Shown: piece after piece, positions 1 to 64,000 of the stretch | Position numbering within the stretch: the first letter of the stretch is position 1 | Layout: each line of letters starts with the position of its first letter | NCBI RefSeq assembly: GCF_023168325.1 | Contig: NZ_AP025688.1 | Coordinates: 4,092,001 to 4,156,000, forward strand | Origin: Tsukamurella sp. PLM1 | GTDB lineage: Bacteria; Actinomycetota; Actinomycetes; Mycobacteriales; Mycobacteriaceae | Length of the DNA: 64,000 nt | Direction of reading: 5' to 3' | Notes under the pieces: generated by a model | What the model was told of the DNA's origin: nothing | What the model saw: the letters and a program-made list of their open reading frames with translations, nothing else | The model's database searches: none | Made by a program: the position numbers and the translations under genes

Positions 1-243
1 GTGCACTCGAAGCCGTCCCTGCGCGTCGACCTCGAGCCTGGACGCCACGCGGGCGAGCGCGATGGCGCAGCCGATCGCCGCGGCGACCGACACGACGGTG
101 AGCACGGCGAACGCGGCGTTGCGGGGGTGGTGGCCCCACGCGACGGCGAACACCACGGCGCACGCGCACAACCCGATGACGGACGCCGTCGCAGCCACCC
201 GCATGGTGGACGGGTAGAAGACTGCGATCGGCGTGTACTCCAT
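1..243 (-). CDS. Membrane protein, partial at window edge
   Basis: An open frame starts at an ATG (243-241) and runs off the left edge after 81 codons, so only the N-terminus is visible. The N-terminus is short and is followed by two hydrophobic segments (about residues 16-36 and 42-65) separated by a short polar turn, then a basic and acidic stretch (ARVASRLEVDAQGRLRV). A purine-rich GCGGAG lies just upstream of the ATG. Two membrane spans followed by a beta-like tail would fit a bacterial PH-domain membrane protein, but too little is present to name it. It lies 56 bases downstream of the FAD dehydrogenase on the same strand. Confidence 0.55.
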   Translation of the reverse strand, partial: MEYTPIAVFYPSTMRVAATASVIGLCACAVVFAVAWGHHPRNAAFAVLTVVSVAAAIGCAIALARVASRLEVDAQGRLRVH

Positions 244-299
244 CTCCGCACCGTATTCGGGCGTTGTTGGGGCCCGCCTGGTTCCCGCTTAACGGGCCG

Positions 300-2003
300 T
301 CAGCTCTCCGTCGCCGCAGCGGCGGCGCGGCCCGCCGTCATCCCGGAGAAGATGCACCCACCGAGGAAGGTGCCCTCCAGCGCGTTGTAGCCGTGCACCC
401 CGCCGCCACCGAATCCGGCCACCTCGCCTGCGGCGTACAGGCCGGGGACGGGCGCACCGTCGGCCCCGAGGACGCGCGCCGAGAGGTCCGTCTCGAGCCC
501 GCCGAGGGTCTTGCGGGAGAGAACGTTCAGCCGCACCGCGATGAGCGGGCCGTGCGCGGGATCGAGGATGCGGTGCGGCCTGGCGACGCGGACGATCTTG
601 TCGCCCAGATAGTTCCGCGCGTTGCTGATCGCCTGCACCTGGGCGTCCTTGGTGAAGGCGTTGGCCGTTTCGCGGTCACGGGCCTCGATCTGCCGGCGCA
701 GGTGGTCGAGGTCGACGTGGCCGCCCCGACCGATGCCGTTCATCCCCGCGACCAGCTCCTCGAGGGTGTCGGCGACCACGAAGTCCTCGCCGTGTTGCTT
801 GAACGCCTCGACCGGGCCCGGTGCGCCCTTCGACTTCACGCGCCCCAGAGCGAGTTTGATGTCCTTCTCCGTGATGTCCGGGTTCTGCTCCGACCCGGAC
901 AGGGCGAACTCCTTCTCGATGATGGTCTCGGTGAGCACGAACCACGAGTAGTCGTAGCCGGTCTCGAGGATCGCCTTCATCGTCGAATTGGTATCGAAGC
1001 CGGGGAAGTTCGGGGCGGCGAAGCGGTTACCGTCGGCGTCGAACCACAGCGACGACGGGCCGGGGATGATGCGGATCGCGTGCTGCGGCCAGATCGGGTC
1101 CCAGTTGTGAATGCCCTCCGTATAGGCCCACACCCGATCGCGATTGACGATGTTCGCGCCCGCCGCCTCGGAGATCGCCAACATCCGGCCGTCCACGTGG
1201 GCCGGCACGCCCGCGATCATGTGCTTCGGGAACGGCCCGAGCCGTTCGGTGGGCCAGTACTTCTCCATCAGCTCGAAGTTGTGGCCGATGCCACCGGAGG
1301 TCACCAGCACCGCGGGCGCGCGGAACTCGAACTCGCCCTCCACGTCTCGCGAGCTCGCCACGCCACGGTCGAGCTCCGATGGGGCGAGCACCGCACCTTG
1401 CACGCCGGTCACGGCACCGTCGGCGTCACGGAGTAGTTCGTCGACGCGATGCCGGAACGCGAAGCGCACCAGTCCTTTCTCCTCCGCCCGCTCCACCGGC
1501 TCTCGGAACACCCGGACCACCTCGGGGCCCGTACCCCAGGTGAGGTGGAAGCGCGGAACCGAGTTGCCGTGACCGTCGGCCGCGCCGCCGCCGCGCTCCG
1601 CCCAGCCGACCACGGGCGTGAACCCCAGGCCGAGCCGGCGGAGATAGTCGCGCTTGCGGTGCGTGGCGAACTCGACGTAGGCGCGCGCCCACTGCCGGGG
1701 CCAGCGGTCCTCGTCGTCGCGATCGAAGCCGGCGGAGCCCTGCCAGTCCTGCCACGCCAGCTCGAACGAGTCCTTGATGCCGAGGCGCCGCTGCTCCGGC
1801 GAGTCCACCAGGAACAGGCCGCCCAGGCTCCAGAACGCCTGCCCGCCCAGGTTCGCGCGGTTCTCCTGGTCGAGGATCAACACCCTCCGGCCCGCCCGGG
1901 ACAGTTCGTACGCCGCCACCAGTCCCGCAAGACCGGCACCGACCACGATCGCGTCGGGCTCGAAGCCGCCCGACCCCACCGCGCCGCGGTCCGTACTCGT
2001 CAT
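300..2003 (-). CDS. FAD-binding dehydrogenase (fumarate reductase/KstD-like)
   Basis: A flavoprotein of the FAD_binding_2 family (fumarate reductase, succinate dehydrogenase, 3-ketosteroid dehydrogenase), about 567 residues. The N-terminal nucleotide-binding fold is clear (IVVGAGLAGLVAAYELSRAG), as is the C-terminal FAD motif ending in YNALEGTFLGGCIFSGMTAG. The closest family I recall is the actinobacterial group containing M. tuberculosis Rv0785; its substrate is unknown to me. The ATG at 2003 is preferred over 2009 because GAGGGG (2011-2016) is 7 bases from it and only 1 base from the other. It is transcribed divergently from the TetR gene 50 bases away, a likely regulator. Confidence 0.85.
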   Translation of the reverse strand: MTSTDRGAVGSGGFEPDAIVVGAGLAGLVAAYELSRAGRRVLILDQENRANLGGQAFWSLGGLFLVDSPEQRRLGIKDSFELAWQDWQGSAGFDRDDEDRWPRQWARAYVEFATHRKRDYLRRLGLGFTPVVGWAERGGGAADGHGNSVPRFHLTWGTGPEVVRVFREPVERAEEKGLVRFAFRHRVDELLRDADGAVTGVQGAVLAPSELDRGVASSRDVEGEFEFRAPAVLVTSGGIGHNFELMEKYWPTERLGPFPKHMIAGVPAHVDGRMLAISEAAGANIVNRDRVWAYTEGIHNWDPIWPQHAIRIIPGPSSLWFDADGNRFAAPNFPGFDTNSTMKAILETGYDYSWFVLTETIIEKEFALSGSEQNPDITEKDIKLALGRVKSKGAPGPVEAFKQHGEDFVVADTLEELVAGMNGIGRGGHVDLDHLRRQIEARDRETANAFTKDAQVQAISNARNYLGDKIVRVARPHRILDPAHGPLIAVRLNVLSRKTLGGLETDLSARVLGADGAPVPGLYAAGEVAGFGGGGVHGYNALEGTFLGGCIFSGMTAGRAAAAATES

Positions 2004-2053
2004 CGTCATTCCCCTCGGTCATAACTGGACTAGACGTTCTATTTATCGCTAGC

Positions 2054-2686
2054 ATGGCACGCATCACAGGAATCGTCAACGGAGGGCTGGATCCGGTGGC
2101 CAAGGGAGTCAGGACACGAGCGCGCAGCGTCGAACGGTTCCTCGACGCGGGCCTGGACGTCTTCGCCGAGTTCGGTTTCCATGCCGCGTCCATGGACGAG
2201 ATCTGCGCCCGGGCAGGTCTGTCCCGCGGCGCCTTCTACTCCAACTTCTCCGGTAAGGAGGCGCTGTTCCTCGCCCTGTTCGACCGGCACGCCGAACATC
2301 AGATCGGCCGCATCGCCGCGGCCATCGAGTCCGCGCCGACGCTGGACGAGGCGATCGGTCGCGCCGCACTGGCGGCGGGCTCGGATGATCCGGCCGAACT
2401 CCGGTGGTCGTTGCTCTCCACCGAATTCACCGTGTACGCGGCGCGCGACGCCTCCGCCGCCCAGCGGCTCGCCGAGCACGATCGCGCGGTCCGCGCCCGC
2501 CTCGCGGCCGCACTCGCCGCCTTCGACGTGGCCCAGGCCGATGCGGAGATACTCGCCCGGTTCTCCATCGCCCTCTACGAGGGCGTGATGATGTCGCGCC
2601 TGGTCGACGGCGATACCGACACCGCCCGCGACCTGCTGACCCGCTTCCTTCCCGCCGGCCTGCACGTCGCCGTCGCACCGGGCTGA
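2054..2686 (+). CDS. TetR-family transcriptional regulator
   Basis: A 210-residue one-component regulator. The N-terminal helix-turn-helix is typical (AGLDVFAEFGFHAASMDEIC then ARAGLSRGAFYSNFSGKEAL), followed by a helical ligand domain without recognisable ligand signature. It is divergent from the FAD dehydrogenase, so control of that gene and itself is the simplest reading. The shared spacer holds a short dyad TAGA-CGT-TCTA (2031-2041) that could be its operator, though the arms are only four bases. Confidence 0.88.
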   Translation: MARITGIVNGGLDPVAKGVRTRARSVERFLDAGLDVFAEFGFHAASMDEICARAGLSRGAFYSNFSGKEALFLALFDRHAEHQIGRIAAAIESAPTLDEAIGRAALAAGSDDPAELRWSLLSTEFTVYAARDASAAQRLAEHDRAVRARLAAALAAFDVAQADAEILARFSIALYEGVMMSRLVDGDTDTARDLLTRFLPAGLHVAVAPG

Positions 2687-2697
2687 CGCGGGTCACG

Positions 2698-3881
2698 ATG
2701 CCGACGTTCACCACCGACCGCATCCTCGCGTTCCGCCTGCGCGCGCACGCACTGGCGGACCGCCTCGACGAGGACGGCCGCGCCGCGGCCGCGAGTCGGT
2801 GCGGCATCCAGGACAGCCCGCCCGGCTCCGCTCTGCTCGCCCTGAACGCCCGGGTGCGCGGCGTCACGGCCGGCACCGTCGACGATGCCCTGGCGCAGCG
2901 GGAGCTCGTACGCACCTGGAGTATGCGCGGCGCGCCCTTCGTCGTCCCCGCCGGCGATCTCCCCGTGTTCACCACCGGCGTCCTGCCGCCCTCCGAGGCC
3001 GGTGCACAGCGGCTGATCCTCGGGGTGGGCCCGGCGCTCGACGCCCTCGGCATAGGACTCGACGGTGCCGTGTCGCTCATCGCCGCCCGCACCCACGAGG
3101 TGCTGTCCGGGCGGCGCCTCGCGATCGACGCGCTGGGCGCCGAGGTGGCGCGCGCCGTCGAGCCCGACCTGAGCGCCGCGCAGCGCACCGTCTGGCGGAG
3201 CGAGGGACCGCACGCGCCCGGGCAACCGATCGGTGAGGCCGTGGTGCACTTCTGCGTGCGGATCCTGTGCCTGCAGCGGGTCGTGTGCTTCGCACCGCGG
3301 GAGGGGAACTCCGCGCCGTTCGTGCTCGCCGACGAATGGCTGGGGCCGCCCACTGCAGCGGCGTCGGCCGACGATGCGCGCGCCGAACTCGCCAGACGCT
3401 ACCTCCGCTGCTACGGCCCGTCCACGCGCGCCGGCCTCGCGACGTGGCTCGGCATACGTTCCGGTGACGCCGAGCCCTGGTGGACTGCAGTCGAACCCGA
3501 GCTGGAACGCGTCGACACGGACGGCGGTCCGGCGTGGATCCTCGCCACAGACCGGCCCGCCCTGGCCGACGCCGCCGCACCGTCGGGGGTCCGGCTGTTG
3601 CCGCCCCGCGACCCGTACACCCAGGCGCCGGACCGCTCCTCCTCGTGCCGGCGGAACGGCAGCGCGAGGTCTGGCGCGCCGTCGGCGAGCCCGGGACCGT
3701 CCTGCTCGACGGCCGGATCGCCGGCACGTGGCGGCCCCGCAAGCGCGGGAAACGCCTGACGCTCACGGTCACCGCATTCGGCAGGCTCACGAAGGCGGAG
3801 CGCGCCGCGATCGTCGGCGAGGCGGAGTCGATCGCCCCGCTCCGCGGCGCCGCGACCGTCGACGTGGAGTTCGCGGGCTGA
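2698..3881 (+). CDS. Winged-helix DNA-binding domain protein, frameshifted
   Basis: About 394 residues when repaired; starts 11 bases after the TetR gene and may be co-transcribed. It belongs to the HTH_42 winged-helix family (related to E. coli YcaQ, an interstrand-crosslink glycosylase, and Streptomyces AlkX-type proteins). Visible family features are VRTWSMRGAPFVVP near residue 75, the RRYLRCYGPSTRAGLATWLG block, and LLPPRDPYTQ. After that motif the frame breaks near 3630-3635; the continuation LLLVPAERQREVWRA and a normal C-terminus lie in the next frame, so one base appears to be missing. Likely a sequencing indel, but a true pseudogene is not excluded. DNA-repair role is by family only. 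Confidence 0.72.
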
Positions 3882-5123
3882 CTACCGCGAGACGGTGCGG
3901 TCGGCACCCGCGACGACGCCGCATGCCAGGAGCGGCGCCAACAGGAGCAGGAGACTGATCAGCGGGAGCGTCCAGGTCCCCTCCACGCCGTGCAGGACAC
4001 CCATGAGCATCGGTCCCCAGGCGGCGAGCAGGTAGCCCACGGTCTGCGACATCGCGGACAGCGACACCGCCTCCGCAGTGGTCGCGGCGCGCAGGTTCAT
4101 CATCGTGACCGCCAGCGAGATCATCGCTCCCAGCCCGAATCCCACGACGATGTTCGCGATCCAGGCCCCCATCCCGGTGCCGAACGCGAGCACCCCGAAC
4201 ACCCCGATCCCCTGCAGTGCCACTGCCGCGACCGCGACGATCCGCTGGTCGCGGCGCCGCGCTGCCCACTGTGGGAAGGTGAGCGCCGTGACCACGCTGA
4301 GCAGGCCCCCGACCGCGAGCATCGCGCCCGCGGTCTGCGCCGAGAGCCCGCGATCGCGGTAGATCGTGGGGATCCAGCCGATGAGCGCGTACGCCTGCAG
4401 CGACTGCAGGCCCATGAATCCGGTGACGGCCCAGGCGATCGGGCTGCGTAGCACCGTCCGGGCGGCGCCGGGCTCGGCGGCACCGTCGGGCTCGGGGGCG
4501 TGCTGCCGGAACCGGAGGTACCGCACCGTGACCACCGCCAGCAGTGCCGCCGCGGCCAGCGCCGGGATCGCCCAGAGCGCGAGCGATCCGCGCCAGCTGC
4601 CGCCGAGAGCGGTGGCGCCCGGCACCGTCAACGCGGACGCGACGCCGGTGGAGGCGCACACCATCGAGGTGAACAGACCCGTCATCAGTCCGAGCCGGTG
4701 CGGGAAGAAGATCCGGACCAACACCGGCCCGAGCACGTTGCCCAGCGCGATCCCAGCGCCCGCGAGCATCGTGCCGCCCAGCAGCACAGGCCAGCTCGGC
4801 AGTATCCGGAGCGCACTGCCGACCGCGATCATCGCGACGGCGACGGTGGCCACGACCACCGCCGTGTACCGACGGGCGAGCCGGGGCGCGGCGGCCGAGA
4901 ACGCGCCGAGGCACAGCACCGGGCCGGTGGTGAGCAGGGCCAACTCGCCGCCGGTCAGGCCGTAGGCGTCGCGGATCTCGGCGAGCACAGCGGACGAGCT
5001 GCCGAATACCAGGCGCAGGCAGATGCCCATGAGGATCAGCGCGGCCGCACAGGTCAGGACGCCGACGGCGCGCAGCGGCGCGAGTGCGGACTCCTTGGTG
5101 GTCGAGGTCACCCACAGAATCAT
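3882..5123 (-). CDS. MFS transporter, CynX/NimT-like
   Basis: A 413-residue inner-membrane transporter of the major facilitator superfamily with about twelve hydrophobic spans and a central polar loop near residues 205-222. The sequence between spans 2 and 3 (PRLARRYTAVVV) matches the MFS loop signature, and the overall pattern is like the cyanate/2-nitroimidazole subfamily. The substrate cannot be read from sequence. Its stop codon abuts the end of the winged-helix gene (convergent). It lies 63 bases downstream of the GntR gene on the same strand, so it may share control with the neighbouring aromatic-degradation operon and carry a substrate or product of it. Confidence 0.85.
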   Translation of the reverse strand: MILWVTSTTKESALAPLRAVGVLTCAAALILMGICLRLVFGSSSAVLAEIRDAYGLTGGELALLTTGPVLCLGAFSAAAPRLARRYTAVVVATVAVAMIAVGSALRILPSWPVLLGGTMLAGAGIALGNVLGPVLVRIFFPHRLGLMTGLFTSMVCASTGVASALTVPGATALGGSWRGSLALWAIPALAAAALLAVVTVRYLRFRQHAPEPDGAAEPGAARTVLRSPIAWAVTGFMGLQSLQAYALIGWIPTIYRDRGLSAQTAGAMLAVGGLLSVVTALTFPQWAARRRDQRIVAVAAVALQGIGVFGVLAFGTGMGAWIANIVVGFGLGAMISLAVTMMNLRAATTAEAVSLSAMSQTVGYLLAAWGPMLMGVLHGVEGTWTLPLISLLLLLAPLLACGVVAGADRTVSR

Positions 5124-5186
5124 GGGATGAATTCGCCCGGCGCGTCAACTCACCGCGTCGCCCGGCACCGACGACGCCGCACCGCG

Positions 5187-5867
5187 CTACGTCGCTGTCG
5201 CGATGTACTCGTCCAGCAGCCGGGTCGTGTGTGCGATGTGGTCCCTCAACGCCGCCGCCGCGCCCGCCGCGTCCCGCGCCAGGGTCAACTCCATGATCCG
5301 ACGGTGCTCGCCGGCGAGGTCCCGGTCGCGCTCCAGTCCGAGCGGAAGCGACCACCGGCGGTACAGCTCGGCCTCGTCCCGCAGCGCCCTCGTCATCTGC
5401 ACCAGCCGCTTGTTGGCGCAACCCGCCAGGATCGCGGCATGGAAGGCGGCGTGCGCCTGCACCCACTCGTCCGACACCCGCACCGGTTCGTCTTCACTGA
5501 GCAGCGGCGTCCGCTCGAGCCTGTGGTGCGTCGCGACCACCTCGGACTCCCACCCGACATCGCCCTCCGCGATCGATCGCTCCAGTACCAACGACTCGAG
5601 CACCAGGCGCGCATCGGTGAGGTCACCGAGGCTGTCCGCGGACAGCTCGGTCACCGTGAAGCCGAGGTGCGCTTGCGACGTGACCATCCCCTCCGCTGCG
5701 AGCCTGGTCAGCGCCTCGCGAATGACCGAGACGCTGGCGCCGTAGGCGGCACTGAGGTCGGGGAACTTCAGTCGTTCGCCCGGGGGGCGCCGGCCCGCCA
5801 GGACGTCGGCGCGCAGCGCGTCGTACACCGCGTCCACGCGGGTCCGCTTCGGAGTCGAGGTAGCCAC
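5187..5867 (-). CDS. GntR-family regulator (FadR/FCD type)
   Basis: A 226-residue regulator with an N-terminal winged helix (GERLKFPDLSAAYGASVSVI then REALTRLAAEGMV) and an all-helical FCD ligand domain, in which D98/H148/H197-type metal ligands are plausible (HAAFHAAILAGC and HRRIMELTLARD). FCD regulators usually bind small organic acids. It is divergent from the FAH/dioxygenase/hydroxylase operon and upstream of the MFS gene, which suggests it senses an intermediate of that pathway and controls both units. Confidence 0.88.
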   Translation of the reverse strand: MATSTPKRTRVDAVYDALRADVLAGRRPPGERLKFPDLSAAYGASVSVIREALTRLAAEGMVTSQAHLGFTVTELSADSLGDLTDARLVLESLVLERSIAEGDVGWESEVVATHHRLERTPLLSEDEPVRVSDEWVQAHAAFHAAILAGCANKRLVQMTRALRDEAELYRRWSLPLGLERDRDLAGEHRRIMELTLARDAAGAAAALRDHIAHTTRLLDEYIATAT

Positions 5868-5928
5868 CGCCTCAGCCTAAGCCTCAGCGGGCGCATGCGC
5901 GAATCTATCGATAACTTTCGAAACTCTC

Positions 5929-5957
5929 TTGACTTTACGAATCTAGCGGCAGACACT
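5929..5957 (+). promoter_or_regulatory. Putative promoter of the aromatic operon
   Basis: TTGACT (5929-5934), a 17-base spacer and GACACT (5952-5957) form a possible sigma-70 promoter. Just upstream lie an 8-base palindrome TTTCGAAA and two copies of GAATCTA, possible GntR operators. TGTGA-N6-ACACA at 5957-5972 differs by one base from the CRP/GlxR consensus. AAGGAG (5983-5988) sits 7 bases before the ATG at 5996. Confidence 0.35.
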
Positions 5958-5995
5958 GTGATGACCGACACACTCACCGAGCAAGGAGCAATGCG

Positions 5996-6844
5996 ATGCG
6001 CATCGGAGTTCTCAATGACAGGGCCGTCCTCGTCCACGCAGACCACGCCCTCGACGTGGCCGAGGCCAGCGCGGGCCGGTTCGGCCCCTCGATCACGGGG
6101 ATCCTCCACGACTGGGAGCCCTTCGCGGCCTGGGCCGCGGGCGCCGACGCCTCGGCGGGATCGGTGTTCGACCCGCACGCCCTGCAGAATCCCGTGCCCG
6201 AGCCGCGACAGGTGTTCGCGGTCGGCCTCAACTACGCGGCGCACGCCGCCGAGTCCAAGTACGCGGTCCCCGATTTTCCTCCCACGTTCACGAAGTTCCG
6301 CACCTCGCTCGCCGGACCCCGCGGCACCGTCGAACTCCCCGGGCCCACCGTCGATTGGGAGGTCGAACTCGTGGCCGTCATCGGCAAGTACGCGCACAAG
6401 GTGTCCGAGGCGGACGGATGGGAGTACGTCAGCACGCTCACCGCCGGACAGGACATCTCCGAGCGAGACACCCAGTTCGACGCGAAGCCGCCGCAGTTCA
6501 GCCTCGGCAAGTCGTACCCCGGCTTCGCCCCTCTCGGCCCCGTCCTGGTGACCCCCGACGAGTTCGCCGACCGCGACGACATCGAACTCGGCTGCACCGT
6601 GAACGGCGAGCAGATGCAGAAGAGCCGCACCTCGGCCATGCTGTTCTCGGTCCCCCAGCTGGTCTCGTACCTCTCGGGTATCACGCCGCTGCTCCCCGGC
6701 GACATCATCTTCACCGGTACGCCGGAGGGGGTGGGGCTGGGCCGTACGCCCGCGCGCTATCTCAACGACGGTGACGTCCTGCGCTCGTCCATCGCCGGGA
6801 TCGGCGAACTCGAACAGACCTTCGTCGCTCCGAGTGGAGAGTAG
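5996..6844 (+). CDS. Fumarylacetoacetate hydrolase family protein
   Basis: A 282-residue FAH-fold metal-dependent hydrolase or decarboxylase acting on beta-keto or ring-fission acids. The metal-ligand pattern is visible: E122 and E124 in VDWEVELVAVIG and D153 in GQDISERD; the catalytic-end motif LPGDIIFTGTPEGVG is intact. First gene of an operon with an extradiol dioxygenase 5 bases downstream and a flavin hydroxylase after that, so its likely role is hydrolysis or decarboxylation of a ring-cleavage product. A well-placed AAGGAG supports the ATG at 5996 over the out-of-frame ATG at 5991. Confidence 0.88.
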   Translation: MRIGVLNDRAVLVHADHALDVAEASAGRFGPSITGILHDWEPFAAWAAGADASAGSVFDPHALQNPVPEPRQVFAVGLNYAAHAAESKYAVPDFPPTFTKFRTSLAGPRGTVELPGPTVDWEVELVAVIGKYAHKVSEADGWEYVSTLTAGQDISERDTQFDAKPPQFSLGKSYPGFAPLGPVLVTPDEFADRDDIELGCTVNGEQMQKSRTSAMLFSVPQLVSYLSGITPLLPGDIIFTGTPEGVGLGRTPARYLNDGDVLRSSIAGIGELEQTFVAPSGE

Positions 6845-6849
6845 CGGTC

Positions 6850-7770
6850 ATGGCTCTGCACAGTCTCGCCTCGATCACGATCGGCGTCCCCAACGTCGCC
6901 GAGACCATCGCGTACTACACGGACTTCGGGCTCACGCCCGGATCGAACGGCGCGTTGAGCACCACCGACGGCGGCGAGCAGCTCACGATCGTGCACGCGC
7001 CCACCCGTCGGCTTCTCGAGCTCACCGTCGCCGCCGACGACGCGGACGACATCGCCCGGATCGCCGCCCGGCTCCGCGCGCTCGGCCTCACCGTCGACAC
7101 GACCGCCGACACCCTCACCACCGTGGAACCGGTCTGCGACATCCGCGTCCACGTCCGGATCCGTCCCCGCCTCCTCCAGGCCCCGGTACCCCGAACGCCG
7201 TACAACGGGCCGGGACGGGTCGATCGCACCGGCCGCGCGGACGTGATGCGTCGCGAGGGGCGGGTCCAGCCCCGGAAACTGGGCCACGCCGTCGTCGGCA
7301 CCACCGATCTCGACGCGACCCGCCGGTTCTTCGTCGACGGACTGGGCTTTCAGATCAGCGATCACATCGTGGGGCACGGGAGCTTCCTGCGCTGCTCCAC
7401 CGACCACCACAACATCCTGGTTCTCGCCGCGCCCGTGGTGTACCTGCACCACACGTCGTGGCAGGTGGACGACATCGACGAGGTGGGGCGCGGGGCGCAC
7501 GACATGCTCGAAGGGCATCCCGACCGTCACGTCTGGGGGCTCGGCAGGCACTACGCGGGATCCAATTTCTTCTGGTACCTGAAGGATCCCGCCGGCAACT
7601 TCTCCGAGTACTACTCCGATATGGACTGCGTCCCCGAGGACGAGCTGTGGACGCCCGAGGACCTCGAGGGTGCTCGAGGCCTGTTCCGCTGGGGTCCTCC
7701 CCCACCCCCGTCATTCCTCGCGCCCGAGGATCTCGCCGCAATGATGACCGGCGCCCACAGCGCACGGTGA
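6850..7770 (+). CDS. VOC-family extradiol ring-cleavage dioxygenase
   Basis: A 306-residue type I extradiol dioxygenase-like protein with two vicinal-oxygen-chelate modules. The second carries the expected iron ligands: H146 (KLGHAVVG), H200 or H201 (YLHHTSWQ) and E253 (NFSEYYSD). It would cleave a catechol-type ring made by the downstream hydroxylase. It is within an operon: 5 bases after the FAH gene, 58 bases before the hydroxylase. The exact substrate is not readable; catechol 2,3-dioxygenase-like enzymes of 3-hydroxyphenylpropionate or substituted-phenol routes are similar in layout. Confidence 0.85.
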   Translation: MALHSLASITIGVPNVAETIAYYTDFGLTPGSNGALSTTDGGEQLTIVHAPTRRLLELTVAADDADDIARIAARLRALGLTVDTTADTLTTVEPVCDIRVHVRIRPRLLQAPVPRTPYNGPGRVDRTGRADVMRREGRVQPRKLGHAVVGTTDLDATRRFFVDGLGFQISDHIVGHGSFLRCSTDHHNILVLAAPVVYLHHTSWQVDDIDEVGRGAHDMLEGHPDRHVWGLGRHYAGSNFFWYLKDPAGNFSEYYSDMDCVPEDELWTPEDLEGARGLFRWGPPPPPSFLAPEDLAAMMTGAHSAR

Positions 7771-7828
7771 ACCGCCGCCAACACCCACCGGGCGCACCCG
7801 CGCCCGCCCTCACAGAGGTCGAAACATC

Positions 7829-9589
7829 ATGAACGACATCGAGACCGACGTCCTGATCGTCGGAGCCGGGCCCGCCGGCCTGACCGCAGCCACCCTCCTC
7901 GCCCGCTACGGCGTGAACGCCGTGACCGTGACGAAGCATCCGGGCACAGCGCATTCGCCCCGGGCGCACATCACCAACCAGCGCACCGTCGAGGTCTTCC
8001 GCGACCTGGGCCTCGAGGAGCGCGTACGAGCGGCGGCCGTGCCGAACGAGCTGATGGGGAACAACGTGTGGGCCACCAGCTTCGCGGGCCGCGAGATCGC
8101 ACGGCTGATGACGTGGGGATCGGGCACCGCGCGCCACGCCGATTACGCCGCGGCCAGCCCTTCGGAGATGTGCAACATCCCGCAACACGTCCTCGAACCG
8201 ATCATCCGGGCCGGCGCGGAGGAGGCCGGGGCGGACCTGCGCTTCTCGACGGAGCTCGAGGAGATCACCCAGGACGACGCCGGCGTGACCGCGCTCGTGC
8301 GGGTGCGCACCACCGGCGAGACCTACCGGATCAGGGCCAAGTACGCGATCGGCGCCGACGGAGGGCGCTCGCGCGTCGCAGAGCGGACCGGCATCGCCAT
8401 GATCGGCGAGATGGGCCTCGGCGCCGCGATGAACATCTGGCTGGAGGCGGATCTGACGGAGTACACCGCGCATCGCCCCGGCACGCTGTACTGGATGGCG
8501 CAGCCGGGCAACGACTACTGGGTCGGATCCGGAACCTGGATCTGCGTGAAGCCCTGGACCGAATGGGTCCTCCTCTGCATGTACGACCCCGCCGACGGCA
8601 CGCCCGATATGGACGAGGAGTCGCTGATCGCGCGGGCCCGCGGCACCATCGGCGACCCGTCCGTGGACATCCGGATCAAATCGGCCAGCACGTGGCAGAT
8701 CAACCACGTGGTGGCGGAGACGTACCAGAAGGGGCGCGTGTTCCTCGCCGGCGATGCGGCGCACCGGCATCCGCCCGCGAACGGCCTGGGCACCAACACC
8801 TCGATCCAGGACTCCTTCAACCTCGCCTGGAAGCTCGCGTACGTGTTGCACGGACACGCCGGTCCCGGCATCCTCGAGACCTACACGCAGGAGCGTCAGC
8901 CGGTGGGCAGGCAGGTCGTGGACCGCGCGATGCAGAGCGTCCGCGACATGCTGCCGATCTCCGAGGCCCTCGGTTTCGAGCCCGGACAATCGGCCGAGGA
9001 CGGCTGGCGCAGCCTCGACGAGCTCTTCGCACCCGGTGCCGCCGGCGCCGCCCGACGCGCACGCCTCGCCGATGCCGTGCAGCTGCAGAACTACCAGTTC
9101 AATGCTCACGGAATGGAACTCGACCAGCGCTACGCCTCGGCGGCGATCATCGACGACGGCGTCCCCGAACCGAAGGACGGCCGCGATCGCGTCCTGTACC
9201 ACCATCCGACCACGCACCCCGGTGCCCGCATCCCTCATGCCTGGCTGGAGAAGGACCGACGTCGCGTGTCCACGCTGGACATCACGGGGCACGGGCGGAT
9301 GACATTGCTCATAGGGCCCGACGGCGATGCGTGGCGGTCCGCCGCATCGACCGTGTCCGCCGAGACCGGCCTGCCGATCGACGTGCGTACGGTCGGAATC
9401 CGGTGCGAGTACGACGACGTCCTCGGCGATTGGGGAGCGGTCCGCGAGATCGGGGACGACGGCGCCCTTCTCGTCCGCCCGGATCATCACATCGGGTGGC
9501 GCGCGCACATCGCCGCCGACGATCCGGCGACCGCGCTGCGCAACGCCGTGGACCACGCGGTGTGCCGTCGCGTCGACCTGAACGCCTGA
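7829..9589 (+). CDS. FAD-dependent aromatic monooxygenase
   Basis: A 586-residue class A flavin hydroxylase (phenol hydroxylase/MhpA/TfdB-like) that would use NAD(P)H and O2 to hydroxylate a phenolic ring. Seen: the FAD motif VLIVGAGPAGLTAATLLARY at residues 8-27, the DG motif (IGADGGRSRVAERTG) and the GD motif (RVFLAGDAAHRHPPANGLG), plus the long C-terminal thioredoxin-like part. It ends the operon begun at 5996. Together the three enzymes give hydroxylation, ring cleavage and hydrolysis. There is no plasmid or transposon mark around them. Confidence 0.88.
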   Translation: MNDIETDVLIVGAGPAGLTAATLLARYGVNAVTVTKHPGTAHSPRAHITNQRTVEVFRDLGLEERVRAAAVPNELMGNNVWATSFAGREIARLMTWGSGTARHADYAAASPSEMCNIPQHVLEPIIRAGAEEAGADLRFSTELEEITQDDAGVTALVRVRTTGETYRIRAKYAIGADGGRSRVAERTGIAMIGEMGLGAAMNIWLEADLTEYTAHRPGTLYWMAQPGNDYWVGSGTWICVKPWTEWVLLCMYDPADGTPDMDEESLIARARGTIGDPSVDIRIKSASTWQINHVVAETYQKGRVFLAGDAAHRHPPANGLGTNTSIQDSFNLAWKLAYVLHGHAGPGILETYTQERQPVGRQVVDRAMQSVRDMLPISEALGFEPGQSAEDGWRSLDELFAPGAAGAARRARLADAVQLQNYQFNAHGMELDQRYASAAIIDDGVPEPKDGRDRVLYHHPTTHPGARIPHAWLEKDRRRVSTLDITGHGRMTLLIGPDGDAWRSAASTVSAETGLPIDVRTVGIRCEYDDVLGDWGAVREIGDDGALLVRPDHHIGWRAHIAADDPATALRNAVDHAVCRRVDLNA

Positions 9590-9647
9590 GCGCGGCCCCG
9601 CCCAGCCGGACCACCGCGGCACGCGGTCCCGGTCGGGCGCCGCGAGG

Positions 9648-10537
9648 TCAACCGACCGCGGCGACCTCCTCGTCGAGAGCGCGCAGGACCGCCGCCACCG
9701 CCGGCCGACGGTGCGCCCCCGGTCGCGTCGCGACCTCGAGGATCCGGGCCGCGCGGACGCCGACGATCTCCAGGCCGCGCACGCCCGGGTGGGTGATCGC
9801 GTGCCGGGCCACCAGCGCGACCCCCAGTCCCGCGGCGACCATCGCCTGGATCGCGTGGAAGTCGTTGATGCGCTGGATCACCCGCGGCCGCACCCCGGTG
9901 ATCGTCGCCAGGGACCGGAGCACGTCGTCCACGGGGAAGCCGTCGTTCACGCTGATCCAGTCCAGGTCCGACAGCTGAGCCGCCTCGACGCGTCCGGCCG
10001 CCGCGAGCGGGTGATCGAGCGGCACCGCGAGGTCGATCGGCTCGCGCATGAGGAGCCGCGACGCGATCCGCGGCCCCCGAGCGGCGCGGCCCGCTCGTCC
10101 CGGTGCGCCACGACGACGTCGGCATCCGCCATCATCACGGGGAGGTCGGTGCCGGGCAGGTCGGCATCGGACGCCGTCACGGCGATCCCCGCCGCGGCGG
10201 TCCGGAGCAGCACGCCCGGCAGTAGCAGTTCCGCCGCCGAGGGGAACAACGTCAGCCGCACGGTCCCCGTCGGCGTGGAGCGGTAGCGGTCCATCTCTGC
10301 GCGGGCCCGATCCAATTCCCCCAGAACCGATTCCGCCCGCACCACCAGGGCGAGTCCGGCGTCGGTGAGCCGCACTCGCCGGCCGTCGGGTTCGAGCAGC
10401 TCGACACCCGCCTCGCGTGCGAGCACCTTGAGTTGCTGGGACACGGCCGACGGCGTCATGGCCATCGCGCGCGCCGTCGCGGCGACGGTGCCGCGGTCGG
10501 CCAGCTCGCGCAGGATCCGCAGGCGATGGACATCCAT
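9648..10537 (-). CDS. LysR-family regulator, frameshifted
   Basis: A 296-residue LysR-type regulator when repaired. The N-terminal winged helix (MDVHRLRILRELADRGTVAA, with AMTPSAVSQQLKVLAREAG) is in one frame and the substrate-binding domain (LLMREPIDLAVPLDHPLA to the end) is in the next. The frame changes at the C5 run 10074-10078 on the + strand; one extra base restores a single protein. Divergent from the EamA transporter, whose gene it probably controls. The start ATG lies inside a 7-base dyad that may be its own operator. Confidence 0.8.
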
Positions 10538-10552
10538 GTAGCAACGCTACAT
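10536..10552. promoter_or_regulatory. Dyad over the LysR start, likely autoregulatory
   Basis: A perfect inverted repeat ATGTAGC-AAC-GCTACAT covers the LysR start codon. TAGCGT inside it (10549-10544 on the - strand) is spaced 6 bases from the ATG and could be the -10 box of a leaderless transcript, so binding here would shut off the gene. Confidence 0.45.
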
Positions 10553-10608
10553 CGTGGGTGCAGAAGTATTCGATTGTTCTTCGCTTCCGCGCCCACGACA
10601 GTGGAGTC

Positions 10609-11601
10609 ATGACCCTCCGCCACCGCCTCGTCGCCGTCACCGTCGTGGTGCTGTGGGGCGTGAACTTCCTCGCCATCCGGTACGGCCTCGACTACTTCCC
10701 TCCCCTGTTCCTGGGCGCGCTGCGCTTCCTGGTGCTGGCAGTTCCGGTGCTGCTCTTCGTGCGGCCGCCGAAGGGGCCAGTGAAATGGCTGCTGCTGTAC
10801 GGGATCGGTTCGGGCACCCTCCAATTCGGCCTGTTGTTCACGGCAATGCACATCGGTATGCCCACGGGCCTGGCCTCGCTGGTGCTGCAGTCCTCGGCGC
10901 CGTTCACGGTGCTGTTGGGCGCGGTCCTGCTGCACGAGCGGCTGCGCGGCCGCCAGGTCGTCGGCATCGCCGTCGCGGTGGCCGGGATGGCGCTGATCAT
11001 CGCCGACCGCGCCGACGCCGCCGCCGGTGTCGGTGTGCTGGGCGTGGTCCTCACCCTGCTCGGCGGGCTCAGCTGGGCGTTCGGCAACATCGGACAGCGA
11101 CTGGCGGCACCGTCGGAACCGTTCCGGTTCACGCTGTGGATGTCGGTCATTCCGCCCCTGCCGATGCTGGCGCTGAGCGCCGCGTTCGAGGGCTCCACCA
11201 CGGGCTGGAAGGCCCTCGCCCGCAGCTTCGACGATGCCGACGGCCGGCTCGCGCTGCTGGGCGTCGCGTACATCGCGGTGATGAGCACGGTCGTCGGCTA
11301 CGGGCTGTGGGGCGCGCTGATGGCGCGCTACCCCGCGTCCACCGTCGCGCCGGCGACGCTCCTCGTCCCGGTCGTGGGCATCGCCGCGAGCGCCGCCGTG
11401 CTCGGCGAGCGGCCGACCGCGCTGGCGTTGGCCGGCGCCGGAACGGTGATCGCAGGCTGCCTCCTGGGGATGCTGCGCCCGGCCGCGCTATCGAGTGGCG
11501 ACGAGCGCGATGGTGGCGGCCCCGATCTCGACGTCCCCGTCGCCGATGACCTCGGCGAGCGCCGCCCGCAGAGCAGCGCGGCGGTCGTCCGGCAGGGTTG
11601 A
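10609..11601 (+). CDS. EamA/DMT-family transporter
   Basis: A 330-residue drug/metabolite transporter with two EamA repeats and about ten membrane spans. The ATG at 10609 follows GTGGAG and puts the first span at residue 6. Typical blocks are VVVLWGVNFLAIRYGLDYFP and LLVPVVGIAASAAVLGERP. The last 35 residues are polar and are encoded antisense to the methyltransferase gene (114-base tail-to-tail overlap), so the true C-terminus could be shorter if a base is missing near 11490. Substrate unknown; divergent LysR is the probable regulator. Confidence 0.83.
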   Translation: MTLRHRLVAVTVVVLWGVNFLAIRYGLDYFPPLFLGALRFLVLAVPVLLFVRPPKGPVKWLLLYGIGSGTLQFGLLFTAMHIGMPTGLASLVLQSSAPFTVLLGAVLLHERLRGRQVVGIAVAVAGMALIIADRADAAAGVGVLGVVLTLLGGLSWAFGNIGQRLAAPSEPFRFTLWMSVIPPLPMLALSAAFEGSTTGWKALARSFDDADGRLALLGVAYIAVMSTVVGYGLWGALMARYPASTVAPATLLVPVVGIAASAAVLGERPTALALAGAGTVIAGCLLGMLRPAALSSGDERDGGGPDLDVPVADDLGERRPQSSAAVVRQG

Positions 11602-12237
11602 GTGCGCGGAGTAGGTGAACACGAGGTCCAGCCAGCGGTCCTTGGGCTGCGTCTCGGTCCACGAGTCCTCCCGCTCGGTCACCGTGAAGCCCGCGTCCGC
11701 GAAGCGGTCCCGCAGCGCCCGCATCCGGAACATCTGGTCGTGGTCCGAGCCGGCGCCCGCGGCCTCGACGTTGACGTAGTCCGCGCTCGCGGCGCGGAGA
11801 TCGTCGTTCGCCGGCCGGGTCGGACGGAGCCTGTTCCACAACAGCACGACGCGGCCGCCCGGGTTGAGCAGTGAGGCGAAGCGCGGCACCGCGGCGTCGG
11901 CGTCCACCCAGTGGAAGGACTGCCCGAACGTGATCAGGTCGAAGGTGCGGCCGGCCGCGTCCCAGCCCTCGAACGTGGCGACCTCGGCGGGCACGCCGGA
12001 CGCCCGGGCGACGTCGGCCATGGCACCGTCGGGCTCGACGGCCAGCACGTCGAGGCCCCGCGCGACCAGCTGCCGGGCCAGGATCCCCGTGCCCGCGCCG
12101 ATGTCGGCGGCGGACCGTGCGCCCGCGGTGATCGCATCGATCGTGACGTCGCTGTAGCGCGGCCGCAGCCGGTCGTAGGAGTCGGCGATGGCGCCGAACG
12201 ACATCGCCCGCTGCCGGTCCTCGTGCAGTTCAGCCAT
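11488..12237 (-). CDS. SAM-dependent methyltransferase
   Basis: A 249-residue class I methyltransferase (Methyltransf_11/25). Motif I is clear (AADIGAGTGILARQLVARG), with the acidic end of strand 2 (VLAVEPDGAMADVA) and the motif LITFGQSFHWVDADAAV typical of this family. The target is unknown. It starts 29 bases from the divergent murT gene and its 3' end overlaps the EamA gene on the other strand. Confidence 0.82.
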   Translation of the reverse strand: MAELHEDRQRAMSFGAIADSYDRLRPRYSDVTIDAITAGARSAADIGAGTGILARQLVARGLDVLAVEPDGAMADVARASGVPAEVATFEGWDAAGRTFDLITFGQSFHWVDADAAVPRFASLLNPGGRVVLLWNRLRPTRPANDDLRAASADYVNVEAAGAGSDHDQMFRMRALRDRFADAGFTVTEREDSWTETQPKDRWLDLVFTYSAHSTLPDDRRAALRAALAEVIGDGDVEIGAATIALVATR

Positions 12238-12252
12238 GAATCCAGCTTGCCC

Positions 12253-12258
12253 TATTCT
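12253..12258 (+). promoter_or_regulatory. -10 box of leaderless murT
   Basis: TATTCT ends exactly 7 bases before the murT ATG (12266), placing the expected transcript start at the A of ATG. One of six such N7 cases in the window. Confidence 0.45.
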
Positions 12259-12265
12259 GGAGCCC

Positions 12266-13507
12266 ATGCCCGGACTCCCCCTCCGCGCCCGCGCGGCGCT
12301 GCTCGCCGCCCGATCCGCAGCCTGGGCGTCGCAGCGCGCAGGCCGCGGCAAGGGCTCCATGATCGGCGGCCTCGTCGCCCTCAAGATCGAGCCGGACCTC
12401 ATGGCCAAGCTCGCCGCCGGCAAGCGCACCGTGATCGTCACCGGGACGAACGGCAAGTCGACCACCACGCGCATGACGACGGCCGCCCTCGCCACGCTCG
12501 GCCGGGAGGTCGCGACGCAGGCCGACGGGGCGAACATGGACGCCGGCATCGTCGCGGCCCTGACCGCGCACCAGCGCGCTCCGCTCGCCGCGCTGGAGGT
12601 CGACGAGTTGCACGTCCCGCACGTGCTCGACGCGACCGACGCCGAGGCGCTCGTGCTCCTCAACCTCTCGCGGGACCAGCTGGACCGGGTCGGCGAGATC
12701 AACGCCATCGAGCGCCGCCTGCGGGCGGGGGTCGACGCGCACCCCGGCGTGGCCGTGGTCGCGAACTGCGACGACGTGCTGGTGACCTCGGTGGCGTACG
12801 ACGCGAAGAACGTCGTGTGGGTGGCCGCGGGGGCGGGCTGGACCGGCGACTCCGTCTCCTGCCCGCGCTCCGGCGAGCCGATCGTGCGCGACGGGGCGCA
12901 CTGGTACTCGACGGGGACGGACTTCGCCCGCCCCGAACCGGACTGGTGGGTGGACGAGACGCACATCCACGGGCCCGACGGTTTCGTCGCGCCACTCACG
13001 CTGCAACTGCCCGGCCGCGCGAATCGCGGCAACGCCGCGCAGGCCGTGGCCGCGGCCGTCGCGATGGGCGCCGACCCGGCCGCCGCGGTGCGCGCCGTGG
13101 GCACCGTCGAGGAGGTGGCCGGACGGTACGCCACCGTGCAGGTGGGCGAGCACACCGTCCGGATGCTGCTGGCCAAGAACCCCGCGGGATGGCAGGAGGC
13201 CATGGCGATGATCGACGGCACCGCCGAGGGCCTGGTGATCGCCGTGAACGGGCAGGTCCCCGACGGCGAGGACCTGTCCTGGCTGTGGGACGTCCAGTTC
13301 GAGCGGTTCGAGAACGGCAAGGTGGTCGCCTCCGGCGAGCGCGGCGCCGACCTCGCGGTGCGGCTGACGTACGCCGGCGCCGAGCACACGCTCGTCGCCG
13401 ACCCGGTGGCGGCGATCGCCTCGTGCCCGCCCGGGCGCGTCGAGGTGCTGGCCAACTACACGGCGTTCCGCGACCTGAACACGGCACTGGAAGGGCGGCA
13501 CGCGTGA
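12266..13507 (+). CDS. murT: Lipid II isoglutaminyl synthase, MurT subunit
   Basis: The Mur-ligase-like ATP-binding subunit (413 residues) of MurT-GatD, which amidates the D-glutamate of lipid II on the inner face of the membrane. Seen: the P-loop VIVTGTNGKSTTTRM (G60-T66 core), EVDELHVPHV, LLNLSRDQLDRVGE and the C-terminal MurT domain ending in YTAFRDLNTALEGRHA. The gene overlaps gatD by 4 bases (GTGA), so they are translated together. Unusually, the four-cysteine zinc ribbon of the family is reduced to C199: the other positions appear as S202, S215 and T218 (SCPRSGEP and HWYSTGTDF). Confidence 0.93.
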   Translation: MPGLPLRARAALLAARSAAWASQRAGRGKGSMIGGLVALKIEPDLMAKLAAGKRTVIVTGTNGKSTTTRMTTAALATLGREVATQADGANMDAGIVAALTAHQRAPLAALEVDELHVPHVLDATDAEALVLLNLSRDQLDRVGEINAIERRLRAGVDAHPGVAVVANCDDVLVTSVAYDAKNVVWVAAGAGWTGDSVSCPRSGEPIVRDGAHWYSTGTDFARPEPDWWVDETHIHGPDGFVAPLTLQLPGRANRGNAAQAVAAAVAMGADPAAAVRAVGTVEEVAGRYATVQVGEHTVRMLLAKNPAGWQEAMAMIDGTAEGLVIAVNGQVPDGEDLSWLWDVQFERFENGKVVASGERGADLAVRLTYAGAEHTLVADPVAAIASCPPGRVEVLANYTAFRDLNTALEGRHA

Positions 13508-14241
13508 TCGACTTCTCCGGATCCGAGGCCCGGATCACCGAATCCACCCTGGTGATCGGCCTGGTGCTGCCCGACGTGATGGGCACCTACGGCGACGGCG
13601 GCAACGCGCTGGTGCTGCGGCAGCGGGCGCGGCTGCGCGGCATCGAGGCCGAGGTCCTGCCCATCACCCTGTCCGATCCGGTGCCCGCGTCGTGCGACAT
13701 CTACACCCTGGGCGGCGCCGAGGACTACGCGCAGCGGCTCGCGACCCGGCACCTCACGCAGTACCCGGGCATGCAGGAGGCCGCCGGCCGCGGCGCGCCG
13801 GTGCTCGCGATCTGCGCCGCGATCCAGGTGCTGGGCCACTGGTACGAGACTTCCGAAGGCGAACGGGTGGAAGGCATCTCGCTGTTCGACCTGACCACAA
13901 CGCCGCAGGCGGAGCGGTCGATCGGCGAGATCGAGGGCGTACCGCTCATCGACGGACTGAGCGCACCGCTCAGCGGTTTCGAGAACCACCGGGGCGGCTC
14001 AGCGCTCGGCCCCGACGCGGCGCCGCTGCAGCGCGTGGTGCGGGGGGTCGGCAACGGCGCCGGTACCGCGGTCGACGGGGTGGTGCAGGGCAGCGTGCTC
14101 GGCACCTACATGCACGGGCCCGCGCTGGCCCGGAATCCGGAGCTGGCGGACTACCTGCTCGCCCGCGCGACCGGGCGTTCGCTCGAGCCGCTGGACCTGC
14201 CGGACGTGGAGTTGCTGCGGCGCGAGCGGCTGCGGAAGTAG
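13504..14241 (+). CDS. gatD: Lipid II isoglutaminyl synthase, GatD glutaminase
   Basis: The class I glutamine amidotransferase partner of MurT (245 residues from the GTG at 13504). It supplies ammonia from glutamine. The nucleophile is C104 (PVLAICAAIQVLG) and the catalytic histidine H204 (GTYMHGPALARNPEL); the ENHRGGS block (near residue 160) matches GatD and CobQ-like relatives. The start overlaps the murT stop. It is the last conserved gene before the accessory island. Confidence 0.92.
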   Translation: MIDFSGSEARITESTLVIGLVLPDVMGTYGDGGNALVLRQRARLRGIEAEVLPITLSDPVPASCDIYTLGGAEDYAQRLATRHLTQYPGMQEAAGRGAPVLAICAAIQVLGHWYETSEGERVEGISLFDLTTTPQAERSIGEIEGVPLIDGLSAPLSGFENHRGGSALGPDAAPLQRVVRGVGNGAGTAVDGVVQGSVLGTYMHGPALARNPELADYLLARATGRSLEPLDLPDVELLRRERLRK

Positions 14242-14278
14242 AAGCGCCGGGCGACGAGGTACGGATGTCTCCTCGAAA

Positions 14279-14357
14279 GCCATGCGTGTGACGCATGGCC
14301 TCGTTTTCCTGTTCAGAGGACATTTTTGCCGGGCAGGCCATGCGTCCGACGCATGGC
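14279..14357. repeat. Paired ATGCGT dyads, copy A
   Basis: Two perfect hairpin-forming dyads with 9-base arms GCCATGCGT and ACGCATGGC around 3 free bases, at 14279-14299 and 14337-14357, separated by exactly 37 bases (58-base period). Copy B at 59098-59176 has the same spacing. The stretch lies between gatD and the first DUF2786 gene, with no ORF. A GGCACCGTCG motif follows at 14362. Confidence 0.75.
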
Positions 14358-14464
14358 GTCCGGCACCGTCGCACCCGAATCCCGTGACGTCCGCGCCGAC
14401 GAAGAAGACATGTCAGTGGCCCGTTCTACCCTCGGTCTCATCATCGAGAGTTCGGGGGGACATC

Positions 14465-15928
14465 ATGAGCAGGAACAGCAAGCAGCGGCGGGACGCGCGG
14501 AAGAAGAAGGCCGGCGCGGGCAGGGGCGCCGCGCGCGGCGGAACCGGATCACGGTCCACCACACACCGCTTCGATCAGGATCCGTTCGCCCCGTCGGACG
14601 GCGCTCCGCACCACGACGGATTCGAACCGCACGAGGCCGAGAACGCGGGCCACGCATCCTGGGCCGAGCAGGCGTCGAACGACGACCCCGGGGCGGTTGC
14701 GGATCTCTTCCGCATCGCTCTCGACGCGGGTTCAGGGCTCAGACGTGACGCGTGGCGGTTCGACCGCACCGTCGATCGGCTCGAGGCATTGACGCCGCGC
14801 CTTCCGAACGGGTACTTCGACGATCTGGTGGGAAGCGCCGCGATCCGCCAGGTGTCCCTCCTGTTCGACAACGGTTGGCAGCCGGCGGAACTCGTACACG
14901 TCGTCGCCAGGAAGTCCGACGCCGCAGGGGCTCGTCTGCTCATGATCTGCATCGGCGTTCACACCGCGGAGCACCGGGCGTTCACCACGGCCCCGCAGAG
15001 CTGGATCGACCAGCTGACGGACCTGGACGTTCCGCAGAACTCTTCTCGGGGCCGCCCTGCGGCCATCCGCGGGTGGCGCGAGACCGAACGCATCTCGCTC
15101 GCAGCGGCCTGGCGTCCCGCGTTCCTAATGATCTGCGCGATCGGAGGTTTGGGGCGACTGCCCGTGATCGGTCCTCTGCCTTGCGACTGGGGTTCGCATG
15201 GCACGACATCCACCGGGGCTCGGCGGAAGGACTCGAAGATCCTCGGGCGGATCCGCGGACTGCTTGCCAAGGCCGAGTCGTCCGAGTTCGCCGAGGAGGC
15301 GGAGGCCCTCACCGCGAAAGCGCAGCATCTGATGACGCGCCATGCGATCGAGACCGCGCTCCTCGATGCCGACGAGAACGTGCACCTGACCGAGCAGGTC
15401 GAGCAACGCCGGGTCCTGATCGCGAGCCCGTATCCAGAGGCGAAGGAGTCACTCCTGAACTGCGTGGCCGCGACCAACGCCGTCAAGGCGATCTCACACG
15501 GCGATCTCGGCCTCATGTCGATCGTCGGCATGCCCGTCGATCTCGACCTCGTCGAGCTCCTCTACACGTCGCTGCTCGTCCAGGCGACGAACGCCGTGCG
15601 CGAGGCGGGCCGGAACGCAGGGCAGCGTACACCCAGCTTTCGTCGCAGCTTCCTCCTCTCCTACGCGCAACGCATCCGCGAGCGGCTCGAGACGGCGCGT
15701 GACGAGGCGACCGCGGATCTCTCCGCGCAGTACGGCCGGGAATTGGTACCCGTACTCGACCCGCGGGCCGAGGCGGTCGGCGCGGTGTTCGCGGAGACCT
15801 TCCCCGAGAGCTACGCCAAATCTGCTCCGGCCGTGTCCAATCGCGCAGGGTGGGCGGCGGGCCGAACCGCAGCCGACTTCGCCGACCTCACCGGCGGTCG
15901 AACCCGCCTGCAGGAGCGGAGCGCCTGA
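14465..15928 (+). CDS. DUF2786-domain protein
   Basis: A 487-residue protein of unknown function. The N-terminus is very basic (SKQRRDARKKKAGAGRGAA), the middle (about residues 95-245) is an unassigned helical region, and residues 258-300 form the DUF2786 motif (KILGRIRGLLAKAESSEF, then AEALTAKAQHLMTRHAIE). Many DUF2786 proteins in phages and bacteria sit near DNA-processing functions, but no activity is established to my knowledge. The ATG follows GGGGGA closely. A diverged tandem copy follows 87 bases downstream with a similar leader, so the pair arose by duplication. Confidence 0.75.
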   Translation: MSRNSKQRRDARKKKAGAGRGAARGGTGSRSTTHRFDQDPFAPSDGAPHHDGFEPHEAENAGHASWAEQASNDDPGAVADLFRIALDAGSGLRRDAWRFDRTVDRLEALTPRLPNGYFDDLVGSAAIRQVSLLFDNGWQPAELVHVVARKSDAAGARLLMICIGVHTAEHRAFTTAPQSWIDQLTDLDVPQNSSRGRPAAIRGWRETERISLAAAWRPAFLMICAIGGLGRLPVIGPLPCDWGSHGTTSTGARRKDSKILGRIRGLLAKAESSEFAEEAEALTAKAQHLMTRHAIETALLDADENVHLTEQVEQRRVLIASPYPEAKESLLNCVAATNAVKAISHGDLGLMSIVGMPVDLDLVELLYTSLLVQATNAVREAGRNAGQRTPSFRRSFLLSYAQRIRERLETARDEATADLSAQYGRELVPVLDPRAEAVGAVFAETFPESYAKSAPAVSNRAGWAAGRTAADFADLTGGRTRLQERSA

Positions 15929-16015
15929 CGAGAACCGATTGAATTGTGCGGTCTCACATCGCGAGCCCAGCTGGTGCGGTACCGTGCCGTCCATCATCGA
16001 CATGTTCGGGGGGAC

Positions 16016-17272
16016 ATGATGAGTATGAACAAGCGTCGGGATGCGCAGAAGTCGCGGAGCTCCCAGCGAAAGAGGGCAGGTCAACAGGACACCTCGTCGA
16101 ACAGCGGAGAACGCAGCAAGTACGGCACTGGTCTGGACGGACCGGATCCCTATTTCGATCGAGTGCGGCCGGTCCTGATCGCTGCGATCCGGCACGGCGG
16201 GATCAAGGGCATCGCGGAGTTCTTCGACCGAGCGGTGTCGGCGCTGGAGGCAATGACCCCGGAGCTGTCTGACGACCTGGTCGACGAGATCCTCGGCGGT
16301 GTGCTCTTCACTCAGATCGTCCAGATGTACGACAGAGGCTGGCAGCCCAGGGAGCTCGCACACATCGCCCGCCACCGCCTGGGGCGACACGAGGAGAGCT
16401 TCCTCATGACGGGCATCGCGATGCACGCCACGTGCGCCTCGCATCGAGACCTCGCGCCGGCTGAATGGTTGGCACAGCTGCACGATCTGGCTGTTCCACA
16501 GAAGGACTCACGGGAGGCCGTCCAGGAATGGGCTGCGGGGTGGCGCGCACAGGCGGGGCTGTCGACGGCCGCGGCGTGGCGGCCCGCCACACAACTCGTG
16601 GGTCTCCTCGGCGGTTTGGACGAGGTGCCCGCCCTCCTCCCACTCCCCTGCGAGTGGAGCGAGGACGTCGCCGTCGACCCGCATCCGCATTTCTCCGATC
16701 TCACAGAGCTGACGGCTGCGCTGGCAGAGGCGGAGAAGGGATCCGACCCACGCGAGGCCTGGGAAGCGACCGTCACCGCACACACCGTGATGGCGGAGCG
16801 GGCGTTCCACGCCGCCATCGCCGACGCGAAGTGCGCCCCGCTGACCGCGCAGGTGCGTTCCCGGCGCGTCCTCCTCGACGGTCCCGATGCGGAGACGAAG
16901 GCCGATTTGCTGCGGGTGATCTGCGAACACAATGCCGTCCGCACCGCATCGTTCGTCGGCCTCGGCATCTCGGCGATCGTCGGTCGCCCGTACGACCTGG
17001 ACGCGGCCGAGGCGATGTACACCTCGACGGTCCGGCAGTGCGAGACCTGGGCGGCAGCCTCGGGCGACTCGTTTACCGCCGTCGCGCACGAGGCACTGGA
17101 GCGGCTGGACTTCATGCTCGAGGACCGCCGGGAAAGCCTCGAGGAGGCCGTCTTCGAGGCGAACGGCCGCGTCGCGACCCGACTACTTGCACAGCGCGAC
17201 GCGGCTGCCTCCGCAGTCTTCGAGGTGCTGTTCCCCACCGCCTGTGAGCAGCCCTGGAACGGCGCCGCATGA
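16016..17272 (+). CDS. Diverged DUF2786-type paralogue
   Basis: A 418-residue protein aligned end to end with its upstream neighbour: basic N-terminus (MNKRRDAQKSRSSQRKRAG), shared middle (RAVSALEAMTPELSDDLVDE; MYDRGWQPRELAHIARHRLG) and shared C-terminus (GRPYDLDAAEAMYTSTVRQC). The DUF2786 block itself has decayed to LAEAEKGSDPREAWEATVTA with AHTVMAERAFHAAI. The leader before the ATG (CATCATCGA, then GTTCGGGGG, then GACAT) nearly repeats that of the first copy. Its stop overlaps the region holding the toxin-antitoxin operator. Confidence 0.7.
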   Translation: MMSMNKRRDAQKSRSSQRKRAGQQDTSSNSGERSKYGTGLDGPDPYFDRVRPVLIAAIRHGGIKGIAEFFDRAVSALEAMTPELSDDLVDEILGGVLFTQIVQMYDRGWQPRELAHIARHRLGRHEESFLMTGIAMHATCASHRDLAPAEWLAQLHDLAVPQKDSREAVQEWAAGWRAQAGLSTAAAWRPATQLVGLLGGLDEVPALLPLPCEWSEDVAVDPHPHFSDLTELTAALAEAEKGSDPREAWEATVTAHTVMAERAFHAAIADAKCAPLTAQVRSRRVLLDGPDAETKADLLRVICEHNAVRTASFVGLGISAIVGRPYDLDAAEAMYTSTVRQCETWAAASGDSFTAVAHEALERLDFMLEDRRESLEEAVFEANGRVATRLLAQRDAAASAVFEVLFPTACEQPWNGAA

Positions 17273-17292
17273 GTAGCACAATCGGTGCTACT
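17272..17292. promoter_or_regulatory. Toxin-antitoxin operator
   Basis: A perfect inverted repeat AGTAGCAC-AATCG-GTGCTACT directly upstream of the antitoxin gene. Its right arm overlaps the predicted -10 box TACTGT (17289-17294). This is the usual place for autorepression by a Phd/VapB antitoxin. Confidence 0.65.
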
Positions 17293-17294
17293 GT
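17289..17294 (+). promoter_or_regulatory. -10 box of leaderless antitoxin gene
   Basis: TACTGT ends 7 bases before the ATG at 17302, so transcription would start at the ATG. This favours 17302 over the upstream in-frame ATG at 17269. Confidence 0.5.
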
Positions 17295-17301
17295 TGAGCA
17301 T

Positions 17302-17592
17302 ATGGAGCAGATCGGCGTCCGGGAACTGCGGCAGCACGCCTCGAAGTACCTCGCGCGCGTGGAGGCGGGCGAGGAGATCGAGGTGACCAACCACGGCAGG
17401 CTCGTCGCCCGGTTGGTCCCGGTCAGCGAGAAGGAGCGCCAGTACCGGAATTTGGTCGCGGCCGGCAAGATCAAGCCCGCCAAGCACCCGTTCGACCTCG
17501 AGAAGATCACAGCGATGCGGAAGGCTCGGAAACCCTTGCAGCCGGGGGAGAAGACGCTGACCGAGATCCTCATGGAGATGCGGGAAGAATGA
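17302..17592 (+). CDS. Phd/YefM-family antitoxin
   Basis: A 96-residue antitoxin. Residues 1-50 form the DNA-binding Phd fold (MEQIGVRELRQHASKYLARV, EAGEEIEVTNHGRLVARLVP), which should bind the dyad at 17272; the charged C-terminal half (LTEILMEMREE at the end) would wrap the toxin. It overlaps the VapC start by 4 bases (ATGA). Neutralises the PIN toxin by direct binding. Confidence 0.88.
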   Translation: MEQIGVRELRQHASKYLARVEAGEEIEVTNHGRLVARLVPVSEKERQYRNLVAAGKIKPAKHPFDLEKITAMRKARKPLQPGEKTLTEILMEMREE

Positions 17593-18011
17593 TCTACATG
17601 GACACCTCGGCGCTGACCAAGCTCATCATCGCCGAGCATGAATCGGACGCGCTCACCACATGGGTCGCCGAGCAGGCCGAGGCGAATGAAACGTTGACGA
17701 CCAGCGACGTCGGCCGTATCGAGCTGATGCGCGCGGCGACACGCCGCGACGACGAGGAGATCTTCGAGCACGCCGGATACGTGGCGAACCAGATCAACAG
17801 TGCCTCCGTAACCGAGGAGATCGTTGCGGGGGCCCAGAGCATCGGACCACTGACACTGCGCACGCTCGACGCGATCCACCTGGCGTCAGCAGTGAGCATC
17901 CGCGACCAGGTCAGCGCGTTCGTCAGCTACGACAAGCGGCTGCTGGACGCGGCGCGAGCGGTGGGACTTCCCGTCGTCTCGCCCGGCGCGGGCGCTCCGG
18001 ACGCGCCATAG
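17589..18011 (+). CDS. vapC: VapC-type PIN-domain toxin
   Basis: A 140-residue PIN ribonuclease, expected to cut tRNA or rRNA in a Mg-dependent way. The acidic residues are in place: MDTSALTK (D5), VGRIELMRAA, TLDAIHLASA and SYDKRLLDAA. Translationally coupled to the upstream antitoxin. The pair sits at the right edge of the accessory island. Confidence 0.88.
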   Translation: MIYMDTSALTKLIIAEHESDALTTWVAEQAEANETLTTSDVGRIELMRAATRRDDEEIFEHAGYVANQINSASVTEEIVAGAQSIGPLTLRTLDAIHLASAVSIRDQVSAFVSYDKRLLDAARAVGLPVVSPGAGAPDAP

Positions 18012-18146
18012 CGCGATCGGTCGGTGACGCCGCGGGTAGTCGACCACGGCCGCAACGTTCGAGGGCTCCGGCGCGTCGGCCGGCGGGTAGAACATCAGGT
18101 TCGACGCGTGCGGATACGAGACCTGCGACTCGAAGACCGCGGACCA
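18012..18146 (-). pseudogene. Possible bacteriocin-immunity-like tail after a TGA
   Basis: Directly after the TGA of the 105-residue gene, and in the same frame, 45 sense codons read as protein-like sequence: VFESQVSYPHASNLMFYPPA, then NVAAVVDYPRRHRPIAL. The HxSNLxFYP plus VVDY pattern resembles the C-terminus of colicin/pyocin DNase immunity proteins (HPxGSDLIYYP). The frame then runs without a stop into the antisense of vapC. Either the upstream gene was once longer and lost its tail to a nonsense mutation, or this is a remnant. The family link is my reading of a short motif and is uncertain. Confidence 0.35.
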
Positions 18147-18464
18147 TCACGCGGCGTCCGCTTCGCGGTAGAGCTCGTCGGCGGGGCTGGCACGCCGCAC
18201 CGCGCAGATGCGTTCCTCCCGCGTTAGCGACAGCCGCGCCAAGTCAGTCCGCGCCCGATCCGCCACCAGGTTCCGCGCCAACTCCATTGCATCCGTGGGG
18301 GTCAAGCCCGCCAGCAGCGAGTCGCACTCAACATCCCAACCCGCGCCGTGCAATTCGGCGAGCGCGACCTCGGGCGAGACGCCGGATCCGACTGCAGCGC
18401 TCGCGGCGAGCAGATCCCGGATGAGGTCAGGATCGTCGCCCGGAGGGCTGGGCAGGGCCGTCAC
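18147..18464 (-). CDS. Hypothetical protein, possibly truncated
   Basis: A 105-residue acidic, helical protein from a GTG that overlaps the MGMT stop codon (GTGA), so it is translated with MGMT. Motifs such as VGSGVSPEVALAELHGAGWD and GLTPTDAMELARNLV are not ones I can assign. The reading frame continues past the TGA as protein-like sequence (see 18012-18146), so it may be the front part of a longer ancestral protein. Confidence 0.6.
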   Translation of the reverse strand: MTALPSPPGDDPDLIRDLLAASAAVGSGVSPEVALAELHGAGWDVECDSLLAGLTPTDAMELARNLVADRARTDLARLSLTREERICAVRRASPADELYREADAA

Positions 18465-18988
18465 CACAGCCCCAGCACCGCCCGCTCGGTGGCGAGCATC
18501 CGCATCTTCGTCTCCACGCCGCCGCCGGCGGAGAAGCCACCCGCCCTCCCGCCGGCCGCGGTCACGCGGTGGCAGGGGACGACGGGCGGGAACGGGTTCT
18601 CGCCGAGTGCCCGGCCGACGGCACGAGCGGAGCCGGGAAGGCCTATCTCCGTGGCGATCTCGCCGTACGTGCGGGTGGATCCGGGCGGGATCCGGCGTGT
18701 CGCGTCGTACACCGCGCGCTGAAAGTCGGTGAGCCCGTGCATGTCCAGCGGCACCCACGCCAGGTCGTCGTCCAGGTTTGTGCCCGAGACCAGGTCCGTG
18801 ATCGCGGCGACGATCCGCTCGACCTCCGGCGGCGGAGCCGATTCGACGGCGCCGCCGCGCGCGAGGGACTCCGCGGTCGCGTCGTCCGACAGGTCGGGCA
18901 GCCGGACCGAGGTGACGGCACCGTCGGCGCCCCAGGCGATCCCGCACCGCCCGACGGCGGTGTCGAAGAGCGCGAACCCGGCGGTCAC
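18461..18988 (-). CDS. Methylated-DNA-[protein]-cysteine methyltransferase
   Basis: A 175-residue O6-alkylguanine-DNA alkyltransferase (Ogt/AGT). It moves a methyl group from O6-methylguanine to its own cysteine, here C139 in the invariant PCHRV. The helix-turn-helix and arginine finger region is intact (GSTRTYGEIATEIGLPGSAR, AVGRALGENPFPPVVPCHRV). The GTG at 18988 overlaps the presumed end of the SRPBCC gene; the stop overlaps the next gene. A repair function inside an otherwise mixed operon. Confidence 0.9.
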   Translation of the reverse strand: MTAGFALFDTAVGRCGIAWGADGAVTSVRLPDLSDDATAESLARGGAVESAPPPEVERIVAAITDLVSGTNLDDDLAWVPLDMHGLTDFQRAVYDATRRIPPGSTRTYGEIATEIGLPGSARAVGRALGENPFPPVVPCHRVTAAGGRAGGFSAGGGVETKMRMLATERAVLGLW

Positions 18989-19478
18989 GGCAGCCGCGCC
19001 GCCGCTCGAGCTCGGCGAGGTTGGCCTCCATGCCGGCCTCCCAGATGCCGAGGCGGTAGTCGATGATCTGCGCCTCCCGGTCCGGGTGCTGCTCGATGTA
19101 CCGGCTGAACGGCGACGCCCCCGTTCCGGCGCGGGCCCACTGCCGCACCAGCGCGCCACCCTGGGCCGGTTCGACCTCGAATCCCCAGGTGGCCAACGGA
19201 TCCTCGACCGCTCCGACGACCCACACCCAGCGCCGGCCGTCCTCGACCTCGATGATCTCCGGCTCGGTGAACCACTCCCCGATCTCGGGGTCCGCGTTGT
19301 GGCCGCGGAAGCGAGCACCCACCGCGACGCCGGTGGCACCGTCGAGCCATTCGACGCGCTGCAACTCCCCGGCGACGGCCGTGGGCAGAGCGATGTCGGT
19401 GACGAGGCTCCACGCACGTTCCGGCGTACACGGCAGCGTGCGGGTCACCTCGATCGTCGGGTTGTCACGGAGCCTCAT
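18985..19478 (-). CDS. SRPBCC-family protein, 3' end unclear
   Basis: About 164 residues of a START/Bet v1-like ligand-binding fold (MRLRDNPTIEVTRTLPCTPE at the start; GWxVWVVGAVEDPLATWGFEV-type core; FSRYIEQHPDREAQIIDYRL). As written, the frame does not stop before the MGMT gene; a one-base shift near 18997-19003 would end it at a TGA (18987-18985) that overlaps the MGMT GTG, the usual pattern here. TAGGAT sits 6 bases before the ATG, suggesting a leaderless start. Polyketide cyclase/dehydrase-type lipid-binding role is possible but not shown. Confidence 0.72.
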
Positions 19479-19487
19479 GGCTCGATC

Positions 19488-20087
19488 CTATTCCGCGGCG
19501 CGGGCCGCGGCTTCGACCTTCGCACGGTGCGCGGTCCAATCGTCGTCGTCGGGGAGGTTGCTGTTCCCGGACTGCAGGCCCGCGGCACCGTCGATGCTCT
19601 CGCGAACGACGTCGGCCTGGCCCGCGTGCCGGTCGAGGTCGCAGAAGAACGTGTGCATCGCGAGCCGGTGCAGCGTGACCGAGCTGCCGCGCTCGCCCCA
19701 CCACGGGACGGTGCCGGTCGCGGAGAGAGGGAGCTCGGCGAGGGTCGCGGTCGCGTGTGCGCGGGACCGGGTGAACAGGTCGACGATCGCCGCGGTCGGC
19801 TCGTCGGCGCGGACCCACAGATCGTTGTCCGCGACGTAGTCCGGCGACTCCGGATCCGGCAGGTGCGGGTGGGTGAACGGCCGGCCGAAACAGCCGCCGA
19901 GGTAGCCGGAGTCCACCATCGCACAGTGCTTGACCAGGCCGAGCAGATTGGTGCCCGTCGGTGTGAGCGGCCGCCGAAGGTCGTACTCGCCCAAGCCCTC
20001 GAGCTTCCAGACCAGCGCGTCCCGCGCCTGGTCGAGGTAGTGCTGGATATCGGCCTTGAGGGCCGCCTCGTCGATCGGTTCCGCCAT
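19488..20087 (-). CDS. DinB-family (DUF664) protein
   Basis: A 199-residue four-helix-bundle protein of the DinB/YfiT superfamily, many of which are mycothiol-dependent S-transferases in actinobacteria. The three likely metal histidines are in NLLGLVKHCAMVDSGYLGG, LHRLAMHTFFCDLDRHAGQAD. The final VVRESIDGAAGL is typical. The ATG at 20087 is followed by the family start EPIDEAALKADIQHYLDQAR. Substrate not readable. Confidence 0.85.
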   Translation of the reverse strand: MAEPIDEAALKADIQHYLDQARDALVWKLEGLGEYDLRRPLTPTGTNLLGLVKHCAMVDSGYLGGCFGRPFTHPHLPDPESPDYVADNDLWVRADEPTAAIVDLFTRSRAHATATLAELPLSATGTVPWWGERGSSVTLHRLAMHTFFCDLDRHAGQADVVRESIDGAAGLQSGNSNLPDDDDWTAHRAKVEAAARAAE

Positions 20088-20146
20088 GCCCAGACGGTGC
20101 CACACGGCTCCGACATTTGGAGTCGATGGTGGGTCCGCGAGCAGTT

Positions 20147-20698
20147 CTACGCCCCGACGACCCGCGACTCGCCGACCGACACGCAGCGCTCCCGCGTACC
20201 GTCGACCGCGAACCAGCCGCGCTCGAACTCCTGCCAGCGCACGAGCTCGGCTCGCGCCTCCTCGCCGTCGCGGGCGACGGCGCGCTCGAGCCGCTCGGCC
20301 GGCGTTCCGCCGTCGAGCCACAGCGCCAGGGACAGCCGGTCCGCGATGGAGCGGCGCGCGCTGGACACGCCCTCGATCACGATCAGCGGCGCCCACGTCA
20401 GCCGCACTTCGTCGCCGGGCGCGGGGACTCCCTCGCGCCAGACCATGGGCCGATAGAAGGCGTGCCGGCCACGCGTCAACGGGTCGATCACCTCGGACAC
20501 GAGCTGCGGCCACCACGACACGGGGTCGTCCCAGGTGGCGTAGTGGTCCGTGCGGACGAGGGCTACGCGGGCACCGTCGGCCCGGAGATCGTCGACGAGG
20601 CGCTGCGCGTACGTCGATTTGCCCGCCCCCGACGGCCCGTCGACGGCGACGATGCCCTCGGCTCCGCCCAGCCGGGCCAGCACCTGCGCGGCGTCCAT
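20147..20698 (-). CDS. Uridine-kinase-like P-loop protein
   Basis: A 183-residue P-loop kinase-like protein. Walker A is GIVAVDGPSGAGKSTYAQRL, followed by VALVRTDHYATWDDPVSWWP and a LIVIEGVSSARRSIADRL block as in uridine kinase and phosphoribulokinase relatives. Nucleoside phosphorylation is plausible but not certain. Starts 3 bases after the recR stop, in the ybaB-recR operon. Confidence 0.8.
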   Translation of the reverse strand: MDAAQVLARLGGAEGIVAVDGPSGAGKSTYAQRLVDDLRADGARVALVRTDHYATWDDPVSWWPQLVSEVIDPLTRGRHAFYRPMVWREGVPAPGDEVRLTWAPLIVIEGVSSARRSIADRLSLALWLDGGTPAERLERAVARDGEEARAELVRWQEFERGWFAVDGTRERCVSVGESRVVGA

Positions 20699-20701
20699 GC
20701 C

Positions 20702-21354
20702 TCACCCGCCCGCGGGCGGGATCTCCTCGAGCACGCGGGGCGGCTCGGACAGCGACCGGCGGCCGCTCATGGCGCGCCCCAGGGTCAGCTCGTCGGCGAA
20801 CTCCAGCTCGGCGCCCATCGGCAGGCCCGCCGCGGGGCGGGTGACGGTGAGCCCGGGGAAGTCCTTGAGCATCCGCACGAGGAACGCCGCCGTGGCCTCG
20901 CCCTCGGTGTTCGGGTCGGTCGCGATGATGACCTCGTCCACGTCGACGCCGTCGACGGAGGTGCCCAGCCGCACCAGCAGCTCGCGGATGCGCAGCTTCT
21001 CCGGCCCGATCGACTTGATCGGATTCAGCGCACCACCGAGGACGTGGTAGAGACCGCGGTACTCGCGGGTTCGCTCGACGGCCTGGACGTCCTTGGCCTC
21101 CTCGACGACGCAGATCTTCGACGGGTCGCGTCGCGAATCGCTGCAGATCCGGCAGCGCGCTTCGGCCGAGACGTTGCCGCACACCTCGCAGTAGCGCACG
21201 TCGTTGCGCACGCGGGTGAGCGCGTTCGTGAGCCGATCGATGTCGGTGGGCTGCACCCCCAGGAGGTGGAACGCGATGCGCTGCGCGCCGCGCGGGCCCA
21301 CCCCGGGAGCTTGGCCAGCTCGTCGATCAGCTCCTGAACAGGTCCTTCGTACAC
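20702..21354 (-). CDS. recR: Recombination mediator RecR, frameshifted
   Basis: RecR, about 217 residues when repaired, acts with RecF/RecO to load RecA at gaps. Seen: [18 protein letters not shown], then (next frame) [20 protein letters not shown], the C4 zinc finger [18 protein letters not shown], and the Toprim domain ([39 protein letters not shown]). The frame changes at the C4 run 21301-21304; adding one base restores the standard GVGPRGAQR junction. GTG start. Downstream of ybaB by 10 bases, the classical pair. Confidence 0.93.
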
Positions 21355-21364
21355 GTCCCGCCCG

Positions 21365-21673
21365 TCAGAAAGGCAGGCCGCCCGCGAGCGGCCCCATCTT
21401 CTGCTGCGCGAGCGCGGCCGTGTTGTCCGCCAGGTTCGACAGTGCCCCCAGGACCAGATCCTGCAGGGTCTCGACGTCCTCCGGGTCGACCACCTTGGGG
21501 TCGATGACCACGGACTTGACCTGGCCGTCGCCGGTGCCGGTCACCGTCACCAGGCCGCCGCCGGCCTGCCCCTCGACGGTGGTCACCGCGAGTTCCTGCT
21601 GGGCCGCCATGAGCTGCTGCTGCATCGCTCCGACCTGGGCCATCAGGTCTTCCATCGAGCCTCCGGGCTGCAT
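21365..21673 (-). CDS. YbaB/EbfC-family nucleoid-associated protein
   Basis: A 102-residue small DNA-binding protein, homologue of YbaB. The pattern is standard: a coiled helix ([20 protein letters not shown]), a beta core ([40 protein letters not shown]) and a C-terminal helix. First gene of the operon with recR; divergent from the amidase gene. Confidence 0.9.
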
Positions 21674-21754
21674 GATTCACTCCCTAACGCCGGTCAGCTG
21701 ACCCGCTATGTCCGATTCTTGTTGCTTGTGTTACCACTGTGCCGGTTGTGGCGG

Positions 21755-21760
21755 TACAGT
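21755..21760 (+). promoter_or_regulatory. -10 box of leaderless amidase gene
   Basis: TACAGT ends 7 bases before the GTG at 21768, placing the transcript start on the start codon. Confidence 0.45.
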
Positions 21761-21767
21761 ACGATCC

Positions 21768-22590
21768 GTGAAGAACCGCCGTTCCGCCCTCCTGGCCGCG
21801 ACCGCGATCCCGGCCCTGGTCCTCTCCGGCTGCACCATCGGTGACGCCGGACAGCGGCGGGACTCGGCCCCGTCCCCAGCCTATCGCTCGGCGGGCCCGC
21901 CCTCGTGAACAACGCGGCGCCGCTGACCGCGGGGGCGTTGGCCGGGAAGAAGATCTTCGTCGATCCGGGACACAACGGCGCGAACGACGCCTCGATCAAC
22001 AAGCAGGTCCCCACCGGCCGCGGCGGCACCAAGCCGTGCCAGACCACCGGCACCACCAGTGTGAACGGCGTGCCCGAGCACACCTTCAACTACGCGGTGG
22101 CCTACAAGCTCTACCAGGTGCTCACGGCTGCCGGCGCTCAGGTGATGATGTCCCGCACCGACGACACGTCGGTCGCGTCCTGCATCGACGCCCGCGCCGC
22201 GGCTGCGAACGCGTGGGGCGCCGACGCAGCCGTGAGCATCCACGCCGACGGTTCCGCCCCGGTAACCGCGGGTTTCACGTGAATCTTTCCTCGCCGCCCC
22301 TGAATGCCGCGCAGCAGACCGCGAGCCCCGCGTACGCCGCGAAGATGCGCGACGCGCTCGTCGCCGGCGGCTTCACCCCCGCCACCTACATCGGTTCCGG
22401 CGGGCTGTACCCGCGCTCGGACCTCGCCGGGCTCAACCTTGCGACGGTGCCGTCCGTGCTCGTCGAGGCAGGCAACCTCCGCGACGCGACCGAGGCGAAG
22501 GTGCTCGAGTCCGCCGAGGGCCAGCAGAGGCTCGCCGACGCCGTGGCCGCCGGCATCGCCTCCTACCTGGGCGCGCCCGCAACGCGGTAG
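21768..22590 (+). CDS. N-acetylmuramoyl-L-alanine amidase (Amidase_3), frameshifted
   Basis: A zinc amidase that cuts the bond between muramic acid and peptide stems in the cell wall; about 274 residues when repaired. The leader ends in a lipobox-like LVLSGC, then the catalytic fold: KKIFVDPGHNG (zinc His), VPEHTFNYAVAYKLYQVL (Glu), SIHADGS (His) and VPSVLVEAGNLRDATEA (catalytic Glu). Three frames are needed, with breaks near 21896-21903 and at the C4 run 22257-22260; adding one base to each gives a complete protein. Corresponds in position and layout to mycobacterial Rv3717. Confidence 0.87.
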
Positions 22591-22594
22591 CCGC

Positions 22595-23540
22595 TCACGA
22601 ATTCGGCTTCTGCTGCCGCGCGCGTGCAATACGCACACGCGAGCCGTCAGAACCCGGAATCGTGAGCGCACGAGCGCTGACGTACTCGCGCTCGGTGCCG
22701 TCGACCGGGTCTGTGAAGGCCAGCCTGCGGGCGAGCAGCCGCAGCGGATCGCTGAAATCGCCGTCCACGACCTCGCGCGGCTCCGGGTACAGCGGATCCC
22801 CGAGGATCGGCACGCCCAGCCCGGCCATGTGCAGGCGGAGCTGGTGCGTCTTGCCCGTCTCCGGGCGCAGCCGGTACCGCCCGACGGTGCCGCCCCGCCC
22901 GTCCGACACCTCGGCCTCCAGCGCGACGTGCGAGCGCGCGTTGACCGGTCCCTCCACCTCGTAGGCGCGCATGATGCCCGGCGTCTTCTCGATCCGGGAT
23001 TCAACGGTGGCCGGCAGCTCCAGGTCCGGGCGCAGCGGCGCCAGCGCCGCGTACTCCTTGCGCGCGGCGCCCGCCGCGAACAGCTGCTGATATCTCCCCG
23101 CACCGCCGGGTCGCGGGTGAACAGCAGCACCCCGCGGTCAGGCGGTCCAGACGGTGCGCGGGCGCGAGCCGGGGATCGTCGAGCTCGCGGCGCAACCGCA
23201 CCAGCGCACTCTGCACCACGCGTGCCCCGCGCGGCATGGTCGCCAGGAAGTGCGGCTTGTCGACCACGACAATGCGCTCGTCCTGGTACAGGACAGGCAT
23301 CGAGAAGGGCACGTCGATCTCGTCCGGCAGCTCGCGGTACATCCACACCGCCTGCCGCGCGGCCACGAGATCCGACGGGGCCAGCGGCGCACCGTCGGAC
23401 CCGACGACCGAGCCCGACGCGCTCTCGCGCGCCACGTACTCCGCGGTGCCCGGGAACCTGGCCTCGAGGACCTCACCGAGCGTGCGTCCGGCCTCCTCGA
23501 CAGCGATGACGAGGCGGGTGGCGTCGACCCCGTCGCGCAG
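22595..23540 (-). CDS. RluA-type pseudouridine synthase, frameshifted
   Basis: RluA/YceC-family synthase that converts uridine to pseudouridine in rRNA or tRNA. Seen in order: MPVLYQDERIVVVDKPHFLA, the catalytic APAHRLDRLTAG (Asp in HRLDR), then RPETGKTHQLRLHMAGLGVP near the C-terminus. Frame breaks at C4 runs 23130-23133 and 23096-23099; one base added to each rejoins the frames. The N-terminal family motif PLPLRDGVDATRLV lies before the first GTG (23435), and no ATG/GTG/TTG exists between it and the in-frame TAG of the upstream gene; a CTG at 23540 or another indel must be invoked. Confidence 0.8.
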
Positions 23541-23576
23541 GGGTAGGGCGGTACCGGCGCGCCCCGGTGGCGGCGC

Positions 23577-24017
23577 CTAGCCGTTGGACTCGACCTGCAC
23601 CTTGAGGTTGGTCAGCAGTTCGTCGTAGATGCGGCCGAGTCCCTTGGGCGCGAAGGTCTTCTCGAAGAAGCCGCCGATACCGCCGGCGCCCTGCCAGGAC
23701 GTGGTGATCGTGACGGTGGACTGCTCGCCCGCCCCGGCCACGCGGTAAACGGTGACCATCGTGCTGTTCGCGTCGGTCTCGGTGACGGCGTCGCCCGAGA
23801 CGGTGACCGAGGCACGGACGTTGCGCGAGCGCTTCTCGGTGGCCTGCAGGACCCACTCGGCGACGGTGCCGTCACCCTGCCCGCCCTCGACCACCCGGTA
23901 GTCGCGGTAGTTCGGGGGCAGGATCTCGGCCCGCCGGGTGTAGTCGGCGATCGCCGCGAGGACGACCTCGGGCGCGGCGGCGACGGTGATGGACTTCTGT
24001 GCGGTTACCTGGGCCAA
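23577..24017 (-). CDS. SRPBCC-family protein (Rv3718c-like)
   Basis: A 146-residue polyketide-cyclase/START-like protein: AQVTAQKSITVAAAPEVVLA, ILPPNYRDYRVVEGGQGDGT and a long C-terminal helix (APKGLGRIYDELLTNLKVQV). A TTG start is inferred at 24017, after GAGAGAAG, because homology begins there; the upstream frame has no protein-like sequence. Divergent from the FAD oxidoreductase, as in the Rv3718c-Rv3719 pair of mycobacteria. Ligand unknown. Confidence 0.82.
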   Translation of the reverse strand: MAQVTAQKSITVAAAPEVVLAAIADYTRRAEILPPNYRDYRVVEGGQGDGTVAEWVLQATEKRSRNVRASVTVSGDAVTETDANSTMVTVYRVAGAGEQSTVTITTSWQGAGGIGGFFEKTFAPKGLGRIYDELLTNLKVQVESNG

Positions 24018-24119
24018 CTTCTCTCGTCCTCTGCCTAGCGGGTCGTCGGCACCCGCCGACCGGTTCGATGCCAGCCTAACCAATCGGAAATCGGACGCGC
24101 GCTCCGCGCCCGGGAGGTA

Positions 24120-24125
24120 TAGCGT
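24120..24125 (+). promoter_or_regulatory. -10 box of leaderless FAD oxidoreductase gene
   Basis: TAGCGT ends 7 bases before the GTG at 24133, supporting that codon as a leaderless start. Confidence 0.4.
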
Positions 24126-24132
24126 CGGAATT

Positions 24133-25578
24133 GTGAGTTCTCGGAATGAAGCGCCGGACAGGAGCTCGACATCAGTGCCCATCGCAGGGGAGGCGGCCTA
24201 CCGGGAGGGATTGGATCGACTGCTCGCGAGCCTCGACGCGATCCCCACCGATGGTCGGATCCGCCTGGCCAAGAAGACCTCGAACCTGTTCCGTGCCCGG
24301 GCCGCGACCGACACACCGGGCCTAGATGTTTCGGGCCTCGCGGCGGTGATCGCGATCGACCCCGACGCGCGGACCGCCGACGTGGGCGGGATGTGCACCT
24401 ACGAGGACCTGGTGGCCGCGACCCTCCCGTTCGGGCTGGCACCCACCGTGGTGCCGCAGCTGAAGACGATCACGCTCGGCGGCGCCGTGACGGGGATGGG
24501 GATCGAGTCGAGCTCGTTCCGCGCGGGCCTGCCGCACGAGGCGGTGCGGTCGATGGACATCCTCACCGGCGGGGGCCAGATCGTCACCGCCACACCGGAC
24601 GGACCCCATTCGGATCTCTACTTCGGTTTCCCGAACTCGTACGGCTCGCTCGGCTACGCCACCCGGCTCACCATCGACCTGGAACCCGTGGGTCGGTCAG
24701 TGGAGATGCGGCACGTGCGCTTCCACGCGCTGGACGAGCTACTGGCGGCCATGCGGGAGATCGTCGATTCGCGCGCCTACCTCGGCGAAACCGTGGACTA
24801 CCTCGACGGCGTGGTGTTCAGCCGCACCGAGTCGTACCTGACGCTGGGGCGCAAGAGCGACGAGCAGGGTCCGCTCAGCGACTACACCGGAATGCACGTC
24901 TACTACCGCTCCCTCCAACACGCCGACGGCGTGACGCGCGACCGGCTCACCACCCACGACTACCTGTGGCGATGGGACACCGACTGGTTCTGGTGCTCCC
25001 GCGCGTTCGGTGCGCAGAACCCCCGGGTCCGGCGATGGTGGCCGAAGCACCTGCTGCGCAGCAGTTTCTACTGGAAGCTGGTGGCGTTGGACCGCCGCTT
25101 CGACATCGGCGACAGGCTTGCGGCCCGCAAGGGTGAACCGCCGGGCGAGCGGGTCGTGCAGGACATCGAGGTGCGGATCGACCGCACCGTCGAGTTCCTC
25201 GACTGGTTCCTGACGGAGATCCCGATCGAGCCCCTCTGGTTGTGCCCCTTGCGTCTCCGCGAGCCGCTGGCGTCCGGTGCCGATCCGGCCCGGCCGTGGC
25301 CCCTGTACCCGCTGGAGCCCCACGAGACCTACGTGAACGTCGGTTTCTGGTCCGCGGTCCCCGAGCAACCCGGCCAGATCGAGGGCCGGGCGAACCGTCT
25401 CATCGAGGCGAAGGTGTCGGAACTCGGGGGACACAAGTCCCTGTACTCCGAGGCCTTCTATCCGCGCGCCGAGTTCGACGCGCTCTACGGCGGAACGGTC
25501 TCAGCGGAATTGAAATCCCGGTACGACCCGACGGGGCGCCTGTTGGGTCTTTACGACAAGACAGTCAGGAGGCAGTGA
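24133..25578 (+). CDS. FAD-binding oxidoreductase (VAO/PCMH type)
   Basis: A 481-residue PCMH-type FAD enzyme related to delta-24 sterol reductases and D-lactate-type oxidases. The FAD domain shows LDVSGLAAVIAIDPDARTAD, VGGMCTYEDLVAATLPFGLA, then VPQLKTITLGGAVTGMGIES; the C-terminal half has YVNVGFWSAVP and ends LLGLYDKTVRRQ. The next gene starts 2 bases after its stop with a strong ribosome site, so it is co-transcribed with the CFA-type methyltransferase. In mycobacteria the same pair (Rv3719-Rv3720) is found, and a shared role in methyl-branched or 10-methyl lipid synthesis (BfaA/BfaB-type) is an attractive inference. Confidence 0.86.
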   Translation: MSSRNEAPDRSSTSVPIAGEAAYREGLDRLLASLDAIPTDGRIRLAKKTSNLFRARAATDTPGLDVSGLAAVIAIDPDARTADVGGMCTYEDLVAATLPFGLAPTVVPQLKTITLGGAVTGMGIESSSFRAGLPHEAVRSMDILTGGGQIVTATPDGPHSDLYFGFPNSYGSLGYATRLTIDLEPVGRSVEMRHVRFHALDELLAAMREIVDSRAYLGETVDYLDGVVFSRTESYLTLGRKSDEQGPLSDYTGMHVYYRSLQHADGVTRDRLTTHDYLWRWDTDWFWCSRAFGAQNPRVRRWWPKHLLRSSFYWKLVALDRRFDIGDRLAARKGEPPGERVVQDIEVRIDRTVEFLDWFLTEIPIEPLWLCPLRLREPLASGADPARPWPLYPLEPHETYVNVGFWSAVPEQPGQIEGRANRLIEAKVSELGGHKSLYSEAFYPRAEFDALYGGTVSAELKSRYDPTGRLLGLYDKTVRRQ

Positions 25579-25579
25579 G

Positions 25580-26881
25580 TTGACCCGATCCACTGAGCAT
25601 CTGCCCAAGCTCAGCCTCGCGGAGATCATCGAGAAGGTGGCCGGGGGCGAGCTCGCCATCCGGGTGAAGGCCTACGACGGCTCCACCGCCGGCCCGGACG
25701 ACGCGCGGTACGGGCTGGACCTGCTCACCCCGCGCGGCACGACGTACCTGGCGACGGCACCGTCGGACATGGGGCTGGCACGCGCCTACATCGCCGGCGA
25801 CCTGGAGCTCACCGGCGCACCTCCCGGGGACCCGTACGAGGCCCTGCGCGCCCTGTCGGACGACCTGAAGTTCGCGAAGCCGTCGCCGAAGCTCCTGGCC
25901 CAGATCGCCCGGTCCGTGGGGCCGGAGCGGATGATCCCCGTCCCGCCCCCGCCGCAGGAGGCGCTGCCGCGCTGGCGGCGGATCGCGGAGGGGCTGCGGC
26001 ACAGCAGGTCCCGTGATGCGGATGCCATCCACCACCACTACGACGTGTCGAACCGGTTCTACGAACTGGTACTCGGCCCGTCGATGACCTACACCTGCGC
26101 CTGCTACCCCACCGCGGATACGGATCTCGAAGCGGCACAAGAAAACAAGTACCGGCTGGTGTTCGAGAAGCTCCGCCTGAAGCCCGGCGACCGGCTGCTC
26201 GACGTGGGCTGCGGCTGGGGCGGCATGGTGCGGTACGCGGCCCGACGGGGCGTGCACGTCATCGGGGCGACGCTCTCCAAGGAGCAGGCCCAGTGGGCTC
26301 GGGCCGCGATCGAGGAGGAGGGGCTGGGCGAGTTCGCCGAGGTGCGCTACAGCGACTACCGCGATGTGTCCGAGGGAGAATTCGATGCGATCAGCTCCAT
26401 CGGGCTCACCGAGCACATCGGTGTGCAGAACTACCCCGCGTACTTCACCTCGCTGCGCGACAAGCTGAAAACCGGTGGGCTGCTGCTGAACCACACCATC
26501 ACGCGGCACGACAACAAACTGTCGGGCAAGGGCGGGCAGTTCATCGACCGCTACGTCTTCCCCGACGGCGAACTCACCGGCTCCGGCCGGGTGATCGCCG
26601 CGATCCAGGACATCGGCGGCATGGAGGTGCGGCACGAGGAGGACCTCCGCGAGCACTACGCGCTCACCCTGGCCGCCTGGTGCCGGAACCTGGTGGACAA
26701 CTGGGACGAGGCCGTCGCCGAGGTGGGACTCGGCACCGCCCGCGTGTGGGGCCTCTACATGGCCGGATCGCGACTGGGCTTCGAGCGCAACGTGGTCCAG
26801 CTGCACCAGATCCTCGCGGTGAAGCTCGACGCGAAGGGCGGCGCCGGCGACCTACCGCTGCGCCCGTGGTGGGACGCCTGA
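25580..26881 (+). CDS. Cyclopropane-fatty-acid-synthase-type methyltransferase
   Basis: A 433-residue SAM-dependent lipid methyltransferase (CFA synthase/UfaA family). Seen: HHHYDVSNRFYELVLGPSMT, then YTCACYP, the SAM motif LLDVGCGWGGMVRYAARRGV near residue 206, TLSKEQAQWA and SIGLTEHIGVQNYPAYF with the family tail NFERNVVQLHQ-type (GFERNVVQLHQILAVKLD). It would add a methyl or methylene to an unsaturated acyl chain. AGGAGG (25567-25572) is 7 bases from the TTG start. With the upstream FAD oxidoreductase it could form a methylate-then-reduce pair making 10-methyl branched acids such as tuberculostearate. Confidence 0.9.
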   Translation: MTRSTEHLPKLSLAEIIEKVAGGELAIRVKAYDGSTAGPDDARYGLDLLTPRGTTYLATAPSDMGLARAYIAGDLELTGAPPGDPYEALRALSDDLKFAKPSPKLLAQIARSVGPERMIPVPPPPQEALPRWRRIAEGLRHSRSRDADAIHHHYDVSNRFYELVLGPSMTYTCACYPTADTDLEAAQENKYRLVFEKLRLKPGDRLLDVGCGWGGMVRYAARRGVHVIGATLSKEQAQWARAAIEEEGLGEFAEVRYSDYRDVSEGEFDAISSIGLTEHIGVQNYPAYFTSLRDKLKTGGLLLNHTITRHDNKLSGKGGQFIDRYVFPDGELTGSGRVIAAIQDIGGMEVRHEEDLREHYALTLAAWCRNLVDNWDEAVAEVGLGTARVWGLYMAGSRLGFERNVVQLHQILAVKLDAKGGAGDLPLRPWWDA

Positions 26882-26899
26882 TCGATTCGCCTGCCGCGT

Positions 26900-26938
26900 G
26901 TGCACCGTTGATCAACTCTCAGTTGATCAACGGTGCAC
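26900..26938. terminator. Perfect 18-bp hairpin between convergent genes
   Basis: Arms 26900-26917 and 26921-26938 are perfect inverted repeats (GTGCACCGTTGATCAACT and its complement) with a CTC loop and no T-tract on either side. Placed between the CFA-type gene and dnaX, which converge, so it likely stops both transcripts in the U-tract-free style common in actinobacteria. Confidence 0.85.
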
Positions 26939-26963
26939 GTCCGGCGGTCAACCGGCCCGTCGC

Positions 26964-29231
26964 TCAGATCGGGCGGGCGCCGAGTTCGTTCTTGAGGAGC
27001 TCCAGCGCGATCTCGTCGGGATCGCGGCGCGGCGCGGGCGCTCCGCCGGACGCCGCGTCCTCGCGGTGCGCGGCGTCGATCATCTCGTCCTCGCTGACCT
27101 CGACGATCTGTTCCGGGGCCGGCTCGGGGTCCGGTTCCGGGGAGCGGGATGTCGTCGTGGTGCGACGGTGCCCGGTTCTCACGCCCGGCGGGACGGGTGT
27201 CGGGGCGCTGCTCGCCCGCGCGGCTGCGCCGCTCGAACGTGGGCGGCGCCTTGCGCTGCGGTTCGGGGCGCTGGGGTGGCGCGGGCGCCGCCTGCTGCGC
27301 GGCGCCGGCACCGTCGCCGACCTCGACGTTCCACTGCGTCCCGAACACCTCGCGCACCGCATCGCGCAAGTTGGCCACGTGCTGCGGGTCGCTGAACCGG
27401 GCCAGCAGCACCGGGATCGGCAGGACCAGGTGCAGCGTATCGCCCACCAGGGCCGCCACCTGCATGTTCGGCATGAATGCGCCCGTCACCTTGCTGCGGC
27501 TGCCCACGGCCCGGAGCACCTTGGGCCACGCCGTGCGCACCTCCTCGATCGAGGGGCCCGACGGTGCCGCGGGCGCCGACGGAGCAGGCGAGGCCTGCTG
27601 AGCAGTGGGCTGCTCGGGCGCCGGCTCCGCGCGGGGCGCGGGTTCTGCCGGGGTCTGCGCCTGCGCGAGGGAACCCGGCGCGGGTGGAGCGGGCGGGGCG
27701 GAGGACGGCTCGGGCGCCGGCTCGGCGGCCGGTTCGGGACGGTGCAGGACCGGCTCCGATTCGGTCGCGCCCACGGAGGGAGCCGTCGGCGCGGGCGGCA
27801 CGGTTTCGGCCGGCGGGGCCGCGGGGGCCGCGGGGGCGGGAGGCTCGGCCTGCGGCGTCGGCTGCACGGGCGGCGGGGTGACCGGCGCAGCCGGCGGCGG
27901 GGTGACCGGCGCAGCCGGCGGCGTCGGAGCCGCGGCCGGTTCGGGCTGCGGAGGCTCCGCCTGACGCTGGCTGGGCCGGACGAAACGGGACGGCGCACCG
28001 TCGGGCGAGGGCGCGGGCGGCGGCGTGCCGGACGGGCCTTGCGACGACGGCGCCGGGGCCTGGGCACCACCGCCGGCGCCGCCGGGACGCCGCTCGAGCG
28101 CCTCGATGCGCTGCAGGAGCGCGGCCTGGGAATCGTCGGCGGCGGGGAGCAGCATCCGGGCGCACATGACCTCGAGGAGCAGGCGGGGCGAAGTGGCGCC
28201 GCGCATCTCCGCGAGCGAGGCGTGCGTCACCTCGGCGCACCGCGTCAGGGTGGCGAGACCGAGCTTCGAGGCCTCCCCGCGCATCGTCTCGAGCACGTCG
28301 ACGGGTACGTCGATGAGACCGCGGTCGGCCGCGTCGGGGACCGTGTGCAGCAGAATCAGATCACGCAGGCGCTCGAGCAGGTCCGTGGCGAAGCGGCGCG
28401 GGTCGTGCCCCGCCTCCATCACCTTCTCGACGGCGCCGAACAGGGCGGCGCCGTCGGCGCTCGCGAGCGCGTCGACGGCCGCGTCGATGAGCGCCGTATC
28501 GGTGACACCGAGCAGGCCGAGTGCGCGCTGATACGTCACGCCCTCCGCACCGGCACCGGCGAGCAGCTGATCCATGATCGACAGCGAGTCACGCGGGGAG
28601 CCGCCGCCGGCGCGGATCACCAGGGGGTACACCTGCGGCTCGACAGAGACGTGCTCGGCACCCGTGATCCGCTCCAACAGCGGCCGCATCACGTTCGGCG
28701 CGAGCAACCGGAAGGGGTAGTGGTGCGTGCGCGAGCGGATGGTGGTGAGCACCTTCTCCGGCTCCGTGGTGGCGAAGATGAAGATCAGGTGCTCCGGCGG
28801 CTCCTCCACGATCTTCAGTAACGCGTTGAAGCCCTGCGGCGTGACCATGTGCGCCTCGTCGACGATGAAGACGCGGTAGCGCGACTCGGCGGGCGCGTAG
28901 AAGGCGCGGTCGCGCAGCTCACGCGCGTCGTCCACGCCGCCGTGGCTGGCGGCGTCCATCTCGGTGACGTCCAGGTTACCGGGGCCCCGGGTGCGAGGGC
29001 GACGCACGAGCTGCACACCCCGCACGGCCTACTGGTGGGGCCCTGCTCGCAGTTCAGCGAGCGCGCCAGGATGCGGGCCGACGATGTCTTACCGCATCCA
29101 CGCGGGCCCGAGAACAGGTACGCGTGGTTGACGCGTCCCGAATCCAGTGCCGTACTCAGCGGTTCGGTGACGTGCTCCTGCCCCACGACCTCGGCGAACG
29201 TCGCTGGACGGTACTTGCGGTAGAGAGCCAC
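26964..29231 (-). CDS. dnaX: DNA polymerase III subunit gamma/tau, frameshifted
   Basis: The clamp-loader ATPase, about 755 residues. Seen: MALYRKYRPATFAEVVGQEH, Walker A GPRGCGKTS (residues 42-50), four zinc cysteines C61, C70, C73, C76, Walker B VFIVDEAHM, sensor region IFATTEPEKVLTTIRSR, and a long Pro/Ala-rich linker (about residues 390-540) before the tau tail ending ALELLKNELGARPI. Two breaks: at the C4 run 28985-28988 (one base missing) and near 27139-27142, where one base appears extra. The first break lies before Walker B, so it is not a programmed gamma frameshift. Confidence 0.93.
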
Positions 29232-29339
29232 GCTGTCAGGCTACCGGTGCGGTCCGACAGCGCTGTGCCGCCGTCAGCAGCCGACCGGCTTGTACCCGGA
29301 AACCGCGACGAATACACAGGTGGCCGTCACGGTCTCCAC

Positions 29340-30565
29340 CTACAAGTGCTCGTCGCGCCGGCGCCCGACGACTGCCTGGGCGAGGGCCGAACCGAAGAGC
29401 AGGCCGAGCGCGAGCGCACAGATCACGGCCGCCACCTCCACGACGGTGCGCGCGCCCTGTTCCGGATCGATGCCGACCGACGTGACCGAGAGCAGCCCCA
29501 GGCTGCCGGGGACGAGGACCCAGAACGCCGGCAGGAAGACGACCAGGCGCGGGAGCCGCGGCCACAAGTACGCGACCACAGAGGCGCCGAGGCTCCCCGC
29601 GATCGCCCCGAGGAAGGCGCCGAGGACCGCCCCGGAGGCGTGCTGTCCCGCGAGCTGCGCGCCGAAGGCGGCCGCCACGACCACGCCGATCGCCGGCAGC
29701 AGCCGCATCGACGCGCCCTCGTTGAGACAGACCCCGACGCAGATCAGCGCCAGCCCCACCGGTGGACCCCACCCGCCGAGCTGGTTCACCCGCTCATTGG
29801 CCAGCAACTCGGCCCCGACGCGCAGCACTGTCGTCGCCGCGAGGATGCCGAGCGAGAACAGCAGCAGCTGCACCGTGCCGAACGTCAGCCGCGCGGCCCC
29901 CGCCACCATCGCCCCCGCCGCCAGCTCGGACATGCCGGTCACCATCAGCGCGCCCGGCAACAGGACCGCGAGGGGAGCGAGCAGGGTGCGCAGCGGACCG
30001 TCGAGCCATCCGGCCTGCGCCGCGGCGAACACCCCGGCCCCCACGACGAACGCCGCGATCGTCGGCAGCAGCGTGGCCGCCAGCGCGACCCGCCCCGCCA
30101 GCTTGACCAGCAGCATCACCGCGACGCCGCCGACCGCCGCAGCGGCGATGTTCGCCCAGCCGGGCTGCAGCAGCATCGCGATGCCGATCGCGATCACCGG
30201 CCACGAGGCGTCCTGCACCCACTGCGGGTACCGGTGCGGCAGCGAGCGCAGCGAGCCAGGCTCCCGAACGCCTCAGTGGGCGAGAGCCGGCCGGCGACGA
30301 GGCCCCGTCGGACCTCCGCGACGACGGCCGACTGGTCCAGCCGCAGCGGACCGTCGATCGACTCGAACGTGGCGGGCGCGCCGGGCTCGAGCCCCAGCGT
30401 GAGCCCGGTGGGCGTGGCGCCCACCTGCGCGAGCGGATATCCGAGAGCGGTCGCGACCCGCTTGAGTTCACGCTCCACCTCGTGGACGGGCTGGCCCCCG
30501 GCGATCATCGCGGCGCCCAGGTAGGCGAGCAGCCGGCGGTGTTCGGAGGTGGGGTCAGGCTGCAC
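29340..30565 (-). CDS. Threonine/serine exporter, ThrE-type, frameshifted
   Basis: About 408 residues: an N-terminal cytosolic part (HRRLLAYLGAAMIAGGQPVH, EVERELKRVATALGYPLAQV) typical of ThrP/ThrE, followed by about ten membrane spans. Corynebacterial ThrE exports threonine and serine; the polypeptide here has the same two-part layout. The frame breaks near the CCC at 30263-30265; one added base joins PTEAFG to SLPHRYPQWVQDASWP. The GTG start (30565) overlaps the end of the glycosyltransferase gene by 11 bases. No gene was seen between it and dnaX (29232-29339). Confidence 0.82.
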
Positions 30566-31834
30566 GGCCGGCTCGGTCCGCGCGCGCGAGGTACCAGGCG
30601 CTGCCGGCCAGCGTCGCCGCGAAGATCCACACGTACACCCCGCCCGCAAGCGCCTTGAGGACCGGATCGTCCATGGGGCGCAGGAAGATCCCGATGGCGT
30701 ACGTGTCGAAGACCGTATCCACGCCCGTGGGCTGGAGGTTCGGGAAGTAGGTGACCCAGATGAACGTGGCCGCGACGAGTGCCGCGGGCGCGATCAGGTA
30801 CGCGAGCCGGCGGGGCCACGAGGTCGCGAGCAGGGCTGGCGTCAGCAGCAACACCAGCAGCGGCACGATCCACACCCAGTGGTGCCCCCACGAGAACGGC
30901 GAGACCGCGCACGCGGTCAGGCCCACGACGGTGATCGCCAGCAGGACCGCGCCCCGACGGTACGCCCAGGCCGCGACCCCGAGCCCGGCCAGCGCCGCGG
31001 GGACCGCGACCGCGAGCCACAGCACCGTCGACGGCTTCTCCGCGTGCGTGAGGTACGCGATGAGTCCGTTGATCGACTGATTACCCACCTGATTGGGTTC
31101 GCCGACGCGGTTCGCGTCGAGGAACGTGCCCGACCAGTACGTCACGGATTCGCGAGGGATCACCGCGAACCCGATCGCCACCGTGCCCGCCAGCGCGATC
31201 AGGGCGTTGCGCACCTCCCGCCACTGCCGGGTGACCACGAGGTACGCGAGGAAGAACAGCGGCGTCAGCTTGATGCCGGCGGCGACGCCGATGCTGAAGC
31301 CCTTGAACCGGGCACCCGTGGGGCGGCCCAGGTCCCACAGCAGGAGCAGCATGAGGAACACGTTGATCTGGCCGAACCAGATGGTGGTGCGGACCGGCTC
31401 CAGCACGGTGGAGACCAGCGTCAGGCACACCGCCGCGAACCACACGCGCCAGTCTCGCGCGAACCCGAGCAGCCGGAACGCGATCATGATGCAGGCCAGC
31501 AGTGCCAGCAGCACCGCGATGGTCCAGGTCCACCGCAGCACGTCCGTGGACATCCAGCTCAGCGGCACGAACAGCACGCCCGCGAAGGGGTGTAGGTGAA
31601 CGGCAGGATCTCGTTGAGCAGGGCACCGTCGTAGAGCCCGTCCCCGCCGCGGGCCACGATCTCGCCGCCCTTGCGGTAGACCTCGGCGTCGATCTGATTG
31701 TGGAACAGCCCGTACATGGGCGTGGCGAACGGGATCCGCACGAACTGCTGCCACACCGCGGCGCCCGCGGCTGCGGCGAACAGCGCCAGGACCCACCACT
31801 GGCGCGGGAACCGCCGGCTGATGTCGTTCGCCAC
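30555..31834 (-). CDS. GT87-family mannosyltransferase-like protein, frameshifted
   Basis: A polytopic GT-C glycosyltransferase of the DUF2029/GT87 family (426 residues; mycobacterial PimE is the type member), which would use polyprenyl-phospho-mannose on the outer face of the membrane. The acidic loop motif after span 1 is visible (LFHNQIDAEVYRKGGEIVA), followed by LPFTYTP and then FAGVLFVPLSWM in the next frame. The break is at the G4 run 31587-31590 and one base repairs it. GTG start at 31834. Acceptor not known. Confidence 0.8.
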
Positions 31835-31859
31835 CGGCGCGATCCTCCTGCTCAGGAAC

Positions 31860-33270
<1,411 letters not shown>

Positions 33271-33276
33271 TGGACC

Positions 33277-33282
33277 ACTATA
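33277..33282 (-). promoter_or_regulatory. -10 box of the SRP RNA gene
   Basis: TATAGT on the - strand, placing the transcript start near 33270, where the base-paired 5' end of the RNA begins. Confidence 0.6.
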
Positions 33283-33333
33283 CGGGTCGCCGCAGTTTGG
33301 GTCGACGGGGGCGTCTCGTCTACGATGGTCCAC

Positions 33334-33422
33334 GGAGGATTCGCCTAGTGGCCTATGGCGCTCGCCTGGAACGCGGGTTGGGTTAATAGCCCTCAGGGGT
33401 TCAAATCCCCTATCCTCCGCCA
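33334..33422 (+). tRNA. tRNA-Ser(GGA)
   Basis: Full cloverleaf with acceptor stem GGAGGAT/ATCCTCC, anticodon GGA in the loop CTGGAAC, a long class II variable arm, T-loop GTTCAAATC and an encoded CCA (33420-33422). It reads UCC/UCU serine codons. TACGAT at 33321 is a likely -10 box. Followed directly by a hairpin terminator. Confidence 0.97.
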
Positions 33423-33424
33423 CG

Positions 33425-33463
33425 GAACGGCCCGTGACCAGCACTGTTGGTTACGGGCCGTTC
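33425..33463 (+). terminator. Terminator after tRNA-Ser(GGA)
   Basis: Inverted repeat of 16 bases (33425-33440 with 33448-33463; one G-T pair) around a 7-base loop, 3 bases after the tRNA. Confidence 0.8.
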
Positions 33464-33487
33464 TCGCGTCCAAGCCGGGCGACCCGA

Positions 33488-33601
33488 TCAGTCCTTGAGC
33501 GCCAGAGCGGCATCGGCCAGCGTGTTGCGGTAGCCGCGCTCGGCGGCGTTACGGGCGAACATCTGCTTTCGGTCACCGGCGTCGAACCCCGACATCGTCA
33601 T
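33488..33601 (-). CDS. Possible small ORF, 37 residues
   Basis: MTMSGFDAGDRKQMFARNAA followed by ERGYRNTLADAALALKD. Third codon positions are strongly G/C, as in real genes here, and GGAGGGAAGGGGAG lies upstream. I do not recognise it; it could be a real small protein or the tail of a decayed gene. The rest of 33464-33720 shows nothing else I can support. Confidence 0.3.
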   Translation of the reverse strand: MTMSGFDAGDRKQMFARNAAERGYRNTLADAALALKD

Positions 33602-33720
33602 CACGACCCGGGCTCCCCTTCCCTCCGGGACCGCCGACGCATCGAAGCTTGCCTTCGCAAGCGAAACCGGGCACACCGTGCGAAACTGAGCGCAACCCGC
33701 ACACGAGAGGTCGCCCTGCT

Positions 33721-35280
33721 ATGCGCGAAACCGCCCGCAAGCTCGGATACGCACTGGTCGCACTGTTCGGTGCGATCGCCCTCACCTTCACAACCGCGAT
33801 CGCCTGGGCGGCCACGACGGTGCTCGTCGTTCCCGGGACGGGGACGAAGGATCCGTCGAAGGTGCCGGGCTACCAGGAGAACGTCGTCGGCTACTACGTC
33901 GCACCCACCGGCGCGTGCGACGACGGTGGCTGCACGGCCACTCCGGTGCCCTACATCGCCGAGTTCTGGCCGATCCCGCTCGAGGGTTGGGGCGGGCTCG
34001 AGGGCGCCAAGTGGGACGACTCGGTGGCGAGCGGCGTCATCAGCCTGAACGAGCAGTACGCCGCCGCCGACAAGTCCGATCCCATCGTGATCTTCGGGTA
34101 CTCGCAGGGCGGCACCGTAGTGACCGAAGTCAAAAAGCAACTGGCCGAGAACGGCGGCGTCCCGGACAACGTCTCGTTCGTGCTGATCGGTAACGCGAGC
34201 CGCCCGAACGGCGGCCTCTTCACCCGGCCGTCCTTCCTCGGACACGTCCCGTTCCTCGACGTCACGTTCGGGCCGGGCACGCCCACGAACACCGGAACCG
34301 AAGGGCGGCCGGTGAACACGACCGACGTCGCGTTCCAGTACGACGGCGTGACCGACTTCCCCCGCTACCCCGCGAACCTCCTCGCGACGGCCAACGCGAT
34401 CGCCGGCTTCTGGTACGTCCACGGAAAGATGCTGTCGCCCAAGGGCGACGACCCCGCCACCCAGACGCCCATCGGTTACACACCCGACGAGGTGCAGGCC
34501 GCCGTCGAGGCCGCCACCGATAACTGCACGACGGCCACCCACTGCCAGATCAGCGGCGACACCCGGTACGTGACCCTGCCCGCCAAGATCCTGCCGATCA
34601 TGCTGCCGCTGCTTGAACTGGGCGCGGCGACGAACACCACTGCCCTGGTGCGCCCGTTCGTCGACCTGACCTCGCCGCTCGCGCGGGTGATCATCGAGAC
34701 CGGTTACGACCGCACGGATTACGGCAAGGCCACCCCGTTCGGCCTGTTCCCCTCCATCGATCCGCTGCGCCTCGGCGTCGACCTCGTCGGCGCCACCGTG
34801 CAGGGCATCGGCGCTGCTGCCACGGGCACCGGAGACGCGTCGCGCTACCTCGCGCCCGAGCCGTCCACGGACACACCGTCCACGGACACACCGTCGACGG
34901 ACATACCGGACACGGACGCACCGTCGACCCCGAAGCCTGAGGAGGCCGTCCCGACCTCGCAGAAGACAGCGCCACCGGTGCTGCAGCTGGTGCAGGGCAG
35001 CACATCCGAGGCCCCGGCCGTCCCGACCCAGACTGTGACGACCGAGCCGTCGAACACCACCGAGGCCTCGGCCTCACAGGAGCCCTCGAACTCCCCGGAG
35101 CCGTCGAACGACGTCGAACCGTCGAACAGCACCGAGCCGCAGGCCCCGTCGCAGCCCGAGGCGACGTCCGAGAACACCTCGCCTGCACCGACTGCCGACG
35201 CGACCGCCCCGGAGACGACGTCCGGGCCGACGACGGACGACACGAGCGACGAGCCCGTGGTGACCGACGCGGCGGCCTGA
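33721..35280 (+). CDS. Secreted PE-PPE-domain hydrolase
   Basis: A 519-residue exported protein: signal peptide (residues 1-30, ending TTAIAWA), then a PE-PPE (alpha/beta serine hydrolase) domain with TTVLVVPGTGTKDPS and the nucleophile elbow FGYSQGG (S128), and a C-terminal tail (about 380-519) rich in S, T, P and E with short repeats of the type STDTP and EPSN. The tail probably spans or links to the cell wall. PE-PPE domains are largely restricted to mycolate actinobacteria and have esterase activity in M. tuberculosis. No PE or PPE N-terminal domain is present. Confidence 0.88.
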   Translation: MRETARKLGYALVALFGAIALTFTTAIAWAATTVLVVPGTGTKDPSKVPGYQENVVGYYVAPTGACDDGGCTATPVPYIAEFWPIPLEGWGGLEGAKWDDSVASGVISLNEQYAAADKSDPIVIFGYSQGGTVVTEVKKQLAENGGVPDNVSFVLIGNASRPNGGLFTRPSFLGHVPFLDVTFGPGTPTNTGTEGRPVNTTDVAFQYDGVTDFPRYPANLLATANAIAGFWYVHGKMLSPKGDDPATQTPIGYTPDEVQAAVEAATDNCTTATHCQISGDTRYVTLPAKILPIMLPLLELGAATNTTALVRPFVDLTSPLARVIIETGYDRTDYGKATPFGLFPSIDPLRLGVDLVGATVQGIGAAATGTGDASRYLAPEPSTDTPSTDTPSTDIPDTDAPSTPKPEEAVPTSQKTAPPVLQLVQGSTSEAPAVPTQTVTTEPSNTTEASASQEPSNSPEPSNDVEPSNSTEPQAPSQPEATSENTSPAPTADATAPETTSGPTTDDTSDEPVVTDAAA

Positions 35281-35288
35281 CGCGTCGG

Positions 35289-36013
35289 CTAGAGGCCCGC
35301 GGGGACGGTCTTCCCCTTCACGGTGACCGTCACCGCGCCGGTCTTGGCGTTGAAGACGATCTTGCCGTGCTCGAAGGTGGTCTGGCGCAGGTCGCCCGAC
35401 ACGGTCTCGTCACTGGTCGGGGCCCCGAGCGGACCGGCCGACCCGTTCGCGCCCTCGCCGTTGGTCAGCGGCTTACCGGCGGAATCGCGCTCGATGTTCC
35501 ACGCGTCCGGATCCGGCCCCACGTGATGTACGCGGGCCCCGATCCGGTGCGGGAGGTGATGACGCCGCCCTTGAACTGCTGGTAGACCAGCCCGCTGTCG
35601 CGGGTTCCGGCGTTGTGGGACCCATCGAGCGGCGCCCCGAGCCCCTTCTTCTGCGCCGGCGTCGCGGCGAGGTATTTGGCGCCGATGGGCCCGGTGAGCG
35701 TCACGGTGCTGCCGTTCACGCCCTGCAGTTCGACGGTGCCGCCCCGACCGGATGCGGAGCTCGCCGAGGCGCCACTGGAAGCGGAACCGGAGACGGAAAC
35801 CGCCGCACCGCTCGACGGTGTGGAATCCACGCTCGCGGACGGACTTCCGGACGCGGTCGTGCTCATCGGAGCGGTCGTCCCGGTCGCCTGCGTGGCAGTC
35901 GCGGCAGCGGGCGCGGCCTCTTCCCCGGGGTCGGCCCCGCAGCCTGCGGCGATCACGGCGACGGTGGCCAGGCCCGCGACGGTGGCGGCGGTGCGGCGTG
36001 CGGTGGTCCTCAT
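35289..36013 (-). CDS. LGFP-repeat-like lipoprotein, frameshifted
   Basis: A 241-residue lipoprotein when repaired. Signal with lipobox VIAAGC (C25), a Ser/Ala/Thr-rich linker to about residue 95, then LGFP-like repeats (KYLAATPAQKKGLGAPLDGS; SGLVYQQFKGGVITSRTGSG), often found on cell-wall-associated proteins of mycolate bacteria, and a C-terminal beta strand pair (FNAKTGAVTVTVKGKTV). The frame breaks at the C4 run 35517-35520; one base restores AYITWGPDPDAWNIE. Ends 8 bases from the PE-PPE gene, convergent. Confidence 0.78.
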
Positions 36014-36044
36014 GGAGCTCCTACTCGGTCCGGCGATCGATGGG

Positions 36045-36073
36045 CGGACACAGTGACGACGGTCACGTGTCCG
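36045..36073. terminator. Hairpin downstream of the SRPBCC gene
   Basis: Arms 36045-36057 and 36062-36073 pair with a single bulge (GGACAC/GTGTCC outer, GTGAC/GTCAC inner). Lies between the end of the ArsR-SRPBCC operon and the start of the lipoprotein gene; the inner part also resembles a CRP half-site pair (AGTGA-N6-TCACG). Confidence 0.55.
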
Positions 36074-36099
36074 GTTCCGACTCTAACCGGTCGCGCGGA

Positions 36100-36741
36100 T
36101 CACTCCCCGCTGAAGAAGGCAGCGGTCCGTTGCCCCTGTGCGGCGGCCTGCTCGGCGGGGACACCTGCTGCCTCGGTGGCCGCGGCCCACCGCCGGGCCG
36201 ACTCCGCGATGAATCCCTTCGCCGCCGGCGAGGCGAAGAACTCGTCGGCGTTCTCCGGACGGTCCTGTCCTGTGGTGAGGTACGCGGTGAGACCGAGCAG
36301 GCCGAGGTCCCAGCCCACACCCGTTGCGCCGGGGCCGAACTGCTCGTAGAAGTCGCGCACGTTGTCGCCCGAGTGGGTCAGCGTGAGGCGAGCTCCGGCA
36401 GCGTCGGGCTCGACGGTGACCTCGACCTGTGACGTGCCGCCCATGATCTCCCAGGAGACCAGATAGCGATGCGGCGCATCGCATTCGAGCACGGTTCCAC
36501 CCGCGTTGCCCTCCACCTGGAAGCGGCCGCCGAGCACGAGGTCGCCATGGACGGGCGCGAACCAGCGGGGCAGGCGCTCGCCGTTCGTGACCGCGTCCCA
36601 CAGATCCGCGACGTCCGTGGGATAGGTCTGGCTGAGCGAGCCCGAGACGTAGACGTCCCCCTCGCCGCTGTCGCGGACCTCCGCGACGCGGGTGACCGCG
36701 TCCGCCTGGGCGGCAGCGATGTCATCGATGGCGTAGTTCAT
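36100..36741 (-). CDS. SRPBCC/AHA1-domain protein
   Basis: A 213-residue START-like protein (Hsp90 ATPase activator homologue 1 family). Features: VADLWDAVTNGERLPRWFAP, GGRFQVEGNAGGTVLECDAP, RYLVSWEIMGGTSQVEVTVE. It overlaps the ArsR gene by 4 bases and is expressed with it. ArsR-SRPBCC pairs are common in actinobacteria; the ligand or role is generally not known. Confidence 0.87.
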   Translation of the reverse strand: MNYAIDDIAAAQADAVTRVAEVRDSGEGDVYVSGSLSQTYPTDVADLWDAVTNGERLPRWFAPVHGDLVLGGRFQVEGNAGGTVLECDAPHRYLVSWEIMGGTSQVEVTVEPDAAGARLTLTHSGDNVRDFYEQFGPGATGVGWDLGLLGLTAYLTTGQDRPENADEFFASPAAKGFIAESARRWAAATEAAGVPAEQAAAQGQRTAAFFSGE

Positions 36742-37088
36742 GATTCGTCCTTCTCCGTGGAGGTTCGTCGCACGCGCTTGCCGCGCGCGATCTCGGTGGC
36801 GAGAGCCGCGAAGCGCGGCTCCCAGAAGTGTCGGAAGGGCACCAGCCAGTCGTCCACCTGCCGCAGCGGCTCCGCCCGCACCGCGTACAAGCGGCGCGTA
36901 CCCTCGGGGCGGACGGTGACGAATCCCGCCTCCCGCAACACTTTCAGGTGCTGCGAGACCGCGGGCTGACTGATCCCGAACTGTGCGCGCACCTCGTCGC
37001 TCAGCTCACCCGCCGCGCGCTCGCCGGTGGCGAGAAGCTCGATCAGGTGGCGGCGAACCGGGTCACCGAGGACGTCGAAGGCGTGCAC
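36738..37088 (-). CDS. ArsR-family transcriptional regulator
   Basis: A 116-residue winged-helix regulator: HAFDVLGDPVRRHLIELLAT, FGISQPAVSQHLKVLREAGF, VTVRPEGTRRLYAV. No cysteine metal site is seen, so it is probably not a metal sensor. It leads an operon with the SRPBCC gene and most likely represses it through the palindrome at 37110. Confidence 0.9.
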   Translation of the reverse strand: MHAFDVLGDPVRRHLIELLATGERAAGELSDEVRAQFGISQPAVSQHLKVLREAGFVTVRPEGTRRLYAVRAEPLRQVDDWLVPFRHFWEPRFAALATEIARGKRVRRTSTEKDES

Positions 37089-37109
37089 GACACCACTATT
37101 TCATCAACC

Positions 37110-37124
37110 ACTTATATAAGTCAA
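37110..37124 (-). promoter_or_regulatory. ArsR operator over a -35 box
   Basis: The 12-base perfect palindrome ACTTATATAAGT (37110-37121) overlaps TTGACT (37124-37119 on the - strand), a -35 box for the ArsR gene. It stands out as AT-rich in this G+C-rich window. Confidence 0.6.
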
Positions 37125-37168
37125 TACCGAAATTATCCGCGCACCCGGGCGCGCCGCGCCGGCCCCGC

Positions 37169-38694
37169 CTACCCGACGGTGACCGCGATCGTCCGCTCGG
37201 ACACCGGCTCCCGCAGGCGCGTGGTGTCGACGCGGAGCACTTCGAGGCTGTCCTGCAGACCGTTTGCCAGGAGCTTGGGCTTGAGCTGGAACGGGGCTTC
37301 GGACCGGCGATGCCGGCCAGGCCGAAGTCGCTGTCGTTGGCGATGAACAACGTCTTGCCGTTGTCCGCGACCGCGAGTCCCTCGACCTTGTCGTGGCCGA
37401 AGAACCGGCCCGCAGGGTTGAGCTTGTCGACGAGACCGCTCAGCTCCAGCGCGACGGACTTGCGGACGGGGGTGATCCCCGCGCCCTTGAGCGCGGCCTC
37501 GGCCTCCGCGGTGCTGCTGACGCCCACGATCGTCTCGGGATTCTGCTCGCCGAGCGGGGTGGCACCGTCGAGGTTGATGCGGTAGACGGTCTTGTTGGCC
37601 TTCGGCGCGGCCTTGCCGTCACGCTCGTCGACGAGGAACTCGGTGTTCGAGATGGCGGTGATCTCGGAGACCGCCTTCTTGGTGTCCTTCGGGTTGTCGA
37701 GCAGGTAGGCGAACTGCTGCACGGCCTTCGTCTTGAGGTCGACGGTGACGATGCGCGTGACGGGCACCTCCTTCGCGTTCCCGCCGAGGCCCGGAACGTT
37801 CAAGGCGGACTGCATGATCCCCACCAGCCGCGTACCGTCGGGCGTCACGGTGAGGCCCTCCATGCCCTGGTTGGGCGTGCGGTTGCGAAGCACCTCCGGC
37901 AGTCCCTTGCCGGGCACGAGCCGCTCCAGTTCCTGGCCGTTGGCGTCGAAGTGAACCAGGAACGGGCCGTACTCGTCCGAGACCCAGAACGATCCGTCCG
38001 CCAGCGCCACGAGTCCCTCGGAGTCGATGCCGTGATCGGTCGGCCGGATGTCACGGCCGTCGAGATCGAGCATCGTCTCGCCCGTGGGGGCGGCAGTGTC
38101 GGTGAGACCGTTGAGCGGCCGCCCGTCGCGGCCCTTGAGCGTGATGACGCTGGTCAGCTTCGCCGCACCGTCCTCGAGCACGAACCTGCCGATCTGCGGC
38201 GTGAAGTCGGGGGTGGCCGCGATCTTCTGATCCTTCGCGGGGCCGTCCACGTTGGGGCCGCGGTCCGTCAGGCCGTAGAACTCACCCGGCGCGCCCGGAA
38301 CCGGAGTCCACGCGGAGCCGTAGCCGCTGCCGTCGATCGAGGCGCCGCCCACGGTCGCGAGCGGCGGGATGTCGGAGGAGTAGAGCCGCACGGCCGGTGA
38401 GACGACGGCCTTGAGCTCGACCGATCCCGTGAAGCCTGGGTTGGGCTTGAACAACAGGGCGCCGCCCCTCGCCGCTTCGACGGTGCCCTTGTCCGTCGGC
38501 TTCACGTCCACCACGGCGCCGCCCTGGGCCAGGCCCGCCAGCTCGCTCGCGGTGATGGTGAGCGGCGCGTTGACCCCCGTCTTGAGGTCGAGCCGGGCGG
38601 GCGCTGCGGCGTCGTCCGACGAGCAGGCGACGAGCGAGCCTCCCGCGAGGACGGCGACGAGACTGGCGGCGAGGACGGGGCGGGGTGAGCGCAT
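37169..38694 (-). CDS. Esterase-like phytase-family lipoprotein, frameshifted
   Basis: A 508-residue secreted lipoprotein when repaired: signal with lipobox SLVAC, then a beta-propeller of the 'esterase-like activity of phytase' family (PF13449): VGGASIDGSGYGSAWTPVPG, FYGLTDRGPNVDGP, HGIDSEGLVALADGSFWVSD and VPGKGLPEVLRNRTPNQGME. The final blade is in another frame after the G4 run 37293-37296; one base gives PFQLKPKLLANGLQDSLEVL and a normal stop. Substrate unknown. Confidence 0.83.
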
Positions 38695-38752
38695 GGTCCT
38701 GTGCTTACCAGAACCGCGTGAACGCCGCTCGCGCCGCCGGCCTCGCGGCCGG

Positions 38753-39837
38753 CTACTCGATGCGGTTGCCGTCGGCGTCCCAGTGCTCGGCGACCTTCTT
38801 GCTGGGCTGCACGCGCGGGGTTCGCCGGGCATCTTGGGGTAATCGGGCGGGTAGTTCAGCTCGACGGGGTGCTCGTCCCATTTCTCGAGTAGGGGCGTCA
38901 GGTCGTGCGCCACGGCGTCCATATCGGCCCACGGGTCGCCGTCGGTGAGCCGATCGGGCACGGTGAACAGGTTGAGCTCGTGCGGGTCGTTGAGCTCCAC
39001 GAGCTGATCCCAGGTGAGCGGCGTGGAGACGGTGGCGCCCTGCACGGCACGCAGCGACCACGCGGAGGCCATGGTGCGGTCGCGACTGTTCTGGTTGTAG
39101 TCCACGAAGATCCGCTCCCCGCTCCTCCTTCCACCACGCGGTGGTGACTCCGCTGTCGCGCCTCTCCAGTTCGCGGCCGAAGGCGATCGCGGCGTGCCGC
39201 ACTTCCACGAAGTCCCACCGCGGCGCGATCCGGACGAACACGTGGACGCCGCGGTTGCCGGAGGTCTTACAGTAGGCGCGCAGCCCCAGCTCCTCGGCCA
39301 ACTCCCGGGCGACGCCGGCGACGCGCACCACGTCGCGGAAGTCGGTGCCGGGCTGCGGGTCGAGGTCGATCCGCAGCTCGTCGGGACGGTCCACGTCGCC
39401 GCGACGCACCGGCCACGGGTGGAACGTGATCGTGCCCATCTGGGCGCACCACACCGCGATCGCCGGCTCGGTCGGACACAGCTCGTCCGCGGTGCGCCCC
39501 GACGGGAAGGTGATCGTCACCGTCTCGGCGTACGGCGGTGCGCCGCGCATCATCCGCTTCTGGTAGAAGCCGTCCGCGTCGTTGTCCTTGGGCCCCACGG
39601 CGAGCCGCCCGCCGAGATGCACGCCGCCGGGCCACCGCTCGAGGGCGGTCGGGCGGTCGCCGATCGCGGCCAGCAGGGCCCACTCACGGCGGCGAAGTAC
39701 TGCGCCACCTGCAACTTGGTGACCTCGGCGGTGAGGTCGGTCGCCGGGTAGATGATCCGGTCGGGACTCGAGACCCGGACGGGGCGGTCACCGTCGGGCC
39801 CCGGAACGACGACCTCGGCTGCCGGAGTATTCGCCAT
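38753..39837 (-). CDS. LigD-type polymerase/primase, three frameshifts
   Basis: The stand-alone polymerase domain of bacterial NHEJ (LigD-Pol/PolDom, about 362 residues). Seen: VRVSSPDRIIYPATDLTAEV, GFYQKRMMRGAPPYAETVTI, the catalytic acidic pair DELRIDLDPQPGTDF, RAYCKTSGNRGVHVFVRIAP and IFVDYNQNSRDRTMASAWSL. Breaks at 39679-39681 (CCC), 39117-39120 (C4) and 38817-38820 (G4) are each repaired by one base. Fills ends with ribonucleotides before ligation. It abuts the DNA ligase gene; mycobacteria have the same pair (Rv3730c-Rv3731). Confidence 0.85.
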
Positions 39838-40893
39838 CTACCGGCCCTCCTGCAGCACATCGTCCAGGTCGTAGTTGACGGGCACCTCGAGCTGGTCGTA
39901 GCCGCAGCTCTCAGGCGTGCGGTCGGGGCGCCATCGCTTGAACTTGGCGGTGTGCCGCAGCCGCATCCCCTCCATCTGGTCGTAGTCGAACTCGACGACC
40001 AGCTCGGGACGCACCGGCACCCACTCCCCCGTCTTCTCCGGCGTGGCCCAGCGGTTCGGTTCCCCCTGCACGGAATCCGCGGTGCGCATGGGCTCGAGCA
40101 GCTGCAGGTACTCCTCACGCTTGGCGGCGGTGAACGCGCCGATGCCGCCGATGGGCCACAGTTCCCCGTCCGCCTGGTACAGCCCGAGCAGCATCGAGCC
40201 GACGGCGTTCGGCTGCGACTTGTGCGGGCGGTACCCGATGACCACGGCCTCGGCCGTGCGGGCGTGCTTGACCTTGATCATCTCGCGCTTGCCGGGCAGG
40301 TAGTGACCGTCGATCCGCTTGGAGATCACCCCGTCCAGACCTGCGCCCTCGAACCGCTCGAACCAGTCCTGCGCCGCGTCGGCATCGGTGGTGACGCGGC
40401 TGATCCTGCACGTCCCGGTACCGGCGTAGGCCGCCTCCAGCACCTCACGCCGGGCGCTGAAAGGCTTGCCGGTGAGGTCCACGTCGGCCGTGGCGATCGC
40501 ATCGAACCCGATGAAGATCGCGGGAGTCTCCTCCGCAAGACGGTTGATCCGGGACTCGGCGGGATGGATCCGCGCCGACAGCGACTCCCAGTCCAGGCGC
40601 TTGCGGCCCTCGCGATGCACGGCGACGGCGATCTCCCCGTCGAGCACGCACCGCTCGGGCAGCTCCGCGCGCGCAGCCGCGACCACCTCCGGGAAGTACC
40701 GGCCCAGGTCCTTGCCGCTGCGGGAGCCGATGAAGACCTCCTCGCCGTCGCGGAAGATCAGGGCACGGAAGCCGTCCCACTTGGGTTCGTGGGAGTAGCC
40801 CTCGCCGGGCACCACCTTCGCGGCCTTGGCGAGCATCGGGTCGAGCGGCGGGTTCACGGGGAGGTCCACGCCTGGAATCCTAGGCGTGCGCAC
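39838..40893 (-). CDS. ligC: ATP-dependent DNA ligase (LigC type)
   Basis: A 351-residue ATP ligase with the adenylated lysine K38 in SHEPKWDGFRAL, motif III region (LDGEIAVAVHREGRKRLDWE), motif IV (GLDGVISKRIDGHYLPGKR) and motif V (MIKVKHARTAEAVVIGYRPH), then an OB-fold. Lacks the nuclease and polymerase domains of LigD. Immediately upstream of the LigD-Pol gene, so the two act as a split end-joining or repair module. No ku gene lies in the window. Confidence 0.9.
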   Translation of the reverse strand: MRTPRIPGVDLPVNPPLDPMLAKAAKVVPGEGYSHEPKWDGFRALIFRDGEEVFIGSRSGKDLGRYFPEVVAAARAELPERCVLDGEIAVAVHREGRKRLDWESLSARIHPAESRINRLAEETPAIFIGFDAIATADVDLTGKPFSARREVLEAAYAGTGTCRISRVTTDADAAQDWFERFEGAGLDGVISKRIDGHYLPGKREMIKVKHARTAEAVVIGYRPHKSQPNAVGSMLLGLYQADGELWPIGGIGAFTAAKREEYLQLLEPMRTADSVQGEPNRWATPEKTGEWVPVRPELVVEFDYDQMEGMRLRHTAKFKRWRPDRTPESCGYDQLEVPVNYDLDDVLQEGR

Positions 40894-40909
40894 CGACGAA
40901 AACGCCGTA

Positions 40910-40938
40910 AGCGGGGCCCCGCCTCGCGGGACCCCGCT
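40910..40938. terminator. GC-rich hairpin between DinB and ligC genes
   Basis: AGCGGGG (40910-40916) pairs with CCCCGCT (40932-40938), with an inner CCCGC/GCGGG stem and a CTC loop. Located just after the DinB-family gene stop (- strand). Confidence 0.6.
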
Positions 40939-40948
40939 CCGGGATCGT

Positions 40949-41479
40949 TCAGCCCATCGTCTTCTGGCCGTCGATGGCCTCGCGGACGATATCGGCGTGG
41001 CCGCTGTGCTGTGCGGTCTCGCCGGCGATGTGCAGGAACACGCGGCGCACGGTCCAGAAGACGCCCGGCGGCTGCCACGGTGCCTCGGGCAGCTCGTACG
41101 CGGCGTCGAGATCGAGGGTGCGCACCAGCTCCGCGGTATCGGCCGCGACCTCCTCGTAGTCGGCGAGGGCGCCCTCGAGCGTCTCCCCGTCCGTCAACCT
41201 GAAGGTGTTCGCGAATTCCTCCGCCTGCTCCGGCGTGATGTTCTCGAAATCGATGTCCATCATGACGTGGCCCTCCCCGCGCGCGAACCGCTGCCAGCCC
41301 TTCTCCACCTCGGTGACGTGCTTGATGAGGCCGCCGACCGTCAGCTCACTGACGGTGCTGCGGGTGTTCGCCTGCTCGTCGGTCAGGCCCTGCGCGGTGA
41401 AGCGCAGGAAGTGACGCTTCTCGGCGAGGTAGCTCAGAATGTCGGCGCGTTCTCCGGTGATGCTCTGTGTCTCGGTCAT
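40949..41479 (-). CDS. DinB-family (DUF664) protein
   Basis: A 176-residue DinB/YfiT-like four-helix protein: TVSELTVGGLIKHVTEVEKG, VFLHIAGETAQHSGHADIVR, EAIDGQ. The metal histidines are H59-type (LIKHV) and the HxxxHxxHAD pair at the end. Actinobacterial members are often mycothiol-dependent. TACCGT sits 6 bases before the ATG, suggesting a leaderless transcript. Divergent from the WYL regulator. Confidence 0.86.
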   Translation of the reverse strand: MTETQSITGERADILSYLAEKRHFLRFTAQGLTDEQANTRSTVSELTVGGLIKHVTEVEKGWQRFARGEGHVMMDIDFENITPEQAEEFANTFRLTDGETLEGALADYEEVAADTAELVRTLDLDAAYELPEAPWQPPGVFWTVRRVFLHIAGETAQHSGHADIVREAIDGQKTMG

Positions 41480-41528
41480 GAACTCACGGTATAAGCCATT
41501 GATGCCAGTTTCTGTCCTTAATGAGATC

Positions 41529-41534
41529 TACTGT
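41529..41534 (+). promoter_or_regulatory. -10 box of leaderless WYL regulator gene
   Basis: TACTGT ends 7 bases before the ATG at 41542, favouring it over the in-frame ATG at 41521. Confidence 0.45.
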
Positions 41535-41541
41535 GGAAATC

Positions 41542-42492
41542 ATGGCGAATACGAGCTCACGGACACTGCGCCTGCTGTCCCTGCTGCAGACGCACCGCTA
41601 CTGGCCGGGCCCCGAGCTGGCGGACCGGCTCGACGTGTCGGTGCGCACCCTGCGGCGCGACATCGAGCGCCTGCGCGACCTCGGCTACCCCGTCTCCGCG
41701 ACGCGCGGCGTGGACGGCGGCTATCAGCTGGCCGCCGGCGCCGCGCTGCCGCCGCTGGTCCTCGACGACGAGGAGGCCGTGGCGATCGCCGTCGGGCTGC
41801 AGACCGCAGCGCAGGGCGGGATCGCGGGCATCGCCGAGACCTCGGTGCGCGCGTTGGGCAAGGTCGCCGCCGTCATGCCGCCCCGGCTGCGCAAGCGCGT
41901 CGAGGCCCTGGGCGCCGTGACTCAGCCCGCCGCGCTCACCGGCGGGCCCGCCGTCGACCCGCGGATCCTCACCGGCCTCGCCGAGGCCTGCCGCGCCGAG
42001 GAGCGGATCGAATTCGGCTACACCGCCGCCGACGGTGCGGTGACCGAACGCCTCGCCGAGCCGCTCCGCCTCGTCCCCCTGGGGCGGCGGTGGTACCTCG
42101 TGGCGTACGACCTCCACCGCCACGACTGGCGCAGCTTCCGGCTGGACCGGATCAGCGGACCGTCGCGCACCGGCGTGCGCTTCCGGCCGCGCGAGCTGCC
42201 CGCCGACGACGCGGCCGCGTACGTCCGCGCCTCCGTCGGGCACCGCACGCCCACGCACCGGATCGAGTTCCGCGCGGCCGCGCCGATCGAGCACGTGCGT
42301 TCGCGCATCGGGCGCTGGGCCCGGCTGGAGGAAGCGCCCGACGGCACCGTCGTGCGGATGGAGGCCGACACGCTGGATTGGCCCGCGATGGCGATCGCCG
42401 TGCTCGACGCGGAGGTCACCGTCGTGGAACCGACCGAGCTGACCGCACACCTCGCGCGCTGGGCCGGGAACCTCGCGCAGGTGCACTCGTAA
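41542..42492 (+). CDS. YafY-family HTH/WYL transcriptional regulator
   Basis: A 316-residue regulator: N-terminal HTH_11 (RTLRLLSLLQTHRYWPGPEL, LDVSVRTLRRDIERLRDLGY) and a WYL domain (LRLVPLGRRWYLVAYDLHRH) followed by a WCX-type C-terminal part. WYL regulators sense nucleic-acid or small ligands. The divergent DinB gene, 62 bases away, is a common partner and a likely target. Confidence 0.88.
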   Translation: MANTSSRTLRLLSLLQTHRYWPGPELADRLDVSVRTLRRDIERLRDLGYPVSATRGVDGGYQLAAGAALPPLVLDDEEAVAIAVGLQTAAQGGIAGIAETSVRALGKVAAVMPPRLRKRVEALGAVTQPAALTGGPAVDPRILTGLAEACRAEERIEFGYTAADGAVTERLAEPLRLVPLGRRWYLVAYDLHRHDWRSFRLDRISGPSRTGVRFRPRELPADDAAAYVRASVGHRTPTHRIEFRAAAPIEHVRSRIGRWARLEEAPDGTVVRMEADTLDWPAMAIAVLDAEVTVVEPTELTAHLARWAGNLAQVHS

Positions 42493-42501
42493 GCTGGGGC
42501 G

Positions 42502-43359
42502 GTGACAGCTGGACGGTACGCCCCGAGCCCGTCGGGCGACCTGCACGTGGGCAACCTGCGTACAGCCCTGCTCGCGTGGCTGTTCGCGCGCTCGACGGGG
42601 CGGGAGTTCCTGATGCGCGTCGAGGACCTCGACACCGCGCGCACGGCCGACGGTGCCGAGGCGCGCCAGCTCGCCGACCTCGCGGCGATCGGCCTGGATT
42701 GGGACGGCGACGTGGTGCGCCAGTCCTCGCGGACCCGTCTCTACGCCGCGGCGCTCGAGCGGCTCGACGTGTACGAGTGCTACTGCACGCGCCGGGAGAT
42801 CCTCGCGGCCCCGTCGGCGCCGCACGCACCGGAGGGCGCGTATCCCGGCACCTGCCGCGACCTCACCGACGCCGAGCGGGAGGTCCGGCGCCGCGAACGG
42901 CCGGCGGCGGTGCGGCTACGCGCGAGCGTCGACGAGTTCACGGTGACCGACCTGCTGCACGGCGAATACACCGGCGCGGTCGACGATTTCGTACTCCGAC
43001 GGGGCGACGGCACGTACGCCTACAACCTCGCCGTCGTGGTCGACGACGCCGCGCAGGGCATCGACCAGGTGGTGCGCGGCGACGACCTGCTCTCCTCCGC
43101 ACCCCGCCAGGCGTACCTGACGAGCCTGCTCGGCGGCACGCCGCCCACGTACGCGCACGTACCACTCGTCCTGGGCCCCAACGGCGTCCGGCTCGCCAAG
43201 CGCGACGGTGCCGTCACCCTCGCCGAGCGCGGCGGACCGTCGGTGGTGCTCCGGGAGCTGGCGGCGAGCCTGGGGCTGCGCGGCACCACCCCACGCGAGA
43301 TGCTCGCCGGGTTCGATCCCGCCGCGCTGCCGCGCGCACCCTGGCCGCTACCGATCTGA
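42502..43359 (+). CDS. gluQ: Glutamyl-Q tRNA(Asp) synthetase
   Basis: A 285-residue GluRS catalytic-domain paralogue lacking the anticodon-binding domain, which attaches glutamate to queuosine-34 of tRNA-Asp. Seen: RYAPSPSGDLHVGNLRTALL (HIGH-type), zinc site CYCTRREI and YPGTCRDL, and RLAKRDGAVTLAERG (KMSKR-type). GTG start 9 bases after the WYL gene; TAAGCT 6 bases upstream. The tgt gene at 44665 is consistent with queuosine use in this organism. Confidence 0.9.
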   Translation: MTAGRYAPSPSGDLHVGNLRTALLAWLFARSTGREFLMRVEDLDTARTADGAEARQLADLAAIGLDWDGDVVRQSSRTRLYAAALERLDVYECYCTRREILAAPSAPHAPEGAYPGTCRDLTDAEREVRRRERPAAVRLRASVDEFTVTDLLHGEYTGAVDDFVLRRGDGTYAYNLAVVVDDAAQGIDQVVRGDDLLSSAPRQAYLTSLLGGTPPTYAHVPLVLGPNGVRLAKRDGAVTLAERGGPSVVLRELAASLGLRGTTPREMLAGFDPAALPRAPWPLPI

Positions 43360-43640
43360 AGCGGGCCGTGCGGTCATTCGCCCCGAACGTCACCGGGACG
43401 AACGACCGCGCCTCCGGGCACACGCGCGCCCCGTGCCCGCCCGGCACGCCACCGCGGTGGAGCACCATGTTCCCGGCGGCGATCCCGGACGCGAACTCGC
43501 GCCACCATCCCGGTCGCTGTCCACTCGTGCTTCCGGCCGGCCGGGCCCCGCCGAAGGCGTTCCTCAACTTCTGAATCCGCATGTCCTGAACGGTATCCGG
43601 GACGCGAGCCCGCCGCCCAGGTCGCCGGTGCCGGAATTCC
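43360..43640. other. Gene-poor spacer
   Basis: No gene can be supported. A - strand frame from an ATG at 43582 (MRIQKLRNAFGGARPAG, later GWWREFASGIAAGNMVLHRG) has coding-like third positions but runs antisense into gluQ with no recognisable family; it is noted only as a possibility. Confidence 0.3.
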
Positions 43641-44630
43641 TCAAGATCCGGCCACGGGCCTGGCGGAGCTGCGCCCCACGTCGCTGCCGCGGAACCGCTC
43701 GCGGTACGCCGTCGGCGCGAGGCCGGTCTGGCGCTTGAAGTGGTAGCGCAGCGTCTCCTCGGCATCGAACCCCGCCCGGGCGGTGATCGCCGAGACCGAG
43801 TCGTCGGTGGTCTCGAGCAGCCGCATCGCGCGGTACACCCGTTGCCGCATCAGCCATTCCAACGGCGCCACGCCGGTGTAGCGGCGGAACCGGCGGTGCA
43901 GCGTGCGGCGGGAGACGCCCGCCCGCCGCGCCATGTCGTCGAGCCCCGCGACGCCGGCGATGCCGTGCACCAGCCCCTGGAGGAAGTCGGCGAACCTCTT
44001 GTCCATGTCCGGGCGCAGGGTATCGATGTTGACGAACTGCGACTGGTCGCCGTCGCGGTGCGGCGCCACCACCAGTCGGCGGGCCACCTCGTTCGCGGTC
44101 CACGCACCGTGGTCGTCGCGGATCAGCTGCAGGCACAGGTCCAGGCCGGCGGCCGAGCCGGCACCGGTGAGCACGGGCCCGTCCTGGATGTACAGCTCCG
44201 AGGGCGTCACGTGCACCGCCGGGAAGCGGTACTGCAGCAGCCCCGCGTGTCGCCAGTGGGTCGTTGCGCGCCGGCCGTCGAGCAGGCCCGCCGCGGCGAG
44301 CGCGAACGCGCCCGTACAGATCGACACGATGCGGGCGCCGCGCTCCGCCGCCGCGCGCAGCGGCTCGTGCCACTCGGGGTTCGAATCGCACCGCGGATCC
44401 GTCACCGCGGTGACGATCACGGTGTCCGCCGCGGCGATCTGGTCCAATCCGTACGCGGGGTGCAGGACCGCGCCGCCGAGCGTGCGGACACCGTCGACGG
44501 GCCCGCAGCCGCGCACGTCGTACCCGAGAGACGGCAGGTCGTTCCACACGAAGCCCAGCGCTTCGAGGACCGTGCCGTACTCGAGCATCGTCATCCCGTC
44601 ACAGACGGGCAACGCGACGACGTGGGCCAT
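43641..44630 (-). CDS. GlxA-type regulator (DJ-1/PfpI plus AraC HTH)
   Basis: A 329-residue regulator. Residues 1-190 are a DJ-1/PfpI-like domain with the cysteine of SICTGAFALAAAGLLDGRRA; residues 215-315 are an AraC-type double helix-turn-helix (DDMARRAGVSRRTLHRRFRR, ISAIT-type second HTH with FDAEETLRYHFKRQTGLAPT). Such proteins (FtrA/GlxA-type) often regulate nitrogen or amine metabolism. The target is not evident; it is convergent with gluQ. Confidence 0.87.
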   Translation of the reverse strand: MAHVVALPVCDGMTMLEYGTVLEALGFVWNDLPSLGYDVRGCGPVDGVRTLGGAVLHPAYGLDQIAAADTVIVTAVTDPRCDSNPEWHEPLRAAAERGARIVSICTGAFALAAAGLLDGRRATTHWRHAGLLQYRFPAVHVTPSELYIQDGPVLTGAGSAAGLDLCLQLIRDDHGAWTANEVARRLVVAPHRDGDQSQFVNIDTLRPDMDKRFADFLQGLVHGIAGVAGLDDMARRAGVSRRTLHRRFRRYTGVAPLEWLMRQRVYRAMRLLETTDDSVSAITARAGFDAEETLRYHFKRQTGLAPTAYRERFRGSDVGRSSARPVAGS

Positions 44631-44664
44631 GTCCGAATCGTACGGCCGGACCCGGCCGACCGCA

Positions 44665-45942
44665 CTAATCCGACTTGGCGAGGTGATGCTGGGTGCCGCG
44701 GTAGTAGCGGCCCAGGAACTCCTCCTTGAACTCCCAGTAGGTGCCGTCGAGCATCGACCGCCTGATCCTGGCGACCAGCGACACGATGAACTGCTCGTTG
44801 TGGATGGTCGCCAGCGTGGCCGCCAGCCCCTCCTTGGCCTTGAACAGGTGATGAATGTACGCGCGGGTGTACTGCGACGTGTAGTTCTCCGTCTCGGGGT
44901 CCAGCGGCCGGAAGTCGGTCTTGAACCGCGAGTTGGTCACGTTGTAGCGGCCGTCCAGGGAGTAGATCGCCCCGTTGCGCGCCACCCGCGACGGCGAGAC
45001 GCAGTCGAAGGTGTCGATGCCCTGCTCCACGGCGGCGAAGATGTCGTCCGGCTCGGAGATCCCCAGCAGGTGCTTGGGCTTGTCCTCCTCCAGTTCCTGG
45101 TTCACCCACCGCACGATGGTCGAGAGGTTCGCCTTCTCCAGCGCGCCGCCGATGCCGTAGCCGCCGAAGCCGAGCCCGCCGGACATCCGGTCCTCCTCGC
45201 TCAGCGCCCGCAGGTCGCGGGCGGCCTTGCGCCGCAGGTCCTCGTACTGCGCGCCCTGCACCACGCCCCACAGCGAGATCGCGTCGCGCCGCTGCGCCGT
45301 GAGCCAGTTGTGCTCGGACAGGCAGCGCCGCGCCCACAGCCGGGTGCGCTCCAGCGAGGTGACCTGGTAGTCGCGGGTGTTGTGCAGGGTGGTCAGCTCG
45401 TCGAAGGCGAAGATCACGTCGGCGCCCAGCTGGTGCTGGATCTGCATCGACCGCTCCGGCGTGAACCGGTGCTCCGTGCCGTCGAGGTGACTGAGGAAGG
45501 TCACGCCGTCGTCGTCCACGCGGGACAGACGATCCTTGCCCTCGGCGATCGCGTCGTCGCCCAGCGGCTGCTCGCCGCCGCCCTCGCCGGTCATGTCGAT
45601 GACCTTCTTGAACCCCGAGCCCAGCGACATCACCTGGAAGCCACCGGAATCGGTGAACGTGGGGCCGTCCCAGTTCATGAACGCGCCCAGGCCGCCGGCC
45701 TGCTCCACGATCTCCGGGCCGGGCTGCAGGTACAGGTGGTAGGCGTTGGCGAGCACGGCCTGCGCGCCGAGGTCGGCGACGGCACCGGGGAGCACCGTCT
45801 TCACGGTGGCCTTCGTGCCGACGGGGATGAACGCGGGCGTCAGGATCTCGCCGTGCGGCGTGAGCAGCCGGCCGGCGCGGCCCAGCGGACCGTCGGGCCC
45901 GTCGAGGCGACCGTCGATCTCGAACCGCGTCGGGTCCTGCAC
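44665..45942 (-). CDS. tgt: tRNA-guanine(34) transglycosylase
   Basis: About 425 residues; swaps guanine-34 for a 7-deazaguanine or queuine in tRNAs with GUN anticodons. Catalytic parts are intact: TPAFIPVGTKATVKTVLPGA, TFTDSGGFQVMSLG, SGGLGFGGYGIGGALEKANL and the nucleophile in DTFDCVSPSRVARNG. The zinc-site cysteines of the family (CxCxxC before the histidine) are not seen: the segment reads DPETENYTSQYTRAYIHHLF. The start is uncertain (GTG 45942 or ATG 45975), because the frame is open without a stop from the MMPL gene upstream. Confidence 0.85.
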   Translation of the reverse strand: MQDPTRFEIDGRLDGPDGPLGRAGRLLTPHGEILTPAFIPVGTKATVKTVLPGAVADLGAQAVLANAYHLYLQPGPEIVEQAGGLGAFMNWDGPTFTDSGGFQVMSLGSGFKKVIDMTGEGGGEQPLGDDAIAEGKDRLSRVDDDGVTFLSHLDGTEHRFTPERSMQIQHQLGADVIFAFDELTTLHNTRDYQVTSLERTRLWARRCLSEHNWLTAQRRDAISLWGVVQGAQYEDLRRKAARDLRALSEEDRMSGGLGFGGYGIGGALEKANLSTIVRWVNQELEEDKPKHLLGISEPDDIFAAVEQGIDTFDCVSPSRVARNGAIYSLDGRYNVTNSRFKTDFRPLDPETENYTSQYTRAYIHHLFKAKEGLAATLATIHNEQFIVSLVARIRRSMLDGTYWEFKEEFLGRYYRGTQHHLAKSD

Positions 45943-48775
45943 GTGCTCGCTCTGCAGCCGCGTTCGGCCGGCCATCGAGCGGTAGTCCGAACGGAGCGCC
46001 GAGAGTTCGGCCGCGATCGCGCGGTTCTGCTCGCGCAGCTCGGCGATCTCGTCGCGCTGCGCGGGCCGCGCCTGCTCGCGGATCGGCCCCGTCGTCGTCT
46101 GCGCCGGCGTCGGGACGCCCGGCTTGGCCACGGGGTACTCGCCGGTGTCCGGCGCCGTCGCCGCCTCCGGCTCCGGGGCGTCGACGGTGCCCTTCCCCAG
46201 CGGCACCAGGGCACGGGCCCCGTCGGCGCCTCGGCCGGGCGGTCGACGCCGTTGACCGCGCCGTTCGCGCCGTTGACGTGCACGCGGGCGGCGCCGCGGG
46301 GTGCACGTCCGTGGGGCCAGCGGCGACGAGCTGTTCCGTGGGGACGGGGATCTCGGTGGTCGCCGGCGCGGGGAAGGCGACGGTGTCGGCCGTCGCGTCG
46401 CCACCGCGGCCCAGCTGATGCACAAGGGCCTCGCCCTCGATGTCGACGTTCGGGAGGATCTTGTCGAGCCACTTCGGCAGCCACCAGGCCCACTTGCCGA
46501 GCAGCATCATGATCGACGGGATCACGACCATGCGGACGACGAACGCGTCGAACAGCACCGCCGCGGCGAGGCCGAAGCCGATCTCCTTGATGAACACCTG
46601 CTCGTTGAGCATGAACGAGGCGAACACCGAGATCATGATGATCGCGGCCGCGGTCACCACGCGGGCGCCGTACTGCACGCCGGTGACCACCGACTGCGTG
46701 GCATCGCCGGTGTGCACGAACTCCTCGCGCATCCGGGACACCAGGAACACCTGGTAGTCCATCGCCAGGCCGAACACGATGCCGATCATGAAGATCGGCA
46801 GGAACGAGACCAGGGGCTGCGTGTTGTCGATGAGCCCGAGGGCACCGTCGGTGAAGATCGCGGAGGTCACGCCGAACGTCGCGACCACCGACAGGAGGAA
46901 CCCGAGGGCCGCGGTGAGCGGCACGAGGATCGAGCGGAACGCGATCAGCAACAGGAGGAACGCCAGCCCGACGACGATGGCCAGGTACTTCGGCAGCGCG
47001 TTGTTGTTCAGCTCGTCGGAGATGTCCATCTCGATGGCGGTGTTGCCAGCCACGCCGAGGTCGACGCCCAGCGCGCGGAGCGTCCCGGAGTCCCCGTTGG
47101 GAAGGGCGCGAAGCTTCTCGACCAGGTCCTTGGTGTCCTGGTCGTTCGGCCCGGCCTTCGGTGTGACAATGACCTGCGCAGCACGGTTGTCCGGTGCGAG
47201 GCCGGCGATCTGCGCGTTCGCGACGAGGCCGGACATGGTCGGGTCGCTGTTGATCTTCTCGACGATCTGCCCGTACGCCTTGAGCCGCTGATCGGGGTTC
47301 GCCCGCGTGCCGTCGAGCGCCACCAGCAGGGTGCCGTTCGTACCCTTGCCCCAGCCGTCGGCGATCAGGTCGTAGGCCTGGCGCTCCGACGTGCTCTTCT
47401 CGCTCATCCCGGAGCCGGGAAGCGCGGTCTGCATGTCCTTCATCGGGATCGCGAGGATGCCGAGCACCGCGACCCCCGCGATGAGGGTGACCACGGGGAC
47501 CTTGCGGATCACGTGCGCCCAGCGCAGGCCGTTGGCGACGCGGCCCTCGCCCTGGTCCGTGTCCTGCGGATGCAGGCCCTTGACCCGGCCGGCGAAGACC
47601 TTGGAGCCGAACAGGCCCAGCACGGCCGGGAGCAGCGTCAGCGCCACGATGACGGCGATCGCGACGCCCCACGCGGCGGCGACGCCCATCTGGCCGAGGA
47701 AGTCCATGCCGATGAAGGCGAGCGCGGCGAGGGCGATGATCACCGTGAGCCCGGCGAAGATCACCGCGGTGCCGGCCGTGCCGACGGCGATGCCCGCGGC
47801 CTCCGCCCGCTGTTCCTTCGTGGTGGCGCCGAGGCGCCGGAGTTCGTGCCGGTACCGCGACACGATGAACAGCGCGTAGTCGATCGTGACGGCCAGGCCG
47901 ATCATCGAGGTCAGCACCGTCGGGAAGGTGCCGAGTTCGATGAAGTGGGTCGCGATCATGACGCCGGCGAGCGCGACCGGCACCGCGATGATCGCGTTGA
48001 GCAGCGGCAGCCCCCACGCCACGAGCGAGGCGAACGTGATGATCAGGACGACCGCGGCGACGGCCATGCCGATCAGCTCGCTGGTCATGCCCATGTCCTC
48101 GGCGCCGCGCGCCGCGGAACCGTCGGCCTCCACCTGCAGGGTGCCGCTCGACGAGGCCTCGCCCGCCTCGCGGGCCTTCTTGATGTCCTCCGCGAGACTG
48201 TCCGGCAGGTCCGTGACCTTCTTGGTGAAGTCGACGGTGATCTTCGCCGTCTTGCCGTCCGGGCTCACCGCGGACGTGACCTTGGCGTCGGCGTCCTTCT
48301 GCGCCTGCGTGGACTTGGTGGACGCGATCTCCTTGCCCTGCGCTGCGACGGCCTCCATGCGGGCCTTCTGCTCCGCGGTCAGGGTGTTCGGGTCGAGCTC
48401 GCCCGTCGGGTTGTGCAGCAGTTCCGGGTCCTTGACGATCGACTCGTCGCCGTCCTTGAGCCCCTTGAGGTCGGCGATGGTGCGATCGATGCCCGCGGAG
48501 TTCAGCGGATCCGTCAGCGTGCCCTGCTTCGCATGGAAGACGATCGTCGCCGACGCGGTGGTGAACGGGTCCGAGCTCTCGCCGCCGAATTGCTCGGAGA
48601 TGATGTTCGTCGCCTTCTCGGACGGCATACCGGGGAGCGAGAAGTTGTCGACGGTGGGCTTGCTGAGGAAGGCCGCGCCCGCGCCCATCCCGACGAGCAG
48701 CAGCAGCCACACGGCGATGACTTTGAAGCGGTTGAGATAGGCGAACTTGCCCAACCGATACAGGAACAGTGCCAT
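45943..48775 (-). CDS. MMPL/RND-family transporter, C-terminus unresolved
   Basis: A large RND exporter (about 940 residues) with two MMPL domains, each with a large periplasmic loop and about six spans: MALFLYRLGKFAYLNRFKVI, GLAVTIDYALFIVSRYRHEL and GIVFGLAMDYQVFLVSRMRE, where the conserved Asp of the proton relay is visible. Mycobacterial relatives move mycolate or glycolipid precursors. The tail (residues about 790-940) is Pro/Ala-rich and ends with a coiled-coil-like DEIAELREQNRAIAAELSAL. Breaks near 46285-46300 and at 46218-46221 need one base each. No stop occurs in any frame before tgt begins. Confidence 0.85.
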
Positions 48776-48878
48776 GGAGTACTCCGAGTCGTCGGGGCGC
48801 GACGGGCTGCGCGGATGCGGTTCGGTGTCGAGTGTACCGATGGTTTCGGTGTGCAATAAAGTCGCTGACCGGCAGTTT

Positions 48879-48894
48879 TGTGAGTTCGATCACC
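48879..48894. promoter_or_regulatory. CRP/GlxR-like site
   Basis: TGTGA-N6-TCACC matches 9 of 10 consensus positions. It lies in the spacer between the divergent MMPL and lipoprotein genes, overlapping the -35 region of the latter. Confidence 0.5.
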
Positions 48895-48905
48895 GGCCCG
48901 GCCGG

Positions 48906-48911
48906 TAGGAT
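48906..48911 (+). promoter_or_regulatory. -10 box of leaderless lipoprotein gene
   Basis: TAGGAT ends 7 bases before the GTG at 48919. Confidence 0.45.
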
Positions 48912-48918
48912 CGGGTTC

Positions 48919-49314
48919 GTGATCGCATTCCAGCACGTCGCAACGTCCGTCACAACCGTCGCAGCCGCCACAGCGTGCGGGCTGCTCCTCACCGCCTGCG
49001 GCGGTGGTTCCCCCACCGAAACCGGCGCGCCGGCGGCATCGTCGGGCACCACGACCGCCGCGAAGGCCGAGAACCGGGCCGAGATGTGCGGGCAGACCCG
49101 TGGGCCCGACGGGGCCCTGTACGTCCACACCCTCGGAGAGACCGAAGTGGACTGCGCCGAGGCGATGAAGATCGCCGAGGCGTTCGGGCCCAAGATCGCC
49201 ATGGCGCAGCCCGTCACCGTCGAGGGCTGGGACTGCACCTTCCCGAAGTCACCGGGCATGCTGGCGCGCTGCGACAGCGGCGACAAGGCCATCGGCTTCT
49301 TCCTGACGCACTGA
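48919..49314 (+). CDS. Small lipoprotein, unknown function
   Basis: A 131-residue secreted lipoprotein from a leaderless GTG: signal with lipobox LLLTAC (C27), a Gly/Ser/Thr-rich linker, then a small domain of about 80 residues (AENRAEMCGQTRGPDGALYV, VDCAEAMKIAEAFGPKIA, GWDCTFPKSPGMLARCDSGD) with four cysteines that could form two disulfides. No family recognised. Divergent from the MMPL gene with a shared CRP-like site. Confidence 0.78.
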   Translation: MIAFQHVATSVTTVAAATACGLLLTACGGGSPTETGAPAASSGTTTAAKAENRAEMCGQTRGPDGALYVHTLGETEVDCAEAMKIAEAFGPKIAMAQPVTVEGWDCTFPKSPGMLARCDSGDKAIGFFLTH

Positions 49315-49333
49315 TTACCCCGCGCCGGTGAGT

Positions 49334-49359
49334 CCGGATCACCCTCGCGGGTGATCCGG
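49334..49359 (+). terminator. Terminator after the small lipoprotein
   Basis: Perfect 11-base inverted repeat CCGGATCACCC / GGGTGATCCGG with a TCGC loop, 20 bases after the stop codon. Confidence 0.8.
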
Positions 49360-49391
49360 CCCGCCGCGCCGCACACCTAGCGTTCACCGGC

Positions 49392-50072
49392 ATGAAGAAG
49401 CTGCTGGTGGGTGCGCTCGTCGTCCTGGTGTTCCTCGCATATTCGCTGCCGCCGTACCTGACGGGCGGCAGCCGGGTCCCGCTCGACGGCCAGCCGTCCT
49501 GGTACTACGCGCTGCTGGTCGGGCACATCATGCTCGGGGCGGTCGCCATGGCGGCGGGCCTGGTCCAATTGGGCCGCCGGTGGCTGTCGCGCTACCACCG
49601 CGTCGCCGGCCGCATCTACGTCGCCTGCGCGGTGCCGATCGGGCTCGCGACGATCGCCATCGGGACCGTCACGCCGTTCGGGCCGGTGAACGCCGCCTCG
49701 AACGTGACACTGGGCTCGCTGCTGCTGCTGTTCACCACGCTCGGCGTCCGCGCGATCCTGCGCCGCGACGTGACCGCGCACCGCCGCTGGATGCTGCGCA
49801 GCGCCGCGCTCATGTACTCCGTGATCATCAACCGGATCCTGGCGCCGGTGCTGTTCATCTCGCTCGACGCCGCGGGCGTACCGGCGGCGACGATGGACGC
49901 GTGGGGCCCGGGCATCGTCGCCTGGTCCAGCTGGCTGATCGCGCTCGGCTGCTGCGAGTGGTACCTGCGGGGGCAGGCGCGCCGGGTGCGCGCACAAACG
50001 TCGTCCCCAGCGGCGCGGCGTTCGCGCGACCTGGGAGCTTCCGGCGCGGGCGCCGCTCAGGCCGACGTGTGA
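49392..50072 (+). CDS. DUF2306 membrane protein
   Basis: A 226-residue protein with about six hydrophobic spans. Family motifs are visible: YYALLVGHIMLGAVAMAAGL, RYHRVAGRIYVACAVPIGLA and VTAHRRWMLRSAALMYSVII, with conserved histidines (H60, H80, H131-type) that suggest haem or metal binding, as in cytochrome b561-like folds. Function unknown. TAGCGT lies 8 bases before the ATG. Confidence 0.83.
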   Translation: MKKLLVGALVVLVFLAYSLPPYLTGGSRVPLDGQPSWYYALLVGHIMLGAVAMAAGLVQLGRRWLSRYHRVAGRIYVACAVPIGLATIAIGTVTPFGPVNAASNVTLGSLLLLFTTLGVRAILRRDVTAHRRWMLRSAALMYSVIINRILAPVLFISLDAAGVPAATMDAWGPGIVAWSSWLIALGCCEWYLRGQARRVRAQTSSPAARRSRDLGASGAGAAQADV

Positions 50073-50102
50073 GCGGGTAGGGCGCCGAGCCCCGGAATGA
50101 AC

Positions 50103-50136
50103 CGAGCCGGGACGTCGTGATCGACATCCCGGCTCG
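50103..50136. terminator. Hairpin after tRNA-Ser(CGA) and DUF2306 gene
   Basis: Arms 50103-50117 and 50122-50136 (CGAGCCGGGA...TCCCGGCTCG) pair over 15 bases with one mismatch and a TGAT loop. Serves the convergent DUF2306 and tRNA transcripts. Confidence 0.75.
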
Positions 50137-50141
50137 AACCG

Positions 50142-50232
50142 TGGCGGTGGCGGAGGGATTTGAACCCTCGGTACGGGGTTACCGCACACAGCATTTCGAG
50201 TGCTGCACCTTCGGCCGCTCGGACACGCCACC
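50142..50232 (-). tRNA. tRNA-Ser(CGA)
   Basis: Class II tRNA with acceptor GGTGGCG/CGCCACC, D-arm GTGTCCGAGCGGCC, anticodon CGA (loop CTCGAAA between CAGCA and TGCTG), long variable arm, T-loop GTTCAAATC and encoded CCA. Reads UCG. Located next to tadA, as in other mycolate bacteria. Confidence 0.97.
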
Positions 50233-50278
50233 GTCGCGAAACTTTACCGGAAGACGACGCAGGCGTTAAATCGGCAGG

Positions 50279-50740
50279 TCAGATGCGGTGCGGGGCGAAG
50301 AAGTCGTGCAGCAGGGCTGCGCACTCGGCCTCCCGGACGCCGGCGCGAACCGTCACCCGGTGCGTGACCCGCGGGTCGCGCACGACGTCCCACACCGACC
50401 CCACGGCGCCCGTCTTCGGCTCGTAGGCGCCGAACACCAGGTGCGCGATCCGGGCCGAGACCAACGCGCCCGCGCACATCGCGCACGGCTCCAGCGTGAC
50501 GGCCAGGGTGCAGCCGCCGAGGCGCCAGCCGTCGCCGAACCGGGTCGCGGCCTCGCGGATCGCGAGGATCTCGGCGTGCGCGGTCGGGTCGCCCAGCTGT
50601 TCCCGACGGTTCCCGGCGAGCGCGAGCACGGCACCGTCGGGACCGATCACCGCAGCGCCGACGGGCACGTCGTCCGGGCCGGCGAGGGCCGCGGCCTCGA
50701 GGGCGAAGCCCATAGCCGCGCGTTCGGCATCGAGGTGCAT
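50279..50740 (-). CDS. tadA: tRNA-specific adenosine-34 deaminase
   Basis: A 153-residue zinc deaminase that converts A34 to inosine in tRNA-Arg(ACG); that tRNA is at 62489. Zinc and catalytic residues are H55 and E57 (PTAHAEILAIREA) and C86, C89 (TLEPCAMCAGALVSARI). The ATG overlaps the stop of the upstream associated protein by one base. The ending FFAPHRI and length fit TadA. Confidence 0.93.
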   Translation of the reverse strand: MHLDAERAAMGFALEAAALAGPDDVPVGAAVIGPDGAVLALAGNRREQLGDPTAHAEILAIREAATRFGDGWRLGGCTLAVTLEPCAMCAGALVSARIAHLVFGAYEPKTGAVGSVWDVVRDPRVTHRVTVRAGVREAECAALLHDFFAPHRI

Positions 50741-51258
50741 CAGCCCAGCGAGTCGAGGATCGCGCCCAGCTCGGAATCGAACTGCAGCCGCTCCGCGATC
50801 ACCTGCAGTTGCTCGTCGGGGTACAGGTCCGGATCGGCCAGCAGCACGCCGAGCTCCTGCTCGCCGAGGCCGAGGTCGCCGAGGATACCGAGGTCGCCCT
50901 CGGGCCACGGGTCGGTCTCCTCGATCTCCTCGGGGTCGATGTCGGGGACGTCCACGTTGAGGCGGTCGAGGGCCTGCTCGGCGAGCTCGTCGAACACGGC
51001 GGCGGTGGCGTCGGACAGCAGCAGCCGCGTGCCGGACGGGCCGGGGCGCACGATGACGAAGTACTCGTCGTCCACGTTGAGCAGCCCGAACACCGCGCCG
51101 GCGGCGCGCAGGGCCTTGAGCTCCTGCTCCGCCTTCGCGACGCTCCCGAGGGCGCCGGGGTCCAGCAGGTGCACGGTCCAGGAGGTGTCCTCCCGGATGA
51201 CCGCGACGGCGTAGCCGTCGGTGTCGTCGTAGCGCTCGGGGGACGTCTGTGCGGCCAT
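50740..51258 (-). CDS. tRNA adenosine deaminase-associated protein
   Basis: A 172-residue acidic protein found upstream of tadA across actinobacteria. Features: GYAVAVIREDTSWTVHLLDP, LLNVDDEYFVIVRPGPSGTR and a very acidic middle (DPEEIEETDPWPEGDLG). Biochemical role unknown; coupling to tadA (TGATG) suggests a joint function. Divergent from tyrA. Confidence 0.87.
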   Translation of the reverse strand: MAAQTSPERYDDTDGYAVAVIREDTSWTVHLLDPGALGSVAKAEQELKALRAAGAVFGLLNVDDEYFVIVRPGPSGTRLLLSDATAAVFDELAEQALDRLNVDVPDIDPEEIEETDPWPEGDLGILGDLGLGEQELGVLLADPDLYPDEQLQVIAERLQFDSELGAILDSLG

Positions 51259-51337
51259 GGGAGAAACCGTAACCGCAATCGCGTGTTCGCGACACGTCTA
51301 CTGCGGCATCGCCACCCGGTTGTGGAACGCTGTCAGC

Positions 51338-52306
51338 GTGTCCGTGCAGCGTGCCCCCCATTCCGACGTCCCCGTGTGTGTCCTCGGCCTCGGCCTGATC
51401 GGCGGTTCGATCCTGCGGGCGCTCGGCCGTGCCGGCCGCCCGGCCTACGGCTGGAACCGCTCGGCCGCCGCGGCCGACGACGCCTCCGCCGCGGGCTTCG
51501 ACGCCTCCGCGGACCTCGGCGCCACGCTGCGCCGGGCGGACGCGGGCGGGCACGTGATCGTCGTGGCCGTCCCGGTCCCCGCGCTCGACGGCGTGCTGGC
51601 GGCCGTCGCCGAGCACGCCCCGAACGCCTGGCTGACGGACGCCGTGAGCGTCAAGGGCGACGTCGCGCGGCGCGTCGCCGCAGCCGGCCTGACGGGGCGG
51701 TACGCGGGCGGGCACCCGATGGCGGGAACCGCCTTCTCGGGGTGGGAAGCCACCGACGCCGCGCTGTTCGACGGTGCCACCTGGGTCGTCACGGCCGACG
51801 ACGACACCCCCGCCGAGGCGTGGCGGCTCGCCGCCTCGGTCGGGCTGGACTGCGGCGCGGTGATCGTTCCCGCCGGCGCGGCCGAGCACGACGCGGCAGT
51901 CGCGCGGATCTCGCACTCGGTGCACGTGGTGGCCGAGGCCGTGGCGGTCACGGCCGAGCTGGACCCCGCGGCGGAGCGGCTCGCCCGATCCCTCGCAGCG
52001 AGCAGCTTCCGGGACGTCACCCGCGTCGCGGGGACGGCACCGTCGCTGGTGAACGCGATGTGCGAGGCGAACGCGGCGGCGTTGCTCGACGCGCTGGACG
52101 ACACCATCGCCGAGCTGGTCGCCGCGCGCGCGGAACTGGCCGAGCACGGCACCGTCGGGCGGATCACCGAGCAGGGCCACGCGGCCCGCACCAGGTACGA
52201 CAACGCCCGCCGCACCCCGTTCATCCCCGTGCTGGACGGAGCGGGATGGCAGCGGGCGCTGCGCGAGGCGGGTCACGCCGGGGGCGTGGTCGCCGCGCTG
52301 GGCTGA
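51338..52306 (+). CDS. tyrA: Prephenate dehydrogenase
   Basis: A 322-residue NAD(P)-dependent dehydrogenase of tyrosine synthesis. The Rossmann motif is VCVLGLGLIGGSILRALGRA; then DAVSVKGDVARRV and the conserved catalytic-histidine segment GGHPMAGTAFSGW, with a helical C-terminal dimerisation domain. The GTG at 51338 gives the usual short lead; GTG 51344 is a close alternative. Divergent from the TadA operon, as in mycobacteria. Confidence 0.88.
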   Translation: MSVQRAPHSDVPVCVLGLGLIGGSILRALGRAGRPAYGWNRSAAAADDASAAGFDASADLGATLRRADAGGHVIVVAVPVPALDGVLAAVAEHAPNAWLTDAVSVKGDVARRVAAAGLTGRYAGGHPMAGTAFSGWEATDAALFDGATWVVTADDDTPAEAWRLAASVGLDCGAVIVPAGAAEHDAAVARISHSVHVVAEAVAVTAELDPAAERLARSLAASSFRDVTRVAGTAPSLVNAMCEANAAALLDALDDTIAELVAARAELAEHGTVGRITEQGHAARTRYDNARRTPFIPVLDGAGWQRALREAGHAGGVVAALG

Positions 52307-52316
52307 TCGGTCGGGT

Positions 52317-52928
52317 TCAGCCGACGCGCGTCGAGAGGCCCGGGTAGTCGATGACGAAGCCGTCGGCGTCGACGGAGACCTTCGAGCTGGAGACCGGCGA
52401 GATCACCGTGATGCCGTCGGACGCCGCGCCGTAATTGATCACCGTCTCCTTGACCGACAGGCTCGGCAGGTCGACGTACACGACCGGGACGTCGACGTCC
52501 TCCGAGTGGCTCTGCAGGTCGAACCGGCGGATGGTGAGCGCGTTGAAGAACGCCGACTTCAGCACGTCCACGCTCAGTGCGCCCGAGAAGAAGCCCCGCT
52601 CGGAGCCCTGCGCGCCCTGCACGAGCCAGTGGTTCTCGCCGTCCCGGGCGATGGTCACCTGCGACTCGCCGGCCGCGGTGAGGGCGTGCACCGAGAGGCG
52701 CCTGGTGACGCCCTCATCGTCGGTCATCAGGTCGTACGAGGCGTTGAAGGCCGGCTCCTCGGCCGACGGCGCCGCGATGATGCGGCCGTAAGCCCGGATC
52801 CGGTCACCCGTGACCTGTACCCGCACCGACTCGAGGAGGTTCCCGTCCTCCGAACGCCAGGTGAGGATGCGAGGCCAACTACCACCGGTGATCACGGTCG
52901 CCGCGGAATCTGCTGCAGGGTTACTCAC
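52317..52928 (-). CDS. Putative glycolipid-binding protein
   Basis: A 203-residue beta-rich protein of the PF06475 family (DUF1089, glycolipid-binding by crystal structure of a Pseudomonas relative). Seen: ILTWRSEDGNLLESVRVQVT, GRIIAAPSAEEPAFNASYDL, HWLVQGAQGSERGFFSGALS with DVDLxxSxFFNALxIRR-type core (VDVLKSAFFNALTIRRFDL). Function in this organism unknown. Converges with tyrA. Confidence 0.82.
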   Translation of the reverse strand: MSNPAADSAATVITGGSWPRILTWRSEDGNLLESVRVQVTGDRIRAYGRIIAAPSAEEPAFNASYDLMTDDEGVTRRLSVHALTAAGESQVTIARDGENHWLVQGAQGSERGFFSGALSVDVLKSAFFNALTIRRFDLQSHSEDVDVPVVYVDLPSLSVKETVINYGAASDGITVISPVSSSKVSVDADGFVIDYPGLSTRVG

Positions 52929-52975
52929 ACACCCACGGTAAACCCCGCGACTTCCGCGCTCGCGACCACACCGGG

Positions 52976-53367
52976 TTACAGCGCCGCGACCGCCTCGAGC
53001 TCGACCACCTGATCGTCGTAGCGCAATCGGGAGACTCCCACCAGCGACAGCGGCGGCAGGTCGACGAAGATCTCGGCCAGCGTGTCGGCCGCCACCTGCA
53101 GATCGACCTGGAGGTGCTCGGCGACGAACACGGTGAGCCGAGCGACGTCGGACAGCTGCGCGCCGCGCTCGCCCAGGATCACCCGCAAGTTCGCGACCGC
53201 CGCCCGGACCTGCCCCGGACGTCGCCCGGCGCCTCGGTGGTGCCGCCCGCGTCGAGCGGCGCGACGCCCGCGACGTGCAGCGTGCTCCCCGTGGAGACCG
53301 TGGCGCTGTAAGCGTGCGCCACCGCCGTGGTCAGCTGGTCCGACCCGTTGAGCTGCACGCGTCCCAT
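52976..53367 (-). CDS. RidA-family protein, frameshifted
   Basis: A 130-residue Rid/YjgF/YER057c-type protein when repaired; RidA hydrolyses reactive enamines from PLP enzymes. Seen: AYSATVSTGSTLHVAGVAPL, AAVANLRVILGERGAQLSDV, ARLTVFVAEHL. The frame breaks at the C4 run 53213-53216 and one base restores GDVRGQVRAAVANL. The usual catalytic-site arginine is near VSRLRYDDQVVELEAVA but I cannot confirm its alignment. Confidence 0.82.
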
Positions 53368-53369
53368 GA

Positions 53370-53809
53370 TCAGGCCGCGTTCTTCTGGACGGCCGCGCCG
53401 ACGCGGGAAGCGCTGCCACGACGTTCTCCTTGGCCTTGCCGCGCAGGCCCTGGTACGCCTTGCGCAGCGTCGGCTGGCTGGTCGACTCGGCGCGACGATC
53501 GGTCACCGCCAGCAGCGCGTCACCGACCGCGTCGCCGCGGGCCGCGAGGAACTGGCCGAAGTCGCCGGGGCCCTGGGCCGAGAACTCGGTCCAGAACGGG
53601 TCGAGCGCGGCGGCGAAGTCCGGCAGCAGCTTGGTCAGCGCCGACTCGATGACCGACGGCGAGACCTTCTTCACGGCCGCGTACGCGCCCTTGATGACGG
53701 TGCCCGAGACGCCGCTCTTGTCCTTGACCTCGGCTTCCACCACCGACGCGAAGTCGGCGACGACGGCCGGCTGGCGCGCGGGATCGAGGAGCGTGGTGGT
53801 CAGCGACAT
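53370..53809 (-). CDS. DUF6918-type hypothetical protein, frameshifted
   Basis: A 146-residue soluble protein: MSLTTTLLDPARQPAVVADF, GVSGTVIKGAYAAVKKVSPS, ALTKLLPDFAAALDPFWTEF. I recall this as a small actinobacterial family without known function. The last residues are in another frame; one base at 53405-53407 gives VGAAVQKNAA and a TGA just before the RidA start. GAGG precedes the ATG. Probably co-transcribed with the RidA gene. Confidence 0.75.
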
Positions 53810-53964
53810 GGGGAAACCTCCGAGGGGATTCGATTGCTCGTAACGAGTGCGGGTCGAGCTTATCCGGCGCCCCGGTCGTGTTCGGGGTGCTGAATTCAGC
53901 GTGATCCGGTGCCGCCGACTATGCAACTGTTCTGCATCAGATCCGCAACAACAGCGGACGCGGT

Positions 53965-53994
53965 TTGTGAGATTGGTCACCCGTGCTCTAGGTT
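53965..53994 (+). promoter_or_regulatory. Promoter with CRP/GlxR-like site
   Basis: TTGTGA (53965-53970), 18 bases, TAGGTT (53989-53994). TGTGA-N6-TCACC (53966-53981), 9 of 10 matches to the CRP/GlxR consensus, covers the -35 box. A GAAGGAAAGG ribosome site follows. Confidence 0.5.
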
Positions 53995-54017
53995 GACGGT
54001 TGAAGGAAAGGGTTGCA

Positions 54018-56044
54018 ATGGTGACCAGCCGATCCGGTAGAGCGAACGCACGACTGTCCGGCGTCCGCTTTCCCCTGTGGGATCGCCGCGCTCCTCTGCC
54101 CGCCCCGGCGGGCGGCACGCACCACCCCCGCGTCGACCACGCCCTCCCCCTCGGCGATCCCACCGGCGGCGCCGACGCGCTCGCCTGGCGCGAGGCCGTC
54201 GACGGCCGGCTCACCTACCCGCGGGTCCACATCGACCGCAACGTCGACATCCGCATGTCCGACGGGGTGGTCCTGCGCGCCACCGTCGTGCGGCCCGCCG
54301 AGCTCGACGGGGTGCCCGTCGAGCGCCCCTACCCCGCGATCCTCAACCTCAACCCGTACAACCGGATGGTCGTCGACGCCATCGACGAGACCACGCACGC
54401 CGCCTTCGTCGGGCCGGCGCTGACGAACGCCTCGAAGGCGCTCACGGGCGGCACCGTCGACTTCTCGGGCGGCCTGCTGCAGGGCTTCGGCATCAACCGC
54501 CGGCTGGTGCGCAGCGGCTACGTCCAGGTGATCGTGGACGTCCGCGGCACCGGCACCTCGCACGGCGTCTGGCAGATCCTCGGGCCGCGCGAGCAACAGG
54601 ATTCGGTCGAAGTGCTGGCCTGGGCACGCGAGCAGCCCTGGTGCGACGGCAATCTCGGCATGGGCGGCTGGTCGTACTCGGCGATCAACTCGCTGCAGGC
54701 CGCGGGGCACGCGCCGGAGGGCCTCGGCGCGGTGTTCGCGATCGAGGGCAGCGAGGACATCGTCCGCGACATCTACATCACCGGCGGCCTGCCCTCGGTG
54801 TTCATCCCGCTGTGGCTCGGCGCCGTGAACGCCCTCAAGTGGCTCTACAACCCGCGCACCCTGCTGCGCGACACGGTGAACGGCAACGTCTTCCGGTGGC
54901 TGCACAGCCGGATCTCCTCGCCGGCCACCGAGATCTCCTCGGTCGTGTCCGGCGTCCTCACCGGCCGCGACCCGCGGGTGAACGACAACCCGTACTTCAC
55001 CGAGCGCAATCCGAAGATCGAGTCGATCACCGCGCCCACGTTCCTGTTCGGCGGCTGGCACGACCTGTTCGGCCGCAGCACGCCCCGGATGTTCTCGCAC
55101 TTGAACCTGCCCGCCGGACAGAAGCAGATGGTGGTCACCGACGGCTTCCACTTCGACATGGGCGCCGGCTTCGGCGGCACGCAGGCGCCGCCGCGCATCG
55201 ACGTCCTCGAGCGGGCCTGGTACGACCGCTGGCTCAAGGGCATCGAGAACGGCGTCGAACGGTACGGTCCCGTCACCATCAAGCAGCAGGGCGGCGGCTG
55301 GTCCGCCGGCGAGTGCTTCCCCCGCCCCGGCGCACGCACGATGCGTCTCTACGCGACCCCGGCACCGTCGGGCACGGCCGCGCACACCAAGTACGACGGT
55401 GCCCTGGCTCCTTCCCGGCGCGCCGCCGGGAGTCGGCGTCGACGCGGATCGACCTGCGCGGCCTCGCCTCGCCCGACCTGACGCAGGTGCTGGCCGGCCT
55501 GACGAAGTCCGTGCCCGCGCTCGCGCACGCGGGCGTGCAGGAACGCGGGGCGATCTCGTTCACCTCCCCACCCACGGGGGTGCCGGTCCAGCTCAGCGGC
55601 GCGATCAACGTGCACCTGGTGACGCGGTGCGAGGGCGACGAGGCCATCTGGACCGTGACCGTCAACGACGTCGCTCCCGACGGCACGTCGACGGTGCTCT
55701 CGGGCGGCGCCCTCATGGCGTCGAACCGGGCACTGGACGACACGCGCTGCGCGTACGACGTCGACGGCGAGCTGCTCGGCGCCCATCACCCGCTCACCTG
55801 GTCGGCGAAGCAGAAGGTGGTGCCGGGCGAGACGATCGAGCTCGACATCGACGTGGTCGCCACCGACGCGCTGCTCGACGAGGGGCACCGCCTGCGGGTC
55901 GACGTGTACGCCGGCAGCGTGCCGCGCTACCTGGTCACCGTGCCGGACCTGCTGAAGACCCGGTTCGGCCGGCAGACGGTGCTGCTGAGCCCGGACCGGC
56001 CGACGTACGTGAGCGTGCAGATCGTGGGCGATCCGGGCTGGTGA
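54018..56044 (+). CDS. CocE/NonD-family hydrolase (X-Pro peptidase type), frameshifted
   Basis: About 675 residues when repaired: an alpha/beta hydrolase domain plus a C-terminal jelly-roll (PepX_C), as in cocaine esterase, glutaryl-acylases and Xaa-Pro dipeptidyl-peptidases. Seen: IRMSDGVVLRATVVRPAELD, VIVDVRGTGTSHGVWQIL, nucleophile GMGGWSYSAINSLQAAG, FLFGGWHDLFG and TDGFHFDMGAG. The frame breaks at the GGG 55428-55430 and one base joins the two halves. The leader KERVAMV is excluded because a strong ribosome site precedes 54018. No signal peptide is obvious; substrate unknown. Confidence 0.85.
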
Positions 56045-56075
56045 CCCGCCTTCCCGGGTTATCGTCGAGGGCACG

Positions 56076-57316
56076 ATGGTTGCCGGGTCCCCCGCCGTCG
56101 CGTCCGCTGGTGCGGCCGCGCGGCTGCACAGCGAGTTCGTCGACGGTGCGGTCGACGAGACGGTGCTGCGCACATCCCCGCTGCGGCGCCTGATCGCGGA
56201 GAGCTGGCAGCGCAGCCGCGCGCGCGGCGTGAACCCGGACGGGGAGGCACCGTCGGGCCCGGGGCGCTCGACGCGCTCCGCGCCCGCAACCCGCTCTCCG
56301 GCGTGATGCCGGTGGTCCGCAAGCTCCTGCTCGACGGTTCCGCGGGCGCGATGGTGGCGGTGGCCGACCGCGACGGCACGCTGCTGTGGGTCGAGGGCGA
56401 CGGTGCCGCCGTGCGGCGCGCCGCCGCGATGAACTTCGCGCCGGGCGCGGACTGGAGCGAGGCGTCCGCGGGCACCAACGCCCCCGGGACCGCCCTGGCG
56501 CTGGACACGGAGGTCCAGATCGCGGGCTCAGAGCACTTCGCGCGCGTCGCACACCGGTGGAACTGCACGGCCGTACCGATCCACGATCCGGTGACCCGCG
56601 CCGCGATCGGCGTCCTCGACGTGACGGGCGGCCCTGAGGTCGCGACGCCGCAGGCCATGGCCCTGGTGCGCGCCGCCGCTCTCGCCGTGGAGGGGCAGCT
56701 CGCGGTGCTCCGCCTGACGGGGCCCGTCCCCGCCACCGAGCCCGCGCGGACGCGCCTGCGACTGTTGGGCCCCCGGCCGGTCCTCGAACGCGACGGCCGC
56801 GAGGTACCGCTCACCGGCCGGCACGCGGACATCCTCGCACTGCTCGCGCGCCATCCCGAGGGCCTGACCGCCGACCACCTGGCGCTACTGCTGGACGAGC
56901 GCGACCTGGACGTCGTCACCGTGCGCGCGGAGGTGTCGCGACTGCGCAAGACCATCGGCGCGGAGTTCCTGGGCTCGCGGCCGTACCGGTTGCTGCGGCC
57001 GCTCGCCTCCGATGCGGACGACGCCGCGAGCGCGCTGCGCGCAGGCCGGATCACCGACGCGCTCGCCGTGTACCGGGGGCCGCTGCTCCCGAATTCGGCG
57101 GCGCCGGGCGTCGCGCGGCTGCGCGCCGAGCTCGCCGGGAACCTAAGGTCGGCGGTGCTCGCGAGCCGCGACCTGGGGCTGCTGCGACGCTGGCTGGACC
57201 TGCCCGACGCGCGCGACGACGAGCAGGGGTGGCGCGTCCTGCGCGCGCACGGCGACGTCCGGGAACGTGCCGAGGCCGACGGCCGACTCGCGGCGATCGC
57301 GCTCGACCTGGCCTGA
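56076..57316 (+). CDS. GAF-domain transcriptional regulator, frameshifted
   Basis: A 413-residue regulator when repaired: N-terminal AcoR-like lead (SPLRRLIAESWQRSRARGVN), GAF domain (GAMVAVADRDGTLLWVEGDG, GTNAPGTALALDTEVQIAGS, EHFARVAHRWNCTAVPIHDP), and a C-terminal winged helix (LTGRHADILALLARHPEGLT). It lacks the AAA+ sigma-54 domain of true AcoR. The frame breaks at the G4 run 56261-56264; one base gives GPGALDALRARNPLSG. It precedes the aldehyde dehydrogenase gene, its probable target. Confidence 0.83.
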
Positions 57317-57356
57317 CGCCCGGCAGGACCGCGGTGCAGGTCTCCGCCGGAACGGC

Positions 57357-57371
57357 TGCAACGGTGTTGCA
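57357..57371. promoter_or_regulatory. TGCAAC dyad upstream of aldehyde dehydrogenase
   Basis: Perfect dyad TGCAAC-GGT-GTTGCA, followed by a further GCAACGG. Lies 60 bases before the aldehyde dehydrogenase ATG and just after the GAF regulator gene; a plausible binding site for that regulator. Confidence 0.5.
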
Positions 57372-57430
57372 ACGGTCACTGCGTACGGTGGATTGTGACT
57401 GACATCACGCCACTCACCTGGAGGCACGCC

Positions 57431-58954
<1,524 letters not shown>

Positions 58955-58987
58955 TCCCGCACTGACCGGCACCAGGTGAGGGTGTCC

Positions 58988-59021
58988 GCGGCGCCGTCCC
59001 GGTTCTCCGGGGCGGCGCCGC
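58988..59021 (+). terminator. Terminator after aldehyde dehydrogenase
   Basis: GCGGCGCCGTCCCGG (58988-59002) pairs with CCGGGGCGGCGCCGC (59007-59021) around TTCT, with one G-T pair. Confidence 0.8.
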
Positions 59022-59097
59022 ACGCATGTCCGGGTACTTCTGCCCACCGGGCGGTCGGCGGCAGCGGCACGCTGACGGTGCCGTGTTGTTCACGCAA

Positions 59098-59176
59098 GCT
59101 ATGCGCCCCGCGCATACCCATGAATGTGCAGGTCACAGCCGTTTCCTGAGAGCGAGCGATGCGTCCTGCGCATACC
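59098..59176. repeat. Paired ATGCGY dyads, copy B
   Basis: Two units at 59098-59118 and 59156-59176, again 37 bases apart, with arms GCTATGCGC/GCGCATACC and GCGATGCGT/GCGCATACC. Same layout as copy A at 14279. It lies between two convergent genes (aldehyde dehydrogenase and vapC), where no promoter is expected. The rest of 59022-59270 shows no gene. Confidence 0.7.
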
Positions 59177-59270
59177 CCGCACCGCCGCCGCCCGATCCAG
59201 CCGGATGAGCCCTCGGGCGCTCGACGCGAGCGGGTGCCGCGGTATCGCTTTGCCGCCCGACGGTGCCGCC

Positions 59271-59678
59271 TCACACCGCCCGGTAGGTGGCCCCGACCGC
59301 CTCGTAGGTCTGAATCGCCCGCCGGTCCCGGGTGAGCAGGATCAATCCGTGCTTCGCCGCGGTCGCTCCCACCAGCGCGTCGTAGATCGCGCCACCGCGG
59401 ACGCCGCGCGCCCCCACCGCGCCGATCACGCTCTGTACTTCTTGCGGAGGCAGCCCGATCACGGGGAGGCGCAGGGCCTCCACGGCACCAGCGGCCGCCG
59501 CCGGCGAGATCCGATTGGGCGCAGGAATCCGGGTGAGCACGGAGAATGTTTCGAGCAGCACGTGCGCCGGAACCGCAGGATCTTCATCCCCGACAGCGGC
59601 GCGCGCAGCACTGTGGCTCTCGTGCCAATCCGACAAGAGCGGGACCAGCACGCTCGTGTCGAGTGCCAGCAGGGTCAC
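59271..59678 (-). CDS. vapC: VapC-type PIN-domain toxin
   Basis: A 135-residue PIN ribonuclease: LALDTSVLVPLLSDWHESHS, HVLLETFSVLTRIPAPNRIS, GAIYDALVGATAAKHGLILL, TRDRRAIQTYEAVG. The four acidic positions (D, E, D, D) are present. It overlaps its antitoxin by 4 bases. Different subfamily from the VapC at 17589. Confidence 0.9.
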   Translation of the reverse strand: MTLLALDTSVLVPLLSDWHESHSAARAAVGDEDPAVPAHVLLETFSVLTRIPAPNRISPAAAAGAVEALRLPVIGLPPQEVQSVIGAVGARGVRGGAIYDALVGATAAKHGLILLTRDRRAIQTYEAVGATYRAV

Positions 59679-59920
59679 CGTCGTACGGCCTCGAGCGTGG
59701 TGCGGACGATCTCGTCCGTGAGCGGTTCCATCGGCTCCTCTGCGCGTATCACCGGAAGCCGCCCACTCGTATCCACGTGCACCTTGGCCGGTGCGATCTC
59801 GATTTCGATGCGCCCGTCTGCGAACGTCACGTCCACTGCCCTCCCCGCAGTCAGCCCCATCGCATCCCGGATCGCCTTCGGCACCACGATCCGCCCCGCG
59901 CCGTCAATGGTGGTTCTCAT
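59675..59920 (-). CDS. vapB: AbrB/SpoVT-type antitoxin
   Basis: An 81-residue antitoxin with an N-terminal swapped-hairpin AbrB fold (MRTTIDGAGRIVVPKAIRDA, GRAVDVTFADGRIEIE) and an acidic tail (EEPMEPLTDEIVRTTLEAVR) that would bind VapC. It probably binds the TACCAT repeats just upstream and represses the pair. Confidence 0.88.
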   Translation of the reverse strand: MRTTIDGAGRIVVPKAIRDAMGLTAGRAVDVTFADGRIEIEIAPAKVHVDTSGRLPVIRAEEPMEPLTDEIVRTTLEAVRR

Positions 59921-59948
59921 ACCATTTTTCTACCATCTTTCCTGCCAT
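59920..59948 (-). promoter_or_regulatory. Spaced TACCAT operator repeats
   Basis: TACCAT at 59920-59925 and 59931-59936 and TGCCAT at 59943-59948 on the + strand, at 11- and 12-base intervals (one helical turn), just upstream of the antitoxin ATG. AT-rich compared with surroundings. Confidence 0.5.
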
Positions 59949-60033
59949 GTTTCGATGCGTTCGCACACTCGCGGAAGTACCCTGGGCGAATGCCCGATTC
60001 CCCGCTCGTGCCGGACCGCGTACGGTGACTGAC

Positions 60034-60726
60034 TCAGTCCACCGGGATGGTGGTGGTGCCGAGGACGTCGCCGAGCTGCCACGGGTCGAGGCCGTTGGCG
60101 GCGTTCATGTCGCACCGCACCCGGCCGTAGCCCTCGGGCAGCCCGTTCCCGTAGCCGCTGCCGTCGGTGTACTGGTGGATCACGAAGCGCCGCTTCAACT
60201 CCGGGGCGCGGGTGAAGTCCGGCGGCGCGCCGTACGAGGGGACCACGAACGGCATGTCGGGCAGCGCCGGCCAGATGCCGATGTCGTTCGGGTTGAGGTA
60301 GCCGATGCACCGGGTGAGCCGCTCGCCACCGCCGCGCCACTCGGCCGCGCCCCGGGCGAACCCGTTGAACGCGTGCGAATGGTCGCCCACGATCTGCCCG
60401 CCCCACGACTCCGCGTCCACCATCGTCACCACGTCGGGCCGGTCCTCGCCCTGCATCTCCAGGTGCACGGCGAGGCTCTCCTCCCAGTTCGGCCGCACCA
60501 CCGCGTACACGATCGCCCCGATGAGCCGCCCGTCGTCGAGCATCCGCCGCACGGTGTCCCAGTTCTCCGTGAAGCGGCGGTCGCGGTAGGTGCCGTCGTT
60601 GGACCGGATCGCCACCCACCGGTACGGGTACTTCTCGGGCAGCGGCGGCTGCCATTCGGAGACGTCCGCGTACAGGGTGTCGCGCTGCAGCCGCGCCGCG
60701 CGCGCCCGCCTCAGCCTCTTCCGCAT
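60034..60726 (-). CDS. GH25-like glycoside hydrolase domain protein
   Basis: A 230-residue protein resembling GH25 muramidases and mycobacteriophage lysin domains: TLYADVSEWQPPLPEKYPYR, RWVAIRSNDGTYRDRRFTEN, IGAIVYAVVRPNWEESLAVH, VVTMVDAESWGGQIVGDHSH and CIGYLNPNDIGIWPALPDMP. The catalytic acidic residues would be D in ADVSEWQ and D/E in VDAESW. No signal peptide, only a basic N-terminus, so it is either exported without one or acts elsewhere. Not clearly phage-linked here. Confidence 0.72.
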   Translation of the reverse strand: MRKRLRRARAARLQRDTLYADVSEWQPPLPEKYPYRWVAIRSNDGTYRDRRFTENWDTVRRMLDDGRLIGAIVYAVVRPNWEESLAVHLEMQGEDRPDVVTMVDAESWGGQIVGDHSHAFNGFARGAAEWRGGGERLTRCIGYLNPNDIGIWPALPDMPFVVPSYGAPPDFTRAPELKRRFVIHQYTDGSGYGNGLPEGYGRVRCDMNAANGLDPWQLGDVLGTTTIPVD

Positions 60727-60751
60727 GGGCGGAACGCTACCCGCGGAACCG

Positions 60752-61639
60752 TCACTCGTCTCGGGTTGTGCCGGCGATGCCGAGCCGTCCGGCGAGGTCG
60801 TCCAGCTGCGCGTCGCCCAGGTCGACATGGACCGTCTCGAGCGCGGCCGCGAGCCCTGCGCGCGAATCGAGCTCCGTCCTGGTCACGTCGCCGTCCGGGC
60901 TGCGGTGCCGGGCCGTGGTGTCGCCGATGGTGATCCGCGAGCCGTCGGCCGGCGCGAGCGCCGCGGCGAAGCCGGCGACGAAGACCGAATCCGGCGCGGT
61001 GGAGATGAACCAGTTCGCCACGATCCGGTCCTTCTCGACGACGCCGCGGAGGTCTAGCCCGTAGAGGTCCTTCCACACGGCACCGTCCGGGGTGTCCAGG
61101 CGGGCCTGGACCATCACGTCCAGGTCGGGGGCGGCCGATGCGTCGACACCCGCCTCGCCGAACGGGATCACGCGATAGTCTCCGTGCGGCGTCTGCTGCG
61201 GATCGCTCCGATTCAGCGCCAGCGGCGCGGTCGGCGTGAGGCCGCCGAGGCCGGTGTCCACGATGTGCTCGACGCCGCCCAGCGTGACGATCGCGACGTT
61301 GTGCGTCCGCGCCGTCGGCCGCCCGTCTCCGGCCAGATACACGCGCCCGAGCGCGTGCCGGGCGGTGAATCCGAGCCGCGGCAGCACGTCCACGTGCAGG
61401 CCCGCGTGCTCCAGGCAGTACCCGCCGCGCCGGCGGTCCGGGTCGAGCAGCTTGTCCGCGAGCGCGCCAGGTTCCAGCGAAACCGGGGCCTCCACGGCGC
61501 CGACGGTGCCGTAGCTCGCGACGTTCTCGAACGGGATGGACGCGACGTGCCGCGCGACGATCTCCGCGAGGGTCGCCGCGTCGGCGCGCACGGCACCGTC
61601 GAACCCGATACGTTCCAGATACCGCTCAGCGACCGCCAT
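60752..61639 (-). CDS. nat: Arylamine N-acetyltransferase
   Basis: A 295-residue NAT that moves acetyl from CoA to arylamines or hydrazines. The catalytic triad is C75 (RGGYCLEHAGL), H113 (TARTHNVAIVTL) and D128 (EHIVDTGLGG). IPFENVASYGTVGAVEA near residue 36 is the family start motif. In mycobacteria NAT acetylates isoniazid. TACGTT 6 bases before the ATG suggests a leaderless start. Confidence 0.92.
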   Translation of the reverse strand: MAVAERYLERIGFDGAVRADAATLAEIVARHVASIPFENVASYGTVGAVEAPVSLEPGALADKLLDPDRRRGGYCLEHAGLHVDVLPRLGFTARHALGRVYLAGDGRPTARTHNVAIVTLGGVEHIVDTGLGGLTPTAPLALNRSDPQQTPHGDYRVIPFGEAGVDASAAPDLDVMVQARLDTPDGAVWKDLYGLDLRGVVEKDRIVANWFISTAPDSVFVAGFAAALAPADGSRITIGDTTARHRSPDGDVTRTELDSRAGLAAALETVHVDLGDAQLDDLAGRLGIAGTTRDE

Positions 61640-61694
61640 GCCACCAACGTACGACCTCGAGTTCGGTCGAGGTCAAGAGGGCGCGGCGCTCCGA

Positions 61695-62072
61695 TCAGGC
61701 CTGCGGGACCGAGCAGGCGGCACCGTCGGCGCCCGTGATCCGCACCCGGGAGACGAACCGCTTGCCCGTGGAACCCTCCAGCGAGAAGCCCGCGGCGCGG
61801 CCCGGCTCGAGGTCCAGGACGAGCACGCTGTTGTCCCACACCCGCGCCTCGCCGTCGGACACCCAGACCGGCACGCCGCGCCCGTCCCCGAGCTCGACGG
61901 TGCCCAGCCGCACGTTGGCATCGCCCACCCGGAACTCGTCGACGGTGAAGACCATGGGCGCGGAGCCGTCGCAGCAGCCGCCGCTCTGGTGGATCAGCAG
62001 CGGGCCGTTCGAGTCCCACAGCTCGGCCAGCATCTCCCGCGCCGCCTGCGTCGATTCCACTCGTTCGTCCAT
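61695..62072 (-). CDS. DUF779 protein
   Basis: A 125-residue member of the DUF779 family, commonly encoded beside NAD-dependent acetaldehyde dehydrogenases. Seen: GPLLIHQSGGCCDGSAPMVF with the double cysteine, VPVWVSDGEARVWDNSVLVL and LEPGRAAGFSLEGSTGKRFV. The ATG at 62072 follows GGAGCGGGA. Here it is about 2.7 kb from the aldehyde dehydrogenase rather than adjacent. Function unknown. Confidence 0.85.
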   Translation of the reverse strand: MDERVESTQAAREMLAELWDSNGPLLIHQSGGCCDGSAPMVFTVDEFRVGDANVRLGTVELGDGRGVPVWVSDGEARVWDNSVLVLDLEPGRAAGFSLEGSTGKRFVSRVRITGADGAACSVPQA

Positions 62073-62438
62073 TCCCGCTCCCGTCGTCTCCTTCGACGGT
62101 AACTCAGCGCACCGCGGTAGACGGGCGCGTTGACATCGCGGCTCGACCCCGCGAGATCCTCGCAATCGACGGGCCCCCGACGCGCCCACTGACACGCAGG
62201 GAGCGGAGTCAACACCGGCCTGCTCCCACCAGGGAGGCGGTGTCCCCGGCGAAATCCGGCGTCCCACCAGCTGCAGTCAGGGGGAGACCAGCTCAGGCCA
62301 GGGAAGCCAGCTCCCACTGGGGAGCGGGATCGCACCCCAGCCGGCTCCCCACTGGGGGATCGCGTCAGCTCACTGCGAGGTCGCGCCCGACTACCGGCTC
62401 GCGCGCTGATTCGGTCGGGTTTCGGGTGGGTGGATGAA
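62073..62438. other. Non-coding stretch with GC-rich dyads
   Basis: No gene can be supported in about 365 bases. It holds three related dyads, CTCCC-ACCA-GGGAG (62223-62236), CTCCC-ACTG-GGGAG (62311-62324) and CTCCCC-ACT-GGGGGA (62345-62359), plus related CAGGGGGAG and CCAGGGAAG pieces between them. Confidence 0.5.
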
Positions 62439-62476
62439 GTCAGGGCCGGTTCCCATCTCTGGAAACCGGCCCTGAC
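62439..62476 (-). terminator. Terminator after the tRNA pair
   Basis: GTCAGGGCCGGTT (62439-62451) pairs perfectly with AACCGGCCCTGAC (62464-62476); 13 bases downstream of the tRNA-Arg 3' end. Confidence 0.8.
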
Positions 62477-62488
62477 CTGCACTTTCTG

Positions 62489-62561
62489 TGCGCCCGAAGG
62501 GATTCGAACCCCTGACCTTCTGATCCGTAGTCAGATGCTCTATCCACTGAGCTACGGGCGC
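62489..62561 (-). tRNA. tRNA-Arg(ACG)
   Basis: 73-base cloverleaf: acceptor GCGCCCG/CGGGCGC, D-arm TAGCTCAGTGGATAGAGC, anticodon ACG in loop CTACGGA, T-loop GTTCGAATC, no encoded CCA. A34 is expected to be deaminated to inosine by TadA (50279). Processed from the same transcript as tRNA-Ser(GCT). Confidence 0.97.
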
Positions 62562-62580
62562 ATACCCATATTCAATTCTC

Positions 62581-62598
62581 GCCGGTCCGAAGACCGGC
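62581..62598 (-). other. Short hairpin between two tRNA genes
   Basis: GCCGGTC-CGAA-GACCGGC, a 7-base stem with a stable tetraloop, between tRNA-Ser(GCT) and tRNA-Arg(ACG). Could be a partial terminator or an RNA-processing mark. Confidence 0.45.
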
Positions 62599-62599
62599 G

Positions 62600-62691
62600 T
62601 GGCGGAGGCGAGAGGATTTGAACCTCCGGTCCGGTGTTGGCCGGACAACTCATTAGCAGTGAGTCCCATTCGGCCGCTCTGGCACGCCTCC
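62600..62691 (-). tRNA. tRNA-Ser(GCT)
   Basis: Class II tRNA: acceptor GGAGGCG/CGCCTCC, anticodon GCT in loop CTGCTAA, long variable arm (TGTCCGGCCAACACCGGACC), T-loop GTTCAAATC, encoded CCA. Reads AGC/AGU. Third serine tRNA of the window. Confidence 0.97.
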
Positions 62692-62807
62692 AAATCGGAC
62701 GCGATGCGCGGGCGAACCTTGCGGGTCACGCGCAACCGCCGAGCAGCTACATTACACAACCGGCTCCCGCTTCACAAAACCCCAGGTGATGGCCGGTCGC
62801 CGCGCTG

Positions 62808-63328
62808 TCACTGCGCCGCCGGGGTGAGCAGTTCCTCCCAGGTCAGGTCGATCCGCACGTCATCGGCCCCGATCATCCGCCGGACGACGCCGCCGGCCAG
62901 CCCCCGCAAGCGCTCGCCACCGTCGAGCATCGTGCGCTCCCGCCCGTCTGCACCGACTGCGACCAGATGCACGTGGACGCCGGCGAGGGCACCGTCAGCG
63001 AGGTCGAGTTCCACATCGGCGACGGCGGCCGACTCGGCGGCGGCACTGTCGGAGATCTCGGCGGTGATCGCCTTCGAGAGGGCCAGCTCGGTCACCGAGA
63101 CCCCGCTCGCGCGGTGGCGATGGGGCGGGATCGGCGAGGCAGTACCGCGATCTGCTGGGCCACGACCTCGCGGAGCCGATCGATCGCGTCCGGCCCCCAA
63201 CGCGGATCGACCTCGGGCGCTTCCTGATCGGGTCCGGCCAGCCCGGCCAGCCGACGCGTCGCGTCGGCTATCCAATCAGTGGCCTGCGCCGGTTCGGCGT
63301 CGCCGCTCTCCACTCGCCTGAAACTCAT
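62808..63328 (-). CDS. Asp23/Gls24-like protein, frameshifted
   Basis: About 173 residues when repaired. The N-terminal part (RVESGDAEPAQATDWIADAT, WGPDAIDRLREVVAQQIAVL) is followed after the G4 run 63122-63125 by ASGVSVTELALSKAITAEIS, LAGVHVHLVAVGADGRERTM and DDVRIDLTWEELLTP, resembling the alkaline-shock Asp23 fold. It lies 71 bases downstream of the sigma factor gene on the same strand and is probably under the same control. Confidence 0.62.
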
Positions 63329-63399
63329 CGCTCCCCCAGTGTGACCACGTCGCGCAGGAATGCACAACGCCCTCGCCTCCGAGGGCCGCGTCGGATCGC

Positions 63400-63960
63400 T
63401 CATGGCCAGTACTCCCCCAGTGCCTCCGCGAGGCGGCGCCGTGTGCGCTGCAGGTGCCCGCGCACCGATCCCTCGGAGGTCCGCAGCACGCTCGCGATCT
63501 CGGCCACGGACAACCCGTCGACCTCGCGGAGCCACCACGCCGCGCGCGCCGGGTAGGGCAGCCGGCCCAGCTCGCGCGACAGAGCGGCCAGGAAGTCCTT
63601 GTCGGTCGCCTGCTCGACGGGGCCGGGCCCACTCGCGACGGCCTCGTCCACCGCCTCCGAATCGACGACGGGCGCACGGCGACGCAGCACGTCAGCGGTC
63701 TTACGGGCGGCGATGGAGAACAGCCACGTGCGCAGGCTGGAGCGGAACGCGAAGTTCGGGAGCGCCTTCCACGCGGCGATGAGCGACTCCTGCACGATGT
63801 CGTCGCAATCGCTCCGCTCGGGCATCGTCTGTGCGACGAAACGATGCAACGCGGGCGCGTGGCGCGCGACGAGCACGTCGAAGGCCACTGCGTCGCCGCG
63901 CTGGGCGCGGCGGGTCAGCGTCTCGTCGGATAGCGACGGCAGCAGCTCTTCGTCGAACAA
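63400..63960 (-). CDS. ECF-type RNA polymerase sigma factor
   Basis: A 186-residue sigma-70 group 4 factor: region 2 (FDVLVARHAPALHRFVAQTM, DCDDIVQESLIAAWKALPNF, RSSLRTWLFSIAARKTADVL) and region 4 (LPYPARAAWWLREVDGLSVA, EIASVLRTSEGSVRGHLQRT). The TTG at 63960 is chosen because AGGAGG (63970-63965) sits 4 bases upstream and a CRP-like site lies just beyond it; a longer frame from GTG 63987 would bury both. No anti-sigma gene with a zinc motif is seen; the Asp23-like gene follows instead. Confidence 0.88.
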   Translation of the reverse strand: MFDEELLPSLSDETLTRRAQRGDAVAFDVLVARHAPALHRFVAQTMPERSDCDDIVQESLIAAWKALPNFAFRSSLRTWLFSIAARKTADVLRRRAPVVDSEAVDEAVASGPGPVEQATDKDFLAALSRELGRLPYPARAAWWLREVDGLSVAEIASVLRTSEGSVRGHLQRTRRRLAEALGEYWP

Positions 63961-63972
63961 CCACCCTCCTGA

Positions 63973-63988
63973 TGTGAGATGGATCACA
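63973..63988. promoter_or_regulatory. Perfect CRP/GlxR consensus site
   Basis: TGTGA-GATGGA-TCACA matches the CRP/GlxR consensus at all ten defined bases. It lies directly upstream of the sigma factor ribosome site, so a repressing or start-proximal role is likely. Confidence 0.65.
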
Positions 63989-64000
63989 TTCGCGTGCCGA

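What the first reader, a model, noticed from the sequence alone, without database searches (positions are those of the whole stretch)
1413..61904. A 10-base word, GGCACCGTCG, is about 50-fold over-represented
I count 45 exact copies (26 direct, 19 complement). With about 70% G+C, chance gives roughly one copy on both strands of 64 kb. Copies occur in at least three codon phases: GGC-ACC-GTC (Gly-Thr-Val), GAC-GGT-GCC (Asp-Gly-Ala) and GCA-CCG-TCG (Ala-Pro-Ser). The last two use GGT and GCA codons that this genome otherwise seems to avoid, so amino-acid composition is not a full explanation. The density, about one per 1.4 kb, is like the DNA-uptake sequences of Haemophilus and Neisseria; such a system is not known to me in actinobacteria. 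It shows no strong strand bias, unlike Chi or KOPS. Alternatives are a methyltransferase or nucleoid-protein target, or a mutational bias.
Basis: partly seen in the sequence, partly recalled or inferred. Interest (0 to 1): 0.85.

Follow-up and report, generated by a model that had tools for sequence, protein, structure and literature searches.

The report
Uptake-sequence-like DNA word in Tsukamurella
A ten-letter DNA word is scattered about two thousand times through the genome of the opportunistic bacterium Tsukamurella, far above chance and nearly only in that genus; it looks like the 'self' tags that some other bacteria use to take up their own kind's DNA, though uptake itself has not been shown.

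Summary
GGCACCGTCG occurs 45 times in the window (26+/19-; dinucleotide shuffles give 1.17) and 2053 times in the 4.39-Mb genome (reversed word 28). The genus is Tsukamurella. By density, 15 of 16 genus genomes (129-479/Mb) exceed the 829 other actinobacterial genomes counted (highest about 95/Mb, read by eye); G011 (72/Mb) does not. Synonymous-codon shuffling leaves a 9.5-fold excess (523 vs 55); the word is the top 10-mer in four of five Tsukamurella samples. Rare codons inside copies are conserved (GGT 78% vs 24% elsewhere). Copies lie inside and outside called genes alike, show no clear replication-strand bias (292/340) and tolerate mismatches in a graded way. A distant congener, G010, has the same word at mostly different places. 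ComEA, ComEC and a Tad/Flp operon are present, but relatives have them too. Best reading: the target of a sequence-specific DNA-binding protein, most likely a DNA-uptake sequence, which would be the first in Actinobacteria that I know of. Uptake, receptor and competence are unshown.

The parts
1413..1422 (+). motif copy, antisense in called gene 300-2009(-), Asp-Gly-Ala phase
2872..2881 (+). motif copy, Gly-Thr-Val phase
3060..3069 (-). motif copy, Asp-Gly-Ala phase
4479..4488 (+). motif copy, Asp-Gly-Ala phase
6323..6332 (+). motif copy, Gly-Thr-Val phase
10483..10492 (-). motif copy, outside called genes
11106..11115 (+). motif copy, Ala-Pro-Ser phase
12022..12031 (+). motif copy, outside called genes
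13100..13109 (+). motif copy, Gly-Thr-Val phase
14362..14371 (+). motif copy, outside called genes
18917..18926 (+). motif copy, Asp-Gly-Ala phase
19335..19344 (+). motif copy, outside called genes
19584..19593 (+). motif copy, Asp-Gly-Ala phase
20570..20579 (+). motif copy, Asp-Gly-Ala phase
22442..22451 (-). motif copy, rarer antisense phase 1
22882..22891 (-). motif copy, Gly-Thr-Val phase
23861..23870 (-). motif copy, Gly-Thr-Val phase
25756..25765 (+). motif copy, Ala-Pro-Ser phase
27163..27172 (-). motif copy, Ala-Pro-Ser phase
27307..27316 (+). motif copy, Asp-Gly-Ala phase
27559..27568 (-). motif copy, Ala-Pro-Ser phase
31622..31631 (+). motif copy, Asp-Gly-Ala phase
32786..32795 (-). 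motif copy, Gly-Thr-Val phase
35731..35740 (-). motif copy, outside called genes
37561..37570 (+). motif copy, Asp-Gly-Ala phase
38478..38487 (-). motif copy, Gly-Thr-Val phase
42343..42352 (+). motif copy, Gly-Thr-Val phase
42648..42657 (-). motif copy, Asp-Gly-Ala phase
43203..43212 (-). motif copy, Asp-Gly-Ala phase
46182..46191 (-). motif copy, Gly-Thr-Val phase
46841..46850 (+). motif copy, outside called genes
50630..50639 (+). motif copy, Asp-Gly-Ala phase
51769..51778 (-). motif copy, Asp-Gly-Ala phase
52036..52045 (+). motif copy, Ala-Pro-Ser phase
52148..52157 (+). motif copy, Gly-Thr-Val phase
54450..54459 (+). motif copy, Gly-Thr-Val phase, in a peptidase S15-family gene
55361..55370 (+). 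motif copy, Ala-Pro-Ser phase
55394..55403 (-). motif copy, Asp-Gly-Ala phase
56246..56255 (+). motif copy, outside called genes
56398..56407 (-). motif copy, Asp-Gly-Ala phase
59258..59267 (-). motif copy, outside called genes
61501..61510 (-). motif copy, Gly-Thr-Val phase
61592..61601 (+). motif copy, Asp-Gly-Ala phase
61719..61728 (+). motif copy, Asp-Gly-Ala phase
61895..61904 (-). motif copy, Gly-Thr-Val phase

Best explanation
GGCACCGTCG is the target of a sequence-specific DNA-binding protein of Tsukamurella, most likely one that acts during DNA uptake. It would work as the DNA uptake sequences of Neisseria and Haemophilus are thought to do: fragments that carry the word are bound and imported more often, they recombine into the chromosome, and copies therefore accumulate at whatever positions tolerate them (biased uptake plus recombination, i.e. 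molecular drive). SHOWN by computation: the word is strongly over-represented genome-wide, nearly genus-restricted, not explained by reading frame, gene strand or synonymous-codon choice, without a clear replication-strand bias, more conserved at the DNA level than control words, and it turns over in position while its spelling stays. From gene content the machine would be the Tad/Flp pilus plus ComEA and ComEC, as in Micrococcus luteus, because type IV prepilins (PF07963) were not found in 15 of 16 genus genomes. NOT SHOWN: competence of Tsukamurella, any uptake bias, the identity of the receptor.
For: Length, density and symmetry: 2053 copies, about one per 2.1 kb, 1060/993; 292 leading vs 340 lagging in a 1.297-Mb sample, p about 0.06. 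Not codon use: O/E 9.5 after codon shuffle, top 10-mer in the G000, G006, G010 and G004 samples, second in G014+G008; in four outgroup samples of about 60 kb 2/1.25, 3/1.75, 5/2.0, 0/0.5. DNA-level constraint: exact conservation 31-85% against 12-51% for same-composition words in five of six identity bins; GGT codon 0.78 vs 0.24, GCA 0.64 vs 0.24, GTC 0.94 vs 0.68; in Asp-Gly-Ala, 337 of 525 Gly codons are GGT, against 9.9% overall; raised conservation at wobble positions inside the word in the three common phases, with flanks mostly at or below baseline. Graded recognition: 30 one-mismatch neighbours 1324 vs 669; substitutions at positions 1, 2, 5 and 10 (and A at 3) are enriched, at 4 and 6-9 not. 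Same word, new places: of 47 G000 sites aligned to G010 (77% identity) 3 are shared, no more than control words (9%); in the other direction 3 of 13 (control 10%); yet G010 has its own excess of 76 vs 12. Taxon restriction. Machinery: ComEA (HHH and SLBB domains), ComEC, a TadA-type ATPase, two T2SSF proteins, a DUF4244 domain (Flp-like, by recall) and a Tad protein; Tad/Flp and ComEA/EC serve transformation in M. luteus (PMC4322843, passages).
Against: No transformation of Tsukamurella appeared in the papers I could search. ComEC and a secretion ATPase are each in 60 of 61 genomes searched, most of which lack the enrichment, so the machinery does not explain the genus restriction, and I found no genus-specific receptor. 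G000 has one PF00437 ATPase hit, whereas M. luteus needs two tad clusters. No bias to gene ends as reported in Pasteurellaceae. The leanest of 60 fetched 20-kb blocks include the conserved ATP-synthase operon (one copy in L114), so there is no simple core-gene enrichment; block counts are over-dispersed (mean 9.55, variance 15.5) and follow G+C (Spearman 0.48). In the rarer antisense phase 1 (142 site-pairs) conservation is not raised. The distant species G011 has only 72 copies/Mb, within the range of other genera, and for weak members (G004, G014, G011) the ratio to a synonymous neighbour word does not stand out. HIP1 of cyanobacteria shows that thousands of copies can have another cause.
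Confidence: 0.5

Rival explanations
1. A highly iterated word of the HIP1 kind: copies are created or kept by a chromosomal process tied to DNA methylation or mismatch repair, not by uptake.
For: Thousands of copies, spread over coding and uncalled DNA, taxon-restricted, with edge positions freer than the centre, resemble HIP1 of cyanobacteria, whose 1-nt deviations cluster at the ends (PMC4390886, passages). Two one-step neighbours are depleted (GGCACCGTGG 10 vs 44.6, GGCACGGTCG 16 vs 30.6), as conversion into the word would give.
Against: HIPs are palindromic and track a cognate methyltransferase; this word is not palindromic. The two methyltransferase families tested are not genus-wide: PF00145 without a match in G012 and G001, PF01555 without a match in 12 of 16 including G000. 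Only two of the possible families were tested. Taken together the 30 one-step neighbours are enriched, not depleted (1324 vs 669).
Confidence: 0.17
2. A binding site for a chromosome-architecture or recombination protein (Chi-like, FtsK-guide-like, or nucleoid protein) peculiar to Tsukamurella.
For: Genome-wide spread and DNA-level conservation fit any abundant sequence-specific binder. Two of the three low-copy blocks whose genes I tested are not obviously mobile (L114, L115).
Against: Chi and FtsK-guide sites are strand-polarised (recalled); here 292 leading vs 340 lagging. Ten bases with about one copy per 2.1 kb is long and dense for Chi (recalled).
Confidence: 0.27
3. Mutational or codon-usage bias: the word is just what high-GC actinobacterial genes tend to spell.
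For: There is a mild background: many other actinobacteria also hold more of this word than of its reverse, and the ratio to the synonymous neighbour word overlaps between weak Tsukamurella and outgroups.
Against: 9.5-fold excess after codon shuffling, in three reading phases, two of which need rare codons GGT and GCA; O/E 8.7-13.9 in all five well-filled GC3 classes; rare codons are conserved inside the word far more than elsewhere.
Confidence: 0.05
4. A dispersed short mobile repeat that carries the word.
For: A few short tandem arrays contain it (18-bp spacing near G000:C1:207152).
Against: Flanks are unrelated in sequence from copy to copy; the excess of close pairs is small (27 vs 13.7 below 50 bp).
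Confidence: 0.01

Closest known systems
DNA uptake sequence (DUS) of Neisseriaceae, receptor ComP
   Same: Over-represented 10-mer in thousands of copies (for example 2426 wadDUS and 5918 kingDUS), congruent with phylogeny, strongly conserved (PMC3630211, passages).
   Different: Different phylum and cell envelope; unrelated word; no PF07963 (type IV prepilin) match in 15 of 16 Tsukamurella genomes, so no ComP-type receptor was found; one spelling in the species sampled rather than dialects; uptake not demonstrated.
Uptake signal sequence (USS) of Pasteurellaceae (Haemophilus)
   Same: 9-bp core with looser surroundings and less conserved extra positions (PMC1939737, passages).
   Different: No extended flanking consensus (only a weak C before and purine after); no bias to gene termini (PMC2346458, abstract).
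HIP1 (highly iterated palindrome) of cyanobacteria
   Same: Genome-wide high-frequency short word maintained across a lineage.
   Different: HIP1 is palindromic and linked to methyltransferases (PMC4390886, passages); this word is not palindromic and no genus-wide methyltransferase was found in the two families tested.
Tad/Flp-pilus transformation system of Micrococcus luteus
   Same: Actinobacterial comEA/comEC plus tad genes are present.
   Different: The terms 'uptake sequence' and 'foreign DNA' do not occur in the M. luteus paper (PMC4322843); M. luteus needs two tad clusters, while one PF00437 match was found here.

Membership tests
DNA uptake sequence (DUS/USS) | Short non-palindromic word in hundreds to thousands of copies far above chance | tested here: met
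   2053 copies; 523 vs 55 after codon shuffle
DNA uptake sequence (DUS/USS) | Both orientations, no replication-strand polarity | tested here: met
   1060/993; 292 leading/340 lagging, p about 0.06; origin assumed at contig start and terminus placed by skew
DNA uptake sequence (DUS/USS) | Restricted to, and shared by, a clade | tested here: met
   15 of 16 Tsukamurella above the 829 other genomes by density (tables read by eye); G011 not
DNA uptake sequence (DUS/USS) | Kept at DNA level irrespective of frame | tested here: met
   met in the three common phases, not in antisense phase 1 (142 site-pairs)
DNA uptake sequence (DUS/USS) | Graded excess of near-matches | tested here: met
   1324 vs 669 for the 30 one-mismatch forms
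DNA uptake sequence (DUS/USS) | Scarce in recently acquired DNA | tested here: inconclusive
   L140, with transposase and integrase genes, free of copies after its first 1.2 kb; 2, 0, 0, 8 copies in four 20-kb stretches of plasmid Tpau01; but ATP-synthase block L114 also has one only
DNA uptake sequence (DUS/USS) | Competence machinery in the genome | tested here: met
   ComEA, ComEC, Tad/Flp genes, not genus-specific
DNA uptake sequence (DUS/USS) | DNA carrying the word is bound or taken up preferentially | not testable with these tools
   needs an experiment
Neisserial DUS-ComP system | ComP-type type IV minor pilin receptor | tested here: not met
   No PF07963 match in 15 of 16 genus genomes, G000 included; the model is short (27 positions) and could miss a divergent pilin
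HIP1-type iterated palindrome | Palindromic word | tested here: not met
   GGCACCGTCG is not its own complement (sequence)
HIP1-type iterated palindrome | Cognate lineage-wide methyltransferase | tested here: inconclusive
   two families tested, neither genus-wide
Chi / FtsK-guide type site | Polarised to the leading strand (recalled) | tested here: not met
   292 of 632 on the leading strand

The most novel reading that the evidence does not exclude
Tsukamurella is naturally competent and recognises its own DNA by GGCACCGTCG, the first uptake sequence outside Neisseriaceae and Pasteurellaceae, read by a new kind of receptor on a Tad/Flp pilus or by ComEA rather than by a ComP-type minor pilin.
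Probability: 0.45. Interest if true: 0.92.

Novelty: new variant of a known kind. Interest (0 to 1): 0.82.

Why it matters
[quoted passage not shown] a Pasteurellaceae receptor was predicted in 2025 (PMC12616744, listing only). A third, unrelated case in a mycolic-acid actinobacterium would show that uptake sequences evolve repeatedly, would point to an uptake receptor on a different pilus, and would imply natural competence in an order (with Mycobacterium, Nocardia, Rhodococcus) where it is little studied (recalled). The genus is also a ready-made series from about 72 to about 479 copies per Mb, so the build-up of such a word could be followed. Even if the word is not an uptake signal, a 10-bp word kept about 2000 times, partly against codon preference, points to an unknown DNA-binding function.

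Tried and rejected
Amino-acid repeats or codon use as the cause: rejected; the surplus of the three tripeptides (507 vs 268, 353 vs 176, 293 vs 142) is close to the number of motif copies in those phases (222, 151, 108; the gene sets of the two calls differ slightly). RNA-level function: sense and antisense copies in genes are about equal (268 vs 252). Terminator-type inverted pairs: close opposite pairs are few and mostly differ in spacing. Gene-end bias: none. Dialects: G010 was sampled for another spelling; the same word is top. A control that looked awkward, GGT codons in Asp-Gly-Ala outside the exact word (conserved 0.83), was not independent: 37 of 38 such sites are the enriched one-base variant CGACGGTGC with another last base. 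Methyltransferase: two families tested. Phages: 40 kb of TIN2 hold 2 copies and 30 kb of TIN3 none, at 59% G+C, too little to conclude; one search turned out to be a Skermania phage (accession misremembered; no copy in 30 kb). Core enrichment: contradicted by the ATP-synthase block. Synonymous-neighbour ratio: separates only the strongly enriched species. The first gene caller was replaced; even the second covers only 81-83% of bases, so 'outside called genes' includes missed genes. The G011 stretches were mostly masked and gave nothing.

Full report
1. Observation. The word GGCACCGTCG is present 45 times, 26 on + and 19 on -, between 1413 and 61904, as stated. Dinucleotide-preserving shuffles give 1.17 on average and at most 4 in 100; a third-order Markov model gives 2.15, and the word ranks first among 10-mers of the window. 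Over the whole 4,391,067-base genome there are 1060 + 993 = 2053 copies against 28 of the reversed word.

2. Organism. One genus-mate, G004, has contigs of 4,379,918 and 99,806 bases, which are the lengths of the chromosome and plasmid of Tsukamurella paurometabola DSM 20162 (PMC3156402, passages). A search with the window genome's ComEA protein finds 8 loci of named Tsukamurella at 61-66% identity, above all other organisms listed.

3. Distribution. Copies per genome in the genus: 2053 (own) and 360 to 2346 in 15 others. With the rounded genome sizes given, 15 of 16 lie at 129-479 copies per Mb. In 829 other genomes (handles G016-G844: family, order, phylum) the highest count I read is 447 (G189, 6.4 Mb) and the highest density about 95 per Mb (G525); these maxima are read by eye from the tables. 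The exception in the genus is G011, 72 per Mb, a fragmented assembly whose first three contigs are largely masked. By the S15-peptidase protein, G010 and G011 are the most distant members (73-74% identity), and they have the lowest densities. A milder excess over the reversed word exists in many actinobacteria. A synonymous neighbour word (GGCACCGTGG) as control separates strongly enriched species (ratio 36 in G000, 45 in G006) but not weak ones (G004 7.7, G014 6.1, G011 5.1) from 13 outgroup genomes chosen by me, several because they were rich in the word (2.8 to 13.4); the ratios are my arithmetic.

4. Not codons, not amino acids. Under synonymous independence given the proteins, coding copies are 183 against 21 expected in 464 kb; the Ala-Pro-Ser phase is 33 vs 0.57, the Asp-Gly-Ala phase 77 vs 3.9, and the Gly-Thr-Val phase, which uses common codons, 63 vs 15.4. 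Shuffling synonymous codons leaves 523 vs 55 in the 1.297-Mb sample; the word is the top 10-mer in the samples of G000, G006, G010 and G004 and second in a 40-kb G014+G008 sample; four outgroup samples of about 60 kb show 2/1.25, 3/1.75, 5/2.0 and 0/0.5. The excess is 8.7- to 13.9-fold in all five well-filled classes of third-position G+C; a sixth class held only 2 genes and no copy. The tripeptides that the word encodes are about twice as common as composition predicts, and the surplus is near the number of motif copies: the DNA word shapes the proteins. In Asp-Gly-Ala, 337 of 525 Gly codons are the otherwise rare GGT.

5. DNA-level conservation. In a syntenic 20-kb region of 15 genus genomes, copies are conserved exactly in 31-85% of aligned pairs against 12-51% of same-composition words in five of six identity bins; in the lowest bin (70-76%) 0 of 83 are conserved against 8.7%. 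Rare GGT and GCA codons inside the word are kept (0.78 and 0.64) far more than elsewhere (0.24 and 0.24). Relative to the same base at the same codon position, conservation is raised inside the word, most at positions 4, 6, 7, 9 and 10, and near baseline at 2, 3, 5 and 8, which are mostly non-wobble positions; the flanks are mostly at or below baseline (153 sites, 1629 site-pairs; G010 left out of this count). In the rarer antisense phase 1 (142 of the 1629) it is not raised. At 77% identity G000 shares 3 of 47 sites with G010, no more than control words; in the other direction 3 of 13, against 10%, though G010 has its own six-fold excess: the spelling is old, the places mostly new. Closer pairs share 8 of 17 (G000 to G004) and 17 of 23 (G000 to G006). 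Genomes share ancestry, so these are not independent counts.

6. Anatomy. The recognised unit is about (C)GGCACCGTCG(R), the flanking letters being weak (68% C, 78% purine). Among one-mismatch forms, changes at positions 1, 2, 5 and 10, and C to A at 3, are enriched; changes at 4 and 6-9 are not. The 30 one-mismatch neighbours total 1324 vs 669 and 405 two-mismatch neighbours 5757 vs 5056. Copies are 520 in called genes, 109 outside and 3 at edges, in a sample 81% of which is called as coding, so there is no preference for either. 292 lie on the leading and 340 on the lagging strand, p about 0.06 (origin assumed at the contig start, terminus placed by skew). Spacings have a CV of 1.00, with an excess below 50 bp (27 vs 13.7) that includes tandem arrays, and fewer gaps above 5 kb than expected (33 vs 49.8), which the 20-kb stretches partly force. 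Counts per 20-kb block vary more than random (mean 9.55, variance 15.5) and rise with G+C (Spearman 0.48). No bias to gene ends.

7. Islands. Of 60 twenty-kb blocks the five lowest (1-3 copies) are all below 69% G+C. I tested the products of ten genes from three of the five: L140 has a transposase, an integrase-core protein and a P-type ATPase, and is free of copies beyond its first 1.2 kb; L115 holds catabolic genes; L114 is the ATP-synthase operon, which is core. Four 20-kb stretches (80 of 99.8 kb) of the T. paurometabola plasmid hold 2, 0, 0 and 8 copies. Scarcity in foreign DNA is therefore suggested, not established.

8. Mechanism. A word kept in several phases and on both strands, with graded near-matches and moving positions, needs a sequence-specific reader and a process that spreads or favours it. 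Biased DNA uptake plus recombination is the accepted account in Neisseria and Haemophilus (PMC3630211 and PMC1939737, passages). The genome has ComEA (HHH and SLBB domains), ComEC, and a Tad/Flp operon, the set used for transformation by Micrococcus luteus (PMC4322843, passages). But ComEC was found in 60 of 61 and a secretion ATPase (PF00437) in 60 of 61 genus, family and order genomes searched; G011, the poorest in the word, is the one without the ATPase, in a fragmented assembly. Type IV prepilins (PF07963) were found in one of 16 genus genomes, G011. So the machine is plausible and the genus-specific part, the receptor, is unidentified.

9. Rivals. HIP1-like maintenance, a chromosome-architecture or recombination protein, mutational bias and a mobile repeat were considered (see Rival explanations). 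The second is the most serious; only an experiment separates it from uptake.

10. Novelty. Ten paper searches were made. Among the rows listed (several lists were capped) I saw no report of this word or of an uptake sequence in Actinobacteria; others (Tsukamurella with natural transformation; the word and its complement) returned nothing. The library lacks most subscription journals. I read passages or abstracts, no whole paper.

Noticed in passing
L100 (T. paurometabola plasmid, G004:C2:60001-80000): This stretch has 70.7% G+C and 8 copies of the word while the neighbouring 40 kb has none at 65-66%: it may be chromosomal DNA carried by the plasmid.
   Followed up: no
G000:C1:207152-207197 and G001:C3:74513-74651: Short arrays of the word with 18-bp and 43-bp spacing, perhaps repeats in a protein-coding gene.
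   Followed up: no
L096:9355-10317 (-): ComEA of this genome is only 61-66% identical to that of 8 other Tsukamurella, while an S15 peptidase is 84-91% identical in 13 of 15: ComEA may evolve fast, as a receptor might.
   Followed up: no
L097:5953-6771 (-): A TadC-like (T2SSF) reading frame runs on into a DUF4244 domain; either a fusion or a missed gene boundary.
   Followed up: no
window 37096-39105 (-): One open frame matches a LigD primase-polymerase fragment at its start and a phytase-like domain after it; may be a start chosen too far upstream or a fusion.
   Followed up: no
G011:C212:2004-2081: The only genus genome with a type IV prepilin match, and the one without a PF00437 match and with the lowest word count.
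   Followed up: no
L114 (G000:C1:1150001-1170000): The ATP-synthase operon region has a single copy of the word in 20 kb.
   Followed up: partly
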